Assembly: GCF_900009145.1 (NCBI RefSeq)
Contig: NZ_LN889815.1
Span: 1 to 50,532 of the forward strand
Source of the DNA: Planktothrix tepida PCC 9214
GTDB lineage: Bacteria; Cyanobacteriota; Cyanobacteriia; Cyanobacteriales; Microcoleaceae
Direction: 5' to 3'
Length of the DNA: 50,532 nucleotides
Each line of letters begins with the position of its first letter. The stretch's first letter is position 1. This document shows positions 1 through 50,532 of the stretch, piece after piece. Below the pieces are notes generated by a model. It did not search any database. It was not told the origin of the DNA and saw only the letters and a program-made list of their open reading frames with translations. The position numbers were made by a program, and so were the translations under genes.

Positions 1-156
1 TGTCAACGGCGATTTCGAGATGCTGAATCTTTCGATTCTCTGGGAGTTTTGATTATGATTTTATTCGCTTTTCTGTTCTTGGTTTCGATTCAAATTTTCA
101 ACCCCAGTCGGTCTCAAACCCCTGGAAGCCAATCTACATCCTTTCAATCTATTTAA
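1..156 (+). CDS. C-terminal fragment of a possible membrane protein (cut by window edge)
   Basis: The frame beginning at base 1 is open for 51 codons and stops at TAA (154-156). It encodes a basic stretch (CQRRFRD), then one hydrophobic span (LGVLIMILFAFLFLVSIQIF), then a Ser/Gln-rich tail. This fits the last transmembrane segment of a protein whose start lies left of the window. I do not recognise the family. It could be a chance open frame, so confidence is low. Confidence 0.35.
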   Translation, partial: CQRRFRDAESFDSLGVLIMILFAFLFLVSIQIFNPSRSQTPGSQSTSFQSI

Positions 157-457
157 AATTATGATACCCTTTTTAAAACCATATCTAAAAACACTTATAT
201 CTGATAGCAGCCCCCGTTAATTTCTTTCATTAAGAAGAAGACAGATTAAGTCAAATTCCCAATGGATCTTAACCAAATCAAAAATCCCAAAACCAAACTT
301 ATCCCTCTTTGATCACTTTGAGGGAAAAGCCTGATTTTTCGTCGGCTGAAAGGGCGTAACTTCGTTCAAATTCCCCTTAGTCAGAAAAGAGGGATTACGT
401 TTGCATAACTCAAACAGATTTCTACGATACAGCAATGTACCCAATAGAAAAACTGTT
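157..457. other. Non-coding stretch
   Basis: AT-rich sequence between the fragment at the left edge and the next gene. No convincing reading frame, strong hairpin or repeat was seen. It presumably holds the promoter of the following gene, but I could not point to a clear -10/-35 pair. Confidence 0.4.
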
Positions 458-1174
458 ATGAGTCGTACCTATTCCCGTCGTCACTATCAACCCTCTGTCC
501 TAACCCCGAATCTCCTTTGGTGGAAATCTCCCTTAATCTTAGGTGCAATTTTAGCCGGAATTAGCATTATTGGCATAACCCTCTGGATTGAATATACGAC
601 CCAACGAGTCATCCATATTCGTGCTGATGATAGTTCCGATTCGGCTGAAAAATATGGAGAGCAAAGACAGCAACATTGTCAAGCCAGTGTTCACCATTAT
701 AAACCTGGTGATGTAGCAATTACAATCCCCTTTGCTGATCGTCCTGTAACAACAAAAAATATCTCTATTGGTAATAGTTTATCTTTAGTTGGTCAGTGCA
801 AAGATACGCAGCGACCGATTAAGAGTGAACAGCTTGGAACTTCTCTAGTTTTATTATTAGAACGCATCCAAGGTGTAGTGCAAAAACAACGGAGTCGCCA
901 AAATCTTAATCCGGTCGTAGTGACTATCACAATTCAGGATGCCGAACCTGGTCAAAATCAGCCTAAACTAGATTTGAACCGCGTTAAAGAACTCGTATAT
1001 AGCATTACTGCTAACAAAGGTGCAGTTGCTTTCATGGTTGAAGATGAGGAATTACAAAATCAGCTAGATAATCAGCTAAGTTCTGAAGGAGATATTCAGG
1101 TTTGTTCTTTTAAGAATATCTCTGATTGTGTGAATTGGGGATTTGAAACTGGACGAAATTTAGGGAATAAGTAA
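458..1174 (+). CDS. Unknown protein with one N-terminal membrane anchor
   Basis: Encodes 238 residues from the ATG at 458. A TTG at 401 would add 19 residues but has no better ribosome site. The N-terminus is basic (SRTYSRRHYQ) and is followed by one transmembrane helix at about residues 25-44. The remaining 190 residues would form a soluble domain, probably outside the cytoplasm by the positive-inside rule, with alternating beta and helix content. Cysteines occur at several places (for example QQHCQ and GQCKD). No catalytic motif was recognised. The next gene, 158 bp away on the same strand, is also membrane-associated and unknown. Function is not assigned. Confidence 0.65.
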   Translation: MSRTYSRRHYQPSVLTPNLLWWKSPLILGAILAGISIIGITLWIEYTTQRVIHIRADDSSDSAEKYGEQRQQHCQASVHHYKPGDVAITIPFADRPVTTKNISIGNSLSLVGQCKDTQRPIKSEQLGTSLVLLLERIQGVVQKQRSRQNLNPVVVTITIQDAEPGQNQPKLDLNRVKELVYSITANKGAVAFMVEDEELQNQLDNQLSSEGDIQVCSFKNISDCVNWGFETGRNLGNK

Positions 1175-1332
1175 GCCTCATAATTCTATCTATTCCATTC
1201 ACTATCTCTATCTACATCTGCGTTGATCTGCGGTTAAATCCACCTTCAAAGTCAAAAAGCTTGCATAAATTTTCAGGGATTATCGATTAAATAGTACAAG
1301 CAATCAAACTCGCTCAAAGGAGTGTTACCTCA

Positions 1333-2631
1333 ATGAATACCTCTCAATCCAACCACCAGTATCAGCTTCATATCTGGCAAATTGCCGATAGTTGGCGACA
1401 TCTTCCCCAAGAAGTAATTAACCGTTTACCCAAACAATTAAAAGCCGACATCAGCGGACGAGTGGGAAAGTCTGCCGAATCTCGACAAGCTGAATCTCGC
1501 ATTGAAGATATGGCTTCTGTTGCCAATCGCCAGCACAAATCCTCTACCAAACAAGCAACTAAAATTTTTGTAGCTGTAGTTGGTGCAATGACGTTTAGTG
1601 CAGGTACACAAGTTCTGACATCTCGTTTGGGTGCTGCGGCTTTACCTGCGGCGATGGTAGGTGGGGCAATGGCTAGTTATTTGGTAGACGATCGCACTAC
1701 CAAAGTAATTACTAAAATGCGGATTGCCCATAGCACTCAGCAAGAATTACTAGCGATAAAGCGTCAGCAAGAATCTCATCCACCCGTTAATGAGTTGGGT
1801 ACGTTATTTTACTCAACCCAAATGGGTTTGGTACAACAAGTTGAGGGAAAAAACCTCCAAAAACAGTTAGCTGTTGACGGTATTTTGGCGGGATTATTGA
1901 GTGCTGGGGAATTTGCTACTGCGCTTTGGATTGTATTGCAGTTGGGATTACCTGGGGGAATTTTGATTGAAACGATCGCAGCAAGTCTTCCTGTGACCTT
2001 AATTTGGATAGCAGCCGCCTTTCAAAGCGATCATTTTGAACTCCCAGAACATTATGCTGATTTAATCAACAAGTATCTGCCTTATGTGTTTCCGCCAGAA
2101 ACCCTATCAGAAGCAGAAAAAATAGAATTATTGGCAGAAAAGGAAACGCAAGAAACGCGGCTAGATTGGTTAGTTAAATATGTGGCACAAGGTGATACTA
2201 GCCGACGGTTAAAGAATATAACAATGGCGGAGGCTGATTTTGATATTCAAGCAGCACAAAAACGCAAGCAACAGTTGGAACAAGAACGTGATCATGCTGT
2301 CGAACAACGTTGGTTTCAACACCGTGCTGAATTAGCGGATCTTCCCAATCAATTTCCACTACCAGAAATTGATATGACTGGCGCACCAGAAGAAATTAAA
2401 GAACGTCAGCAAAGAGTAGAACGACTGCGGGTACAGTGGGTACAACAGAAAAAAGCTGAATTAGAGGAAATTGTCTCACAAGATGTGAAAATGATCGCTC
2501 ACCGTTATACTACTTTGATTCAGCAATCTGAAGAGGATATTGTTGCTGCCCAAAAGCGGTTTAACGAGGCAGATAGTAACTGGAGGCAAGAAAATCAGGA
2601 TTTTGCGGACGATTTAGGCAATGCTGTCTGA
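1333..2631 (+). CDS. Unknown membrane protein with C-terminal coiled coil
   Basis: Encodes 432 residues; the ATG is preceded by a good ribosome site (AGGAGTG, about 10 nt upstream). Two hydrophobic Ala/Gly-rich regions, at about residues 77-118 and 181-230, are long enough for two or more membrane helices each. The C-terminal 170 residues are highly charged, rich in Glu, Gln, Lys and Arg, and read as a coiled coil (for example AAQKRKQQLEQERDHAVEQR). No enzyme motif was seen. The 158-bp gap from the previous membrane-anchored protein suggests, without proving, co-expression. I do not recognise the family. Confidence 0.7.
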   Translation: MNTSQSNHQYQLHIWQIADSWRHLPQEVINRLPKQLKADISGRVGKSAESRQAESRIEDMASVANRQHKSSTKQATKIFVAVVGAMTFSAGTQVLTSRLGAAALPAAMVGGAMASYLVDDRTTKVITKMRIAHSTQQELLAIKRQQESHPPVNELGTLFYSTQMGLVQQVEGKNLQKQLAVDGILAGLLSAGEFATALWIVLQLGLPGGILIETIAASLPVTLIWIAAAFQSDHFELPEHYADLINKYLPYVFPPETLSEAEKIELLAEKETQETRLDWLVKYVAQGDTSRRLKNITMAEADFDIQAAQKRKQQLEQERDHAVEQRWFQHRAELADLPNQFPLPEIDMTGAPEEIKERQQRVERLRVQWVQQKKAELEEIVSQDVKMIAHRYTTLIQQSEEDIVAAQKRFNEADSNWRQENQDFADDLGNAV

Positions 2632-2637
2632 AGTTCA

Positions 2638-2704
2638 AGAAACCGGGCTTTTCGAGCAAAATTCTGGTTTTGTGGGGAAGTTGAGCACCAAAAACCCCGT
2701 TTCT
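2638..2704. repeat. Imperfect inverted repeat
   Basis: AGAAACCGGG (2638-2647) and CCCCGTTTCT (2695-2704) are inverted copies with one mismatch, separated by 47 bases. They lie directly after the stop of the preceding gene. They look like a remnant of the short AGAAACC...GGTTTCT palindromes common in cyanobacterial intergenic DNA. The loop is long and there is no T-run, so I do not call it a terminator. Confidence 0.35.
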
Positions 2705-2811
2705 AGCCCTGGTAAAACTTCTTAGTTAAGAAAATCGGCATTGGATGAGGTGGGGGGTGCTTTCTGGGTATAATCGAGAGCATCCCTGTTGCTGCTTTAA
2801 TTCACGCCCTT

Positions 2812-3516
2812 ATGGATGATGCGTCGTTATGCCAATTAATTCGAGAAGCCTTGCACGATCCTAACAAGGCAAAGGCATTAGCATTAATGATCGACCAATT
2901 ACCAGTTATCAAGGCATATCTCGGTAAAGGTTGGCTACCTTATTATGATGAAGCTGTGCCAATGACAGAAAGGGACGTTGAGCGCAACATTAAACGATTT
3001 CCTAAAATGTATCGTTTAAATTTAGAAACTGTCAACTGTCAAAATGCTTCTGAGGCTGCTAATGTTCGGAAACACTTTATAAACTGGGTAGTGATGATTC
3101 TCAAACGGGATTGCCATGATGTAAGCAGGCGTGCAAATCGACAAATTATTATTAGCATAAACACTCCTATAGGAGAAGATGGTTCAACACTTGAGAAAAC
3201 GATAGATAGCAGTGAAACTCTGAATCCCAACGATACTCCACGTCTTAGTGGTTTAGATAAAATGATTGCTGAAGAGGATTTCCTAAAAAATCAAGAACAG
3301 TTAGCATTAATGGTTCGTTTGCTAGATAAAAATTTATCAAACTGCTATCCAGATGGATATTCCAAAGCAAATTGTTATGAATTATTCAAAAGAAGGGTAT
3401 TAAAAAAACCGCCTCAACAATGGAGGGATATTGCTGAAGAGTTGCAAATTAGTTTGGGAACAGTAACTTCTCACTGGCATAGAAAATGTAAGCCAATGTT
3501 ACCCAATATAGAATAA
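2812..3516 (+). CDS. Sigma-70-like factor heading a DUF1822-CHAT operon
   Basis: Encodes 234 residues. A helical central part (RKHFINWVVMILKRDCHDVSRR, about residues 85-106, here split as RKHFINWVVM and ILKRDCHDVSRR) resembles a reduced sigma region 2. The C-terminus (WRDIAEELQISLGTVTSHWH) is a helix-turn-helix of the sigma region 4 type. Proteins of this type are known in cyanobacteria just upstream of DUF1822 and CHAT genes, as here: the next gene starts 25 bp downstream. It probably acts as an alternative sigma factor or a sigma-derived DNA-binding regulator of the local operon. Region 2 is divergent, so true core RNA polymerase binding is not certain. Confidence 0.7.
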   Translation: MDDASLCQLIREALHDPNKAKALALMIDQLPVIKAYLGKGWLPYYDEAVPMTERDVERNIKRFPKMYRLNLETVNCQNASEAANVRKHFINWVVMILKRDCHDVSRRANRQIIISINTPIGEDGSTLEKTIDSSETLNPNDTPRLSGLDKMIAEEDFLKNQEQLALMVRLLDKNLSNCYPDGYSKANCYELFKRRVLKKPPQQWRDIAEELQISLGTVTSHWHRKCKPMLPNIE

Positions 3517-3541
3517 AACCTATAAAACTTAAGGAGAAAAA

Positions 3542-4870
3542 ATGAAAAATATAGACAACTTTTATGTAACCATTCAGCTAACAAAAAAAGCACATGAAGA
3601 TGCCCAAAAGTTTGCATCTAAACAAGCAAATAGTCAGAAAGTGAAACAAGTCTATCTGAACACCTTAGCTGTCTATGCTGTTTATGATTTTTTAGAATGG
3701 CTGAAAATTCAAACTGATTTGAATGCAGGAGACAGTTGGAATTCACTGATCCGCTCTTTCCACAACGTAGCAGATTTAGTAATTCCGAATTTAGGTAAAC
3801 TCGAATGTCGTCCGGTTTTACCTGGAGAAACAGTTATTTCTTTACCTCCAGAAGTATCTGAGGATAGAATTGCTTATGTTGGAGTTCAATTTCAGGAACA
3901 ATTAAACGAGGTAGAATTGTTGGGATTTTACCCCACAATAGATCCGCAGGCACCACTGGAAGAAATAAAAATTGCTAATCTTCAGCCGATAGAAACTTTA
4001 ATTGATTACCTTGATCGCCTGGAATCAGCAAAAGATTTATTGGAGAGTAATGAAGAGGTAGCAAGAAAAGTTAGAGAAAAATTAGCAGAGCGATCGATTT
4101 CTGAAATTGCTGCTCAACTAGAGCGAATCTATCGCACTTGCGATAAATATGAACGGCGATATGCTGGGGGTGACTTTTTAGCAAGTTTTACAACTCCACA
4201 ACAGGTTTCTCAGGGAGTTGCTGCATTTGTAGATAGAGAAGGATTTAATTTAGGAGAGTTAGAAGAGTTTCAAGATTTAGCTGAACGGTTGTTTGAAAAA
4301 TTAGATGAAATTTGGGGGAATGAAGAAGCAGAAGAATCGTTTCAAACAGAAGCAACTATTGGCATTAAAGCTAAAACAACCACGATTGCAACACAGCCAG
4401 GAATTATAAATTTAAGCCGATGGTTAGAAAATATTGATGCTATTTTTGAGGATGGTTGGCGAAAGCTAGAAGATTTTATCAATACTCTAGAGGGCAATCA
4501 AATATTCAGATATGCTAGCGCTCCTCGTTCTCGGAGCAGTGTAACGGAAGAACCCTCAATCAGTGCGTCTAGAGTTGAAGAGATAGCATTGCTAGAACAG
4601 CGTATGGCTTTGCTTTTTAGCTGTCAATTAGAGAGCAGCCAAACGAGAGATATTCTTCTAAGGCTATATCCATTAGGCGAAGATAATACCTATTTACCAG
4701 CAGGCGTGCAATTGACTGTATTGGATGAAACAGGAGATATTTTTCTAGAAGCTACTGCTCGCAGTGCTGATAATTGGATTCAATTAGAATTCCGGGGTGA
4801 AGCAGGAGAGAGATTCAGTATCAAAATAGCACTTGGAAATGACAGTGCAACTTATAGTTTTGTTATTTAG
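3542..4870 (+). CDS. DUF1822 family protein
   Basis: Encodes 442 residues, with a strong ribosome site (AAGGAG) before the ATG. The N-terminal half carries the features I associate with DUF1822: HEDAQKFASKQ, then VYLNTLAVYAVYDFLEWL, and a region of short strands ending VGVQFQEQLNEVELLGFYP. The middle is helical and acidic. The last 90 residues form a beta-rich domain (QLTVLDETGDIFLEATAR ... ERFSIKIALG). The biochemical role of DUF1822 is unknown. It sits between the sigma-like gene and a CHAT protease gene with 25- and 30-bp gaps, so it is probably an adaptor or sensor of that operon. Confidence 0.8.
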   Translation: MKNIDNFYVTIQLTKKAHEDAQKFASKQANSQKVKQVYLNTLAVYAVYDFLEWLKIQTDLNAGDSWNSLIRSFHNVADLVIPNLGKLECRPVLPGETVISLPPEVSEDRIAYVGVQFQEQLNEVELLGFYPTIDPQAPLEEIKIANLQPIETLIDYLDRLESAKDLLESNEEVARKVREKLAERSISEIAAQLERIYRTCDKYERRYAGGDFLASFTTPQQVSQGVAAFVDREGFNLGELEEFQDLAERLFEKLDEIWGNEEAEESFQTEATIGIKAKTTTIATQPGIINLSRWLENIDAIFEDGWRKLEDFINTLEGNQIFRYASAPRSRSSVTEEPSISASRVEEIALLEQRMALLFSCQLESSQTRDILLRLYPLGEDNTYLPAGVQLTVLDETGDIFLEATARSADNWIQLEFRGEAGERFSIKIALGNDSATYSFVI

Positions 4871-4900
4871 TTTACAACGGGTTTACTAGAAAGGTTTGCT

Positions 4901-6289
4901 ATGAGCAAATTAATCGTTTTAGGCATTGGTAACGGTGATTTCGAGCAAGGATTTCAAAGTGTTACTTTCCAAATTTTGGATGAGGGGGGTGTCTTAACAA
5001 CACAATTGAGAGGAAGTTTACCTGCTGCACCTGAAATCCCGCGACTTTATACCCAATGGCAATCAGAATGTAACATGATTGAAACACGGTTTCGTTTGAT
5101 GCCTAAAACGAACGTTACTCAACATTTATCAGAATCTGACCTAGAAGATGTGGTAAACACTTTGGCGGCTCGGTTTAATCAATGGTTAAGAGCAGAAACT
5201 TTTCTTTCTATTAGAAATAAGTTATTTAAAATAAATCCTTCAGAAGAAGCATTATTTATAATAGAAACTGAAGAGGAAAAACTACAACGCTTACCTTGGC
5301 ATTTATGGGAATTTTTTGAGAGATACCCAAAAGTAGAAATAGCTTTTAGCGCTCCTCAGTTTGATCGCCCAAGTACAAACCTGTTTAGTTCCAGAACTCA
5401 AGGACGGCTTCTGGCGATTTTGGGTGATAGTAAAGGAATTGATTTGGAAGAAGATCGCATAGCACTGGAAAAATTACCCGATATAGAAATAGTAATGTTA
5501 GTAGAACCAACTTCTGAAGAATTTTCTAAGCAACTTTGGGATTATCGTGGCTGGGATATTCTCTTTTTCGCAGGTCATAGCGTGACAGAAACCTCCAATC
5601 AGCAGGGGAAAATTTTTATTAACCCGGAAGAAAGTAGGACAATATCTCAGTTAAAGCATAGTCTCCAAAAAGCTGTATCATCAGGGTTAAAATTAGCAAT
5701 TTTTAATTCTTGTGATGGATTGAAAATAGCTAAGGAGTTGGCTGAATTACACATTCCTTATGTAATCGCCATGCGTGAACCAGTACCAGATATTGTCGCT
5801 CAAGTTTTCTTAAAATATTTCTTGTCAGCTTTTTCGCAGGGGCATCCTTTGCATTTAGCGGTGCGAGAAGCTAGAAAGAAATTGCAAAGTATAGAAGCAG
5901 ATTTCCCTGGCGCTAGTGGGTTGCCGGTCTTGTTTCAAAATCCATCATTATCGCCTTTCACTTGGCAAGATTTACCGGGAATTGGGGTGGAATCAAAAAT
6001 GTTTAATTGGGTAGTGATGCTAACAGATACCCAGGAAGATTTACCGGAAACTATGGGAAGACGTGCATTGTATCAAGCTGGAAAAGAAAGAACTACTGAA
6101 TTTCAAAGAGGGTTGGAGAATTGGTTGCGAAAAAAAGGAGCGATGTCTGAAGTAAAAGCGATCGCACCTCCAACAACTTTTCCTGTCATCATGCTTAAAT
6201 GTACTCACAAGGTTGCTCGTCTGATTGAATCTTACCCAGGAGTAGATTTTGTTTTACCTGATGGGGAAAACACAGAGCTTATTCTTTAG
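4901..6289 (+). CDS. CHAT-domain caspase-like protease with a C-terminal propeptide-like domain
   Basis: Encodes 462 residues. Residues 1-100 form an N-terminal domain (LIVLGIGNGDFEQGFQSVTF) that recurs in two other genes of the window (8271 and 19884). The CHAT domain spans about 110-355, with the expected catalytic dyad: His226 in LFFAGHSV and Cys271 in FNSCDGL. CHAT proteins are caspase-clan cysteine peptidases. Residues 366-462 (NWVVMLTDTQE ... ARLIESYPGVDFVLPDG) read as a beta-alpha-beta-alpha-beta unit like the I9 subtilisin propeptide. That is notable because the facing S8 protease lacks one. The gene is the last of the sigma-DUF1822-CHAT set and overlaps the convergent S8 gene by 11 bp. 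The CHAT call is firm; the propeptide call is a sequence-pattern inference. Confidence 0.85.
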   Translation: MSKLIVLGIGNGDFEQGFQSVTFQILDEGGVLTTQLRGSLPAAPEIPRLYTQWQSECNMIETRFRLMPKTNVTQHLSESDLEDVVNTLAARFNQWLRAETFLSIRNKLFKINPSEEALFIIETEEEKLQRLPWHLWEFFERYPKVEIAFSAPQFDRPSTNLFSSRTQGRLLAILGDSKGIDLEEDRIALEKLPDIEIVMLVEPTSEEFSKQLWDYRGWDILFFAGHSVTETSNQQGKIFINPEESRTISQLKHSLQKAVSSGLKLAIFNSCDGLKIAKELAELHIPYVIAMREPVPDIVAQVFLKYFLSAFSQGHPLHLAVREARKKLQSIEADFPGASGLPVLFQNPSLSPFTWQDLPGIGVESKMFNWVVMLTDTQEDLPETMGRRALYQAGKERTTEFQRGLENWLRKKGAMSEVKAIAPPTTFPVIMLKCTHKVARLIESYPGVDFVLPDGENTELIL

Positions 6290-7247
6290 GACAATTGGCT
6301 CGATCTGTTAACTGAGGAACAAATCGAGCCAATCCCACACCAACACGCTCAGGAGGTTGGGTTGATAATGGGAAAGCAGTTTCTATCAGTTTTGCTTTCA
6401 ATTCTTTTGCTTTCAATTGAGGTTTGTCACATAAGTAAAGCGCTGCAATTCCTGTTACATAGGGAGTCGCCATACTTGTACCACTCATTTTTTCATAGAT
6501 TGATTGACCTTCACATTTTCTTTCTAAACTTGAGTGGATATCTACTCCATAACCAACTATATCGGGTTTAATAGTGCCTTCAGAGATACCACTGCCAGAG
6601 AAGTTGGCAATCTTTCCTTGTAAATCTACTGCACCTACACTAAAGCATTCTTTAAAAGCTCCAGGATAACAATACTCACCTTTACCATCATTACCAATTG
6701 CAACTATAGGTAGTACATCACGCTTTTCTACACAGTTTAGTAAGACGTTTCGCATTCTGTCAAGGTATGGTCTATATCTTGAAGAGTGTATTAAGGTTGA
6801 GGGAAAACCCAAAGACATATTTAATACCGCTGTCTGTTCTGAATTTTCCAACTCGCTCAATTTCTCCAGAAACCAGTCCAAACCTGAAATTATCCTGCGT
6901 AAAGTCGTCTCATAAGTTTCGCTTTCAATTATAGAAGCAACATACAATTTCGCTTCAGGCGCTATCCCGATATCTTTTCCCGCGATAATACCGCATACAT
7001 GAGTCCCGTGACCTTCCGTATCGAAACCGCGCACATCGCGTCCTCCGAAAGAACTTAAGGGAACATAACGGTAATTTACTGTTTGATCGCAAAACTCTTG
7101 GTGGTCAGCATCTATACCCGTGTCTAATACTCCCACAAGGACACCAGAACCACGAATTCCTGATGAGTGCGCTAACTCAACTCCACTCTCTTCGGGCCAA
7201 TTGATTTGTCTGTTGCCCAAATCTACTTCCTCCCTATCAATGCTCAA
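6279..7247 (-). CDS. Subtilisin-like (S8) serine protease without propeptide
   Basis: Encodes 322 residues with a complete catalytic triad: Asp42 (VGVLDTGID), His80 (GHGTHVCGI) and Ser258 (MSGTSMATP). The oxyanion Asn186 is in IGND. There is no signal peptide and no I9-type propeptide; the catalytic domain begins within about 35 residues, so the enzyme is probably cytosolic. The start is uncertain. The TTG at 7247 has a weak ribosome site. The frame stays open upstream to about 7316, and an in-frame ATT at 7298 lies 10 nt after a GGAGG. Its stop overlaps the 3' end of the CHAT gene on the other strand, suggesting a linked CHAT-subtilase pair. Confidence 0.88.
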   Translation of the reverse strand: MSIDREEVDLGNRQINWPEESGVELAHSSGIRGSGVLVGVLDTGIDADHQEFCDQTVNYRYVPLSSFGGRDVRGFDTEGHGTHVCGIIAGKDIGIAPEAKLYVASIIESETYETTLRRIISGLDWFLEKLSELENSEQTAVLNMSLGFPSTLIHSSRYRPYLDRMRNVLLNCVEKRDVLPIVAIGNDGKGEYCYPGAFKECFSVGAVDLQGKIANFSGSGISEGTIKPDIVGYGVDIHSSLERKCEGQSIYEKMSGTSMATPYVTGIAALYLCDKPQLKAKELKAKLIETAFPLSTQPPERVGVGLARFVPQLTDRANCPKE

Positions 7248-7532
7248 CCGCTCGTCGTTAAGCTGAGACGAGCGTAAATCTTTTAAAAATTCTACAATGT
7301 GTTTGGTTCCTCCGCATTAAGTAGTGCAAAGATAAGTTAAAAGATAAATTGGGATAAATTACCTTTGGTGGAAGAGTCAACTATAAGTCAAACAGCACAG
7401 ACAATTAGCATCAATAAGATAACAAATAGCATCAAAGTATACCATACTATAATGATTTGACCTAATCTTGTTTAACTGCATAACCATTGCTAATCTTCGC
7501 GATTAAAAGTTAGTTAACCAGGTACAAAAGCT

Positions 7533-8138
7533 ATGGAAACTAACCCTATAAATCAGGAATTCACTGGAGCGATCGCCACTTTACCTTTACATCAATACCA
7601 GCCTAACACTTGGGAAACAGAACGGCTATTTCTCCGACCTTTTATTGACGAAGATTTGATAGATCTTCATCGAGTGTATAGGAATCCCGAAGTCATGCGT
7701 TTTGTTGTCAATAAAACGAAAATAAATTTAGCAGAAACAGAGGCAGAACTAAAAAGTTATCTTGACCACTGGCAACAATATAATTTTGGTCATTTTGCGA
7801 TTATTCACAAAGAATTGGATGTGTTGATTGGTCGTAGTGGACTCTATTTTAATGAACGCTCTCCCTATCCCCAATTCGGTTATATTTTAGACAAACCCTA
7901 CTGGGGTCAAGGTTTGGGAACAGAGTTAGCTTTAGCTAACTTAGACTATGGCTTTAATATCCTAAATTTTGAAACAATTGCTGCCTTTGCGATGGTGGAA
8001 AATTCGGCTTCTCGGAAAATTCTATCAGAGAAATTGAAGATGCGGTTACTAACAAAGCAATTTCACTATTTACAGGGGACTTTAGCTTATTATGTTATTG
8101 AGCGATCGCAATATTTAACCCAGCAAATGTTACATTAG
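7533..8138 (+). CDS. GNAT-family N-acetyltransferase (RimJ/RimL type)
   Basis: Encodes 201 residues. The order of segments matches the RimJ/RimL-like branch of GNAT acetyltransferases: TERLFLRPFIDEDLIDL near the N-terminus, the acetyl-CoA-binding loop YWGQGLGTELALA near residue 130, and MVENSASRKI at about residue 152. These enzymes transfer acetyl from acetyl-CoA to an amine, often a protein N-terminus or a small molecule. The substrate cannot be told. The gene stands alone, with 285 bp of non-coding DNA before it, and shows no link to the neighbouring CHAT genes. Confidence 0.85.
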   Translation: METNPINQEFTGAIATLPLHQYQPNTWETERLFLRPFIDEDLIDLHRVYRNPEVMRFVVNKTKINLAETEAELKSYLDHWQQYNFGHFAIIHKELDVLIGRSGLYFNERSPYPQFGYILDKPYWGQGLGTELALANLDYGFNILNFETIAAFAMVENSASRKILSEKLKMRLLTKQFHYLQGTLAYYVIERSQYLTQQMLH

Positions 8139-8270
8139 TTTACAGCAATCCTATTGCCTGTTGCGCTCTGATGCTAACATAATAATTACAAGTGAAAGCG
8201 CAAAATTTTGCTTATTTAAGTGAGTCAAAGAATTGCGATCGCCCCGCTCACACATTAACTTTACAAGGCT

Positions 8271-8558
8271 ATGGCTATGGGGAAGCTAGTCGTTATCAAA
8301 ATCGGGTCAGGCAGCTTTGAGCAAGGGTTTCCGGTAACGTTGTATATTGGGGAAGACGGCGCCAATTTCCACACTTCCCTTGATGGCAACTTACCCCCAA
8401 ATCCCGAAATCGACTGCCTGTATACGATTTGGCAGTCGGAGTATCGCAACTTTCTCAACCCTCCTAAAGTAGAACGGCCATCGCTGGGAAAAAAGCCACC
8501 TACACAACAAAGGACATCGTATTCTGTTGCTGATGTCAATGAAAAAGCTGAAGATTAG
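8271..8558 (+). pseudogene. N-terminal stub of a CHAT-type gene
   Basis: Encodes 95 residues. Residues 4-60 (KLVVIKIGSGSFEQGFPVTL, then SLDGNLPPNPEIDCLYTIWQ) match the N-terminal domain of the CHAT proteins at 4901 and 19884. The similarity then fades and the frame stops exactly where the remains of an insertion sequence begin (ACCTCTTGCA...). The CHAT catalytic part is absent. The simplest reading is a CHAT gene truncated by insertion and loss of the rest. A free-standing copy of the N-terminal domain is possible but less likely. Confidence 0.6.
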
Positions 8559-8559
8559 A

Positions 8560-9268
8560 CCTCTTGCAAAAAAAATCTATGCTATGATGACAAATTTTCA
8601 CTTTTAGACCCTAATGTCAACTCATAATTATAAATAGCTGACAACAAATTACAACGAAGACCATAACGGCGACGACGATTCCGATAACGACTCGATAAGA
8701 TTCTGAAAATTTTGAGGCTCCGATTAACGTGTTCAATCACAATTCGTTCATGAGATAAAGCTAGATTATAGTCTTTTTCTAAATCCGTGCATATTGCCAT
8801 TTTTGGGTTTCTTTTTGGGGACATAGCTGTTGAGCGTGATAATCCTTAATTCCTTGATAGCCACTATCTTGTAAGCTATCAGTTTGGGGATGAAAATGAA
8901 TTTTGCTTTTTTTGAATAAACTGAAGTCGTGGCAATGTCCTTGTCCAAAATTTGTACAAATAATCTGTTTAGTTTTTTGATCAATTACTAACTGAATTTT
9001 GAGGGTGTGATGTTTTTTCTTCCCTGAGTAACATTTTTTCTGTTTTTTTTCGGTCTTTCAATAGCCGTTTCTGTGACATCCATTACTACGATTTCGGGGT
9101 AACTAGAATCTCGAATTAATGCTTTTTTCCCGAAATCCTAAACTTTCCTGTTTTCATTAAAGTTGATTCAATGTCAGCGACAATTCGACAAATCGTTGAT
9201 TCTGACACTCCCCAATTTGTCCCAATATGAAAATACGTTCTGTATTCTCGCTCCTTTTCCAAGGCTAC
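8560..9268 (-). pseudogene. Decayed IS5-family transposase
   Basis: On the minus strand the pieces of a DDE transposase can be read in changing frames: REYRTYFHIGTNWGVSEST (from about 9268), VVMDVTETAIERPKK, then KKKHHTLKIQLVIDQKTKQI, and finally RNRRRRYGLRCNLLSAIYNY (about 8640). This order is typical of the IS5-group (DDE_Tnp_4) transposases of cyanobacteria. At least two frameshifts, near 9040 and 8800, break the frame. The N-terminal third is missing: the left flank of the IS701-type element abuts the gene at an internal residue. The element is dead. Confidence 0.75.
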
Positions 9269-10327
9269 TATCCCTCTTCTGTCAGTCTCCGAGGAGTAAA
9301 ATTAGAAAATAAACCAGATGGGTAGCTAGAAGGGAGATAGGGTAATGGATGTAGAATTACAGATGCTCAAACATTTAGCCCGAGATGCACAACCAACAGT
9401 TTCCGTGATTGATGAATATTGCCAAGGTTATAAAGACCTATTCCCAGAAGTTATAAGTTACGAATGTTTTAAATACTTACATCTAGGAATCATCTCACCA
9501 ATTCCGAGAAAATCTTTACCTGAAATTGCTAAAATAGTAGGAATTAGATCGCCACAATCACTCCTATCAGTACATTAGATAAATTTGGATTACCTTGGGT
9601 GCTGTCAATAAGAAGTAATCATGGAGTCTGGATGTCAAGCCATCAGACAGTTAGGACAAACAAATGGTGTAAATTTGAGAGAATTTTTAGCAATGAAGAA
9701 TCAGAAACTAGATATATTAGAGAAATCATATTTGGGAAAAGAAGTCCGAGAACCTATTGGGAAATTACCACAGATCCAGAAACGATGCCAGAAGCCTCAA
9801 CTTCGTTTGTGATGACAAATTTAACAGAGAACAGAAGCCAGCTTAAAAAGACATTAGGTAATTTATACGGGTTAAGAACATGGGTGGAATATGGATTTCG
9901 ACAATGTAAACAAGAACTGGGTTGGACTGATTATCGGTTGACGGATTTTCCAGATATAGAAAAATGGTGGGAAATCATTTTCTGTGTGTATTTAATGATT
10001 AGTTTCAACTCCGAAGTTTTCCGGTCTTTAAGTCAAGGTATTCCCCGAGAATCTGAGAGCAAAAAAACACCGCAGATTGCTCGAATCACCGACAATGGAA
10101 TCATAAAGAGGGATGGAAAAATGTTTTAAATAATCTGCGTTTAATAATTCAGCCTACTATTATATTGTGGTTGATTGTCCCGTGGCTAGATATTTTTCCT
10201 GACCGTTATTTATTGCGTGGTTTTCATAAATTAATTCAGAATATTAATCAATTTCAATCTTATTTTCCGAATGGATAACTCTACTTTTTATGACTTGTTG
10301 ATTTCGGAGACTGACAGAAGAGGGATA
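9269..10327 (+). mobile_element. Defective IS701-type insertion element with perfect inverted ends
   Basis: The two ends, 9269-9292 and 10304-10327, are perfect 24-bp inverted copies; the core is CTCTTCTGTCAGTCTCCGA on the left. Between them lies a damaged IS701-family transposase gene. The element is about 1.06 kb, shorter than usual because the centre of the transposase is deleted. No 4-bp target duplication is visible: the flanks are CTAC and TCTC. The left flank belongs to an IS5-type transposase and the right flank to an xisH gene, which suggests the copy marks a recombination joint rather than a simple insertion. Confidence 0.8.
9345..10278 (+). pseudogene. IS701-family transposase, internally deleted and frameshifted
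   Basis: Three pieces in different frames are recognisable. The N-terminus is at 9345-9578 (SVIDEYCQGYKDLFPEV, SPIPRKSLPEIAKIVGI). The C-terminal half is at about 9606-10129 (IRSNHGV, ERIFSNEESETRYIREIIFG, YGLRTWVEYGFRQCKQELGW). The tail at about 10127-10278 reads NNLRLIIQPTIILWLIVPWL. The part between SPQSLL and IRSNHGV, which in intact IS701 transposases carries the first two catalytic Asp residues, is gone. The third acidic residue (Glu of WVEYGF) remains. It cannot encode an active enzyme. Confidence 0.8.
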
Positions 10328-10451
10328 TCTCCTCTTGAACAGCATCAAAAATAAGTAACTTAAGTTGATGTTCAGCAATTAATTCTTGAATAAATCGATT
10401 GGTAAAAAAGTCATTATATACATCTTGGTTTATTGCCAAATACAAAATCCT
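10326..10451 (-). pseudogene. xisH fragment (C-terminal 41 codons)
   Basis: Reading leftward from 10451, the frame gives RILYLAINQDVYNDFF, then TNRFIQELIAEHQLKLLIFD, then AVQEEI, ending at the inverted repeat of the IS701-type element. This matches the conserved C-terminus of XisH (compare RILYLAVPELVYNSFFQLDF in the intact copy at 45402). Everything upstream of the Arg codon is lost, and the last residues are replaced by IS sequence. No xisI partner is adjacent. From 10452 to 10669 I see nothing else coding. Confidence 0.7.
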
Positions 10452-10669
10452 AAGCTGACATATTATAGTAACCTTACCCTTCTAGCGAACTGCGATCGCA
10501 CTGCCAAAACTTCTCCCCACTTGCATAAACATCCTCCTCCCCAACGATACAGAAATAAGGGGCAAAAACACCAGGTAGCCACAAAAAAAGAAAAATTCCC
10601 ACGCTACCTCTGCATAAAACTCAAACAACCCCACGACTAAACATTAGAAAGCAATCAAGAGGTTACTAA

Positions 10670-11209
10670 ATGACACGCCAAGTCGATCTTAACGAACTCC
10701 GACGCACGATGCTAGATAACCAAAGACGCGGAGAAATTCTCCCCACTAGCACAGCCAGAAAAATTTCTGTTGATCGTGACGGAAAAATTATCCTTGGGGA
10801 TACAGAGGGACGTATAACTTCTGAAGTGCAGCAAGGAATTTGGGCTGCAACGCTGCTAGAACGTGATCGCCAAATTGTTGCTCATAAGTTGCCCTCTAAT
10901 ACTCAAGAACTCTCCATCGGTGGAGTAACAGGTTGGGGCTACCGTATCGTTAGTGAGTTAGGCGATCCTTATATGCTATTCGCTTACAACGATGGCAGCT
11001 TATACCAAGTCTTAGTTGTTGCACCTGATCTCGTTGGTCTTTGTAACCCTCACGATGTACATCTGTTCAATGATGGTCGCATTTGCTTTGGTGATACTGG
11101 CGGACTTCCTACATTAGAACAAGCCTACGCCAAATCTGTAGTTTGGGCGACAGGCTTCAGCGTTTTCGCCCGCACGGGTCAGTTCCCTTTTTCTACCAAC
11201 AACCTTTAA
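10670..11209 (+). CDS. Prokaryotic E2-like (ubiquitin-conjugating-type) protein
   Basis: Encodes 179 residues; the ribosome site AGAGG lies 9 nt before the ATG. The second half has an E2-like order of elements: a strand pair YMLFAYNDGSLYQVLVVAPD (residues 101-120), then HDVHLFNDGRICFGDTGG, with Cys139 in GRIC placed as in E2 catalytic sites (HPN...G.IC). Helices follow (TLEQAYAKSVVWATGF). Prokaryotic E2 families of this kind sit beside JAB and E1 (ThiF) genes, as here: the next gene, 99 bp downstream, encodes JAB-E2-like-E1. Expected role: accept a ubiquitin-like modifier from the E1 on Cys139. No modifier gene is evident nearby. The E2 call rests on the motif and the neighbour. Confidence 0.7.
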   Translation: MTRQVDLNELRRTMLDNQRRGEILPTSTARKISVDRDGKIILGDTEGRITSEVQQGIWAATLLERDRQIVAHKLPSNTQELSIGGVTGWGYRIVSELGDPYMLFAYNDGSLYQVLVVAPDLVGLCNPHDVHLFNDGRICFGDTGGLPTLEQAYAKSVVWATGFSVFARTGQFPFSTNNL

Positions 11210-11238
11210 GAATTTGTAGCACCTCATGTTCTAAAAAG

Positions 11239-11267
11239 CTGGATTTCTTGAACAAGCAGAAATCCAG
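11239..11267 (+). promoter_or_regulatory. Intercistronic hairpin between the E2-like and E1-fusion genes
   Basis: CTGGATTTCT (11239-11248) and AGAAATCCAG (11258-11267) form a perfect 10-bp stem with a 9-base loop. A G-T and an A-T pair can extend it. There is no T-run after it, so it is not a classical terminator. It could set the relative expression of the two genes by attenuation or RNA stability, or be a copy of a short cyanobacterial palindrome. Confidence 0.4.
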
Positions 11268-11308
11268 TTCTGGACTTACCTCTTTAACTGAAAGTAACTC
11301 ATCAAACC

Positions 11309-13219
11309 ATGTCAAACTTACTGTATATTTCCCAACAAGTCATTCGTGAAATTGAACAGGATATTGCTATCTATCCTCCTGAACGTGGGGGAGCATTACT
11401 AGGGCCAATTGGAAAACCGATTGTAACGCGCTTTCTTTTTGACGGGGAAGCCATTACTAGCTATACAAGTTACCGCCCTTCTCGAACTCTAAATCAACAG
11501 GTTAAGCAGGTCGAACTCTCAGAAAATCTGGAATTGAAAGGAATTATTCACTCTCATCCCAATGGGATGGATCGGCCATCAGGACAAGATGAGTACGAGT
11601 TAAAGGTAGGTCTTGAACTCAATCCCCACATGGCTTTTTACTTAGCACCGATAGTTACTACCCTACAATCTCATCAACATCTACGAGAACATGAATTAAG
11701 GGTAGGACGAGATGCAAAAATCTCCTTCTTCAGTGCTTACCGACAACAAGGCGGTAGCATTCGAGTCGAACCGATAGCTGTTCAAGAAATCAGCGCTATC
11801 GAGTTAGCCCAAATTGAGCAAAACCTAGCACCAGTAGCACTGCCATCATCATCCAAAAAGATATTATTACAACCTCACCTAGAGCGGATTTGTCAGCACT
11901 TCGGCAGCAATGTACCACCTGAAATCTTTATCACTGAAATTGAGGGAATCTCCATCCCCGTTGGTCGTGTCATCCTCAATGGTGGCTTAGAATTGCTTTT
12001 CCTCCTTAGTCAGTCTTACCCTGTGACACCGCCTATCTTGTGGGTAACACCGATGGGGGGAGACACTGAACAGGTAGAACTGCCTTGGTCATTAGTTACA
12101 CCTCCAGAAGAACGGTTGGTCAAGGCTATAACTAGCCTGATCACAGGTCATGGCCCCTACCAAAAAGTCTTCCGACCCTTGGGAAAGTCAGGTCTGACCA
12201 CCGACGCCAAAATCGCCGCTTTAGCTGGCTGGAGTGGTTACTATTCAGAGATTGATCCAAAACAAGCTGCGATAGAACTGCAACAAGGTTTGTTTGCGCG
12301 GAGTACAGGACTCCTCAGCCAACATATTAGTGAGAAGCGGGTATTGATTGCGGGAACAGGTTCGGTGGGTTCATACTTGGCTGAACAGTTGGTTCGCAGT
12401 GGGGTGGGAAAGTCAATACTAATTGACCCTGAAAAGGTGGAAACAGCAAATTTGTGTCGCACGAATTATGAGATCTCGGATATTGGACAGCCGAAGGTGA
12501 AGGCGTTGGGGCGACGGTTGCTCAATATTAACCCGTTGGTGGAGTTGACCTTAGAGGAAAAGAGCTTATCAGCGTATGAGGTAGCAGAGTTTGATGCTTT
12601 GGTACGGGAAGCAGATTTAATTGTGGCGACAACCGATGACCAAGCAGCCCAGCGCATTCTCAACCGTTTTGCTTATTTTCACGGTAAACCTGCGTTGTTT
12701 GTAGGATTATATAAGGGTGCAGAAGGTGGAGAAGTCATTTTTACAATTCCCAAGCGGACTCCCTGCTACCTGTGTGCTACTGCTAACCGCCATCAAGCTG
12801 AATTAGATTTAGGACGGGTAAGTGCGGATGGAGATTATGGAAGCAATGGTCGAGTGATGGGTGAAGTGGCGCTAGTAGCGGATATCCACCACGTTACCAG
12901 CGTTGCGGTGAAGATGGCGCTGTCGTTGTTGCTGCCAGAGGATGCACAGGTGAAGCTGAAGGGATTTTTGAATCCAGCAATTGAGGCGGGGTTTAATTAT
13001 CTGACGCTTTCAATGGTTCCAAATTACTGGTTTTATCCTGCGATTTTTGGGGATACGGCGGGACAGTATGCTTATCAAAGTGTGTGGTTGACCGCGCAGC
13101 ATCGGGAAGAGTGTCCGGTGTGCGGTGGTGTTCATCATCGGGTTGATCCGCGCACAATACCATTGCAGGAGTTACAGGCAGGTGATATTCGCGCTGCTTT
13201 AAGTCGCTCTCTCTCTTAA
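11309..13219 (+). CDS. JAB-E2-like-E1 (ThiF) fusion protein
   Basis: Encodes 636 residues with three domains. (1) JAB/JAMM metalloprotease, about 1-145: Glu25 and the exact metal motif H81-S-H83-x7-S91-x2-D94, so probably active. (2) E2/RWD-like fold, about 185-290: SYPVTPPILWVTP at 236-248 matches the E2 YPxxPP turn. No Cys follows where the E2 catalytic Cys should be, so this part is likely non-catalytic. (3) E1-type adenylation domain, about 340-610: the nucleotide loop GTGSVGS (349-355), IDPEKVETANLCRTNY, and a four-Cys zinc site (C486, C489, C602, C605). JAB would trim or remove a modifier; the E1 would adenylate it. Together with the E2-like neighbour it makes a compact ubiquitin-type pathway without a visible modifier. 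Confidence 0.85.
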   Translation: MSNLLYISQQVIREIEQDIAIYPPERGGALLGPIGKPIVTRFLFDGEAITSYTSYRPSRTLNQQVKQVELSENLELKGIIHSHPNGMDRPSGQDEYELKVGLELNPHMAFYLAPIVTTLQSHQHLREHELRVGRDAKISFFSAYRQQGGSIRVEPIAVQEISAIELAQIEQNLAPVALPSSSKKILLQPHLERICQHFGSNVPPEIFITEIEGISIPVGRVILNGGLELLFLLSQSYPVTPPILWVTPMGGDTEQVELPWSLVTPPEERLVKAITSLITGHGPYQKVFRPLGKSGLTTDAKIAALAGWSGYYSEIDPKQAAIELQQGLFARSTGLLSQHISEKRVLIAGTGSVGSYLAEQLVRSGVGKSILIDPEKVETANLCRTNYEISDIGQPKVKALGRRLLNINPLVELTLEEKSLSAYEVAEFDALVREADLIVATTDDQAAQRILNRFAYFHGKPALFVGLYKGAEGGEVIFTIPKRTPCYLCATANRHQAELDLGRVSADGDYGSNGRVMGEVALVADIHHVTSVAVKMALSLLLPEDAQVKLKGFLNPAIEAGFNYLTLSMVPNYWFYPAIFGDTAGQYAYQSVWLTAQHREECPVCGGVHHRVDPRTIPLQELQAGDIRAALSRSLS

Positions 13220-13247
13220 TAATAGTTGAAACGGTCAATTGCTCGAA

Positions 13248-13274
13248 CTCAGAGGAAATTTTCCTTCCTCTGAG
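13248..13274 (+). terminator. Hairpin after the E1 fusion gene (terminator candidate)
   Basis: CTCAGAGGAA (13248-13257) pairs perfectly with TTCCTCTGAG (13265-13274) around a 7-base loop, 29 bp after the stop codon. The stem is strong, but only GTTTGACATT follows, a weak T-run. Position supports a terminator separating this operon from the next. Confidence 0.5.
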
Positions 13275-13307
13275 GTTTGACATTACAAGCATCACTTCAT
13301 GTGAGTG

Positions 13308-13439
13308 TAAGTAGTCGGACATCAATAAACCGAGATCAGTAAAGAACTGTAAAAATGACTTAATCTCCTACGATTGCCCATTGCCCATTCTAAGAGTGTC
13401 TAATCGCCACAGTTAACTTAACTTTTGACCGACTACTTA
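13308..13439. repeat. Small non-coding inverted-repeat element (MITE candidate)
   Basis: TAAGTAGTCGGAC (13308-13320) and GACCGACTACTTA (13427-13439) are inverted copies matching at 12 of 13 positions, with TA at both outer ends. The 132-bp unit has no reading frame and contains a short direct repeat (CCCATTGCCCATT). This fits a miniature element mobilised in trans by a TA-targeting transposase. No matching full-size element is present in the window. Confidence 0.45.
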
Positions 13440-13700
13440 TACCTCTATAGTTCTCTAGAATTTTCTCGATTCCTCTTAAAAGATTAAATTTTATTACAAA
13501 AGTGGGAGGTCAACGTAAAAATCATGGGTACGCTTCAAATAGAAACATAAACGATGCTCATTCTATACTGCTGAAATCTGAAATTTATGTTGCATTGCAT
13601 AAATCCGAAAGGATTTTTCGATAGTGCAATAAGATTGAAACAAGGTTCAAACGCTCCCTCTCAATAACTTACCTTAGCTTGATCAGGAGGCAATCCCAAT

Positions 13701-14264
13701 ATGCTTAAGTGTCCTGTATGCAGTTCAGATATTACAACAGAAGAAGAAATGTGTCTCAATTGTGGTTATGAGCTAAAACCCCAGCCACTTATAATCGATG
13801 CACCACCTCCAGTTTCTCCGGTTCCTATCCCTGCCCTCGTTGAATTATCAACCGTGGAAACAACTTCTATTATACCTGAGCCACTTGAATTCTCTCCTAA
13901 CGACAAGATTCCTATAACAAGTGCGAACATCATTCTAAAACGTGGTGGGACTAAAACTACACAAATGTTTTCAATTGAAGGAGAAAGAGTAATTATTGGC
14001 CGTTTCGACCCTGATAGTGGCCCTGTTGATATAGATTTAGGCTGCCTACCGGAATCTGAAGCTGAATATATTTCGCGCCACCATGCCGAAATTCGACAGG
14101 ACGGGTCAGGAGAATACTTTATTAAAGATTTGAGTGCTAAAAACGGCACGTTTTTCCGTGCAAGTGGGCAATCCAAGTTTCAGCGCGTCATTGATGAACA
14201 GGTAATTCATGATGGAGACGAGATTGCACTAGGGAATGTCCAATTTGAGTTTCGTGTTGGATAG
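13701..14264 (+). CDS. Zinc ribbon-FHA phosphothreonine-reader protein
   Basis: Encodes 187 residues; ribosome site AGGAGG before the ATG. An N-terminal zinc ribbon (C4-x2-C7 and C18-x2-C21) is followed by a Pro-rich linker (30-65) and an FHA domain (about 75-187). The FHA signature is complete: Gly-Arg at 100-101, SRHHAEI at 125-131 and NGT at 148-150, so it should bind phosphothreonine peptides. The gene opens a set with a pseudokinase-PP2C and a vWA protein (35- and 3-bp gaps). Its likely ligands are targets of the kinases encoded downstream. The same type of zinc ribbon recurs on several kinases and CHAT proteins of this island. Confidence 0.88.
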   Translation: MLKCPVCSSDITTEEEMCLNCGYELKPQPLIIDAPPPVSPVPIPALVELSTVETTSIIPEPLEFSPNDKIPITSANIILKRGGTKTTQMFSIEGERVIIGRFDPDSGPVDIDLGCLPESEAEYISRHHAEIRQDGSGEYFIKDLSAKNGTFFRASGQSKFQRVIDEQVIHDGDEIALGNVQFEFRVG

Positions 14265-14299
14265 CTAATTAAAACTGTTTTGCTGACTGGAGATGTCCT

Positions 14300-16027
14300 G
14301 TGTGTAATTTAGTTTTCTCGAACGAACAAGAATTGCCCTTAGTGCTAGATGATCAAGCTGAACGGACTTCTGACTCGGCACAAGGCATACCAACAGAGTT
14401 AGAAGAACTGATTGAACCTCTCTCAATGTCGCCTCTGCCAAAACCTTTAGTCGCTGATGCTGTGGTAACAGCACCTTGTGAGCAGTCATTTCGTATTGTT
14501 ATGTTACAGCGTACCGAGTCCCAAGTGAACCTTTACGAAGCTGTTAATCAAGACGAGCAAACTGTTTTGCTACGGGAAACGTTGAGTGAAACAGAAGCAG
14601 CAGCGCGATCGCACCACGAAGCAGAAGTTTTAAGGGGTTTGGACTGTGCCATGTTTCCTCAGCTTATGGGTTGCTTTGAAAGTGATCACAGAACCTTTGT
14701 TGTTACTGAATCTTTACCCCTAGATTCTACCCTCGCTGACGTTCTAGCAAGTGTAGAACCACAGCTGCCTGAAATTCTTTCCATACTGGCTCAAGTCACT
14801 TTTGCCCTCAGTCACCTGCACGCAAACGGTTGGGTAAACTTAGGTCTGCGACCCAGCCACATACTCATCCAACCCATAAAAATCCTTGATTGCTCTTACG
14901 CTACTCGCATCGGCGAGATGCCAACTCGTAATTTCTCCCACGCTGGTTACTCTCCACCCGAACTCAGTATGGAAGTGCCAGTCGATGCACGAGATGATAT
15001 TTATGCAGTGGGAGCAATGCTCTACCAAGCAGTGACTGGGCAAAAAATTCCTGAAACAGGCTTAGAGTTCAGCTTCCTACCACCTATTGCTGGCGCACGA
15101 CAGATTATTTCCCGTTGTCTCGGTAGCCGAGAATCGCGTTACGCACAGATGGAACATTTGCATAAAGATTTACTGCGTTTGAAGAACCAGCTCGAGCCAA
15201 AAGTTAGTTATTCCTTAGCCACTACAACTTCTATTGGGTTAGAACCAAGTCGCACCACTAATCAAGATACCTATGGGTATCTGAGTGGGCAACTGGTATC
15301 TGAGATAGAGGATCAAGCTTGGGCGATCATAACTATTGCTGATGGCATGGGAGGTATGGCAGCAGGAGAGGTTGCAAGTGCGGTAGCCGTTAAAGCGGTG
15401 TTAGCAGAAGCTGCTACAACATTTGCTTCCGCTCGTCAGATGACTGCTGACGAACAAACGGAACAGGTCAAACAGTGGGTTAGTACGGCCAATCAACGAG
15501 TCTGTGCAGCGATGGAAAAACACCAAGCACGCGGAGGTTGCACGCTACTTTGTGCTTGTTTAGTAAATCGATGCTTAACGATTGCTCATGTGGGGGACTG
15601 TCGTCTCTACTTGCTCCGGCAAAACGAAGTTAGGCTGCTTACCCGTGATCATTCCCTAGCGCAAGCGCAAGTCTTACAAAATCAAATTCAGATGGAGGAA
15701 GTGCGTCGCCATCCAGATCGCAACCAACTCACCCGTTCCTTGGGCGATCGCCAGCCCCTACCCGATTACTATATCGATACTCTCGAACAAACCACGGATC
15801 AAACGGTCATGGAGTTGCGCTCAGGAGATGTATTGCTGCTGTGCAGCGATGGCTTGTGGGAACCCGTGTTGGAAGCAGATATGCTCCAAGCAGTATGCAA
15901 TCTTACACCAGACTTAAAATCTACCGCTAATGAGTTACTGAAAATTGCTTTGCAGCGGGGTGCGCCAGATAACGCCACCGTTATTTTGTTGCGTCTTGAC
16001 GAAATTACTGTACCAAAGGAAGGATGA
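14300..16027 (+). CDS. Pseudokinase-PP2C phosphatase fusion
   Basis: Encodes 575 residues. Residues about 65-295 have the shape of a Ser/Thr kinase (YSPPELS...DDIYAVGAMLYQAVTG), but the lysine of VAIK is Arg, the HRD loop is NLGLRPSHIL (no Asp) and DFG is DCS, so it is a pseudokinase. Residues about 303-570 are a PP2C phosphatase with NQDTYG, ADGMGGMAAGE, HVGDCRLYLL, LLCSDGLWE and PDNAT, hence probably an active metal-dependent Ser/Thr phosphatase. The only in-frame conventional start is GTG at 14300. The codons just before it would read DWRCPVC, a zinc-ribbon knuckle, so the true N-terminus may be damaged or use an unusual start. The following vWA gene begins 3 bp after the stop. Confidence 0.87.
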   Translation: MCNLVFSNEQELPLVLDDQAERTSDSAQGIPTELEELIEPLSMSPLPKPLVADAVVTAPCEQSFRIVMLQRTESQVNLYEAVNQDEQTVLLRETLSETEAAARSHHEAEVLRGLDCAMFPQLMGCFESDHRTFVVTESLPLDSTLADVLASVEPQLPEILSILAQVTFALSHLHANGWVNLGLRPSHILIQPIKILDCSYATRIGEMPTRNFSHAGYSPPELSMEVPVDARDDIYAVGAMLYQAVTGQKIPETGLEFSFLPPIAGARQIISRCLGSRESRYAQMEHLHKDLLRLKNQLEPKVSYSLATTTSIGLEPSRTTNQDTYGYLSGQLVSEIEDQAWAIITIADGMGGMAAGEVASAVAVKAVLAEAATTFASARQMTADEQTEQVKQWVSTANQRVCAAMEKHQARGGCTLLCACLVNRCLTIAHVGDCRLYLLRQNEVRLLTRDHSLAQAQVLQNQIQMEEVRRHPDRNQLTRSLGDRQPLPDYYIDTLEQTTDQTVMELRSGDVLLLCSDGLWEPVLEADMLQAVCNLTPDLKSTANELLKIALQRGAPDNATVILLRLDEITVPKEG

Positions 16028-16030
16028 ACC

Positions 16031-17434
16031 ATGCTGAATGTCCTTGTTAAATCCCACCGTACCAGCCTCAAAGCTAATGCGACTGAGGTGCAAAAACTCT
16101 TCGTGATGCTCAAGCTAATCCCAAAAACCGAGGTAGCTAAAGCACGGCCCCCATTAGTTTTAGCTTTAGTGATGGACACCAGTAGCTCAATGCAGTTGTT
16201 TGCTGACCAGCAGAAAGCCGAGAATGAAATCAGTAGGAGAGGGCTACAACGGCAACAGCAAACGACTAGCGACGGAAAGTATGAAGTTGTTGACTTATCT
16301 CTGCCTAGCAAACTTGAACAGGCGATCGCATCTGCACACGCTCTGATTGACGACTCCCGGCTCCTACCCGAAGACAAGGTGACAGTCATTCATTTTGACG
16401 ATGATGCCAAGGCGATCTTACCTCTGACACGCTTATCAAGTAAGCAAGCAGCGCATACAGCTATTGATTCTCTACGGCAATACTCAGGCGCAACTCACAT
16501 GGGTAAGGGATTGGACTGTGCTAAACAGCAGTTATGCGATCTTCCAGGACAGGTTGCCAAGCGAGTGTTGTTGCTGACTGATGGGCAAACGTTTGATGAG
16601 TCAGAGTGTCGAGCAGTCGCACCCCAATTTACTGAGGCTAACACACCTATCATTGCGATCGGACTGGGTGATGAGTATAACGAAGAACTATTGCTGGAGT
16701 TAGCGCAAGTTACTCAAGGACGACCTTATCACCTACAAAAGATAGAGGAACTGGGGCAGATTCTCAATGAAGAAGTGGGGACTTCAGTACGAGAAGTGGT
16801 GACGAATCTGCAAGCTACAGTCTCTACCGTTAAAGGAGTGACTTTGGATACCATCACGCGGGTTTACCCCAGTCTCAGTGATGTAAATCTAACGGATTCG
16901 CAGCATCGGCTCGGCAACATTATTGCGGGAGATTACACGGTCTTTATTTTAGAATTCACGGTATCGGGAGTAGGACGACCACCAAGCCGAGTCCGAATTG
17001 CCCAATTAGGATTAGTAGGCGATGCACCTGGCTTAGGACGACGTGAAGAGTTTCCACCACAAGACTTATTTGTGGAATTTACCACAGATGAGAGAGCCAT
17101 CGCCGAAGTAGATCCCGAAGTGCAGGGCTACCTACAGCAAAAAAACGTAGATCGCATGGTTCAGGATGCTGTGCGAAGTGCCAAAGAAGATCCTAATCGA
17201 GCGCGACAGACGTTGCAAGTAGCAGTGAACATGACTAAACGATTGGGTAATTCTGCTGTGACTAAGATGCTGGAAAACACTTTGGACGAATTGAATAAAA
17301 CCGGAACAATTTCTCCTAATACGGCTAAAACAATTCGTGCAGGGGGTAGAACAAAGACTATTAAAACTCAGGGGGCGAAACAAATGGAGAGTGTGCCTTC
17401 GCAAGATGAAATTCGGCGATTGACAGGCGCATAA
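16031..17434 (+). CDS. vWA-domain protein with intact MIDAS
   Basis: Encodes 467 residues. A von Willebrand factor A domain spans about 40-240. The metal-binding MIDAS is intact: D49-x-S51-x-S53 in LVMDTSSSMQ, Thr in SGATHMGKG and Asp in LLLTDGQTF. The region after it (about 250-355) is beta-rich, and the C-terminus (about 370-467) is helical and basic. It follows the PP2C gene by 3 bp, so the two are almost certainly translated together. vWA proteins often act as metal-dependent scaffolds with ATPases, kinases or phosphatases. Here the likely partners are the FHA and PP2C proteins. No MoxR ATPase is encoded nearby. Confidence 0.87.
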   Translation: MLNVLVKSHRTSLKANATEVQKLFVMLKLIPKTEVAKARPPLVLALVMDTSSSMQLFADQQKAENEISRRGLQRQQQTTSDGKYEVVDLSLPSKLEQAIASAHALIDDSRLLPEDKVTVIHFDDDAKAILPLTRLSSKQAAHTAIDSLRQYSGATHMGKGLDCAKQQLCDLPGQVAKRVLLLTDGQTFDESECRAVAPQFTEANTPIIAIGLGDEYNEELLLELAQVTQGRPYHLQKIEELGQILNEEVGTSVREVVTNLQATVSTVKGVTLDTITRVYPSLSDVNLTDSQHRLGNIIAGDYTVFILEFTVSGVGRPPSRVRIAQLGLVGDAPGLGRREEFPPQDLFVEFTTDERAIAEVDPEVQGYLQQKNVDRMVQDAVRSAKEDPNRARQTLQVAVNMTKRLGNSAVTKMLENTLDELNKTGTISPNTAKTIRAGGRTKTIKTQGAKQMESVPSQDEIRRLTGA

Positions 17435-17455
17435 GCATAATAAGGAGGCAGGAAT

Positions 17456-17476
17456 ATGAGAGTTTGTACTGGGTAG
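17456..17476 (+). other. Six-codon open frame with a strong ribosome site
   Basis: TAAGGAGGCAGGAATATG places an excellent AGGAGG 8 nt before ATG, but the frame is only MRVCTG and then TAG. It lies 21 bp after the vWA stop and 130 bp before the ClpN-kinase gene. It may be a leader peptide coupling translation, or the scar of a lost gene start. There is no further evidence. Confidence 0.35.
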
Positions 17477-17606
17477 AAGTTTAATTACTATACCCTCTAA
17501 CTCTCAGCCTTTGATTCTTTAATAAACACACAAAAGGGTTATATTCTCCCTATACTTCAATACACCATAGGCAAAAATTAAAACTCTCTCGGCTCTGGGG
17601 TATATC

Positions 17607-19805
17607 ATGTTTGAGAGGTTCAATGAAAAAGCTATTAAAGCTATCATCTTAGCCCAAGAAGAGGCTCGTCGCTTGGGACATAATTTTGTTGGTACGGAAC
17701 AAATTCTATTGGGGTTAGTAGCAGAAGGAACTGATATAGCTGCCAAAGCATTAAAATCTATGGGTGTAAATCTTAAAAATACCCGCTTAGAAGTAGAAAA
17801 AATTATTGGTAGGGGGTCAGGGTTTGTAACTTCAGAGATTCCTTTTACTCCTAGAGCTAAGAGAATTCTGGAATTTTCCTTGGAAGAGTCTCGCCAATTA
17901 GGACACAATTATATTGGGACAGAGCATCTTTTATTAGGATTAATTCGGGAAGAGGAAGGCGTAGCGGTTAGGGTACTGGAAAATTTGAAAGTTAATTTTT
18001 CAAGGATTCGCAAGCAAGTTCTCCTCATCTTAAATAGATCTGAAACTCCTGATACTTTTAATAAGCCCACTGAAGGAAGAGTATTTGAACATTTTACCGA
18101 AAAATCTATCAAAGCCTTTATGCTAGCCCAAGAAGAATCCCGCCGTATGGGGCATAACTTTGTTGGCACAGAACAAATTCTATTGGGTTTAATTGCTGAG
18201 GCGACTGGTATTGCAGCTAAAGTTCTTAGAGACAAGGGGATTAAGTTAAAAAATGTCCGCATTGAAGTTGAAAAAATTATTGGTCGAGGTTCAGGCTTTG
18301 TAGCAATAGAAATTCCTTTTACCCCACGAGCTAAACGAGTGTTAAAGTTATCGTTAGAAGAAGCGCAACAACTACAATGCTTCTCTATTGATACGGAACA
18401 TCTCTTATTAGGACTGCTTCAAGAAGGTGAGGGTGTAGGGGCTAGGGTGTTAGAAAACTTGGGGTTAAATCTCTCAAAATTACGCACTCAAATTATTGGC
18501 ACATTAGGTAAAACATTTCAAGCTTCTGATAGCAGTATCTCCTCTGTAGCTTTAACATCTGAATCCTATAAAAAAGTAGATGTTCCATGTCCTGTTTGTC
18601 ATTTTCAAAATTCAGCGAGCGCAACTTCCTGTGCCTCTTGCGGTAGTCCTTTAACCAGGAACAGTACAACACTTGATGCTCTGCCCCCTGGCTCAAAACT
18701 TTTGGCAGGAGCCTATACAGTTGGTAAGGTGTTAGGACAGGGAGGTTTTGGTATCACCTACTTAGGTAGCGATACACAGTTAAAAAGTCTAGTTGCGATT
18801 AAAGAGTTTTTCCCTCAAAACTGTCGTCGGCAAGGTAGTACACTAACTTTTGCAGGTACCTGGACGCAAGTTACTTTCCTTGATGCTAAACAGAGGTTTT
18901 TAGAGGAAGGAAGAACTTTAAGGCAATTTAGCCATCCTGGAATTGTGCGGGTATTTCATGCTTTTGAAGAAAACAATACTGTCTATTTAGTAATGGAGTA
19001 TCTACGTGGGAAGAATCTAGCAGCTTTACTAGAGGAAGGTAACGAAAGAATGAGTGAACTTGAAGCCGTTGGTTGCATTCAGAAAATCTGCAAAGCTCTA
19101 GAAGTTGTTCATCAAGCTAACTTTCTGCATCGAGATATTAAACCAGAAAACATAATCGTAACGGAAGACAGGCGGATCGTTTTAATCGATTTTGGTGCAG
19201 CCAAACAGTACATATCAGGAAAAACGCAGAAGCATTCAACAGTTATGACACCTGGGTATGCACCTTTAGAGCAATACGCACAGCAGGCGAAACGCGGAAC
19301 TTACACTGATATTTATGCTTTGGGAGCGACTTTATATCATTTGCTTACTGGTGAAATGCCAGTATCAGCGACAGATAGAGCAGTAGGAGTAGAGTTGCGA
19401 TCGCCGGAGCAACTAAATCCTAATGTTAGTCAACAAGTTGCACAAGCAGTCATGCAAGCGATGGCAATGAAAATCAGTGATCGCCCTCAATCTGTCGGTG
19501 AGTTTCTTAGCCTATTTTCTTCTGAGATTGATGATGTTTCTAATAGCTTAGAACAGTTGGATAACTTATTCCGTAATCTAGTTAGCCAGTATCATCCATT
19601 TGCCGAATATCTTGGGTTTAAAAAATCTGAAGAGGGATTCACCGTTAGCTATCGGGGGACAGGTGATGTGCAATATATACAGATCAACAAAGAAGGGAAT
19701 ATCATTGATGACACAACTATGGGTACAATCCGGTCTTTACGGATGTTTGTTATAGGTGCTGCACTATTAGGAGGGGTTAATCAACTTTGGAATAATTGGG
19801 AATGA
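17607..19805 (+). CDS. Tandem ClpC N-domain-zinc ribbon-Ser/Thr kinase fusion
   Basis: Encodes 732 residues. Two complete ClpC-type N-domains lie at about 1-143 and 158-302, each with two Clp_N repeats (GHNFVGTEQILLGL, GTEHLLLGL). The glutamates that in Bacillus ClpC bind phosphoarginine are kept (E31/E106 and E189/E264). A zinc ribbon follows (C328, C331, C342, C345), then a kinase (about 370-640) with VLGQGGFGITY, Lys399, HRDIKPEN (508-515), DFG (528-530) and TPGYAPLEQY: all active-site residues are present. A 90-residue tail ends in a hydrophobic segment (FVIGAALLGG). There is no AAA+ part, so it cannot unfold proteins itself. The ClpN part presumably recruits substrates or a Clp adaptor to the kinase. 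Confidence 0.9.
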   Translation: MFERFNEKAIKAIILAQEEARRLGHNFVGTEQILLGLVAEGTDIAAKALKSMGVNLKNTRLEVEKIIGRGSGFVTSEIPFTPRAKRILEFSLEESRQLGHNYIGTEHLLLGLIREEEGVAVRVLENLKVNFSRIRKQVLLILNRSETPDTFNKPTEGRVFEHFTEKSIKAFMLAQEESRRMGHNFVGTEQILLGLIAEATGIAAKVLRDKGIKLKNVRIEVEKIIGRGSGFVAIEIPFTPRAKRVLKLSLEEAQQLQCFSIDTEHLLLGLLQEGEGVGARVLENLGLNLSKLRTQIIGTLGKTFQASDSSISSVALTSESYKKVDVPCPVCHFQNSASATSCASCGSPLTRNSTTLDALPPGSKLLAGAYTVGKVLGQGGFGITYLGSDTQLKSLVAIKEFFPQNCRRQGSTLTFAGTWTQVTFLDAKQRFLEEGRTLRQFSHPGIVRVFHAFEENNTVYLVMEYLRGKNLAALLEEGNERMSELEAVGCIQKICKALEVVHQANFLHRDIKPENIIVTEDRRIVLIDFGAAKQYISGKTQKHSTVMTPGYAPLEQYAQQAKRGTYTDIYALGATLYHLLTGEMPVSATDRAVGVELRSPEQLNPNVSQQVAQAVMQAMAMKISDRPQSVGEFLSLFSSEIDDVSNSLEQLDNLFRNLVSQYHPFAEYLGFKKSEEGFTVSYRGTGDVQYIQINKEGNIIDDTTMGTIRSLRMFVIGAALLGGVNQLWNNWE

Positions 19806-19883
19806 GGTTAAACTTATCGATAAAATCTTGAGTAATTCTGCATAATTTAATTGCAAAATAATATTAAGTTTAATTTAAGATTT

Positions 19884-22076
19884 ATGAATAAAAAACGAGT
19901 TATTTTGAACCTAAAAAACGGCAATTTAAAACGGGGATTTACTGTCAATTTGCAGATTTTTGATGAGAGTCCTTTGCCCTTAGCTGAAATATCTGGTAAA
20001 TTACCGCCTGCTTTTAAAATACTCAAAGAGTATAGTGGTTGGCAATCAGTCTATTGTCAAATATGCCGTGACTATAACCAAAATCAAATAAAAAATGTTT
20101 CAATAGATGACTTTGTTTCTAAATCCGAAAATTTAGGTAGATCTTTTAAGAAATGGATAAGCTCTAATAAGTTTCGCCCGATTCAAGATAAAATACTAGA
20201 AAAATTAGGAAATGATGACGAAATACAAATAATTATTCAGACAGACTATGAGTTAGTAAGACGAATGCCTTGGCATTTGTGGACTTTACTTGAAAATTAC
20301 CCAAAAGCAGAAATTGCTTTTAGTTTTACTAATTTTGAGAGAGTTTCTAAATCGTTACAACCAAAAGACAAGGTAAGAATATTGGCAATTTTCGGTACTC
20401 GCCCTCACATGCAAACTGGTATTCCTATTGACAGTGATGTAGATAGGCGGTTGTTGGAGAGTTTACCCGATGTTGAAATAGAGTTTATGGAAGAACCAAA
20501 ACGCATTGAGATTAATGATAAATTAAGAGATGAAAAAGGCTGGAATATCTTATTTTTTGCAGGACATGGTGGAAGCCAAACGTCAGGTTATAAAGGCTGT
20601 ATTTATATTAATGAAACAGAGTTTTTGACAGTCAAAGGTTTAAATTTTTCTTTAAAAAAAGCAATTGATAATGGCTTAAAAATAGCAATTTTTAATTGTT
20701 GTAATGGATTAGGTTTAGCAGAGGATTTAGCAAAGTTACACATTCCCCAAGTAATTGTTATGCGGGAAGTTGTTCCAGATAGAGTAGCACAGGAGTTCCT
20801 CAAGTATTTTCTTCAGGCATTTTCCCAAGGTAAATCGTTATATCTTGCGGTGCGTGAATCTAGAGAACGGCTACACGAGAACTTAGAGTACCCTTTTCTC
20901 AAAGAAGATTTTTTTCCTTGTGCCAGTTGGTTACCAGTAATTTGCCAGAATTTAGCAGAAGAACCACCAACGTGGCAGAGTCTTCGTGGTATTAATTCAG
21001 AAATTAATTCTCACCCCCTTTACGGGACAGCTACAACAGAAATAACGCTACCCACTTCTAATTCCCCCAACACTAACGAAGGGTCAATCGAACAGCAACA
21101 ACAAACAGGATCTGTTGATGAAGCTTCGCCAGAACAGCTATTTAATAACATCAAAATCACAATGCTAGGAGCCAGTGGGTCTGGCAAAACAAGCTACATG
21201 GTTAGTATGTATTCGGCAATGCAGACAGGAGTAAACGGCTTTACCCTGACTGCTAAAGATATGGACGTTGACCTGAAATTAACCGCTCTGTGGGAGAAAT
21301 TAGTTGATGTTAAAGGAGCAGATCGATGGCCTCAATCAACTTATACAGGAGTCAAAAATTATGCTTTTGAGCTTAACTACGGCTTTCATCCAATTATGGG
21401 TTTTGAGTGGCTGGATTATGGGGGTGATGCTATGAGCGATCGCTCTACCGAACAAGATGTTCAAAAATTGGTTGAACACACCTTAAAATCCTCGTGTTTG
21501 TTTTTATGTATATCAGGAGAACATCTAAGTAAAAAAGCTGACTGGACTACAGTTAGGCAAATTCAGAGTAATCGGATGAGTCTATTTATCCAAAAAATTG
21601 GTGATCAGTTAAAACCTACGATAAAACAACCTTTTCCTGTAGCTATAATTATTACAAAATATGACCTTTGTAATCATCGTTTCAAAAGAGGAATAATTGA
21701 GGATGTGAAGCAAATATTTCAACCATTTTTTACTCCTGATTCTAGTTGGCTAACAATGATTTGTCCAGTAAGTCTGGGAAAAACTCTAGTAAAAGATACT
21801 GAGTATAGTACTATTGAACCCGTCAATGTTCATTTACCTATTATCTTTGCAATTTATTCTGTATTACGCAACCACGGCTGGCAATTAAATCAATTCAAGG
21901 AGAGTGATTCCTTTATTAAATGCTTTAATAGCACAGCCATCCAGAACCAGCCCAAAAGATTTCAAAATTTAGAAAGCGAAATTAACGAAATTCAGTCAAA
22001 AATAAAGCTACTGGCTCAAGAGTTGGAAAAAGTATCTATCTTTCTGGCTGGTAAGGAGGTGGAAATTGATATTTGA
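19884..22076 (+). CDS. CHAT protease fused to a P-loop GTPase (family B)
   Basis: Encodes 730 residues from the ATG at 19884; a TTG at 19851 is the alternative. Residues 1-100 are the same N-terminal domain as in the CHAT protein at 4901 (LNLKNGNLKRGFTVNLQIF). CHAT spans about 110-365, with His228 (FFAGHGG) and Cys273 (FNCCNGL). A low-complexity linker leads to a GTPase domain from about 423: P-loop GASGSGKT (429-436), EWLDYGGDAM (Walker B/DxxG) and ITKYDLC in place of NKxD. The GTPase and its C-terminal coiled coil closely match the free-standing protein at 26423. The fusion argues that GTPase B acts directly on a CHAT protease. Switch residues differ: DYGGD here against DYRGG in all the free-standing copies. 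Confidence 0.88.
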   Translation: MNKKRVILNLKNGNLKRGFTVNLQIFDESPLPLAEISGKLPPAFKILKEYSGWQSVYCQICRDYNQNQIKNVSIDDFVSKSENLGRSFKKWISSNKFRPIQDKILEKLGNDDEIQIIIQTDYELVRRMPWHLWTLLENYPKAEIAFSFTNFERVSKSLQPKDKVRILAIFGTRPHMQTGIPIDSDVDRRLLESLPDVEIEFMEEPKRIEINDKLRDEKGWNILFFAGHGGSQTSGYKGCIYINETEFLTVKGLNFSLKKAIDNGLKIAIFNCCNGLGLAEDLAKLHIPQVIVMREVVPDRVAQEFLKYFLQAFSQGKSLYLAVRESRERLHENLEYPFLKEDFFPCASWLPVICQNLAEEPPTWQSLRGINSEINSHPLYGTATTEITLPTSNSPNTNEGSIEQQQQTGSVDEASPEQLFNNIKITMLGASGSGKTSYMVSMYSAMQTGVNGFTLTAKDMDVDLKLTALWEKLVDVKGADRWPQSTYTGVKNYAFELNYGFHPIMGFEWLDYGGDAMSDRSTEQDVQKLVEHTLKSSCLFLCISGEHLSKKADWTTVRQIQSNRMSLFIQKIGDQLKPTIKQPFPVAIIITKYDLCNHRFKRGIIEDVKQIFQPFFTPDSSWLTMICPVSLGKTLVKDTEYSTIEPVNVHLPIIFAIYSVLRNHGWQLNQFKESDSFIKCFNSTAIQNQPKRFQNLESEINEIQSKIKLLAQELEKVSIFLAGKEVEIDI

Positions 22077-22115
22077 ATCGGTAGAGCTATTAAAAAACAA
22101 CACAAACTAAAAAAA

Positions 22116-23183
22116 ATGCTTTGTCCTATTTGTGGCTATCAAAATCAACCAACTGCAAAGTTCTGCATCGTCTGTGGTGCATCATTAACCGATGTAAAAC
22201 TTGAAGTCCTACCTTTTGATACTCAACTGTTAGGTGGTGAATACATCGTCTATAAAGTGCTAGGACAGGGAGGCTTTGGCATTACTTACTTTGGCAATGA
22301 AGTGTTGCTAAAACGTCCTATTGCCATCAAAGAATTCTTTCCCGCAGGCTGCCATCGACAGGGTAGCACCGTAATTTCAGCAGGTAACTGGACAGTAGCA
22401 AGTTACAACCAAGCGAAACAACGATTTTTGCAGGAAGGGCAAACTTTAGCGCAATTTAATCACCCAGGAATTGTGCGAGTGTTCAAATATTTTGAGGACA
22501 ATAATACAGCTTACATAGTCATGGAATATTTGCAGGGCAAAAATTTAGCTGATCTACTAGAGGAGCGTGGCGAACCCCTGAAAGAGTGGGAAGCTGTGAG
22601 TTACGTCGAGAAGGTCAGCAAGGCACTAGAAGTTATTCATCAAGCCAACTTTTTACACCTAGATATCAAGCCAGACAACGTAATGGTAACAACCGATAGA
22701 CGAGTGGTGCTGGTGGACTTTGGTGCTGCCAAAGAGTATCTAGCTGGTAAAACGCAGTTGCTTTCGAGAACCGTCACACCAGGATATGCTCCTTTGGAGC
22801 AGTATGCAGAGCGAGCTAAACAGGAACCTTATATGGATATTTACGCTTTGGCAGCAACTCTGTATCACCTGCTAACTGGGCAAATGCCTGTCTCAGCAGT
22901 AGACCGAGCCGTGGGGGTAGAATTGCCCGATGTGCGACAGCTAAACCCTAAAGTTAGGCCATTTGTGGCAGAGGCAGTGATGCAAGGGATGGCAATGGAA
23001 GTTAAGCGACGACCTCAGTCAGTGGGAGAATTCCTCAACCTGCTGCATGGTCGGAAATCGAGTCCCTCCAACCCAGAGGCAAGAATGGAGTTTTACAAGC
23101 CAGCAAAAGACCCTTGGGGAGCATTTGGTGAACCTGACGAAACTTCCACAGACTCATCGGAAAAATCTAGCAACTGGTTTTAA
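22116..23183 (+). CDS. Zinc ribbon-Ser/Thr kinase
   Basis: Encodes 355 residues. A zinc ribbon (C3, C6, C17, C20) precedes a kinase domain (about 42-310) with VLGQGGFGITY, Lys72, HLDIKPDN (Asp183), VDFGAAK (201-206) and TPGYAPLEQY. It should be active; His-Leu-Asp replaces His-Arg-Asp, so activation-loop control may be relaxed. The C-terminal 40 residues look disordered and carry DPWGAFGEPDE and the final residues SSNWF. A Trp-Phe end recurs in the two X-family proteins downstream. The stop is 12 bp before GTPase A, which has a strong AAGGAG site, so the two are probably co-translated. Confidence 0.9.
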   Translation: MLCPICGYQNQPTAKFCIVCGASLTDVKLEVLPFDTQLLGGEYIVYKVLGQGGFGITYFGNEVLLKRPIAIKEFFPAGCHRQGSTVISAGNWTVASYNQAKQRFLQEGQTLAQFNHPGIVRVFKYFEDNNTAYIVMEYLQGKNLADLLEERGEPLKEWEAVSYVEKVSKALEVIHQANFLHLDIKPDNVMVTTDRRVVLVDFGAAKEYLAGKTQLLSRTVTPGYAPLEQYAERAKQEPYMDIYALAATLYHLLTGQMPVSAVDRAVGVELPDVRQLNPKVRPFVAEAVMQGMAMEVKRRPQSVGEFLNLLHGRKSSPSNPEARMEFYKPAKDPWGAFGEPDETSTDSSEKSSNWF

Positions 23184-23195
23184 GGAGAAAAAATT

Positions 23196-24083
23196 ATGAA
23201 GATTGTTGAATTAGGACATACAGGAGTCGGCAAAACAACGTATATGGCATCCATGTACGGAGCTTTGCAAAAGGGAATAGAGGGGTTTACTTTGAGGGCG
23301 AGCGATAAAAGCGATCACACCAGATTGTTAGAACTTGCTAAATCAATTCAACGGGGTAAATATCCTTCTCCTACAGACCAGAGAAGCGAGTACAACTTTT
23401 ATCTACAATATCAAGGTAAAGACGTTTTTCATTTCAACTGGGCAGACTATCGAGGTGGAGCACTCCGTGAGAAACAGGACAGCGAACAAACTCAACTCTT
23501 AATCCGCGACCTCCGCGAAGCTGATGGGATTATGATGTTCTGTGACTGTCAAGCGTTAGCGCGTGGTGATAGTCGCACTAATCAAATTGGGCGGATAGCG
23601 AGTTTTATCAATAATGCGATTAATCAAGGTCTGGATCATCCAATCTCCCTAGCAATAGTTCTGACCAAAGCTGACCTTGTAGAAGATATAGACGAAAGTA
23701 TACTGAGTCCCCTTAAAGGTTTAATCGAGTCTATTAAAGTTAGCGAATTGGTACAAGGTGCAATTCTGCCCGTTGCCTGTGGTATCGAGCCAACGAATGT
23801 GGAAGTTCCGGTGCTATTTGCACTCCATGTAGGAGTTTATTTAAAAGCTGTCTATTTAGCTAAAGAGATCGAGGATCATCAAAAAATGGCTGAATATTAC
23901 GAGGAACAAACTAAAGGCATTGGTGGGTTTCTTAAAGAGTTATGGGATGAATTTCAAGGAAATATAACTTACAGAGATTTAGCTCGAAGTCGCATGGAGA
24001 AAGCTATAGAAAAATATAAACAATATGAGATAATTATCGAACCGACTCAAGCCCTCAGCAAATACATATACGGTGAAGGTTAG
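23196..24083 (+). CDS. P-loop GTPase, family A (copy 1)
   Basis: Encodes 295 residues. The GTPase signature is complete: P-loop GHTGVGKT (7-14), FNWADYRGGA (Walker B with DxxG) and LTKADL for base recognition. A helical C-terminal part (about 210-295) follows. The related copy at 25387 shares the ADGIMMFCDC segment and the same length of core. The residue order suggests a TRAFAC-type GTPase. It resembles the 'double GTPase' genes reported in bacterial conflict islands, where two different GTPases occur side by side; that comparison is from memory. It sits between a kinase gene (12 bp upstream) and an X-family gene (53 bp downstream). Confidence 0.82.
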   Translation: MKIVELGHTGVGKTTYMASMYGALQKGIEGFTLRASDKSDHTRLLELAKSIQRGKYPSPTDQRSEYNFYLQYQGKDVFHFNWADYRGGALREKQDSEQTQLLIRDLREADGIMMFCDCQALARGDSRTNQIGRIASFINNAINQGLDHPISLAIVLTKADLVEDIDESILSPLKGLIESIKVSELVQGAILPVACGIEPTNVEVPVLFALHVGVYLKAVYLAKEIEDHQKMAEYYEEQTKGIGGFLKELWDEFQGNITYRDLARSRMEKAIEKYKQYEIIIEPTQALSKYIYGEG

Positions 24084-24136
24084 AAAATTAAAGCTTTAAC
24101 TTAAAATCAGAATACAAAACTAAGGAGTAGTGTTTT

Positions 24137-25309
24137 ATGTCGAATTGGGCATCTCTAGTATATGGTCGGACTTATGAAGTAGACTTTCGCTTCATAACAA
24201 TTCCTGATGACTTCACTGTTGAAAACAAAGATTGGGCTTGGGATTACATTCGCGTTACCACTCGCACAGCAGAAAATCTGGCGAATAATCCCCGTTGGGT
24301 GCTATTCAAAAATGAATGTCACTGTGTTGTTGGTGTGACTTGTATGGTGAGAGAATTGATTGGTCAATCAACAGATAAAAGTTCTGAAAACTTAACTAAA
24401 GATTCTAAAGGAAGACCTCTGTATATTTTCATTGGCTATGTAGCTAAAGTTAATGAACTGCATGGCTTACCACCAATCATGCCTTATGGTAATTTGGATA
24501 TTTTTAAACCCTTGTATGATTATGTACGAGATCACTGGTTGGTCAAGTCTTACGAAGCAGCTAGTAAAACTCCCTTTCTGTCTGAATACAGGGAACTCAG
24601 TTACTCCCCTAAAGCGGTTACAGATTTTGATCGACAATACTTTACTTTGAATACAAAGGATGTGCAAAGCGTGGATTTGTGGCCGGATTTAGCAGACGCT
24701 CGCCAAAATCTTTGGATAGCAGCTTCCGAATATATCGTTAATTTTCCAGACGAATCTATGTCTTTATGTTTGGGACTAGCTAACCAAAAAGATGCGTCAT
24801 CAGGGCCGTTTTTAAACGTTACAGCCACTAGCATCAAACAGAAACAAAGAACTTCAAAATTCATAGAATCACCGATGGAACACCGAGAAATCTCGCAACC
24901 TCCAAGTACAAGAGGGCAAGCCAATGTAGTCAGAGAAGCAGCACAGAAAAAACCTAGAAAAATTGCAGTTGAGCCTGTTGAATTAATGGGTGTAGGAATT
25001 GGTGCATGGCTGGTGTCGAGAATCGCTGGAATACCAGGTTTACTGATAGGTGGTGGAATAGGGTGGATAGCAGCAGGTTCTTTAACGGGTAAAGGAATAG
25101 GGGGAAAAATGGTGCAAAAAACTCGTCAGCTATTGGGTAGCGGTGAAGGAACAAACCCGTATTCAGAAAAAAGACAGTCAGAAAGATCTCGCCGTTATTC
25201 TCAGTTTGACGAGCAAGAGGATTTAGGCTATGGATTCAGATCAACTAACAAAAAAAATCGCCCAAATCTTTCAGAAAATTCTCAAGGTGAAGATTCTGAA
25301 TGGTTTTAA
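24137..25309 (+). CDS. X-family protein (copy 1), unknown function, Trp-Phe C-terminus
   Basis: Encodes 390 residues; ribosome site AAGGAG. I do not recognise the family. The N-terminal 230 residues closely match the protein at 27387: YGRTYEVDFRFI, then NPRWVLFKNECHCVVGVTCM, then LTKDSKGRPLYIFIGYVAKV. Conserved Cys and His in ECHCVVGVTC could bind metal. After a variable linker there is a Gly-rich hydrophobic stretch (IPGLLIGGGIGWIAAGSLTG, about 304-323) that could insert into a membrane. The last residues are acidic and end DSEWF. In both copies an X gene directly follows a GTPase gene, so X is probably a GTPase partner or an effector it controls. A relation to the GTPase-associated proteins of conflict systems is possible but not visible. 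Confidence 0.75.
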   Translation: MSNWASLVYGRTYEVDFRFITIPDDFTVENKDWAWDYIRVTTRTAENLANNPRWVLFKNECHCVVGVTCMVRELIGQSTDKSSENLTKDSKGRPLYIFIGYVAKVNELHGLPPIMPYGNLDIFKPLYDYVRDHWLVKSYEAASKTPFLSEYRELSYSPKAVTDFDRQYFTLNTKDVQSVDLWPDLADARQNLWIAASEYIVNFPDESMSLCLGLANQKDASSGPFLNVTATSIKQKQRTSKFIESPMEHREISQPPSTRGQANVVREAAQKKPRKIAVEPVELMGVGIGAWLVSRIAGIPGLLIGGGIGWIAAGSLTGKGIGGKMVQKTRQLLGSGEGTNPYSEKRQSERSRRYSQFDEQEDLGYGFRSTNKKNRPNLSENSQGEDSEWF

Positions 25310-25386
25310 ATATTATCTATTTTCAGTGAATTGGATTCGCAAACAAATCTGAACTTTGACAAATTTATCAAAGGACAAAAATCTCT

Positions 25387-26403
25387 ATGAGAATTGTAAT
25401 GCTAGGACATACTGAAGTTGGCAAGACAACATACATGGCATCTTTGTACGGTGTCTTACAGCAGAGTGTAGAAGGTTTTCGACTGAAAGCAGCTAACTCA
25501 GAAGACCATAATAGATTGCTTAATTTAGCTGAGAAAATACATCAAGGACAATACCCATTAGCAACCGATCAAAGGAGTGAATATGAGTTTAAATTAAGGT
25601 ATCAAAGTAAAGACATTCTTTCTTTCACTTGGGGGGATTATCGAGGTGGGGCAATTCGTGAAACCCAAGACAGTGAACAAGCTAGGCTCTTACTGGAAGA
25701 CCTTCGGCAAGCTGATGGGATTATGATGTTCTGTGACTGCGATGCCCTGTTGCGTGGGAACAGGCGCAGCAATCAGTTAGGTAGAATGGTTACTTTAGCG
25801 AGTAATGCAGTACGGGATCTAAAACGTCCTATATCTTTGGCAATTATTCTCACGAAAGTTGACCTTGTTCCTGAGTTTAATGAAGATCTACTTTTTCCAT
25901 TCAGCGGTTTAATCAAGACAATTGAAGTTAGCGAATGGGTGTTAGGTGCTTTAATTCCAGTGGCTTGTGGAACTCAATTTATTAATGTACCAATGCCCCT
26001 TTTATTTGCACTTCATGCAGCGGTTTTTTTTAAAGCAGCAACTCTAGCCCATTTGGTTGAAAACCATTATTCTAAAGCTTTGGATTGGGAAGAAAAAAGT
26101 CAAGGATTTTCAGGTTTTGTCAGATGGGTCAATGATAAATGGAATGGAGCGACTACAGATAAGCAACTAGCTCAGAAAGAAATGGAAAAAGCACTTGACA
26201 AATATAAGGATTTTGAATTGATTAAAGAACCTACAGAGGCTTTAATAGAAATTGTCCAAAAATTACCCTTAATCCAAAAGGATATAATCTTAAAAGAATA
26301 TGTTAAAAAAATCAATCAAGCTTACAATGGCGTTAAATTTAATTCAAGAAGGACAGGTTCGCTCTATGAAACTTATTCAGATCCATTTGATGCTTTCAAT
26401 TAA
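25387..26403 (+). CDS. P-loop GTPase, family A (copy 2)
   Basis: Encodes 338 residues. It is the second copy of the protein at 23196: P-loop GHTEVGKT (7-14), FTWGDYRGGA and LTKVDLV. The C-terminus is about 40 residues longer and ends YETYSDPFDAFN, which echoes the DPWGAF motif near the end of the kinase at 22116. The ribosome site is weaker (AAAGGA, about 9 nt upstream). It is followed 19 bp later by a family B GTPase, so here two different GTPases are made from adjacent genes. Confidence 0.82.
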   Translation: MRIVMLGHTEVGKTTYMASLYGVLQQSVEGFRLKAANSEDHNRLLNLAEKIHQGQYPLATDQRSEYEFKLRYQSKDILSFTWGDYRGGAIRETQDSEQARLLLEDLRQADGIMMFCDCDALLRGNRRSNQLGRMVTLASNAVRDLKRPISLAIILTKVDLVPEFNEDLLFPFSGLIKTIEVSEWVLGALIPVACGTQFINVPMPLLFALHAAVFFKAATLAHLVENHYSKALDWEEKSQGFSGFVRWVNDKWNGATTDKQLAQKEMEKALDKYKDFELIKEPTEALIEIVQKLPLIQKDIILKEYVKKINQAYNGVKFNSRRTGSLYETYSDPFDAFN

Positions 26404-26422
26404 CTAACTAAAGGAGAAACTT

Positions 26423-27394
26423 ATGGTTAATGACATCAAAATCACAATGCTAGGAACCCAGGCTGCTGGCAAAACTTGTTATATGCTGGGTATGTATGCA
26501 GCTATGCAAACGGGTGTACGGGGCTTTAGTCTTAGCGCCAAAGATATGGACATTGATCTGGAATTGACGGATCTGTGGGAGAAATTAATTGATTTTGAGG
26601 GTAAAGACCGTTGGCCACCACCTAATGCCGCAGAGGTCAAGAACTATGCTTTTGACTTCAACTACGGACTTCAACCCATAATGGGTTTTGAGTGGCTAGA
26701 CTATAGGGGTGGCGCTATGAGTGATCGCTCTACCGAACAAGATGTTAAACAATTGCTTGAACACTTTTCAAACTCCTCTTGTTTGTTTCTGTGTGTATCT
26801 GGAGAATATTTAACTAAAAAGGTGGACCAATCTACAGTGAGACAGATCAGGAGTAACCGCATGAACCAATTTCTCCAGAATATTGGGCAGCAAATCAAAC
26901 CAACGCCTTCTCATCCGTTTCCTGTAGCAGTTGTAATAACAAAATATGACTTATGTAGCCAGCGGCCAAGGCAAGAAATTATTGAGGATGTCAAGCAGCT
27001 ATTTCAACCATTATTCGCCCAAAACTCTGGTTGGCTAGTAATGATTTGCCCAGTCAGTTTAGGAAAAGAACTGGCAAATGATGTTGATTATGGCAGTATT
27101 GTACCCGTCAATGTTCATCTGCCTGTGGTATTTGCTATTTACTCAAAGTTCAGTGAATATGGCTTGGGAATCAAAGCCCAAAAGAGTGACACGAGTGGAG
27201 AATTAAAGAAGTTAAATCAAAGTAACTTTTTTATGAAATGGTTGAACAGTGATGAAATTCAAAATAAAGAGAGCAAGCTCCAAGAGTTAGACAGCCAAAT
27301 TCAAGAAATTGAGTCCAATATGGCTTTGCTTGCTCAGGAATTGCAACGTGTATCCATTTTCCGTAATGGCAAAGAGGTAACAGTTGATGTCTAA
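26423..27394 (+). CDS. P-loop GTPase, family B (free-standing)
   Basis: Encodes 323 residues; ribosome site AAAGGAG. P-loop GTQAAGKT (11-18), FEWLDYRGGAM and ITKYDLC. The last 50 residues are a predicted coiled coil (SKLQELDSQIQEIESNMALL). It matches the C-terminal half of the CHAT-GTPase fusion at 19884 over its whole length, including the final VSIFRNGKEVTVDV. So the same GTPase exists both fused to CHAT and alone in this island. Its stop overlaps the start of the next X-family gene by 8 bp, which implies translational coupling. Confidence 0.85.
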   Translation: MVNDIKITMLGTQAAGKTCYMLGMYAAMQTGVRGFSLSAKDMDIDLELTDLWEKLIDFEGKDRWPPPNAAEVKNYAFDFNYGLQPIMGFEWLDYRGGAMSDRSTEQDVKQLLEHFSNSSCLFLCVSGEYLTKKVDQSTVRQIRSNRMNQFLQNIGQQIKPTPSHPFPVAVVITKYDLCSQRPRQEIIEDVKQLFQPLFAQNSGWLVMICPVSLGKELANDVDYGSIVPVNVHLPVVFAIYSKFSEYGLGIKAQKSDTSGELKKLNQSNFFMKWLNSDEIQNKESKLQELDSQIQEIESNMALLAQELQRVSIFRNGKEVTVDV

Positions 27395-28661
27395 TGCTAA
27401 GTGGGCTGCTATTGTTTATGGCCGGACGCATGAAGTAGATTTCCGCTTCATTGCAACTCCGAAAGATTTTAAAAATGATAAGTTTGAAAAAAATTGGGCG
27501 TTGAACCATATTCTAACAACCACACGTTCAGCGAGCAAACTCTCTGGAAATCCCCGTTGGTCGCTGTTCAAGAATGAGTGTCACTGTGTCGTTGGTGTGA
27601 CTTGTATGGTCAGGGAACTCATTGGTCGAGCAACAGAAGAAACTTCTGAAGACTTAACTAAAGACTCCAAGGGAAGACCGCTTTATGTTTTTGTTGGCTA
27701 TGTAGCAAGAGTCGATAAAGAACACGCCTTTCCTCCACTTCCTCCCTACTTAGGAAATAACCTTAAATTTTTTGAGCCTCTCTACCAATATGTGCGGGAT
27801 GTTTGGTTCGTGAAGAACTACGAAGAAGCTAGTAAAGTCCCCTCTTTTACTGAGTATCAGGATTTACCTGAAGGCGAGTTTTCATCCCTTACGGATTATG
27901 ATTCAGATTTTTCTCAAAGTCTAAATTATCAAAATCGATACAAAGTTTTCCTCTGGCCAGATTCAGAGGAATACAGGCAGAAACTTTGGATGACTGTACC
28001 TAGATGTAAAAGACCTATTTCCCTATGTTTGGGATTAGCAGGTCAAAAAGATGTGATAGATAGTCCATTCTTGAATGGTACTGCTGAGGATGTTGTTCAG
28101 CAAATAAAGATAAATAAACATTCCAAACAACCTGATGAGTGGGATGGTGTTGATGAGGCGCTATCTTCTGAAACGTCAAGGCAAGTACCAATGCAACAAC
28201 AGCCGATCCGAAGTGTAGATAGTCGCCAAGAAACTGTAAGACAGCAACACCAGTATCATCAGAGACAAACAAATGAAATAGATAGTCAATCCCCATTGGG
28301 ATGGATTGTAGAGAAAGGTAAAGAGGACCTTAAGCGGACAGTTGAAGACGCGCAGAAGGTTGTAGCCAAAGGGCAAGATTTATTACAGAGTATAAGTGAG
28401 CCAGTATCTGCTGACCAAACAAGAGATGATTTAGCTCAACAAAAACAGCCACGATACCGAGATCAAATTTCACAACCTCAGCAGACACGAAAAACACATA
28501 ATCCTGATCGGTATCCTAAAAATTTTACTAGCCAGCAGCATCAAACCGAAGATTTTGGCTTTAAACCTAAGCAGCCAGAAACAGAATCTCAAAAGAGTCA
28601 GCAAAACGAAACTCAGCAGTCAGATAGTGTTCAAAACAGTGACTCTCAAGATTGGTTTTAA
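27387..28661 (+). CDS. X-family protein (copy 2), Trp-Phe C-terminus
   Basis: Encodes 424 residues from the ATG at 27387, inside the 3' end of the preceding GTPase gene. The N-terminal 240 residues match copy 1 (YGRTHEVDFRFI, SLFKNECHCVVGVTCMVREL, LTKDSKGRPLYVFVGYVARV). The C-terminal half is Gln-rich and apparently disordered; it lacks the hydrophobic Gly-rich segment of copy 1 but again ends in an acidic tail with Trp-Phe (NSDSQDWF). Conservation of the head and the tip with divergence in between suggests two functional sites joined by a flexible spacer. Function unknown. Confidence 0.75.
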   Translation: MSNAKWAAIVYGRTHEVDFRFIATPKDFKNDKFEKNWALNHILTTTRSASKLSGNPRWSLFKNECHCVVGVTCMVRELIGRATEETSEDLTKDSKGRPLYVFVGYVARVDKEHAFPPLPPYLGNNLKFFEPLYQYVRDVWFVKNYEEASKVPSFTEYQDLPEGEFSSLTDYDSDFSQSLNYQNRYKVFLWPDSEEYRQKLWMTVPRCKRPISLCLGLAGQKDVIDSPFLNGTAEDVVQQIKINKHSKQPDEWDGVDEALSSETSRQVPMQQQPIRSVDSRQETVRQQHQYHQRQTNEIDSQSPLGWIVEKGKEDLKRTVEDAQKVVAKGQDLLQSISEPVSADQTRDDLAQQKQPRYRDQISQPQQTRKTHNPDRYPKNFTSQQHQTEDFGFKPKQPETESQKSQQNETQQSDSVQNSDSQDWF

Positions 28662-28683
28662 TTAAAAGGAGAAACGAGTAGAA

Positions 28684-31600
28684 ATGAGTAGTTGGGTCTG
28701 CCGATTCTGTTTAGCAACTAATCGAAATAGTGCAACCTTTTGCTGTGCTTGTGGAGTCCCTGTGAAACCAAAACCGTTAAAGGCTACTAATCTGTTTTTA
28801 CCTTTAGGTACCCAACTACAACAAGCTAATTTCTCGGTTGGTAAGGTGCTGGGTCAAGGCAACTTTACTATTACTTACATGGGTAGCGATAATCTTTTAC
28901 GTCGCCCTGTGGTGATTAAAGAATTTTTCCCTCAAGGGTGTGATCGCCATATTCTAACCGTTCAACCTTCTAATTCAATCACATCTGCTAACTACCAAAG
29001 CGCTAAGTCTAAGTTTCTCGACGAAGCCTGTGTTATTTCTCAAATTCAGCATTCCGGGATCGTGAAAATCTATACCTATTTTGAGGAGAATAACACGGGC
29101 TACATCGTCACGGAGTTCCTTCGGGGAAAAACACTCCTGAAGTTAGTAGCAGAACGTGGTTTTTTGCTAGAAAAAGAGGCATTAGGCTACATCCAGCAAG
29201 TAGGAAAAGCATTAGCGGTCGCCCATCAAGCTAATTTATTGCACCTAGATATTAGCCCCGAAAACATTATTTTAACTGACGATGGGCGCGTGGTATTGAT
29301 AGAATTTGGAGCGGCGAAGGAGTACGCGACGCAGTTGATGAGGACGTACTCAGTAATGTTGTTAACTTCTGAATATGCCGCACTGGAACAGTATGCACCG
29401 TATGCGAAGCGGGGATACTACACGGATATCTACGCATTATCCGCAACGCTCTATTATTTATTAACTGGGAAAGTACCAATATCTGCAATAGAACGCGCTA
29501 AAGGTGTGGAGCTCATTCCACCACACCGCCTTAATCCGGATGTCAATCGTGGGGTGAGTGATGCAGTGATGCAGGGGATGGGGATATTGGTTGAGGGGCA
29601 CTTCAAGTCCGTGCGCGATTTTCTCAATGCACTTAAGGAGGTGAAGCCAGATTCATCTACGCCAACTATCATTGTAAAGACAGAACCGAGCAACCAGAAC
29701 GCCAAAAGTGAAAAGGATAAAGCATACCAACTTCTAAAACAAGGTGAAAAAAAGTTTCAAAGCAGTCAATTTGAAGCTGCCTTACAGTCTTGGGAACAAG
29801 CATTAACTATCTATCGAAGTATCCAACAGCGCGAGAAGGAAGCGGTAACTATAAATGCTGTAGGAATCGCTTACCACGCTTTGGGAAACCATAGTAAGGC
29901 AATTCAGTATATGCAGGAGAGTTTAGCAATTGCACGGGAAACTAACAACTTGCGTGAAGCAGCGATGGCTCTTTACAATTTAAGCGTTGTTTATCGCGAC
30001 ATAAGAGATTATGCCAAAGCAATTAATCACTCTCAGCAAGGCTGGGTGATTGCTAGGAAAATTAATTACCACCAATTAGAAGCCCAATCTCTGGGAAATT
30101 TGGGAATAATTTACTATTTCCAAGGAGACTATACTCAAGCAATTGAACACTATTTGCAACTTTTGATACTTGCAAGAAACCTTAAAGAATGCCAGTGGGA
30201 GGCAGCTGTTTTGTCTGGCCTAGGAATTACTTACAATTCCATTGGTGATTATGCAAAGGGTATTGAATACCATTACCAAGCATTGGTGCTGGCGCGGGAA
30301 AGGCGCGATCGCTTAGGTGAAGGGTCTGCATTAGGAAATTTGGGAATTTCTTACCACTGCATTAGCGACTATACCAAAGCCATTGAGTATCAAGAGCAAA
30401 GCTTAAAAATTGCAAAAGAAATTGACGATCACCAAGTTGAGGGTAACAGTTTAGGAAATTTGGCATCTGTTTACAGCGAGCTTGGCGACTATACTAGAGC
30501 GATTGATTTCTATGAGCAGCAGCTAGCAATTGCAAGGAGTACTCAAGACTACCGAGCAGCTGAGGAAGCTTTAGGAAATTTGGGAAAAACTCACTTCGTC
30601 TTGGGAAACTACACTAAAGCAAATGAGTATGCACAGCAGGCTATGGCCGTTGCGTTGCAGATTCAAGACTACCGGGGAGTCGCCACAGCTTTAAATAATC
30701 TGGGAGGAATCGCTTTCTATGAACAGGGAGGTGCAGTCAAAGCAATTGAGTTCTTTCACCAAGCTTTGATTATCGCCCAAAAACTCCCAGACCGCCGAGC
30801 AGAGCAAGGGGCTCTGGGAAATATTGGCTCTGCTTATTTTACATTAAGTAACTATACCGCAGCTATTGACTACCAACAACAGAGTTTGGCTATTGCACAA
30901 GAAATCCAAGACCATGAAGGAGTAGCAGCATCTTTAGCAAGTCTGGGAGTTACTTACAGCGCATTGGGGGATTATGCTAAAGCAATTGATTATTGTCAAC
31001 AAGCTCTAAAAATTACGCAAGAAATTCAACACAGTCCCCGGCTAGGAGAGGCACTACATAATTTAGGAACTATTCAATTTTTCTATGGGAATCTAGAAGC
31101 AGCAGCAAGAAAACTTCGCGAGGGAATTCAGGTTTGGGAGTTTCTAAGAGCAGGATTAGGCAGCAATGATACTTATAAAGTTTCACTTTTTGAAAGACAG
31201 TCTAACACTTATGGTACTCTACAGCAAGTTCTCATCGCCCAGAATCAACCTAACGCAGCTTTAGAAATTGCCGAGCGTAGTCGCGCTCGTGCATTTGTTG
31301 AGCTATTGGCGAGACGGTTGTCTCCTCACCCAGCTACTCAAATTTCAATCAGTCCACCTACAATTGAACAAATTCAAGAAATTGCCAAAGTTCAGAATGC
31401 CACACTTGTTGAATATTCGATAGTTGATGTTGACAAACTCTTTATTTGGGTCATCAAACCCACTGGTGAAATTGCATTTCGCCAAATTGAGATAAAGCCC
31501 CTATCGCAGCAACAAAAGCAAGCACAAGGCACTTCTACACTAGCTCTTGAGAACCTAGTGTTCAAAGCACGCAAATCTATAGGTGTTGACGAAGGGGGTC

Positions 31601-32625
31601 GCGACCTGGGAGCAATTTCTAAAGTTGAGGCTCCTGTAACAAACAAATCGGTTTACCCAGAGTTACAGCAGCTACATGAAATCCTCATTAAACCTATTGC
31701 TGAATCTTTACCAACTGACCCTAACGCTCACGTCATTTTTATACCTCAAGGCTCTCTATTCCTGGTTCCATTTCCTGCTCTCCAAAATCCTCATACTAAT
31801 CAATTCTTGGTAGAACAGCATACCATCGTAACATCTCCCTCAATTCAGGTACTAAGTTTAACTCATCAGCCTATAAATTTAATTCAGAAATTGCCCTTAA
31901 AAGCTGAGGATATCCTAGTAGTAGGAAACCCCATAATGCCGACAGTTCCCTTTAGCAGTAGCCCGTTGAAGCCGTTAGCAGGAGCAGAAGGAGAAGCTAA
32001 AGCGATCGCATCTCTTCTCAAGACTCAACCTATTACTGGCGCAGCGGCAACTAAGGTAGATATTGTGCAGAAGATGTCCAAATCAAAACTGATTCATCTG
32101 GCTACTCATGGTTTATTAGATGATATTAAACAGTTGGGTGTACCGGGTGCGATCGCTTTAGCTCCTTCCGAAGGGGATAATGGTTTCCTTACTACTGGAG
32201 AAATCTTAGAATTGAAGCTAAATGCTTTTCTTATTGTCCTAAGTTGCTGTCACACAGGTCAGGGTAAAATTACAGGCGATGGTGTTATTGGATTATCCCG
32301 TTCTTTCATGACTGCTGGTGTTCCTAATTTAATTGTCTCTCTTTGGTCGATCAATGACCGATCTAGTGCTTTGTTAATGATAAAGTTCTATGAAATCTTC
32401 TTACAAAAGGGAACGTCTGTAGCCATTGCTCTCAGCCAAGCTCAACGCTGGTTGCTAAATGCTACAACTGATGAGTTACTAAAATCTATGATTACTCACT
32501 TTTGTTTAGATGTAACTCATTTGACTCCTACTCAGAAAGCTGACTTAGAGGAAGGGTTAGAAAAATGGCGATCGCCTTATTATTGGGCTGCCTTCTCTAC
32601 CATTGGGCAGGGAGCAATGGCTTAA
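28684..32625 (+). CDS. Zinc ribbon-kinase-TPR-CHAT multidomain protein
   Basis: Encodes 1313 residues; ribosome site AAAAGGAG. The order is: zinc ribbon (C6, C9, C20, C23); kinase-like domain (about 48-320); TPR repeats (about 345-850, with units such as ALGNLGISYHCISDYTKAIE); and CHAT (about 950-1313), with His1142 (LATHGL) and Cys1188/Cys1189 (LSCCHTG), ending PYYWAAFSTIGQG. The kinase keeps Lys79 and Asp189 (HLDISPEN) but has EFG instead of DFG and Ser instead of Lys in the catalytic loop, so activity is doubtful. This single chain joins a kinase-like sensor, a TPR scaffold and a protease, and closes the plus-strand array. A convergent CHAT gene follows 62 bp away. Confidence 0.9.
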   Translation: MSSWVCRFCLATNRNSATFCCACGVPVKPKPLKATNLFLPLGTQLQQANFSVGKVLGQGNFTITYMGSDNLLRRPVVIKEFFPQGCDRHILTVQPSNSITSANYQSAKSKFLDEACVISQIQHSGIVKIYTYFEENNTGYIVTEFLRGKTLLKLVAERGFLLEKEALGYIQQVGKALAVAHQANLLHLDISPENIILTDDGRVVLIEFGAAKEYATQLMRTYSVMLLTSEYAALEQYAPYAKRGYYTDIYALSATLYYLLTGKVPISAIERAKGVELIPPHRLNPDVNRGVSDAVMQGMGILVEGHFKSVRDFLNALKEVKPDSSTPTIIVKTEPSNQNAKSEKDKAYQLLKQGEKKFQSSQFEAALQSWEQALTIYRSIQQREKEAVTINAVGIAYHALGNHSKAIQYMQESLAIARETNNLREAAMALYNLSVVYRDIRDYAKAINHSQQGWVIARKINYHQLEAQSLGNLGIIYYFQGDYTQAIEHYLQLLILARNLKECQWEAAVLSGLGITYNSIGDYAKGIEYHYQALVLARERRDRLGEGSALGNLGISYHCISDYTKAIEYQEQSLKIAKEIDDHQVEGNSLGNLASVYSELGDYTRAIDFYEQQLAIARSTQDYRAAEEALGNLGKTHFVLGNYTKANEYAQQAMAVALQIQDYRGVATALNNLGGIAFYEQGGAVKAIEFFHQALIIAQKLPDRRAEQGALGNIGSAYFTLSNYTAAIDYQQQSLAIAQEIQDHEGVAASLASLGVTYSALGDYAKAIDYCQQALKITQEIQHSPRLGEALHNLGTIQFFYGNLEAAARKLREGIQVWEFLRAGLGSNDTYKVSLFERQSNTYGTLQQVLIAQNQPNAALEIAERSRARAFVELLARRLSPHPATQISISPPTIEQIQEIAKVQNATLVEYSIVDVDKLFIWVIKPTGEIAFRQIEIKPLSQQQKQAQGTSTLALENLVFKARKSIGVDEGGRDLGAISKVEAPVTNKSVYPELQQLHEILIKPIAESLPTDPNAHVIFIPQGSLFLVPFPALQNPHTNQFLVEQHTIVTSPSIQVLSLTHQPINLIQKLPLKAEDILVVGNPIMPTVPFSSSPLKPLAGAEGEAKAIASLLKTQPITGAAATKVDIVQKMSKSKLIHLATHGLLDDIKQLGVPGAIALAPSEGDNGFLTTGEILELKLNAFLIVLSCCHTGQGKITGDGVIGLSRSFMTAGVPNLIVSLWSINDRSSALLMIKFYEIFLQKGTSVAIALSQAQRWLLNATTDELLKSMITHFCLDVTHLTPTQKADLEEGLEKWRSPYYWAAFSTIGQGAMA

Positions 32626-32687
32626 TTGTATTTCCTAAAATTTTTTGTCCAAATGCTCCCTAACTTATTCACAGTATAGTTTAATCG

Positions 32688-35081
32688 TTACATCGTTTCT
32701 TCTAACTTACCATTGAGAATTACCTTGGCATTGGGGTCAGCATAAACGCTGTAAGCTAGCCATGTTAAATCATCGCAACGGTTAGCATTTTGACGGGTAT
32801 CAATACGACTTTGATGTACAGCTTCGGAGACGGTTTTTCCTTGTAATAGGTAGCTATAAAATCTTTGAGCAAAGAATAATGCTGATTTGTCATCTACAGC
32901 CCAACAAGGCGCTAAAAATAAGCCGGCTCCACTATGAATTAGTCGATTAACCCAACCTCCCAAATGAGTTAATCCCCAACCCTGTCGCCCGCTAGAGCAA
33001 GCATTAAATACAAATCCCGGACGGTTACGGTTGATATGTCTTACTATGTTTTGGCCAATGATTTCATCTGGTGTTAGTAAATCTCCATATTGAAGTAAAA
33101 TGCTTGAGTTAGCATCAGGATTATCAAAGCAGAACGTACCGTGAGTAACTACATGAAACCAGTTATATTGGCTTGACTCCAGGATCTTTCGTACTGCTGG
33201 CAATGTAGGGAGTGTTGGGCTTAGATCCAAGATGTTATTGTTTGATAATAATTCTTTAAGAAAATTTCGTTCTTCCTCAGCAGCAGGTAAATCCAAGTCT
33301 GTTGGCACTATACAGGTTAATGAGTTCAAAGACAATTGTATTGGTGCACGTTGATTAACTCTATCTTGTTCATCACGGCGCAACCAGCGTGTTAAACACA
33401 TGGTCATACACCAAGGATCGCTGTCCTCCCAATCCCCTCGTTCATCATCAGTAGGCCATACTAACTCCCAAGGAATGTATGGATCATCAGAAACAATCAA
33501 CAGTTTTTTTCCATGCCAACTTAACCGTTGATTGGCATAAATTTTTTGGAGTTTCGAGGGAATCAGTTCTCGCCAAAGGTTGTGGCCAAAATTTTTAATT
33601 TCCCTATTTATATCAGAGGGACTTTTTATCAATATTTCTGGAGTTTCCAACTTACGACTCGGGGCTGTTATTTTATTAAGTTTTTCTAAAAAATGATGCC
33701 AGTATTGAGCGTATTTTTTTAATTCTTTATTTAATGAAGAGTAAAATTTTTCTCTTTTATTTTGTCCTTGAAAAAGTTCAAAAGAAAGCTGTAAAGGATT
33801 TTGATTTTCATCGTATTTAACGACAAGAGTATAGTCTGGTTGCGGACTATTTATTTCCAGTAAGCTTATCGGTACTGATTCTTGAACTTCTTGAGCTTCA
33901 ACTTTGTAATCTGTAATTTCAACTTCTATCTGGCTACAGGCTAACCAACGGGAATTTTGGAAAAAATCAAACTCAATTTTAGTGCGCTCCACTACTTTAT
34001 CAGGCTTTAACAGAAAAACAATAGGTTCGCTATCAGCATTAGGCTTAACCAACCTCTCCTGAGCGGGATCATTGAGGGAGATAAAGTCGAGAGCCTCAAC
34101 ACGCACAAGCACAGGCTGTCCTTCATATACCGAAAAATTTCCTATGGAAGCACTGCTATATTTTGGCGGTTGCACTGTCAGCCAGACTACTACAGAAATC
34201 TCTGGTGTATCTACCCAAACGCGACGCGGGCAAGAAATTTTTGTATATCGGACTACGTTACCACCTGTATCTGATACTTTTGTTACAGGAGTAGATGGAG
34301 GAAAATTTCTTCCACCTCTTGTATCTGATACCTCAACTTTTTGGCTCACCAAATTGTTCCGAGGTGTGTCGAGAATATTTTCACTAGGTCTTGAGATTTC
34401 TTCTAGTGGTGATGAAGTAGCAAGACTTGCCCCTATTAGAACACTTTCAAACATTTCATTGTAGAGTACCTCAGAATCAGGAATCCTTCTGAAACTGTGT
34501 TCCTGATGTTCACCTTTAGTTCTGTTCAATTCCCCACCTGGGAGAGTTTTACGAATATCAATCAGATATTTTGTGAGGGAGTGTTTTTCGCACCAATTTA
34601 AAATCGTGTCAGATATTAGATCGGGAGTACCTAAATTTGGATGAATTTGTTGCCAAAGGTTTAATAATTCACTCTGAGGCAACCAAGTAGCCTGATCAAC
34701 TAACAGCTTGAAAAAAGCATAAATAGTTCTTTGGGCAGGTGATAACCATAAATTCTCAGCTTGTAGATCTAATGAGGGATGAGTAATTAAAGACTTGACT
34801 AAAGCATAAATATTTTCTTCACCTTCTCCTGAACTTGACTGAATTTCTAACTTATGGAGAAAAGCATGAATATTTTCTTCAGCAGTTGGCATCAGATTTT
34901 TTTGATTACCCATTTCTTCTGGTTGAGAGACTAAGTTAACAACTGGTGTTGGTGTATGACTCAAATTAGTGATTCGCTCAGAGGCGGACGGACTTTCTAA
35001 AGATGCGATTTCTGTGCCGCAGACAGGACACACCTCATCTTGTTCTGCAATAGATTCGCCACAGACTAAACAATTAATCAT
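32688..35081 (-). CDS. Zinc ribbon-CHAT protease with central helical and beta domains
   Basis: Encodes 797 residues. A zinc ribbon (CLVCGES ... CPVCGTE) opens the protein. A helical region at about 70-185 could be an effector-associated adaptor domain. Then come a Ser/Thr-rich linker and a beta-rich middle. The CHAT domain occupies about 520-797, with His647 (VTHGTF) and Cys695 (FNACSSG). The zinc ribbon is of the same kind as those on the kinases and FHA protein across the island, which hints at a common partner. The gene lies 80 bp downstream of a larger CHAT gene on the same strand and converges on the kinase-TPR-CHAT gene. Confidence 0.85.
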   Translation of the reverse strand: MINCLVCGESIAEQDEVCPVCGTEIASLESPSASERITNLSHTPTPVVNLVSQPEEMGNQKNLMPTAEENIHAFLHKLEIQSSSGEGEENIYALVKSLITHPSLDLQAENLWLSPAQRTIYAFFKLLVDQATWLPQSELLNLWQQIHPNLGTPDLISDTILNWCEKHSLTKYLIDIRKTLPGGELNRTKGEHQEHSFRRIPDSEVLYNEMFESVLIGASLATSSPLEEISRPSENILDTPRNNLVSQKVEVSDTRGGRNFPPSTPVTKVSDTGGNVVRYTKISCPRRVWVDTPEISVVVWLTVQPPKYSSASIGNFSVYEGQPVLVRVEALDFISLNDPAQERLVKPNADSEPIVFLLKPDKVVERTKIEFDFFQNSRWLACSQIEVEITDYKVEAQEVQESVPISLLEINSPQPDYTLVVKYDENQNPLQLSFELFQGQNKREKFYSSLNKELKKYAQYWHHFLEKLNKITAPSRKLETPEILIKSPSDINREIKNFGHNLWRELIPSKLQKIYANQRLSWHGKKLLIVSDDPYIPWELVWPTDDERGDWEDSDPWCMTMCLTRWLRRDEQDRVNQRAPIQLSLNSLTCIVPTDLDLPAAEEERNFLKELLSNNNILDLSPTLPTLPAVRKILESSQYNWFHVVTHGTFCFDNPDANSSILLQYGDLLTPDEIIGQNIVRHINRNRPGFVFNACSSGRQGWGLTHLGGWVNRLIHSGAGLFLAPCWAVDDKSALFFAQRFYSYLLQGKTVSEAVHQSRIDTRQNANRCDDLTWLAYSVYADPNAKVILNGKLEETM

Positions 35082-35161
35082 TTTCTACTGATCTCCTTGT
35101 AAACGCTTGGATTAAGTTTATCAATAAACCTAATTTTGTGTACTCTTCCCTTTCTGATAAG

Positions 35162-38100
35162 CTACTGCCCTATGGCACAAAAAGAAGCCCAATAATAGGG
35201 AGAAGCGAAAGGGAAATCTAAGGGGTTAATTATCTCAAACCATTCCTCTAACTCAACTTTTTGAGTGGCAGTTAAATCTAAGCTTCGAGACCACTCTTTC
35301 AGTTCTTGACTCGTAATATTTCGTAGCCATATTTGTGCATCTCTGAGAGATTTTGCCACATCTAGCTGATGTTGCAGATAATTTTGGTAAAATTTAATCA
35401 TTAAGAAAGCAGTAGGCTTGTCATCTACTTTCCACAGACTACTAACTACACTGGGACTACCTGCATATAAAAATCCACTGGGTAAACTGATATATTCATC
35501 ACTGACGTTTTTGAAGTCCGTTACGCCAGTTTCACACCCACTGAGGATGACAAGACGACATTGACTTAAATCCATAGCAAAAACTTCTCCTAATGCAAGT
35601 TTTGTATCCGCTAAAATAAGAGATGATTTTAGAGGGTCATCAAAATCAAAAGTAGCGTGGCCTGAAAAATGAAAGCAATTTGCTAAACGCAAGTCTTTTC
35701 CTTCTGCTGCCTGATAAAATGCTGTTTTAGTTGCTTTTTGCTTCACTAAAGTAGTGGAATTTTGAAAACATTGTTTGATAATTTTAACTTCCATATCTGC
35801 ATAATCCAAATCAGAGGTAGGGTTTTGGATCGCAAATAATTGATTGAAGCGATCGCGTTCTTGATTTTGGGTAAGTTGCAAGATCTGACAGCTAGGAGCA
35901 TAGCGCACACCCAATGTAAAACGATCCAGAAGAGAATAACCATTTTTTAGCGGAAGGGCATGGAGCGGTAAGATGTGCAAAAATCGGTGGGGAATTAGAA
36001 TTAGCTGATTGCAAGTATTGGGTATCTGAGAAATGATATCATCGATATGTAGAATTCCAGCTAGCTGGCGTAAGTACATAGGCAAGTTAGTCCGCCACTG
36101 ATCTCTTTGCTGAGAGTAAGCATTGAAGTATTTGTTAAAACAGAAGTCAAATAACTCTTTGACATTTCCCAAAGGTTCTGGTACGAGGAGATCTGAACTT
36201 TCGGATGTAATAATGAATGTATAGATAGTCTCATCAGTAACATAGAATTCAATGATAGCAGTATGGTCATTGGGTAGCAGTTTCCGCATCTGCTTCCAGC
36301 TAATCGTTTCTACGCGCTGAGACAGACTAAAAGAAGGATCTCTGGGTTTGATTTGAGAATTAATCAATTCATCAAGTTTTTGTTGTAAATTCTCTAATTG
36401 GGTGCGCTCTGTAATGCGACTTGATGGTGTAGCCACAAAACCTTGATTGTTTCCATCAAAACTTATGCCTCCGGTCAGATCGTCTGGACTGGCAATATTA
36501 ATTCGTCGCTGTACAGTAGCAATTTTCTGGCGGAGTTGCTTCAGCTCATGCAGTACATATTCGGGAATATCGCCTTTAGGCAAAAGATTGCGAGTAGCCA
36601 TTAACTCAACCAGGTTACGAGCCTTACTGCGCTCAACGTATTCAATAGCTTGAGTGTAGTCATGCTGCTGTATACAAACAGCCACCATACGTTGATAAAA
36701 CTGGTTCCATTGTTCAGCCAATTTTTGCTTGTCTGCATCCGTTCCCGAACCTTTGACTATTTCATCTCGCAAAGATTCTACTGTTTCAATAGCACTTCCA
36801 TAAGCAACTTTAGCATTGTATAGTTGTCCATCTGCTTGATATGCCAAACCGAGTAAAGCTTGAGTTATTGCGTGTTCTTGTGGAAAAGTTGAGCGTTTAT
36901 ATATATTTAAAGAATCTAAAAAGCAATTAATTGCTGCGGCTAAATCTCCTTCTTGATTTCGCATTCCATAAACAATCCCTAAATTAATTTTCATTTTTGC
37001 CCATTCAGAAGGATTGGCTTGACGATTGTGTATATCCAAAGCCTGTAATAAGCAATCAATTGCTTGTAATAAATTTTTTGAAGTCGGCTCATAGATACTA
37101 AGCTCGCGGTAAACAACCCCCAAATTATTTTTAGTAGAAACCCATTGTTGAGGAAAATTTTCAGGATTGTACGCTTCTGAAGCAGCTGAGAAGTAACGAA
37201 TAGCCATAGACAAATTATCTTCTTTATTTCCTCTGAATCGTTCATAATAAGCACAGCCCAAAATAAATAGAGTTGCTCCTCGTTGTTCTAGAAAGTTAGC
37301 TTCACGGGTAAAAACATTGGCAGCAACTTCGCAACCAGTAATTGCAATTTCTATATTGCTGGCGCGATCGCCCTTATCAAAACTAAGAATCAAGCTACTG
37401 AAAGTTCCAATAACCTCTGCTAATTCTTGAGCTAGTTCTGGTTTAACTCCATCTGCCATTACCTCTGGGCTTGTTGGTAAAATTGCTGTGGCAAAGCTCC
37501 GTAAAACCTCAGAAAAATTTTCATCCAGTTTGTCTAAATTATTTTCTAGCAGTGGGTACAATATTCGCGTTTCTCCCTGGCTTTGTTTAGTTGTATCTAA
37601 AACCTCATTTACAAAAGCAAAATACTCTTGAAAATTCGCAGCAAGTGACTGATTTCGCATTGCTGCAAAAAAAAGGGATTTAATCATTTTGCTCGAGACT
37701 CTAGAATAATCTTTTATCCCTAGCTCTGCTAAAAATTCTATCCAATTTATTATCTGTTCCCTTGCTTGGAACCAAGCAGCATCAATACCAGCAGGAAGGA
37801 TGGAAGCGAAAGATCCTAGAAATTTAGCAGCGTTTTGATTACCTGTTTTTGCCAGATTATCAGCTACCCGTTCCATCTGATTTGCTAATCCCTTGTCAAA
37901 CAGATCAGGTCTGACTATAATAATATTAAAAAATACATCAACTACTGCATCAAAAGCTTTTTCCACGTCACTGGAGAAATCAACCAGCGATTTAATCAAC
38001 TTTTCATAAGCTTTTTGTCGTTCCTCTCTTTCTTGGATAAACTGTTGGTAGATTTCTAGTCGTCCTGCTTCTGATTCTGAAATTGACAGTGCTGAAGTAT

Positions 38101-38947
38101 CTGTGTTGGGCTGCTGTTGACTAGCATTAGCTAACTCTTGCATTTGATGAGATGCTTGATTCAGATTGGCTTGAATCTTAGTTGATTGCTGTGGGAACCG
38201 TTCTAAGGTATAAACTTGTAAAGCCGAGCGAAAACATTCAATTGCTTGCTGCAAATTCTCAGTCTGATTTCCTGAAGTGTAATTAAGATAAGTCAATCCG
38301 AGATGATTTTGTACCACAGCCCATTGTATAGGATGGTTCTCATAGGTATAGATTTGTAAAGTACTCTTAAAATACTGAATAGCTTCTTGCAAATTTTCGG
38401 ATGGAATTCCTTGGATGCGATCACGATAAGCAAGCCCTAAATCAGTTTTAATCCTTGCCCATTGCTCGGAAAAATTTTCTTTGGTATAAACAGATAAAGC
38501 ATACTGGAAACAACGGATGGCTTCTTCCAAGTTATCAATTCGCTTTCCCTGCACTCGATAAAGATAAATTTGACCCCTATTGTGTTCTGTTGCAGCCCAA
38601 ATCTCAGGATTATTAACGAAGGTGTAGACACCGAGCACAATTTTATACCCAGCCAGAGCAATTTCCAACCTTCTACTTCTGTCTCCTTGAGGAAATAGTC
38701 GCATCAAATTACTTAGAGCATTTATAGTATTAGCAATCTTCTCTCTGCCTATTAAATCTAATTGAGGTAAAGTAGCAGTAGCCCAGTTTAATAGAACTTG
38801 AGGTAAGGTATCATCCAACTTATTAAGATTTGCTTCGAGGAATGGATAAACAACTTCAGGATTAGCATTGCTGTCGGAGACAACCTCAAATAGCTTATGC
38901 AGAAAATTATTAGTTTCAAAAGAGTTGGGAGAAATAAAATTATTCAT
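35162..38947 (-). CDS. Large TPR-CHAT protease with an internal duplication
   Basis: Encodes 1261 residues. The CHAT domain is C-terminal (about 850-1261) with His1097 (FSGHATF) and Cys1138 (ILSGCETG), ending PYYWASFCAIG. Upstream are two similar modules at about 10-250 and 435-700. Each starts with a helical unit (FLHKLFEVVSDSNANPEVVY, FVNEVLDTTKQSQGETRILY), then YPxLExNLxKLDExxxxVL, then TPR-like repeats (NLGVVYREL, DLGLAYRDR). This points to an internal duplication. Between them is a helical segment of about 165 residues. It is probably a TPR-sensing caspase-like protease and probably shares a transcript with the 797-residue CHAT gene 80 bp downstream. Confidence 0.88.
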   Translation of the reverse strand: MNNFISPNSFETNNFLHKLFEVVSDSNANPEVVYPFLEANLNKLDDTLPQVLLNWATATLPQLDLIGREKIANTINALSNLMRLFPQGDRSRRLEIALAGYKIVLGVYTFVNNPEIWAATEHNRGQIYLYRVQGKRIDNLEEAIRCFQYALSVYTKENFSEQWARIKTDLGLAYRDRIQGIPSENLQEAIQYFKSTLQIYTYENHPIQWAVVQNHLGLTYLNYTSGNQTENLQQAIECFRSALQVYTLERFPQQSTKIQANLNQASHQMQELANASQQQPNTDTSALSISESEAGRLEIYQQFIQEREERQKAYEKLIKSLVDFSSDVEKAFDAVVDVFFNIIIVRPDLFDKGLANQMERVADNLAKTGNQNAAKFLGSFASILPAGIDAAWFQAREQIINWIEFLAELGIKDYSRVSSKMIKSLFFAAMRNQSLAANFQEYFAFVNEVLDTTKQSQGETRILYPLLENNLDKLDENFSEVLRSFATAILPTSPEVMADGVKPELAQELAEVIGTFSSLILSFDKGDRASNIEIAITGCEVAANVFTREANFLEQRGATLFILGCAYYERFRGNKEDNLSMAIRYFSAASEAYNPENFPQQWVSTKNNLGVVYRELSIYEPTSKNLLQAIDCLLQALDIHNRQANPSEWAKMKINLGIVYGMRNQEGDLAAAINCFLDSLNIYKRSTFPQEHAITQALLGLAYQADGQLYNAKVAYGSAIETVESLRDEIVKGSGTDADKQKLAEQWNQFYQRMVAVCIQQHDYTQAIEYVERSKARNLVELMATRNLLPKGDIPEYVLHELKQLRQKIATVQRRINIASPDDLTGGISFDGNNQGFVATPSSRITERTQLENLQQKLDELINSQIKPRDPSFSLSQRVETISWKQMRKLLPNDHTAIIEFYVTDETIYTFIITSESSDLLVPEPLGNVKELFDFCFNKYFNAYSQQRDQWRTNLPMYLRQLAGILHIDDIISQIPNTCNQLILIPHRFLHILPLHALPLKNGYSLLDRFTLGVRYAPSCQILQLTQNQERDRFNQLFAIQNPTSDLDYADMEVKIIKQCFQNSTTLVKQKATKTAFYQAAEGKDLRLANCFHFSGHATFDFDDPLKSSLILADTKLALGEVFAMDLSQCRLVILSGCETGVTDFKNVSDEYISLPSGFLYAGSPSVVSSLWKVDDKPTAFLMIKFYQNYLQHQLDVAKSLRDAQIWLRNITSQELKEWSRSLDLTATQKVELEEWFEIINPLDFPFASPYYWASFCAIGQ

Positions 38948-39113
38948 AGTTTCACTGAATTTAATTGTAAGGCTTTTAACTACTCTTAGTAGAATAACAA
39001 GAGTTTCTGCTCTTCTTACTATTGGTGCGACTTAACTAGAAGTTTATCGTGACTACCCCTTCGTTTTATGCAAAGTGAGCAAGAAAATTAGCTCTAAGTG
39101 AAAGACATCGACT

Positions 39114-39149
39114 ATAACAGTGCTGCCTATCCCTTTGCAGCACTGTTAT
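39114..39149. terminator. Perfect 13-bp hairpin between CHAT and recombinase genes
   Basis: ATAACAGTGCTGC (39114-39126) and GCAGCACTGTTAT (39137-39149) pair perfectly around a 10-base loop. It lies 92 bp downstream of the recombinase stop (minus strand) and upstream of the large CHAT gene. It could end recombinase transcription, but no T-run follows on the minus strand. A protein or recombinase binding site is equally possible. The rest of 38948-39241 shows nothing else. Confidence 0.45.
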
Positions 39150-39241
39150 GACTTTTCTATCAACATCTCTCATCACCCCCTTCCCCAAGAGTAGTATTAA
39201 TACTCTTGGGTTTAAGATAAAGTTACAGCTTTTTAGTTCAA

Positions 39242-40135
39242 TTAGTCGAGCAACTTTTCTAAAGCCGTTTGAGCAATTAATTCCGCTTTCTCTGAAGTCA
39301 CTTGTTGATACTGTAACGTCGTCTGGATACTACTATGTCCCATCAACGCCCGTAATTCTTCTAAACCCATTAGCCCAACTCGCTCGGTGGCAAAAGTATG
39401 TCTTAAATCATGCAATCTGGCCTCTTGAAGTGTAGGGACAAGGGCGATCGCCTCTTTCCAGTCTTGATAAGCTTGGCTGTAGCTGAGGCGGGTGAGGTGG
39501 AGGGTTTTGGGGTGCTGGGCGACAAATAATGCTTGGGGATGAGGGCAACGAGGGCCTTGAAGGTAACGGTCTAAGGCTGCGGCGGCATCAAGGCTGTAGA
39601 AGCACCAGCGTCGTTTATTGCCTTTACCGATGACTTGAAATTTGCGGTCGGAGAAGTTGATTTGATCGAGATCTAAGGCGAGAACTTCACTGACTCTTGC
39701 CCCACTGCGGTGCAGCAAACGCACTAAGGCCATCAGTCGCCAGTTGCAGAGGTGGCGGATGGCTTGATACAGGGCGTTGAGTTGTTCGGGTTTGAGGTAA
39801 CGGATCGTGCTGTCTTCGTGGTGTTCTCCTTGTTCAGCATCAGGTTTTCTCGGTTTGAGGCGGGCGATGGGGTTGAGGGGGATATAGCCTTCATCGACGG
39901 CAAAGTTCATGAGGGCGATGAGGATACGTTGATGGCGACGGTGGGTGGTGTAACTCAGGTGGGTTAAGGAGTCGAGGTAGTCGCGCACTTGTTGACGATC
40001 TAGCGTTTTAATCTCCCGATATCCATACTGTTGCAGAAAGGAAATTAGGGTGAGTTCATAAGACTTTTTAGTCGCGGGGGAGAGTTCAGGACGCTGTAAA
40101 AATTGACTGGCAATTGTAGCAATTGTGGTTGTCAT
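39242..40135 (-). CDS. Tyrosine recombinase (phage-type integrase/XerC-like)
   Basis: Encodes 297 residues from the ATG at 40135; an earlier ATG at 40189 would add 18 residues and leave only 6 bp to the divergent gene. An N-terminal SAM-like core-binding domain (PATKKSYELTLISFLQQYGY) is followed by the catalytic domain with RSGARVSEVLAL (Arg), GKGNKRR (Lys), LHDLRHTFAT (His-x2-Arg), LMGHSSIQTTLQYQQV (His and nucleophile Tyr). All catalytic residues are present. It catalyses site-specific strand exchange. It marks the right edge of the CHAT island, but no matching attachment sites were found. It is divergent from an HTH-zinc ribbon gene. Confidence 0.9.
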   Translation of the reverse strand: MTTTIATIASQFLQRPELSPATKKSYELTLISFLQQYGYREIKTLDRQQVRDYLDSLTHLSYTTHRRHQRILIALMNFAVDEGYIPLNPIARLKPRKPDAEQGEHHEDSTIRYLKPEQLNALYQAIRHLCNWRLMALVRLLHRSGARVSEVLALDLDQINFSDRKFQVIGKGNKRRWCFYSLDAAAALDRYLQGPRCPHPQALFVAQHPKTLHLTRLSYSQAYQDWKEAIALVPTLQEARLHDLRHTFATERVGLMGLEELRALMGHSSIQTTLQYQQVTSEKAELIAQTALEKLLD

Positions 40136-40195
40136 AAAAAGGAAATTATGCTGAAATAAGGAGAGGTTAATACTTACTGTTTTTAGCATATTTTA

Positions 40196-40663
40196 ATGCA
40201 CACTTTAACATCGGAATTTCTGCCCCAACCCGAGGAAACGCTGGGTGAATACGTGCGACGGCTGCGAGGACTGAAGCGTCTGAGTCAAGAACAGTTGGCG
40301 CAAGGGTGTGGGTTGCATTTGCAAAGTATTGGCAAGATTGAGCGAGGGTTAACGACTCGTCTGAGTCAGAAGGCAAAACAGGGTCTGGCTCAGGTTTTGG
40401 GGGTTCCGGTGGCGTATTTGGAGGCGGCGGTGCGAGGGACGGGGGTGGAGGTGTCTCATTCCCTGAAACTGTGTCTGCACTGTTGGACACCGGGGACGGT
40501 ACCGGAGTTGGGGTGGACTGACCCTAGGGCTAAGTTTTGTTTTTTGTGTGGGGAGGGTCTGTGCGATCGCTGTCCTAAGTGTTCTCATCCCATCACGTCT
40601 GAGCAATATCGCTTTTGTCCGATGTGTGGTCAGTCTTATCGGGATGGAAAGCACAAAGCTTGA
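40196..40663 (+). CDS. HTH (XRE-type) regulator with two zinc ribbons
   Basis: Encodes 155 residues. An XRE-type helix-turn-helix (about 16-75: LKRLSQEQLAQGCGLHLQSI, GKIERGLTTRLS) is followed by two Cys-rich knuckles pairs: C93/C96 with C115/C118, and C126/C129 with C141/C144. The zinc ribbons could bind nucleic acid or protein. The gene is divergent from the recombinase gene with at most 60 bp between start codons, so it likely controls that promoter. Base composition is more GC-rich than in the CHAT island, as in the recombinase, suggesting the pair arrived together. Confidence 0.8.
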   Translation: MHTLTSEFLPQPEETLGEYVRRLRGLKRLSQEQLAQGCGLHLQSIGKIERGLTTRLSQKAKQGLAQVLGVPVAYLEAAVRGTGVEVSHSLKLCLHCWTPGTVPELGWTDPRAKFCFLCGEGLCDRCPKCSHPITSEQYRFCPMCGQSYRDGKHKA

Positions 40664-40770
40664 GTAAGGGTTGGTGATTCGCGGTTGTTGAGGTTAGGGA
40701 GTTAATTCAAAAAACTCTAATTTACCGAGAAAAATTAACGGGGATGAGTTAATCACAATTTTCACAGCGT

Positions 40771-41013
40771 TTACCAGTCCTTTTCCCGTTGAATATCTTC
40801 ATCCTCTAAATAGGAAAATTCGATTCCTAATAAATCTAAAATTTGCAATAATCCCGCTTCATCTAAATTCATCACTTCCGCAGCTTTCCTCAAACTTATC
40901 ACTCTAACGGTTAACGCACCCAAAACAAATAAAAATCGTTCTTTCTGTTCCAATTCAGTAAAAACAGGTAAAGAAACTGCGATATTTTGTAGAGCTATTG
41001 TAGAAGTCATCAT
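40771..41013 (-). CDS. UPF0175-type small HTH protein (antitoxin-like)
   Basis: Encodes 80 residues. The segment VRVISLRKAAEVMNLDEAGL followed by LQILDLLGIEFSYLEDEDI fits the UPF0175 family: a short helix-turn-helix protein usually encoded next to a PIN-domain toxin (DUF3368). No PIN gene follows here, so it appears to be an orphan antitoxin-like protein. The assignment rests on the pattern of the C-terminal half. Confidence 0.65.
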   Translation of the reverse strand: MMTSTIALQNIAVSLPVFTELEQKERFLFVLGALTVRVISLRKAAEVMNLDEAGLLQILDLLGIEFSYLEDEDIQREKDW

Positions 41014-41326
41014 TTACTCCTAAAATTGAACAAATTTATAATTCTCCAAACCGTTCTCGATACAACGCTAACTGTTCTTCTGGCGTTAAATAGCGAACGC
41101 CTTGTTGATTATACCAAGATAAAACCTCTAGGGAACAGGGAACAGTAAGTAATGAAAGGGTTTCAGGATTTAGAATTGTTCTAACTGTAATGCGTAGCTC
41201 TATAGAGTTGCGATGCCGTCCCAGACGGCGGCTACTAATCGCCTACGAACAAGCTAACGGTGCTACAGTAAACGAGTGGGTGAGTGCTTGTAACTTGCGC
41301 GATCGCTATTGGCTTGATATCGATTT
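41014..41326. other. Gap with an unidentified gene remnant
   Basis: On the minus strand, 41038-41130 reads EVLSWYNQQGVRYLTPEEQL and then ALYRERFGEL before a stop, with no start: a fragment of an unidentified gene. On the plus strand, about 41220-41320 reads IAYEQANGATVNEWVSACNL without a start. A copy of the cyanobacterial GGGAACAGGGAACAG motif is present near 41130. Nothing intact is encoded. Confidence 0.4.
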
Positions 41327-41551
41327 ATGGATAATTCGCAATTAGAGAGTTTATTACAAGATTTAGAATCTGATATCTTAGAACAAAATCAAAGAACTGT
41401 TGAACAACAATTAGCATCAGTTCGGTTTACAACCCGTATCCAGACTCCTATTTTTCCAACTAACTTAGGTGCTTTAGTAATCGGTAAAGAGCCCAGACAA
41501 TTCGTTCCTGGTGCTTATATTCAATTAGTGATTATCAGGAGGCATCCATGA
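41327..41551 (+). pseudogene. Remnant of an AlbA/Schlafen-type ATP-binding protein gene
   Basis: Encodes 74 residues. The start (SQLESLLQDLESD) resembles the N-terminus of AlbA_2-domain proteins, and the end (PTNLGALVIGKEPRQFVPGA, then YIQLV) resembles a later region of the same family. They are joined without the several hundred residues between them. This looks like an internal deletion product. It overlaps the start of the ParA-type gene by 4 bp, which may make it useful only as a translated leader. Confidence 0.45.
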
Positions 41552-42552
41552 CGGTTCCCATCATTACTTTTTTTAATAATAAAGGCGGGGTTGGAACAAC
41601 TTCGTTAGTTTACCATTTAGCCTGGATGTATTCTGATTTAGGACTGCGGGTTGTAGCAGCAGATTTAGACCCCCAAGCTAATCTTACTGCCGCATTTGTA
41701 GATGAAAACCGATTAGAAGAAATTTGGGAAGAAAGCCAACAACCCAACACTATATTTCGTTGTGTGCAACCTTTAATTAGAGGAATTGGCGATATTGCCA
41801 CTCCACAATTAGAGCTAATTGAAGAAAATTTAGCTTTACTGGTGGGAGATTTATTACTTTCTGGATTTGAAGATGATTTTTCCGCAGAATGGTCAGGATG
41901 TATGGATAGAAAAGAACGTTCTTTTCGGGTCATTTCTGCTTTTTGGCGACTGTTACAGGCTGCTGGTGAAACCCATCAAGCTGATATTATTTTGGCAGAC
42001 CTTGGCCCCAATTTAGGAGCGATTAACCGGGCTGCTTTAATTGCATCTGATTATGTAATTGTTCCTCTATCCCCTGATTTATTCTCACTGCAAGGATGGA
42101 AAAATCTCGGCCCAACTCTTAGACGCTGGCGAGAAGAATGGAACGAACAATTAGCAAAGAATCCTGTCTCTGATTTAGGACTTCCAACGGGTCAAATGCA
42201 ACCGCTTGGGTATATTGTTCTGCAACATTCTGTAAGGCTAGACCGTCCAGTTAAAGCTTATCAACGATGGATGGCTGGAATTCCTCATGTTTATCGGGAA
42301 GCCGTATTAATGGAGGAAGGAAATAGTAACCTATTGCTATCAGAAGATCCCTACTGTTTAGCCTTACTAAAACACTATCAAAGTCTCATGCCTCTGGCTC
42401 AAGAAGCTCGCAAACCAATGTTTCATCTTAAACCCGCAGATGGAGCGATGGGTGCTCATCTTCAAGTTGTACAAAGTGCTTACCGAGACTTTAATCAACT
42501 CGCTCGAAAAATTGCTGTATTAGTACAAACTCCAATAAACTATTTAACCTAA
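41548..42552 (+). CDS. ParA/MinD-type P-loop ATPase
   Basis: Encodes 334 residues; the ATG overlaps the previous stop, with AGGAGG about 6 nt upstream. The deviant Walker A KGGVGTTS (residues 12-19), the AADLDPQANLTAAF segment and ILADLGPNLGAINRAAL are typical of ParA-family ATPases, which position DNA or protein cargo by ATP-dependent dimerisation. The second Lys of the usual KGGVGKT is Thr here, while the signature Lys (first K) is kept. No ParB partner or parS-like repeats were seen, so a role outside plasmid partition is likely. Confidence 0.82.
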   Translation: MTVPIITFFNNKGGVGTTSLVYHLAWMYSDLGLRVVAADLDPQANLTAAFVDENRLEEIWEESQQPNTIFRCVQPLIRGIGDIATPQLELIEENLALLVGDLLLSGFEDDFSAEWSGCMDRKERSFRVISAFWRLLQAAGETHQADIILADLGPNLGAINRAALIASDYVIVPLSPDLFSLQGWKNLGPTLRRWREEWNEQLAKNPVSDLGLPTGQMQPLGYIVLQHSVRLDRPVKAYQRWMAGIPHVYREAVLMEEGNSNLLLSEDPYCLALLKHYQSLMPLAQEARKPMFHLKPADGAMGAHLQVVQSAYRDFNQLARKIAVLVQTPINYLT

Positions 42553-42595
42553 GAAAATATGCTAAAATTGAAAAAAATTATCAACAGTTTAAATG

Positions 42596-42664
42596 ATGAA
42601 TTTAAGAAACTTATTACAACAAAAACGAGAAGAAATTCTCAACCTGGCTACTCAATTCTGATAT
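42596..42664 (+). pseudogene. N-terminal scrap of a MNT-type nucleotidyltransferase gene
   Basis: The 22-codon frame reads MNLRNLLQQKREEILNLATQ and stops. It resembles the first helix of HEPN/MNT-system nucleotidyltransferase antitoxins (MNL..LLKQKREEIL..A). The catalytic GSxARG part is absent. The match is short, so this is tentative. Confidence 0.3.
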
Positions 42665-42677
42665 AATCTAATTTAAA

Positions 42678-44339
42678 ATGAGTTTAAACTTAACGTTAAG
42701 TCAAATTCAAACCTCCAAACCGATTCAATATTCTTCTAATACCGCCTTCCTTAATGAAGTTGATTTATTGCGTTTGAAAATTACTCAAAAAATCGATAAG
42801 GTCAAGCAACAGAAATGGGGTCAGTTTTTTACACCTTTTCCAGTAGCCGACCTGATGGCTCGAATGTTTCAAAACTTAAATTCACCTGAGATTTCTTTAT
42901 TGGATGCGGGTGCGGGAATTGGTTCTTTATCTGCTGCTTTTGTTTCAACGGTTTGCCAACAACCTAAACCTCCTGATTCTCTGCGAATTATTGCTTATGA
43001 AATTGACCCCTCTCTCAAGGACTATTTAAAGCAAACCTTGGAGTTATGCACCCAGCAATGTGAATCTTACAAGATTTCATTGCATTGGGAAATTCAGACG
43101 CTCGATTTTATCGAAGAAGGTGTTAATCAATTACAACCTAATTTATTTAGTGTTTCAGAAAAACTCTGCTTTACGCACGCTATTATTAACCCTCCTTATT
43201 TTAAAATTAATGCTCATTCAAAATATCGCTCTTTACTCCGTTCAATTAATTTAGAAACCAGTAATATTTATCCCGGTTTTATTCAAGTTGCAACCCAACT
43301 TTTGAGTGATGGGGGAGAACTTGTTGCAATTACCCCTAGAAGTTTTTGTAATGGTTTATATTTTCGGGAGTTTCGGAAGCGGTTTTTAAGGGATATGGCA
43401 TTACGCCAAGTTCATCTCTTTGATTCTCGACTCTTGCCTTTTAATGACCAAGCTGTTCTTCAAGAGACGATGATTTTTTATGCGATTAAACAGGTAGAAA
43501 AAGAATCTACAGTGTTGATTAATAGCAGTTGTAGTGCAGATGATGATTTGATTAGAACTCATACTGTACCTTATACAACAGTTGTTCATCCTGATGATCC
43601 TGAACAGTTTATTCGTATTGTACCAGATGCCTACAGTCAAGAAATCCTAGAACTTATGGCTTCTTTTCAGTGTACCTTATTAGATTTAGGGCTGTGTGTT
43701 TCAACAGGACGAGTTGTAGATTTTCGAGCTAAAGAATACTTGCGACTTTTACCCGAAGCTGGAACTGTTCCTTTGATTTATCCAGTTCATTGTTCTAAGG
43801 GGTATCTTGAATATCCAACATCAACCCAAAAACATCAAGCTTTAGTTCAGACTGAACAGACGGCTAATTTGTTGGTTCCGAATGAACATTATGTTTTGAC
43901 GAGGAGGTTTTCTGCTAAAGAGGAAAAGAAGCGAGTTGTTGCTGTTGTTTATGATGCTAATTCTCTCAATAGTCAATGGGTGGGTTTTGAAAACCATCTA
44001 AACTATTTTCATCACCAGGGTAAAGGATTACCCCTTTCTTTAGCAAGAGGACTAACGGCTTACTTAAATTCAACTTTAGTCGATTCATTCTTTCGCTTAT
44101 TTAATGGGAATACTCAAGTTAATGCAACTGACTTGCGAAATCTCAAATATCCTACCTTAGAACAACTCTTAGAATGGGGAGAAAAAATCGGCAATTCATT
44201 TCCATCTCAACAAAGTATTGATGAACTCATTCAGCAAGATATTTTAAAAATGACGAATTCCAGAGAAAGTAATTCTATTGGCATTAAATCCCACATTGCT
44301 ATGCTAATGAACGACAAATGGCTCGAATTCCAATTGTAA
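42678..44339 (+). CDS. N6-adenine DNA methyltransferase of a BsuBI/PstI-type system
   Basis: Encodes 553 residues. Motif I is LLDAGAGIGSLSAAF (74-88) and motif IV is INPPYF (about 165-170), the AdoMet-binding and catalytic motifs of N6-adenine methyltransferases of the Eco57I-like class. A target-recognition region occupies the C-terminal half (about 330-500). The next gene, overlapping by 22 bp, encodes the BsuBI/PstI endonuclease catalytic domain; by analogy the methyltransferase would protect CTGCAG sites, but specificity is not proven. The gene is intact while its endonuclease is frameshifted, so it now probably acts as a solitary methyltransferase. Confidence 0.87.
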   Translation: MSLNLTLSQIQTSKPIQYSSNTAFLNEVDLLRLKITQKIDKVKQQKWGQFFTPFPVADLMARMFQNLNSPEISLLDAGAGIGSLSAAFVSTVCQQPKPPDSLRIIAYEIDPSLKDYLKQTLELCTQQCESYKISLHWEIQTLDFIEEGVNQLQPNLFSVSEKLCFTHAIINPPYFKINAHSKYRSLLRSINLETSNIYPGFIQVATQLLSDGGELVAITPRSFCNGLYFREFRKRFLRDMALRQVHLFDSRLLPFNDQAVLQETMIFYAIKQVEKESTVLINSSCSADDDLIRTHTVPYTTVVHPDDPEQFIRIVPDAYSQEILELMASFQCTLLDLGLCVSTGRVVDFRAKEYLRLLPEAGTVPLIYPVHCSKGYLEYPTSTQKHQALVQTEQTANLLVPNEHYVLTRRFSAKEEKKRVVAVVYDANSLNSQWVGFENHLNYFHHQGKGLPLSLARGLTAYLNSTLVDSFFRLFNGNTQVNATDLRNLKYPTLEQLLEWGEKIGNSFPSQQSIDELIQQDILKMTNSRESNSIGIKSHIAMLMNDKWLEFQL

Positions 44340-44810
44340 TTGAAGGAGAAGTAAAAACTCTTTCACCGGGAGGACAAAATGTTTTAATTGAAAAAATTAT
44401 TCATGAATTTGCGCCTAGATTTACACCGGAAGGCAAATTACTTTATGTCGGAGATACAGATGAGAAATTTGCCTACTTCAATGAAGATGCAATCGCTGAG
44501 TTAGGTATCCAAATAGATTCTCATGGTAAAATGCCAGATGTAATCATTCATTTCATAGAGACAAATTGGCTGATTTTGATAGAAGCTGTGACTTCTCATG
44601 GCCCTATTAATGCAAAACGGAAGAATGAGCTTGAAAATTTATTCAAAAATTCAACAATTCCTCTCGTTATGGTAACAGCATTTTTGAAATAAAGCGATGG
44701 TGGGATTTCTGACAGAAATTGCTTGGGAAACAGATGTTTGGGTTGCGGAAGATGCTACACATTTAATTCATTTTAACGGTCAGCACCTTTTACAACTTTA
44801 TACAAAGTAA
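44318..44810 (+). pseudogene. BsuBI/PstI-type restriction endonuclease, frameshifted
   Basis: The first 124 codons (44318-44692) match the catalytic domain of BsuBI/PstI endonucleases: KLLYVGDTDEKFAYF, DSHGKMPDVIIHF, WLILIEAVTSHGPINAKRKN and ending VTAFLK. A stop comes there, but the family sequence continues in another frame: KAMVGFLTEIAWETDVWVAE, then DATHLIHFNG, up to TAA at 44808-44810. One extra base or two missing bases at about 44690 explains this. The usual N-terminal domain of the family (about 150 residues) is also missing. The enzyme is likely inactive unless frameshifting or fragment assembly rescues it. Confidence 0.82.
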
Positions 44811-44863
44811 AAAAATTAGGGTTAATTCTTGGAACATTCGGCTAAATTTAAATATCACTCAGG

Positions 44864-45363
44864 TATAATTAATAAGGACTAACTCAAGTCTCTCTATCAA
44901 AACTGTTTGACTAAACAATGGCTCAAATTACCATTGAAGTTCCAATGTGGAAAGGAATAAGCCTAAAAAAAATACTCGATTAGCTTGTCAAGGAGTTGTA
45001 TAATTTAGGGCATCAACAATCTGTTAGGAGAATGTTAAATTCTACGTCTTTTAAATTGATAAATAAATTGCGTAAACCTTTATGCTTTATAGTAAATTTA
45101 CAGCGAAGAAGGAAGATTTGAAACCCGGACTGGGACAATGTTTAGCAGAGATGGTAGCCGCACAACGGTTTAATCAACAGAAGCAGCAACCGATTTCAAC
45201 GATTTATGGAACAGTGACGAGCGGTACAGTTTGGCGGTTTCTCAAACTAGAAGAGCAAACTGTAACCATTGACTTGAATGATTATCCACTCCCTCCGGTT
45301 GAGCAAATTTTGGGTTTTCTGGTTTGGATGGTGCAAAATGGCTGAGGATGGCGATTTGGTATA
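44864..45363 (+). repeat. Shrunken duplicate of the 47209-49170 segment
   Basis: 44864-44943 matches 47209-47289 (TATAATTAATA, CTCAAGTCTCTCTATCAAAA, start of a gene reading MAQITIEVP). From 44948 on it matches 48416 onward (TGGAAAGGAATAAGCCTAAA), through the 3' end of the nuclease gene to about 45363 (matching 49170). Two deletions distinguish it from the longer copy: one removes the HNH and XisI genes, the other the middle of the nuclease gene. Confidence 0.8.
45082..45345 (+). pseudogene. Internally deleted copy of the PD-(D/E)XK-like nuclease gene
   Basis: Encodes 87 residues. The first 7 (MLYSKFT) and the last 79 ([20 protein letters not shown] onward) match the start and end of the 200-residue protein at 48550; about 113 residues between them are deleted in frame. 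The deleted part contains the conserved Asp and Glu of the presumed active site, so no nuclease activity is expected. The remainder could still fold as a partner or be silent. Confidence 0.75.
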
Positions 45364-45401
45364 ATAGCTTGGAACTACACCTCTAAATCAGATTATCTAT
45401 T

Positions 45402-45818
45402 GTGGCTAAGGATCGTTTTCATCAAGTTGTTAAGAAGGCTCTGGCTAAGGAGGGGTGGAATGTGACTCGCGATCCGTTTCAGATTAAAGTAGGTGGTGTA
45501 GATATGGAAATTGATTTAGGGGCTGAAAGATTACTAGCTGCGGAGCGAGGAGAGGAGAAAATTGCAGTGGAAGTTAAAAGTTTTTTAGCTAATACATCGG
45601 CAATTTCCGAGTTTCATACAGCGCTGGGGCAGTATATTAACTATCGGGCTGCATTGCGTCGCGAAGAGCCGGAGCGCATTCTCTATCTAGCCGTACCTGA
45701 GCTAGTCTATAACAGCTTCTTTCAACTTGATTTTCCCGCCTCAATGCTGCAAGAAAATTCCGTAAAAATAATGGTTTATAATATTGAATTGGAGCAAATT
45801 TCACGATGGAAGAAATAA
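45402..45818 (+). CDS. xisH: XisH family protein (endonuclease-like excision-controlling factor)
   Basis: Encodes 138 residues from a GTG at 45402. It matches XisH throughout: MAKDRFHQVVKKALAKEGWN, VDMEIDLGAERLLAAERG, KIAVEVKSF and RILYLAVPELVYNSFF. The Asp and the Glu-x-Lys of VDMEIDLG...AVEVKSF fit a PD-(D/E)XK nuclease core. XisH and XisI are known as controlling factors for excision of the fdxN element in Anabaena, but the family is widespread in genomes without that element. It overlaps the xisI gene by 13 bp, so the pair is co-translated. No excision element is evident here. Confidence 0.88.
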   Translation: MAKDRFHQVVKKALAKEGWNVTRDPFQIKVGGVDMEIDLGAERLLAAERGEEKIAVEVKSFLANTSAISEFHTALGQYINYRAALRREEPERILYLAVPELVYNSFFQLDFPASMLQENSVKIMVYNIELEQISRWKK

Positions 45819-46153
45819 CAGATAAATTAACGAACTATCAGCAAATTGTGCAGCAATTGTTGATAGGTTATGCAGAAGTTAAACCGGCTTATGGCGATTT
45901 TGAGGTGGAGACTATTTTTGATACCCAGCGAAATCATTATCAAATTGTGCATCTAGGTTGGCAGCATAAGCGGTGGGTACATGATTGTATAATACATCTG
46001 GATATTCGGAACGAGAAAATCTGGATTTTTTACAATTCAACGGAACATGATATTGGGGCAGATTTAGTTGATTTGGGTGTACCAAAACAAGATATTGTGT
46101 TAGGTTTTTATCCTCCTTTCATGCGGGAAATGAGCGACTATGCTGTGGGCTAA
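45806..46153 (+). CDS. xisI: XisI family protein, partner of XisH
   Basis: Encodes 115 residues, with its start inside the end of xisH. Signature segments: LTNYQQIVQQLLIGYAEVKP, YQIVHLGWQHKRWVHDCIIH, KIWIFYNSTEHDIGADLVDL and GVPKQDIVLGFYPPFMREMS. XisI is the constant companion of XisH, and the pair behaves like a toxin-antitoxin-style or nuclease-regulator module in many cyanobacteria. The overlap with xisH supports a fixed stoichiometry. Confidence 0.88.
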   Translation: MEEITDKLTNYQQIVQQLLIGYAEVKPAYGDFEVETIFDTQRNHYQIVHLGWQHKRWVHDCIIHLDIRNEKIWIFYNSTEHDIGADLVDLGVPKQDIVLGFYPPFMREMSDYAVG

Positions 46154-46168
46154 AAGCAGAAGGATTAA

Positions 46169-46309
46169 AAAGGCGATCGCTATGGTGTTGAAGTCTATGG
46201 AAAAATTTTTGACAACCTTTCTAGATTTGGACTTTCACCGGAAAACTGGGTAAACGATTTTACGTCTCTATCTAATGAATTTGAAGCGGAAGTGATTGAA
46301 GAGTTTTAG
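46169..46309 (+). pseudogene. Gene tail without a start
   Basis: The frame is open for 46 codons after a stop and reads YGVEVYGKIFDNLSRFGLSP, then ENWVNDFTSLSNEFEAEVIE and a stop. It has protein-like composition but no start codon, so it appears to be the end of a truncated gene. The family is unknown. A GCGATCGC site lies at its left edge, where the break may be. Confidence 0.35.
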
Positions 46310-46337
46310 AAGTGCAATTCAATGGAGCTAATTCAGA

Positions 46338-46655
46338 ATGAGTACATTATTTGAGCTACTAGAAAAAATTAAAAGCAAACCCGGATTATACCTGGGATCA
46401 TCCTCTATTACAAATTTGCAGATGTTTATTCAAGGCTATCGCTTTGCACGCTCAGAAGTAGGTATCGTCAATACAGAAGCCGAAAGTGACTTTTACAAAA
46501 ACTTCCAACCCTGGCTACAAAATCGCTTATCAATTCGTACAGTAAATGCTTGGGACAAAATTATTTTGCTCACCTGTATTGATGAAAAAGCAGGATTTGA
46601 TTATTTCTTTCAACTTTTGGATGAGTTTATTCAACGAGATAAAAGCCAACCCTAA
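46338..46655 (+). CDS. Small unknown protein, possibly of an immunity-protein type
   Basis: Encodes 105 residues. It reads FELLEKIKSKPGLYLGSSSI, then LQMFIQGYRFARSEVGI and WDKIILLTCIDEKAGFDYFF. The pattern 'KIKxKPGLYLG...LxxFxxGYxxA' reminds me of small alpha-helical immunity-like proteins encoded near polymorphic toxins, but I cannot name the family. The preceding 46-codon tail may belong to a lost partner. Confidence 0.5.
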   Translation: MSTLFELLEKIKSKPGLYLGSSSITNLQMFIQGYRFARSEVGIVNTEAESDFYKNFQPWLQNRLSIRTVNAWDKIILLTCIDEKAGFDYFFQLLDEFIQRDKSQP

Positions 46656-46756
46656 TTGTATTGCTTTGACAGAATGCGATCGCCTAAAAACCTCCTCCAT
46701 CCCAAAGAATATATCGTATTTTTTTTGAATTTCATATGGCTTGACTAAGTTTGAAG

Positions 46757-47134
46757 TTAATCCCACCAAGCATACAATTTTTGAGAATTGATTTCAATTT
46801 CATCGCAACCCCAAACAAATCGCACAAATTCACCTGCGAAATCTAAGTCTTTTACACCAACAACTGTTATTGCATCAATCACTAAATCTAGCGCTGCTTC
46901 GTCAGGAAATGCTATGCCATCAAAAGTTGGTATGACTCCTTGTTTTTGACATCGCTGTCCAAATTTAATACATGAACTCACAGATGGAGCCGCATTAAAA
47001 TTTGCCGAGGGTGTGGTGTATCTCTCTTCAAGAATCTGTTGTAATGTCTCTAAGGACAAGCCTTGAAATTTAATAGCATTGGGAGTATACTCAGTAATTG
47101 TCGTACCCAATATTTCCTCTATCCGCTGAACCAT
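46757..47134 (-). CDS. Unknown small protein
   Basis: Encodes 125 residues from the ATG at 47134; a TTG four codons earlier is the alternative. It contains MVQRIEEILGTTITEYTPNA, then a Cys-containing middle (SCIKFGQRCQKQGVIP), and ends WGCDEIEINSQKLYAWWD. I do not recognise it. It is the only minus-strand gene in this cluster. Codon use looks like that of a real gene. Confidence 0.5.
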   Translation of the reverse strand: MVQRIEEILGTTITEYTPNAIKFQGLSLETLQQILEERYTTPSANFNAAPSVSSCIKFGQRCQKQGVIPTFDGIAFPDEAALDLVIDAITVVGVKDLDFAGEFVRFVWGCDEIEINSQKLYAWWD

Positions 47135-47263
47135 AAAGCTACGCAAAAGTTAAGGCTAAGTTAGGTTTGGTTGAGTGTGAAACCTATTTTATTGTAATTC
47201 AAGTCCACTATAATTAATAACGACTAACTCAAGTCTCTCTATCAAAACTGTTTGACTAAAATA

Positions 47264-47617
47264 ATGGCTCAAATTACCATTGAAGTTCCCGACGATCTCT
47301 CCACCCAACTGATGCAACTGGGAGACCAACTTCCTGAACTGTTGCGTCAATGTTTGGTGCAACCGCCTCTTCCGGCTCAAGTTTATCGCTATATTCTCAA
47401 TTTCCTTAGTAGTCAACCTACCCCCACCCAAGTTGCTGAATTTCGTCCTACACCGGAAATGCAGTCTCGGTTACTGACCCTGTTAAGTCGTCGTCAAGGG
47501 GGTGATTTAACTCCCGCCGAACAACAGGAACTCGATGAATATGAACGCATTGAACATTTGATGATTTTGTTAAAAGCAGGCAATTTACCTTTTCTAACGG
47601 GTCAATCTCATCCATGA
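47264..47617 (+). CDS. Small protein coupled to an HNH endonuclease
   Basis: Encodes 117 residues from the ATG at 47264. It starts MAQITIEVPDDLSTQLMQLG, a strand-helix pattern seen in small antitoxin-like or adaptor proteins of cyanobacteria. Its stop overlaps the start of the HNH gene (ATGA), so the two are translationally coupled. The C-terminus is helical and acidic (LTPAEQQELDEYERIEHLMI). A role as regulator or antitoxin of the HNH enzyme is plausible but not shown. Confidence 0.6.
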   Translation: MAQITIEVPDDLSTQLMQLGDQLPELLRQCLVQPPLPAQVYRYILNFLSSQPTPTQVAEFRPTPEMQSRLLTLLSRRQGGDLTPAEQQELDEYERIEHLMILLKAGNLPFLTGQSHP

Positions 47618-48030
47618 CTTATATTCCAGCCCAACTGCGTCGCCTTGTAGAAGAACGGGCTAGTTTTTGTTGTGAATACTGTCAGCTCCCAGCCGATTTA
47701 AGTTTCTTCCCCCATGAAGTAGATCACGTCATCGCTGAAAAACATGGTGGAGCAACGGAGGCTGAAAATTTAGCCTATTCCTGTTGGCGATGTAACCGTT
47801 ATAAAGGTAGTGATTTGGGGTCATTTGATCCGCAAACCGGACAATTCAGCTTTCTATTTCACCCCCGTACCCAATCTTGGACTGAGCATTTTCGGCTTGA
47901 AGATCATCGCTTGATTGGATTAACCCCATTCGGTCGCACAACGGTTGCTTTATTACAATTAAATAGTGAAGAACGTATCATCGAACGTCGTCGCATTCAT
48001 CAAGCAAATTCCGGTTCAAATTTTATCTAG
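47614..48030 (+). CDS. HNH endonuclease
   Basis: Encodes 138 residues. It has the HNH pattern: CEYCQLP (zinc knuckle), EVDHVIAEKHGGATEAENLA (the His/Asn core) and CWRCNRYKGSDLG (second knuckle and final His/Asn/Lys region). Such enzymes cut DNA using one metal ion. This short, widespread cyanobacterial form follows the small upstream gene with an ATGA overlap. Target unknown. Confidence 0.85.
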   Translation: MTYIPAQLRRLVEERASFCCEYCQLPADLSFFPHEVDHVIAEKHGGATEAENLAYSCWRCNRYKGSDLGSFDPQTGQFSFLFHPRTQSWTEHFRLEDHRLIGLTPFGRTTVALLQLNSEERIIERRRIHQANSGSNFI

Positions 48031-48064
48031 TACAAATTCTAAATTTAAAAGTGGAGGTTGTAAA

Positions 48065-48400
48065 ATGGATAGAGTAGATGAATATCGAGATATTATTGAA
48101 CGTATTCTCGAAACGCACCATCGCATTCCTTACAGTCATGGACAGATCGAAAGTAAGTTGATTATTGATCGAGAGCGCAACAACTTCTTACTGATGAATT
48201 CAGGTTGGGATGGCAAGCGCAGAATTCACGGTTGTGTTGTTCACGTCGAAATAATTGATGGCAAAATCTGGATTCAAAGAGACGGCATAGAAGACGGTAT
48301 TACTGGCGAACTGGTTGCTGCTGGAGTTCCCAAAGATAAAATTGTTCTGGCGTTTCATTCACCTGATGTGCGACAACACACTGGATACGCTATTGCTTAA
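48065..48400 (+). CDS. xisI: Orphan XisI family protein
   Basis: Encodes 111 residues from the ATG at 48065, which has a good ribosome site (GTGGAGG). XisI segments are clear: VDEYRDIIERILETHHRIPY, FLLMNSGWDGKRRIHGCVVH and GVPKDKIVLAFHSPDVRQHT. Unlike the copy at 45806, no xisH lies next to it; the gene before it is the HNH endonuclease. It differs considerably from the other XisI of the window, so it is not a recent local duplicate. Confidence 0.82.
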   Translation: MDRVDEYRDIIERILETHHRIPYSHGQIESKLIIDRERNNFLLMNSGWDGKRRIHGCVVHVEIIDGKIWIQRDGIEDGITGELVAAGVPKDKIVLAFHSPDVRQHTGYAIA

Positions 48401-48549
48401 AATTTCAATATGAGTTGGAAAGGAATAAGCCTAAAAATAATACTCGATTAGCTTGTCAAGGAATTGTATAATTTAGGGCATCAAAAATCTGTTAGGAGAG
48501 TGTCAAATTCGAGGTCTTTTAAATTTATAAACAGATTGGGAAAACTTTT

Positions 48550-49152
48550 ATGCCTTATAGTAAATTTACACTGAGTAAAGCGGTAGATGATTTTCAACTC
48601 ACGATTGTTGAAGGCGATCGCTTTCTGCCTGAGATTTCCCCAGTCAATCCAACTGCTTTGCTCAAAGATACGTTGAAAGAATCGTTACCTTGGGCGATCG
48701 CAGTGGGGAGTGAAAAAGCTCGTTCTGAAGCGATTATCAATCCCGTTTTGTTAGAAGTCAAACGTCAGCTTAAGGGACAAGTTAGTGTTTTTTCGGGTGA
48801 AGAATTCAACGTGCAGCCCGAGGTTGATTTGACGGGTTATGTGGATTTTCTAATTAGTCGCTCTCCAGAACAGTTGTTTATTAAAGCGCCTGCGGTGGTT
48901 TTGGTGGAAGCGAAGAAGGAAGATTTGAAACCCGGACTGGGACAATGTTTAGCAGAAATGGTGGCTTCCCAACGGTTTAATCAACAGAAACAGCAGCCGA
49001 TTTCAACGATTTACGGAACAGTGACGAGCGGTACAGTTTGGCGGTTTCTCAAACTAGAAGAGCAAACTGTGACGATTGATTTGACTGATTATCCACTACC
49101 ACCAGTTGAGCAAATTTTGGGTTTTCTGGTTTGGATGGTGCAAAATGGCTGA
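48550..49152 (+). CDS. PD-(D/E)XK-like nuclease (HsdR N-domain-like)
   Basis: Encodes 200 residues. An active-site-like order can be read: SEAIINPVLLEVKRQL, VDLTGYVDFLISRS (Asp), [20 protein letters not shown] (Glu-x-Lys and Gln). This matches the restriction endonuclease-like fold found in type I R-subunit N-domains and in an expanded cyanobacterial family. It follows the XisI gene by about 150 bp. A deleted copy lies at 45082. Substrate unknown. Confidence 0.68.
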   Translation: MPYSKFTLSKAVDDFQLTIVEGDRFLPEISPVNPTALLKDTLKESLPWAIAVGSEKARSEAIINPVLLEVKRQLKGQVSVFSGEEFNVQPEVDLTGYVDFLISRSPEQLFIKAPAVVLVEAKKEDLKPGLGQCLAEMVASQRFNQQKQQPISTIYGTVTSGTVWRFLKLEEQTVTIDLTDYPLPPVEQILGFLVWMVQNG

Positions 49153-49286
49153 GGATTGCGATTTGGTATATAGCACTACCCATTACGGTGTTTGACATTT
49201 CTGAATTCTCAAACCCTTTCACTTCTTACTGCGAAGCACGCTCGCTTGTCGAAGTGTTCCCTGTTCCCTTGCGCGTAGTGCTATAT

Positions 49287-49326
49287 ATGAGCGGTTATGA
49301 GCGGTTATGAGCGATTATGAGCGGTT
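49287..49326. repeat. Tandem 10-bp repeat, four units
   Basis: Four units of ATGAGCGGTT in a row; the third has one change (ATGAGCGATT). They lie between the nuclease gene and the TrpB2-like gene, in a 269-bp gap that otherwise shows nothing. The array could vary by replication slippage and so alter spacing in the promoter region of the downstream gene. Confidence 0.75.
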
Positions 49327-49421
49327 AATCAGACAGCATTTCTAAAATTGAACAAGGATTGGTATTGGGGAAACGATCAGCGACAATAAAAAGCTGAACT
49401 CAAAAAATTTTCCAAACTAGA

Positions 49422-50532
49422 ATGGACACTATCAAATACCTGCTGTCAGAAGATCGAATGCCTACTGCTTGGTATAACATTCAGGCAGATTTATCCACAC
49501 CTCTACCCCCTGTCCTTCATCCCGGTACAGGTCAACCTATTACTCCCGATGACTTGGCTCCCCTATTTCCACCCAGTTTAATTGAACAGGAAGTTACTCA
49601 GGAACGGTGGATTGAAATACCAGACGAAGTACAATCCATTTATCGTCAATGGCGGCCTACTCCACTGTATCGCGCTCGCAGATTGGAAAAAGCCCTCGAT
49701 ACTCCCGCCAAAATTTACTATAAATACGAAGGTGTTAGCCCAGCCGGAAGTCATAAACCGAATACTGCTGTTGCACAAGCTTACTATAACAAACAAGCAG
49801 GGGTACAACGATTAACAACGGAAACCGGAGCCGGACAGTGGGGTTCTTCCCTGGCATTTGCGGGGGCATTGTTTGGGCTGGAAGTGTTAGTTTATATGGT
49901 GAAAGTCAGCTATCAGCAAAAGCCCTATCGTCGTGCGTTGATGGAAACTTACGGAGCAAGAGTTGTGGCTAGTCCCAGCGAAGAAACGCAGGCTGGGCGC
50001 TCAATCTTAGCATCACACCCAAATAGCACGGGGAGTTTGGGAATTGCGATTAGTGAAGCGGTGGAAATTGCCGCCCAAGATGACGGGGCTAAGTATGCTT
50101 TGGGTAGTGTTCTTAACCACGTTTTACTGCACCAAACCGTAATTGGCTTGGAAGCTTTAGCACAACTGGAAATGGCAGGTGACTATCCAGATATTGTAGT
50201 CGGCTGTACGGGTGGGGGGAGTAATTTCGCTGGGATTGCTTTTCCGTTTCTGGGTGCAAAGCTACGAGGTGAAAGAGATGTGGAGATTATTGCTGTAGAA
50301 CCTGCGGCTTGCCCTACTCTGACTCGTGGCAAATACGCTTATGATTTTGGCGATACGGCTCACTTAACGCCATTAGTAAAAATGCACACTTTGGGTAGCA
50401 CGTTTGTACCGGAAGGCATTCATGCAGGTGGCTTGCGTTATCATGGGATGGCTCCCTTGGTTAGTCATATCGTGAATTTGGGATTAGCGAAACCGCGTGC
50501 AGAATATCAGTTAGGTTGTTTCGCGGCGGGAT
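49422..50532 (+). CDS. trpB2: TrpB2-like tryptophan synthase beta chain (cut by window edge)
   Basis: The frame is open for 370 codons from the ATG at 49422 to the window end. It reads [20 protein letters not shown] at the start, [30 protein letters not shown] (the Lys that binds pyridoxal phosphate), [15 protein letters not shown] and [13 protein letters not shown] (phosphate-binding loop). The extended N-terminus before the RPTPL segment marks the TrpB2 branch, not the usual TrpB1. It would condense indole with serine to tryptophan. TrpB2 often works without TrpA. No trpA is adjacent in the window. Confidence 0.92.

Follow-up and report, generated by a model that had tools for sequence, protein, structure and literature searches.

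How many of the ubiquitin-type, kinase/phosphatase, GTPase, and CHAT-protease genes that lie together within 28 kb of the Planktothrix tepida PCC 9214 genome belong to one system? The window, which is the whole stretch of 50,532 nucleotides analyzed here (contig NZ_LN889815.1, positions 1 to 50,532), sits on a 350-kb contig of this 6.8-Mb cyanobacterial genome. As summarized in Table 1, all of the ORFs named in an initial annotation made from the sequence alone were found at their positions, and its domain labels held when 20 proteins of the window were scanned against Pfam (JAB and ThiF, FHA, pseudokinase-PP2C, vWA, Clp_N-kinase, four DO-GTPase-type domains, and CHAT). Fourteen genes run on the plus strand from 10670 to 32625 separated by 3 to 172 bases and in one place by 481; the tight spacing noted earlier is present, but instead of several overlaps there is a single one, between GTPase B and X2, of 8 bases if X2 starts at the ATG at 27387. 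The last two CHAT genes are on the minus strand and are followed by an integrase at the right edge of the island, with a transposase-like ORF at the other edge, and the GC content along the window (0.36-0.46) shows no clear island step. To the right of the integrase (41548-44692) are a ParA-like protein and an Eco57I-type methyltransferase.

Table 1. Features of the window and the basis of their assignment
Feature	Position	Strand	Basis
E2-like protein, candidate catalytic Cys139 in HLFNDGRIC	10670..11209	+	invariant motif; no HMM support
JAB (HSHP-x6-S-x2-D) - E2-like middle (by eye) - ThiF/E1 fusion	11309..13219	+	Pfam, motif, orthologues
Zinc ribbon - FHA	13701..14264	+	Pfam
Pseudokinase - PP2C	14300..16027	+	Pfam; kinase motifs missing, PP2C motifs kept
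vWA protein with DTSSS metal site	16031..17434	+	Pfam, motif
4 x Clp_N - zinc ribbon - Ser/Thr kinase, catalytic motifs intact	17607..19805	+	Pfam, motif
CHAT - GTPase B fusion	19851..22076	+	Pfam; His and Cys motifs
Zinc ribbon kinase, C-terminus ...SSNWF	22116..23183	+	Pfam, motif
GTPase A1 (DO-GTPase type)	23196..24083	+	Pfam DO-GTPase2 2.9e-14
X1: modelled longin/TagF-like domain 1-244, low-confidence (disordered) linker, tail ...DSEWF	24137..25309	+	comparison, model
GTPase A2, tail ...DPFDAFN	25387..26403	+	Pfam DO-GTPase1 1.9e-13
GTPase B, no tail tag	26423..27394	+	Pfam DO-GTPase2 2.1e-7
X2, ATG overlapping GTPase B by 8 bases, tail ...SQDWF	27387..28661	+	sequence comparison
Zinc ribbon - kinase (altered motif, EFG in place of DFG) - TPR - CHAT	28684..32625	+	Pfam, motif
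Zinc ribbon - CHAT	32688..35081	-	Pfam; His/Cys motifs
TPR - CHAT	35162..38947	-	Pfam; His/Cys motifs
Tyrosine integrase, right edge	39242..40189	-	domain search

Comparison of gene neighborhoods, by which the initial annotation proposed to recognize a single system, revealed that kinase-GTPase B-X and GTPase A-X-GTPase A-GTPase B-X sets recur. Profile searches of 388 genomes of the order (E ≤ 0.001 for X, E ≤ 1e-25 for GTPase B) found X in 39 and GTPase B in 40, all 39 being common to both; in the fortieth, which has no X, GTPase B is a fragment in a 161-residue open frame. Nine other genomes of the window's genus gave neither protein. Two overlapping draws from the whole phylum, 386 genomes searched with a single X sequence and 367 with the profile, gave matches only in five genomes, including the source, all of the same order. 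A scan of GTDB genomes, limited in reach because a single peptide pattern was used, confirmed 16 loci, every one in a record with a cyanobacterial title. When 40 further loci were annotated, both genes were present in 37, adjacent on one strand in 36 (in the exception, L094, another ORF lies between X and GTPase B), and overlapping by 8 bases in 25. The order of GTPase and X is not due to chance, because it recurs in other genomes. These comparisons show a real, recurrent GTPase-X(-kinase) system, a new subtype within the DO-GTPase kind.

The core occurs in three architectures. The minimal one is zinc-ribbon kinase-GTPase B-X, represented by 22 loci with the kinase, all of one family (f11), in which no FHA was matched (the window set has one). 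The expanded one, GTPase A-X-GTPase A-GTPase B-X, is found in L012, L014, L020, L090, and L091/L092 (split between two contigs), with shorter forms in L087, L093, and L095. In the third, X-GTPase B is accompanied by AAA, HSP70, radical SAM, or coiled-coil genes (L013, L084, L089); AAA, HSP70, and radical SAM genes also flank L012, L014, and L020, and the order X-X-GTPase B was observed in L066 and L074. The genes beside X-GTPase B in L013, L014, L084, and L089 (a tandem AAA protein, an HSP70-like protein, a radical SAM protein, and a zinc-ribbon coiled-coil protein) constitute a different context. Named records include pANA01 of Anabaena sp. 90, pCAL6303.02 of Calothrix PCC 6303, and a plasmid of Geminocystis NIES-3708, and X is annotated as hypothetical in all three. 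No recognized effector or mobility gene lies beside the 22 minimal operons, which gives them a housekeeping look and would suit a role in cell division, differentiation, or surface structures instead of defense, with CHAT as a regulator. The CHAT protein HetF of Anabaena offers a parallel. This protein is reported to be part of the divisome and to be required for heterocysts to be initiated (PMC8406250). We consider such a role rather unlikely, as the distribution outside that one family is patchy, some loci are on plasmids, and the neighbors include STAND-CHAT and dynamins.

The Pfam DO-GTPase1/2 scores of A1, A2, B, and the CHAT-GTPase (53.7, 50.8, 31.3, and 27.4 bits, respectively) are all above the curated cut-off of 27. 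The predicted structure of GTPase B has an Arf/EF-Tu-like fold with a C-terminal helical part, and in the alignment used to look for a Walker B Glu the G3 motif is W-x-D-Y-x-G, with no Glu there and with EQ about 10 residues further in most of the 21 rows. Pfam contains GAP1 models; no GAP1, GASH, or FNIII match was found among the 20 window proteins at E 0.1, nor at E 10 for 20 X proteins among the matches listed (25 of 32 families). The zinc-ribbon kinase (22116-23183) has intact kinase motifs, with HLD for HRD and a Lys motif that the pattern missed and that was read by eye.

X1 and X2 are 43% identical over their full length, and searches against Pfam (E 0.1) and against NCBIfam and PADLOC (E 0.01) assigned neither of them to a family. 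The likeness of X to longin, roadblock, and DENN domains is one of predicted fold; the PDB rows are eukaryotic, no sequence similarity was found, and a Foldseek search with the X model gave no row at E ≤ 0.001. Residues G10-R11, D16, and D89-x3-R93 of X are placed like G8-K9, D15, and D81-x3-R85 of TagF (mapped by eye). TagF_N (PF09867) gave no match at the X genes of the source genome up to E 10, and TagF families are absent among the Pfam and NCBIfam matches listed for the X protein sets. Identification of X by sequence as GAP1, TagF, or another known family was rejected, as no match is common to its members; the scattered matches of single members to unrelated families are taken as chance. 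They involve 1-2 members in a set of 20 (best E 0.0015) and 1-2 in a larger set of 43, where the best (E 0.006) is that of one member to Avs1b. A PARP2-like profile match (E 0.0012) was set aside, as it spans the domain end and the linker and weakens to E 0.018 with the domain alone.

A C-terminal Trp-Phe (WF) is found in 22 of 22 system kinases, 26 of 46 X proteins, and 1 of 14 GTPase A proteins, and in none of 38 GTPase B proteins. None of 382 unassigned neighboring ORFs ends this way (four have W in the last two places), nor do any of 21 rows of kinase relatives outside the system, of which 6 are clipped by locus ends and several list the same gene twice. In the minimal operons WF is invariant in 24 X proteins and 22 kinases, and the preceding ten residues are 22% and 14% identical, respectively; the 22 kinases are related and thus not independent. 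The WF-stop pattern is not in excess over the reversed DNA pattern in either of two genomes, among the matches listed (forward/reverse 103/114 against 95/108, and 119/115 against 140/119). WF is also the ending of HSP70, GTPase A, and both X proteins on pANA01 and its near-copy L087, and other systems seem to share other endings, namely W-x-L or WR in L012 and L020 and DPF in L014. The X proteins of L013, L066, L074, L084, L089, and L093-L095 have no such ending. A tentative reading of these endings is a signaling machine in which a longin/TagF-type dedicated regulator of a DO-GTPase and clients with a C-terminal aromatic barcode would meet on one hub with swappable outputs. The kinase, the regulator, the A-type GTPase, and HSP70 would carry a system-specific WF, WxL, or DPF, and the outputs would be CHAT proteases here, STAND-CHAT and dynamins on pANA01, and AAA, HSP70, or radical SAM proteins elsewhere.

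The link between core and proteases is most direct in the CHAT-GTPase B fusion, whose GTPase part (about 21141-22073) is 62% identical to GTPase B; the fusion has no match among PDB sequences. Pfam CHAT is present in four window proteins, and both His and Cys are found in all four, although the pattern did not pick up the Cys of the kinase-TPR-CHAT protein (LSCCHTG), which was identified by eye. A CHAT-STAND-TPR protein of pANA01 belongs to the same CHAT family (48.6% over 381 residues to the CHAT of the fusion) and is encoded upstream, on the same strand, of HTH-HSP70-X-GTPase A-GTPase B-X; genes for a C39 peptidase and two dynamins come next. The genes of this stretch (L190:1452-19552) are all on one strand. 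A CHAT protease output, as initially proposed, is favored by the fusion and the pANA01 gene. In the stretches fetched, however, the majority of X loci lack a CHAT gene: CHAT-like matches were found in 2 of 40, neither next to X, and CHAT is therefore one of several outputs, or missing.

At the head of the run, both E1 and JAB of bacterial ubiquitin-like conjugation are present (11309-13219; Prok-JAB 3.4e-9, ThiF 5.7e-33). No E2 model of Pfam, NCBIfam, or PADLOC matched the protein at 10670 or the inner E2-like part of the JAB-E1 protein, and searches of 11 orthologues against Pfam to E 10 and of PDB profiles gave no E2 for the former. H131-x4-G-x2-C139 is invariant across 11 orthologue rows, and this motif and the pairing with JAB-E1 make the protein a candidate E2, which is as far as the E2 labels of the initial annotation hold. 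The full-length JAB-E1 (68-70%) occurs in 9 further genomes of the 388, all of them lacking X; G000 is the only genome with both, and G559 has X and JAB-E1 fragments. CHAT genes of the CHAT-GTPase B family were detected by BLAST in the fetched stretch (4-20 kb) of 8 of these 9 genomes (the contig of the ninth is only 4 kb), compared with 1 of 8 FHA-set stretches and the 2 X loci above. The source genome holds a second E2/JAB-E1 copy (L098:5110-13716) flanked by CHAT-CHASE2 and CHAT-trypsin fusions, that is, one CHAT family with exchangeable C-terminal partners. In L134, L135, and L137, genes resembling, by eye, a MoxR-type ATPase and its vWA partner lie downstream of E2/JAB-E1 and a CHAT gene. 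A defense system centered on ubiquitin-like conjugation, with the GTPases and CHAT proteins as accessories, would fit the position of E1, JAB, and the candidate E2, and a combination of such conjugation with a caspase is described in PMC7159879. We regard it as very improbable, as no ubiquitin-like gene was recognized among the scanned proteins (small ORFs being covered only for 13150-13760) and the other 38 X genomes lack the full-length JAB-E1.

The FHA-PP2C-kinase module likewise occurs by itself. None of the stretches fetched from 8 other genomes contains X or GTPase B, although three of these genomes (G559, G320, and G588) have X on another contig; vWA is present in 7 of the 8 sets (L151 starts at a contig end). 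On the source contig, a one-strand cluster (C59:70.5-91.5 kb; L140, L099) contains kinases, pseudokinase-PP2C, FHA, vWA, a 705-residue protein, three DO-GTPases, and a conjugation-coupling-type ATPase, and no X. The full 28-kb combination is thus not supported as one system, as JAB-E1 is found without X and FHA sets without X or GTPase B alongside. That the island is a pile-up of unrelated defense and regulatory modules, in which only GTPase-X-kinase is a system and its E2/JAB-E1, FHA-PP2C-vWA, and CHAT neighbors are separate, has a probability that we put a little below even. The independent modules, the transposase-like ORF and the integrase at the two edges, and the presence of three such clusters on the source contig speak for it; the fusion of CHAT to GTPase B, CHAT near X again on pANA01, the 14 one-strand genes with mostly short gaps, and the second FHA-PP2C-vWA-kinase set (C59:70.5-77 kb), which has three DO-GTPases on the same strand, speak against it. 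In the source genome, the GTPase-X(-kinase) system is joined to CHAT proteases and to two modules also found without it.

The conserved set, the tags, and the fusion, all read from sequence, are best explained by a new subtype of GTPase switch (GTPase B-X-kinase with aromatic tags) that is wired here to CHAT proteases and leads to growth arrest or death, a reading to which we give about an even chance. GTPase B would be bound to X and would be phosphorylated or recruited by the zinc-ribbon Ser/Thr kinase, and X would act through its longin/TagF-like domain as a GTPase regulator (GAP/GEF-like or a reader of the nucleotide state). In larger versions, the GTPase would be duplicated to give A and B forms, accompanied by two X proteins. 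The tethered aromatic tag on the kinase, X, and other partners would dock on a common hub, for which GTPase B is the first candidate because it is present throughout and untagged. The CHAT-GTPase B fusion and the kinase-TPR-CHAT protein would connect the switch to the caspase-like proteases, with further control from the kinase/PP2C/FHA/vWA module and from the E2/JAB-E1 module, a companion of CHAT proteins elsewhere. A trigger that alters phosphorylation or the GTP state would rearrange the complex, and the CHAT proteases would then cut cell proteins. A conserved GTPase whose partner is predicted to resemble GTPase regulators in shape, joined to caspase-like proteases, may thus be a switch for defense or self-destruction; the fusion makes GTP-gated proteolysis directly testable, and the common tag offers an easy way to find clients and to do pull-downs.

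In the openly licensed PMC papers searched, as far as their consulted parts go, no description of X, the tag, or this combination was recognized. Similar to the bacterial E1/E2/JAB systems, the window has JAB and an E1 domain that matches the PADLOC E1-E2 models, but it has no recognized Ubl, its E2 is a candidate, and JAB, the E2-like part, and E1 form one chain. The longin/roadblock/DENN regulators of small GTPases (PMC3521125, in part) have a fold that X is tentatively predicted to resemble and likewise have a GTPase as partner; those matches are eukaryotic and without sequence similarity, and X is a putative regulator. If X is a longin-type regulator, it would be a bacterial counterpart of folliculin/GATOR/DENN logic with a testable TagF link. 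The threonine-phosphorylation pathway of the T6SS, as described in part of Lin et al. 2018 (PMC5995506), also combines a kinase, a PP2C-type phosphatase, an FHA protein, and TagF, to which the fold of X is predicted to be similar, but the window proteins scanned include no product of a secretion gene, and X, which matches no TagF HMM, has a GTPase as its constant partner. The closest relatives are the GTPase-centric (DO-GTPase) conflict systems of Kaur et al. 2020 (PMC7159879), which, in the sections consulted, have paired DO-GTPases, a subtype theme with HSP70, and another that, like the window, has a zinc-ribbon kinase, PP2C, and vWA. The GAP1-N1 effectors given there include peptidases of the caspase and trypsin superfamilies, and the systems are reported as nearly absent from cyanobacteria. 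They differ in their constant GAP1 with a GASH or FNIII protein, in whose place X stands here, and E2/JAB-E1, a CHAT-GTPase fusion, and a common WF tag are absent from sections 27-29 of that paper. The core described here is a DO-GTPase subtype found, in these searches, only in cyanobacteria, with another partner replacing GAP1.
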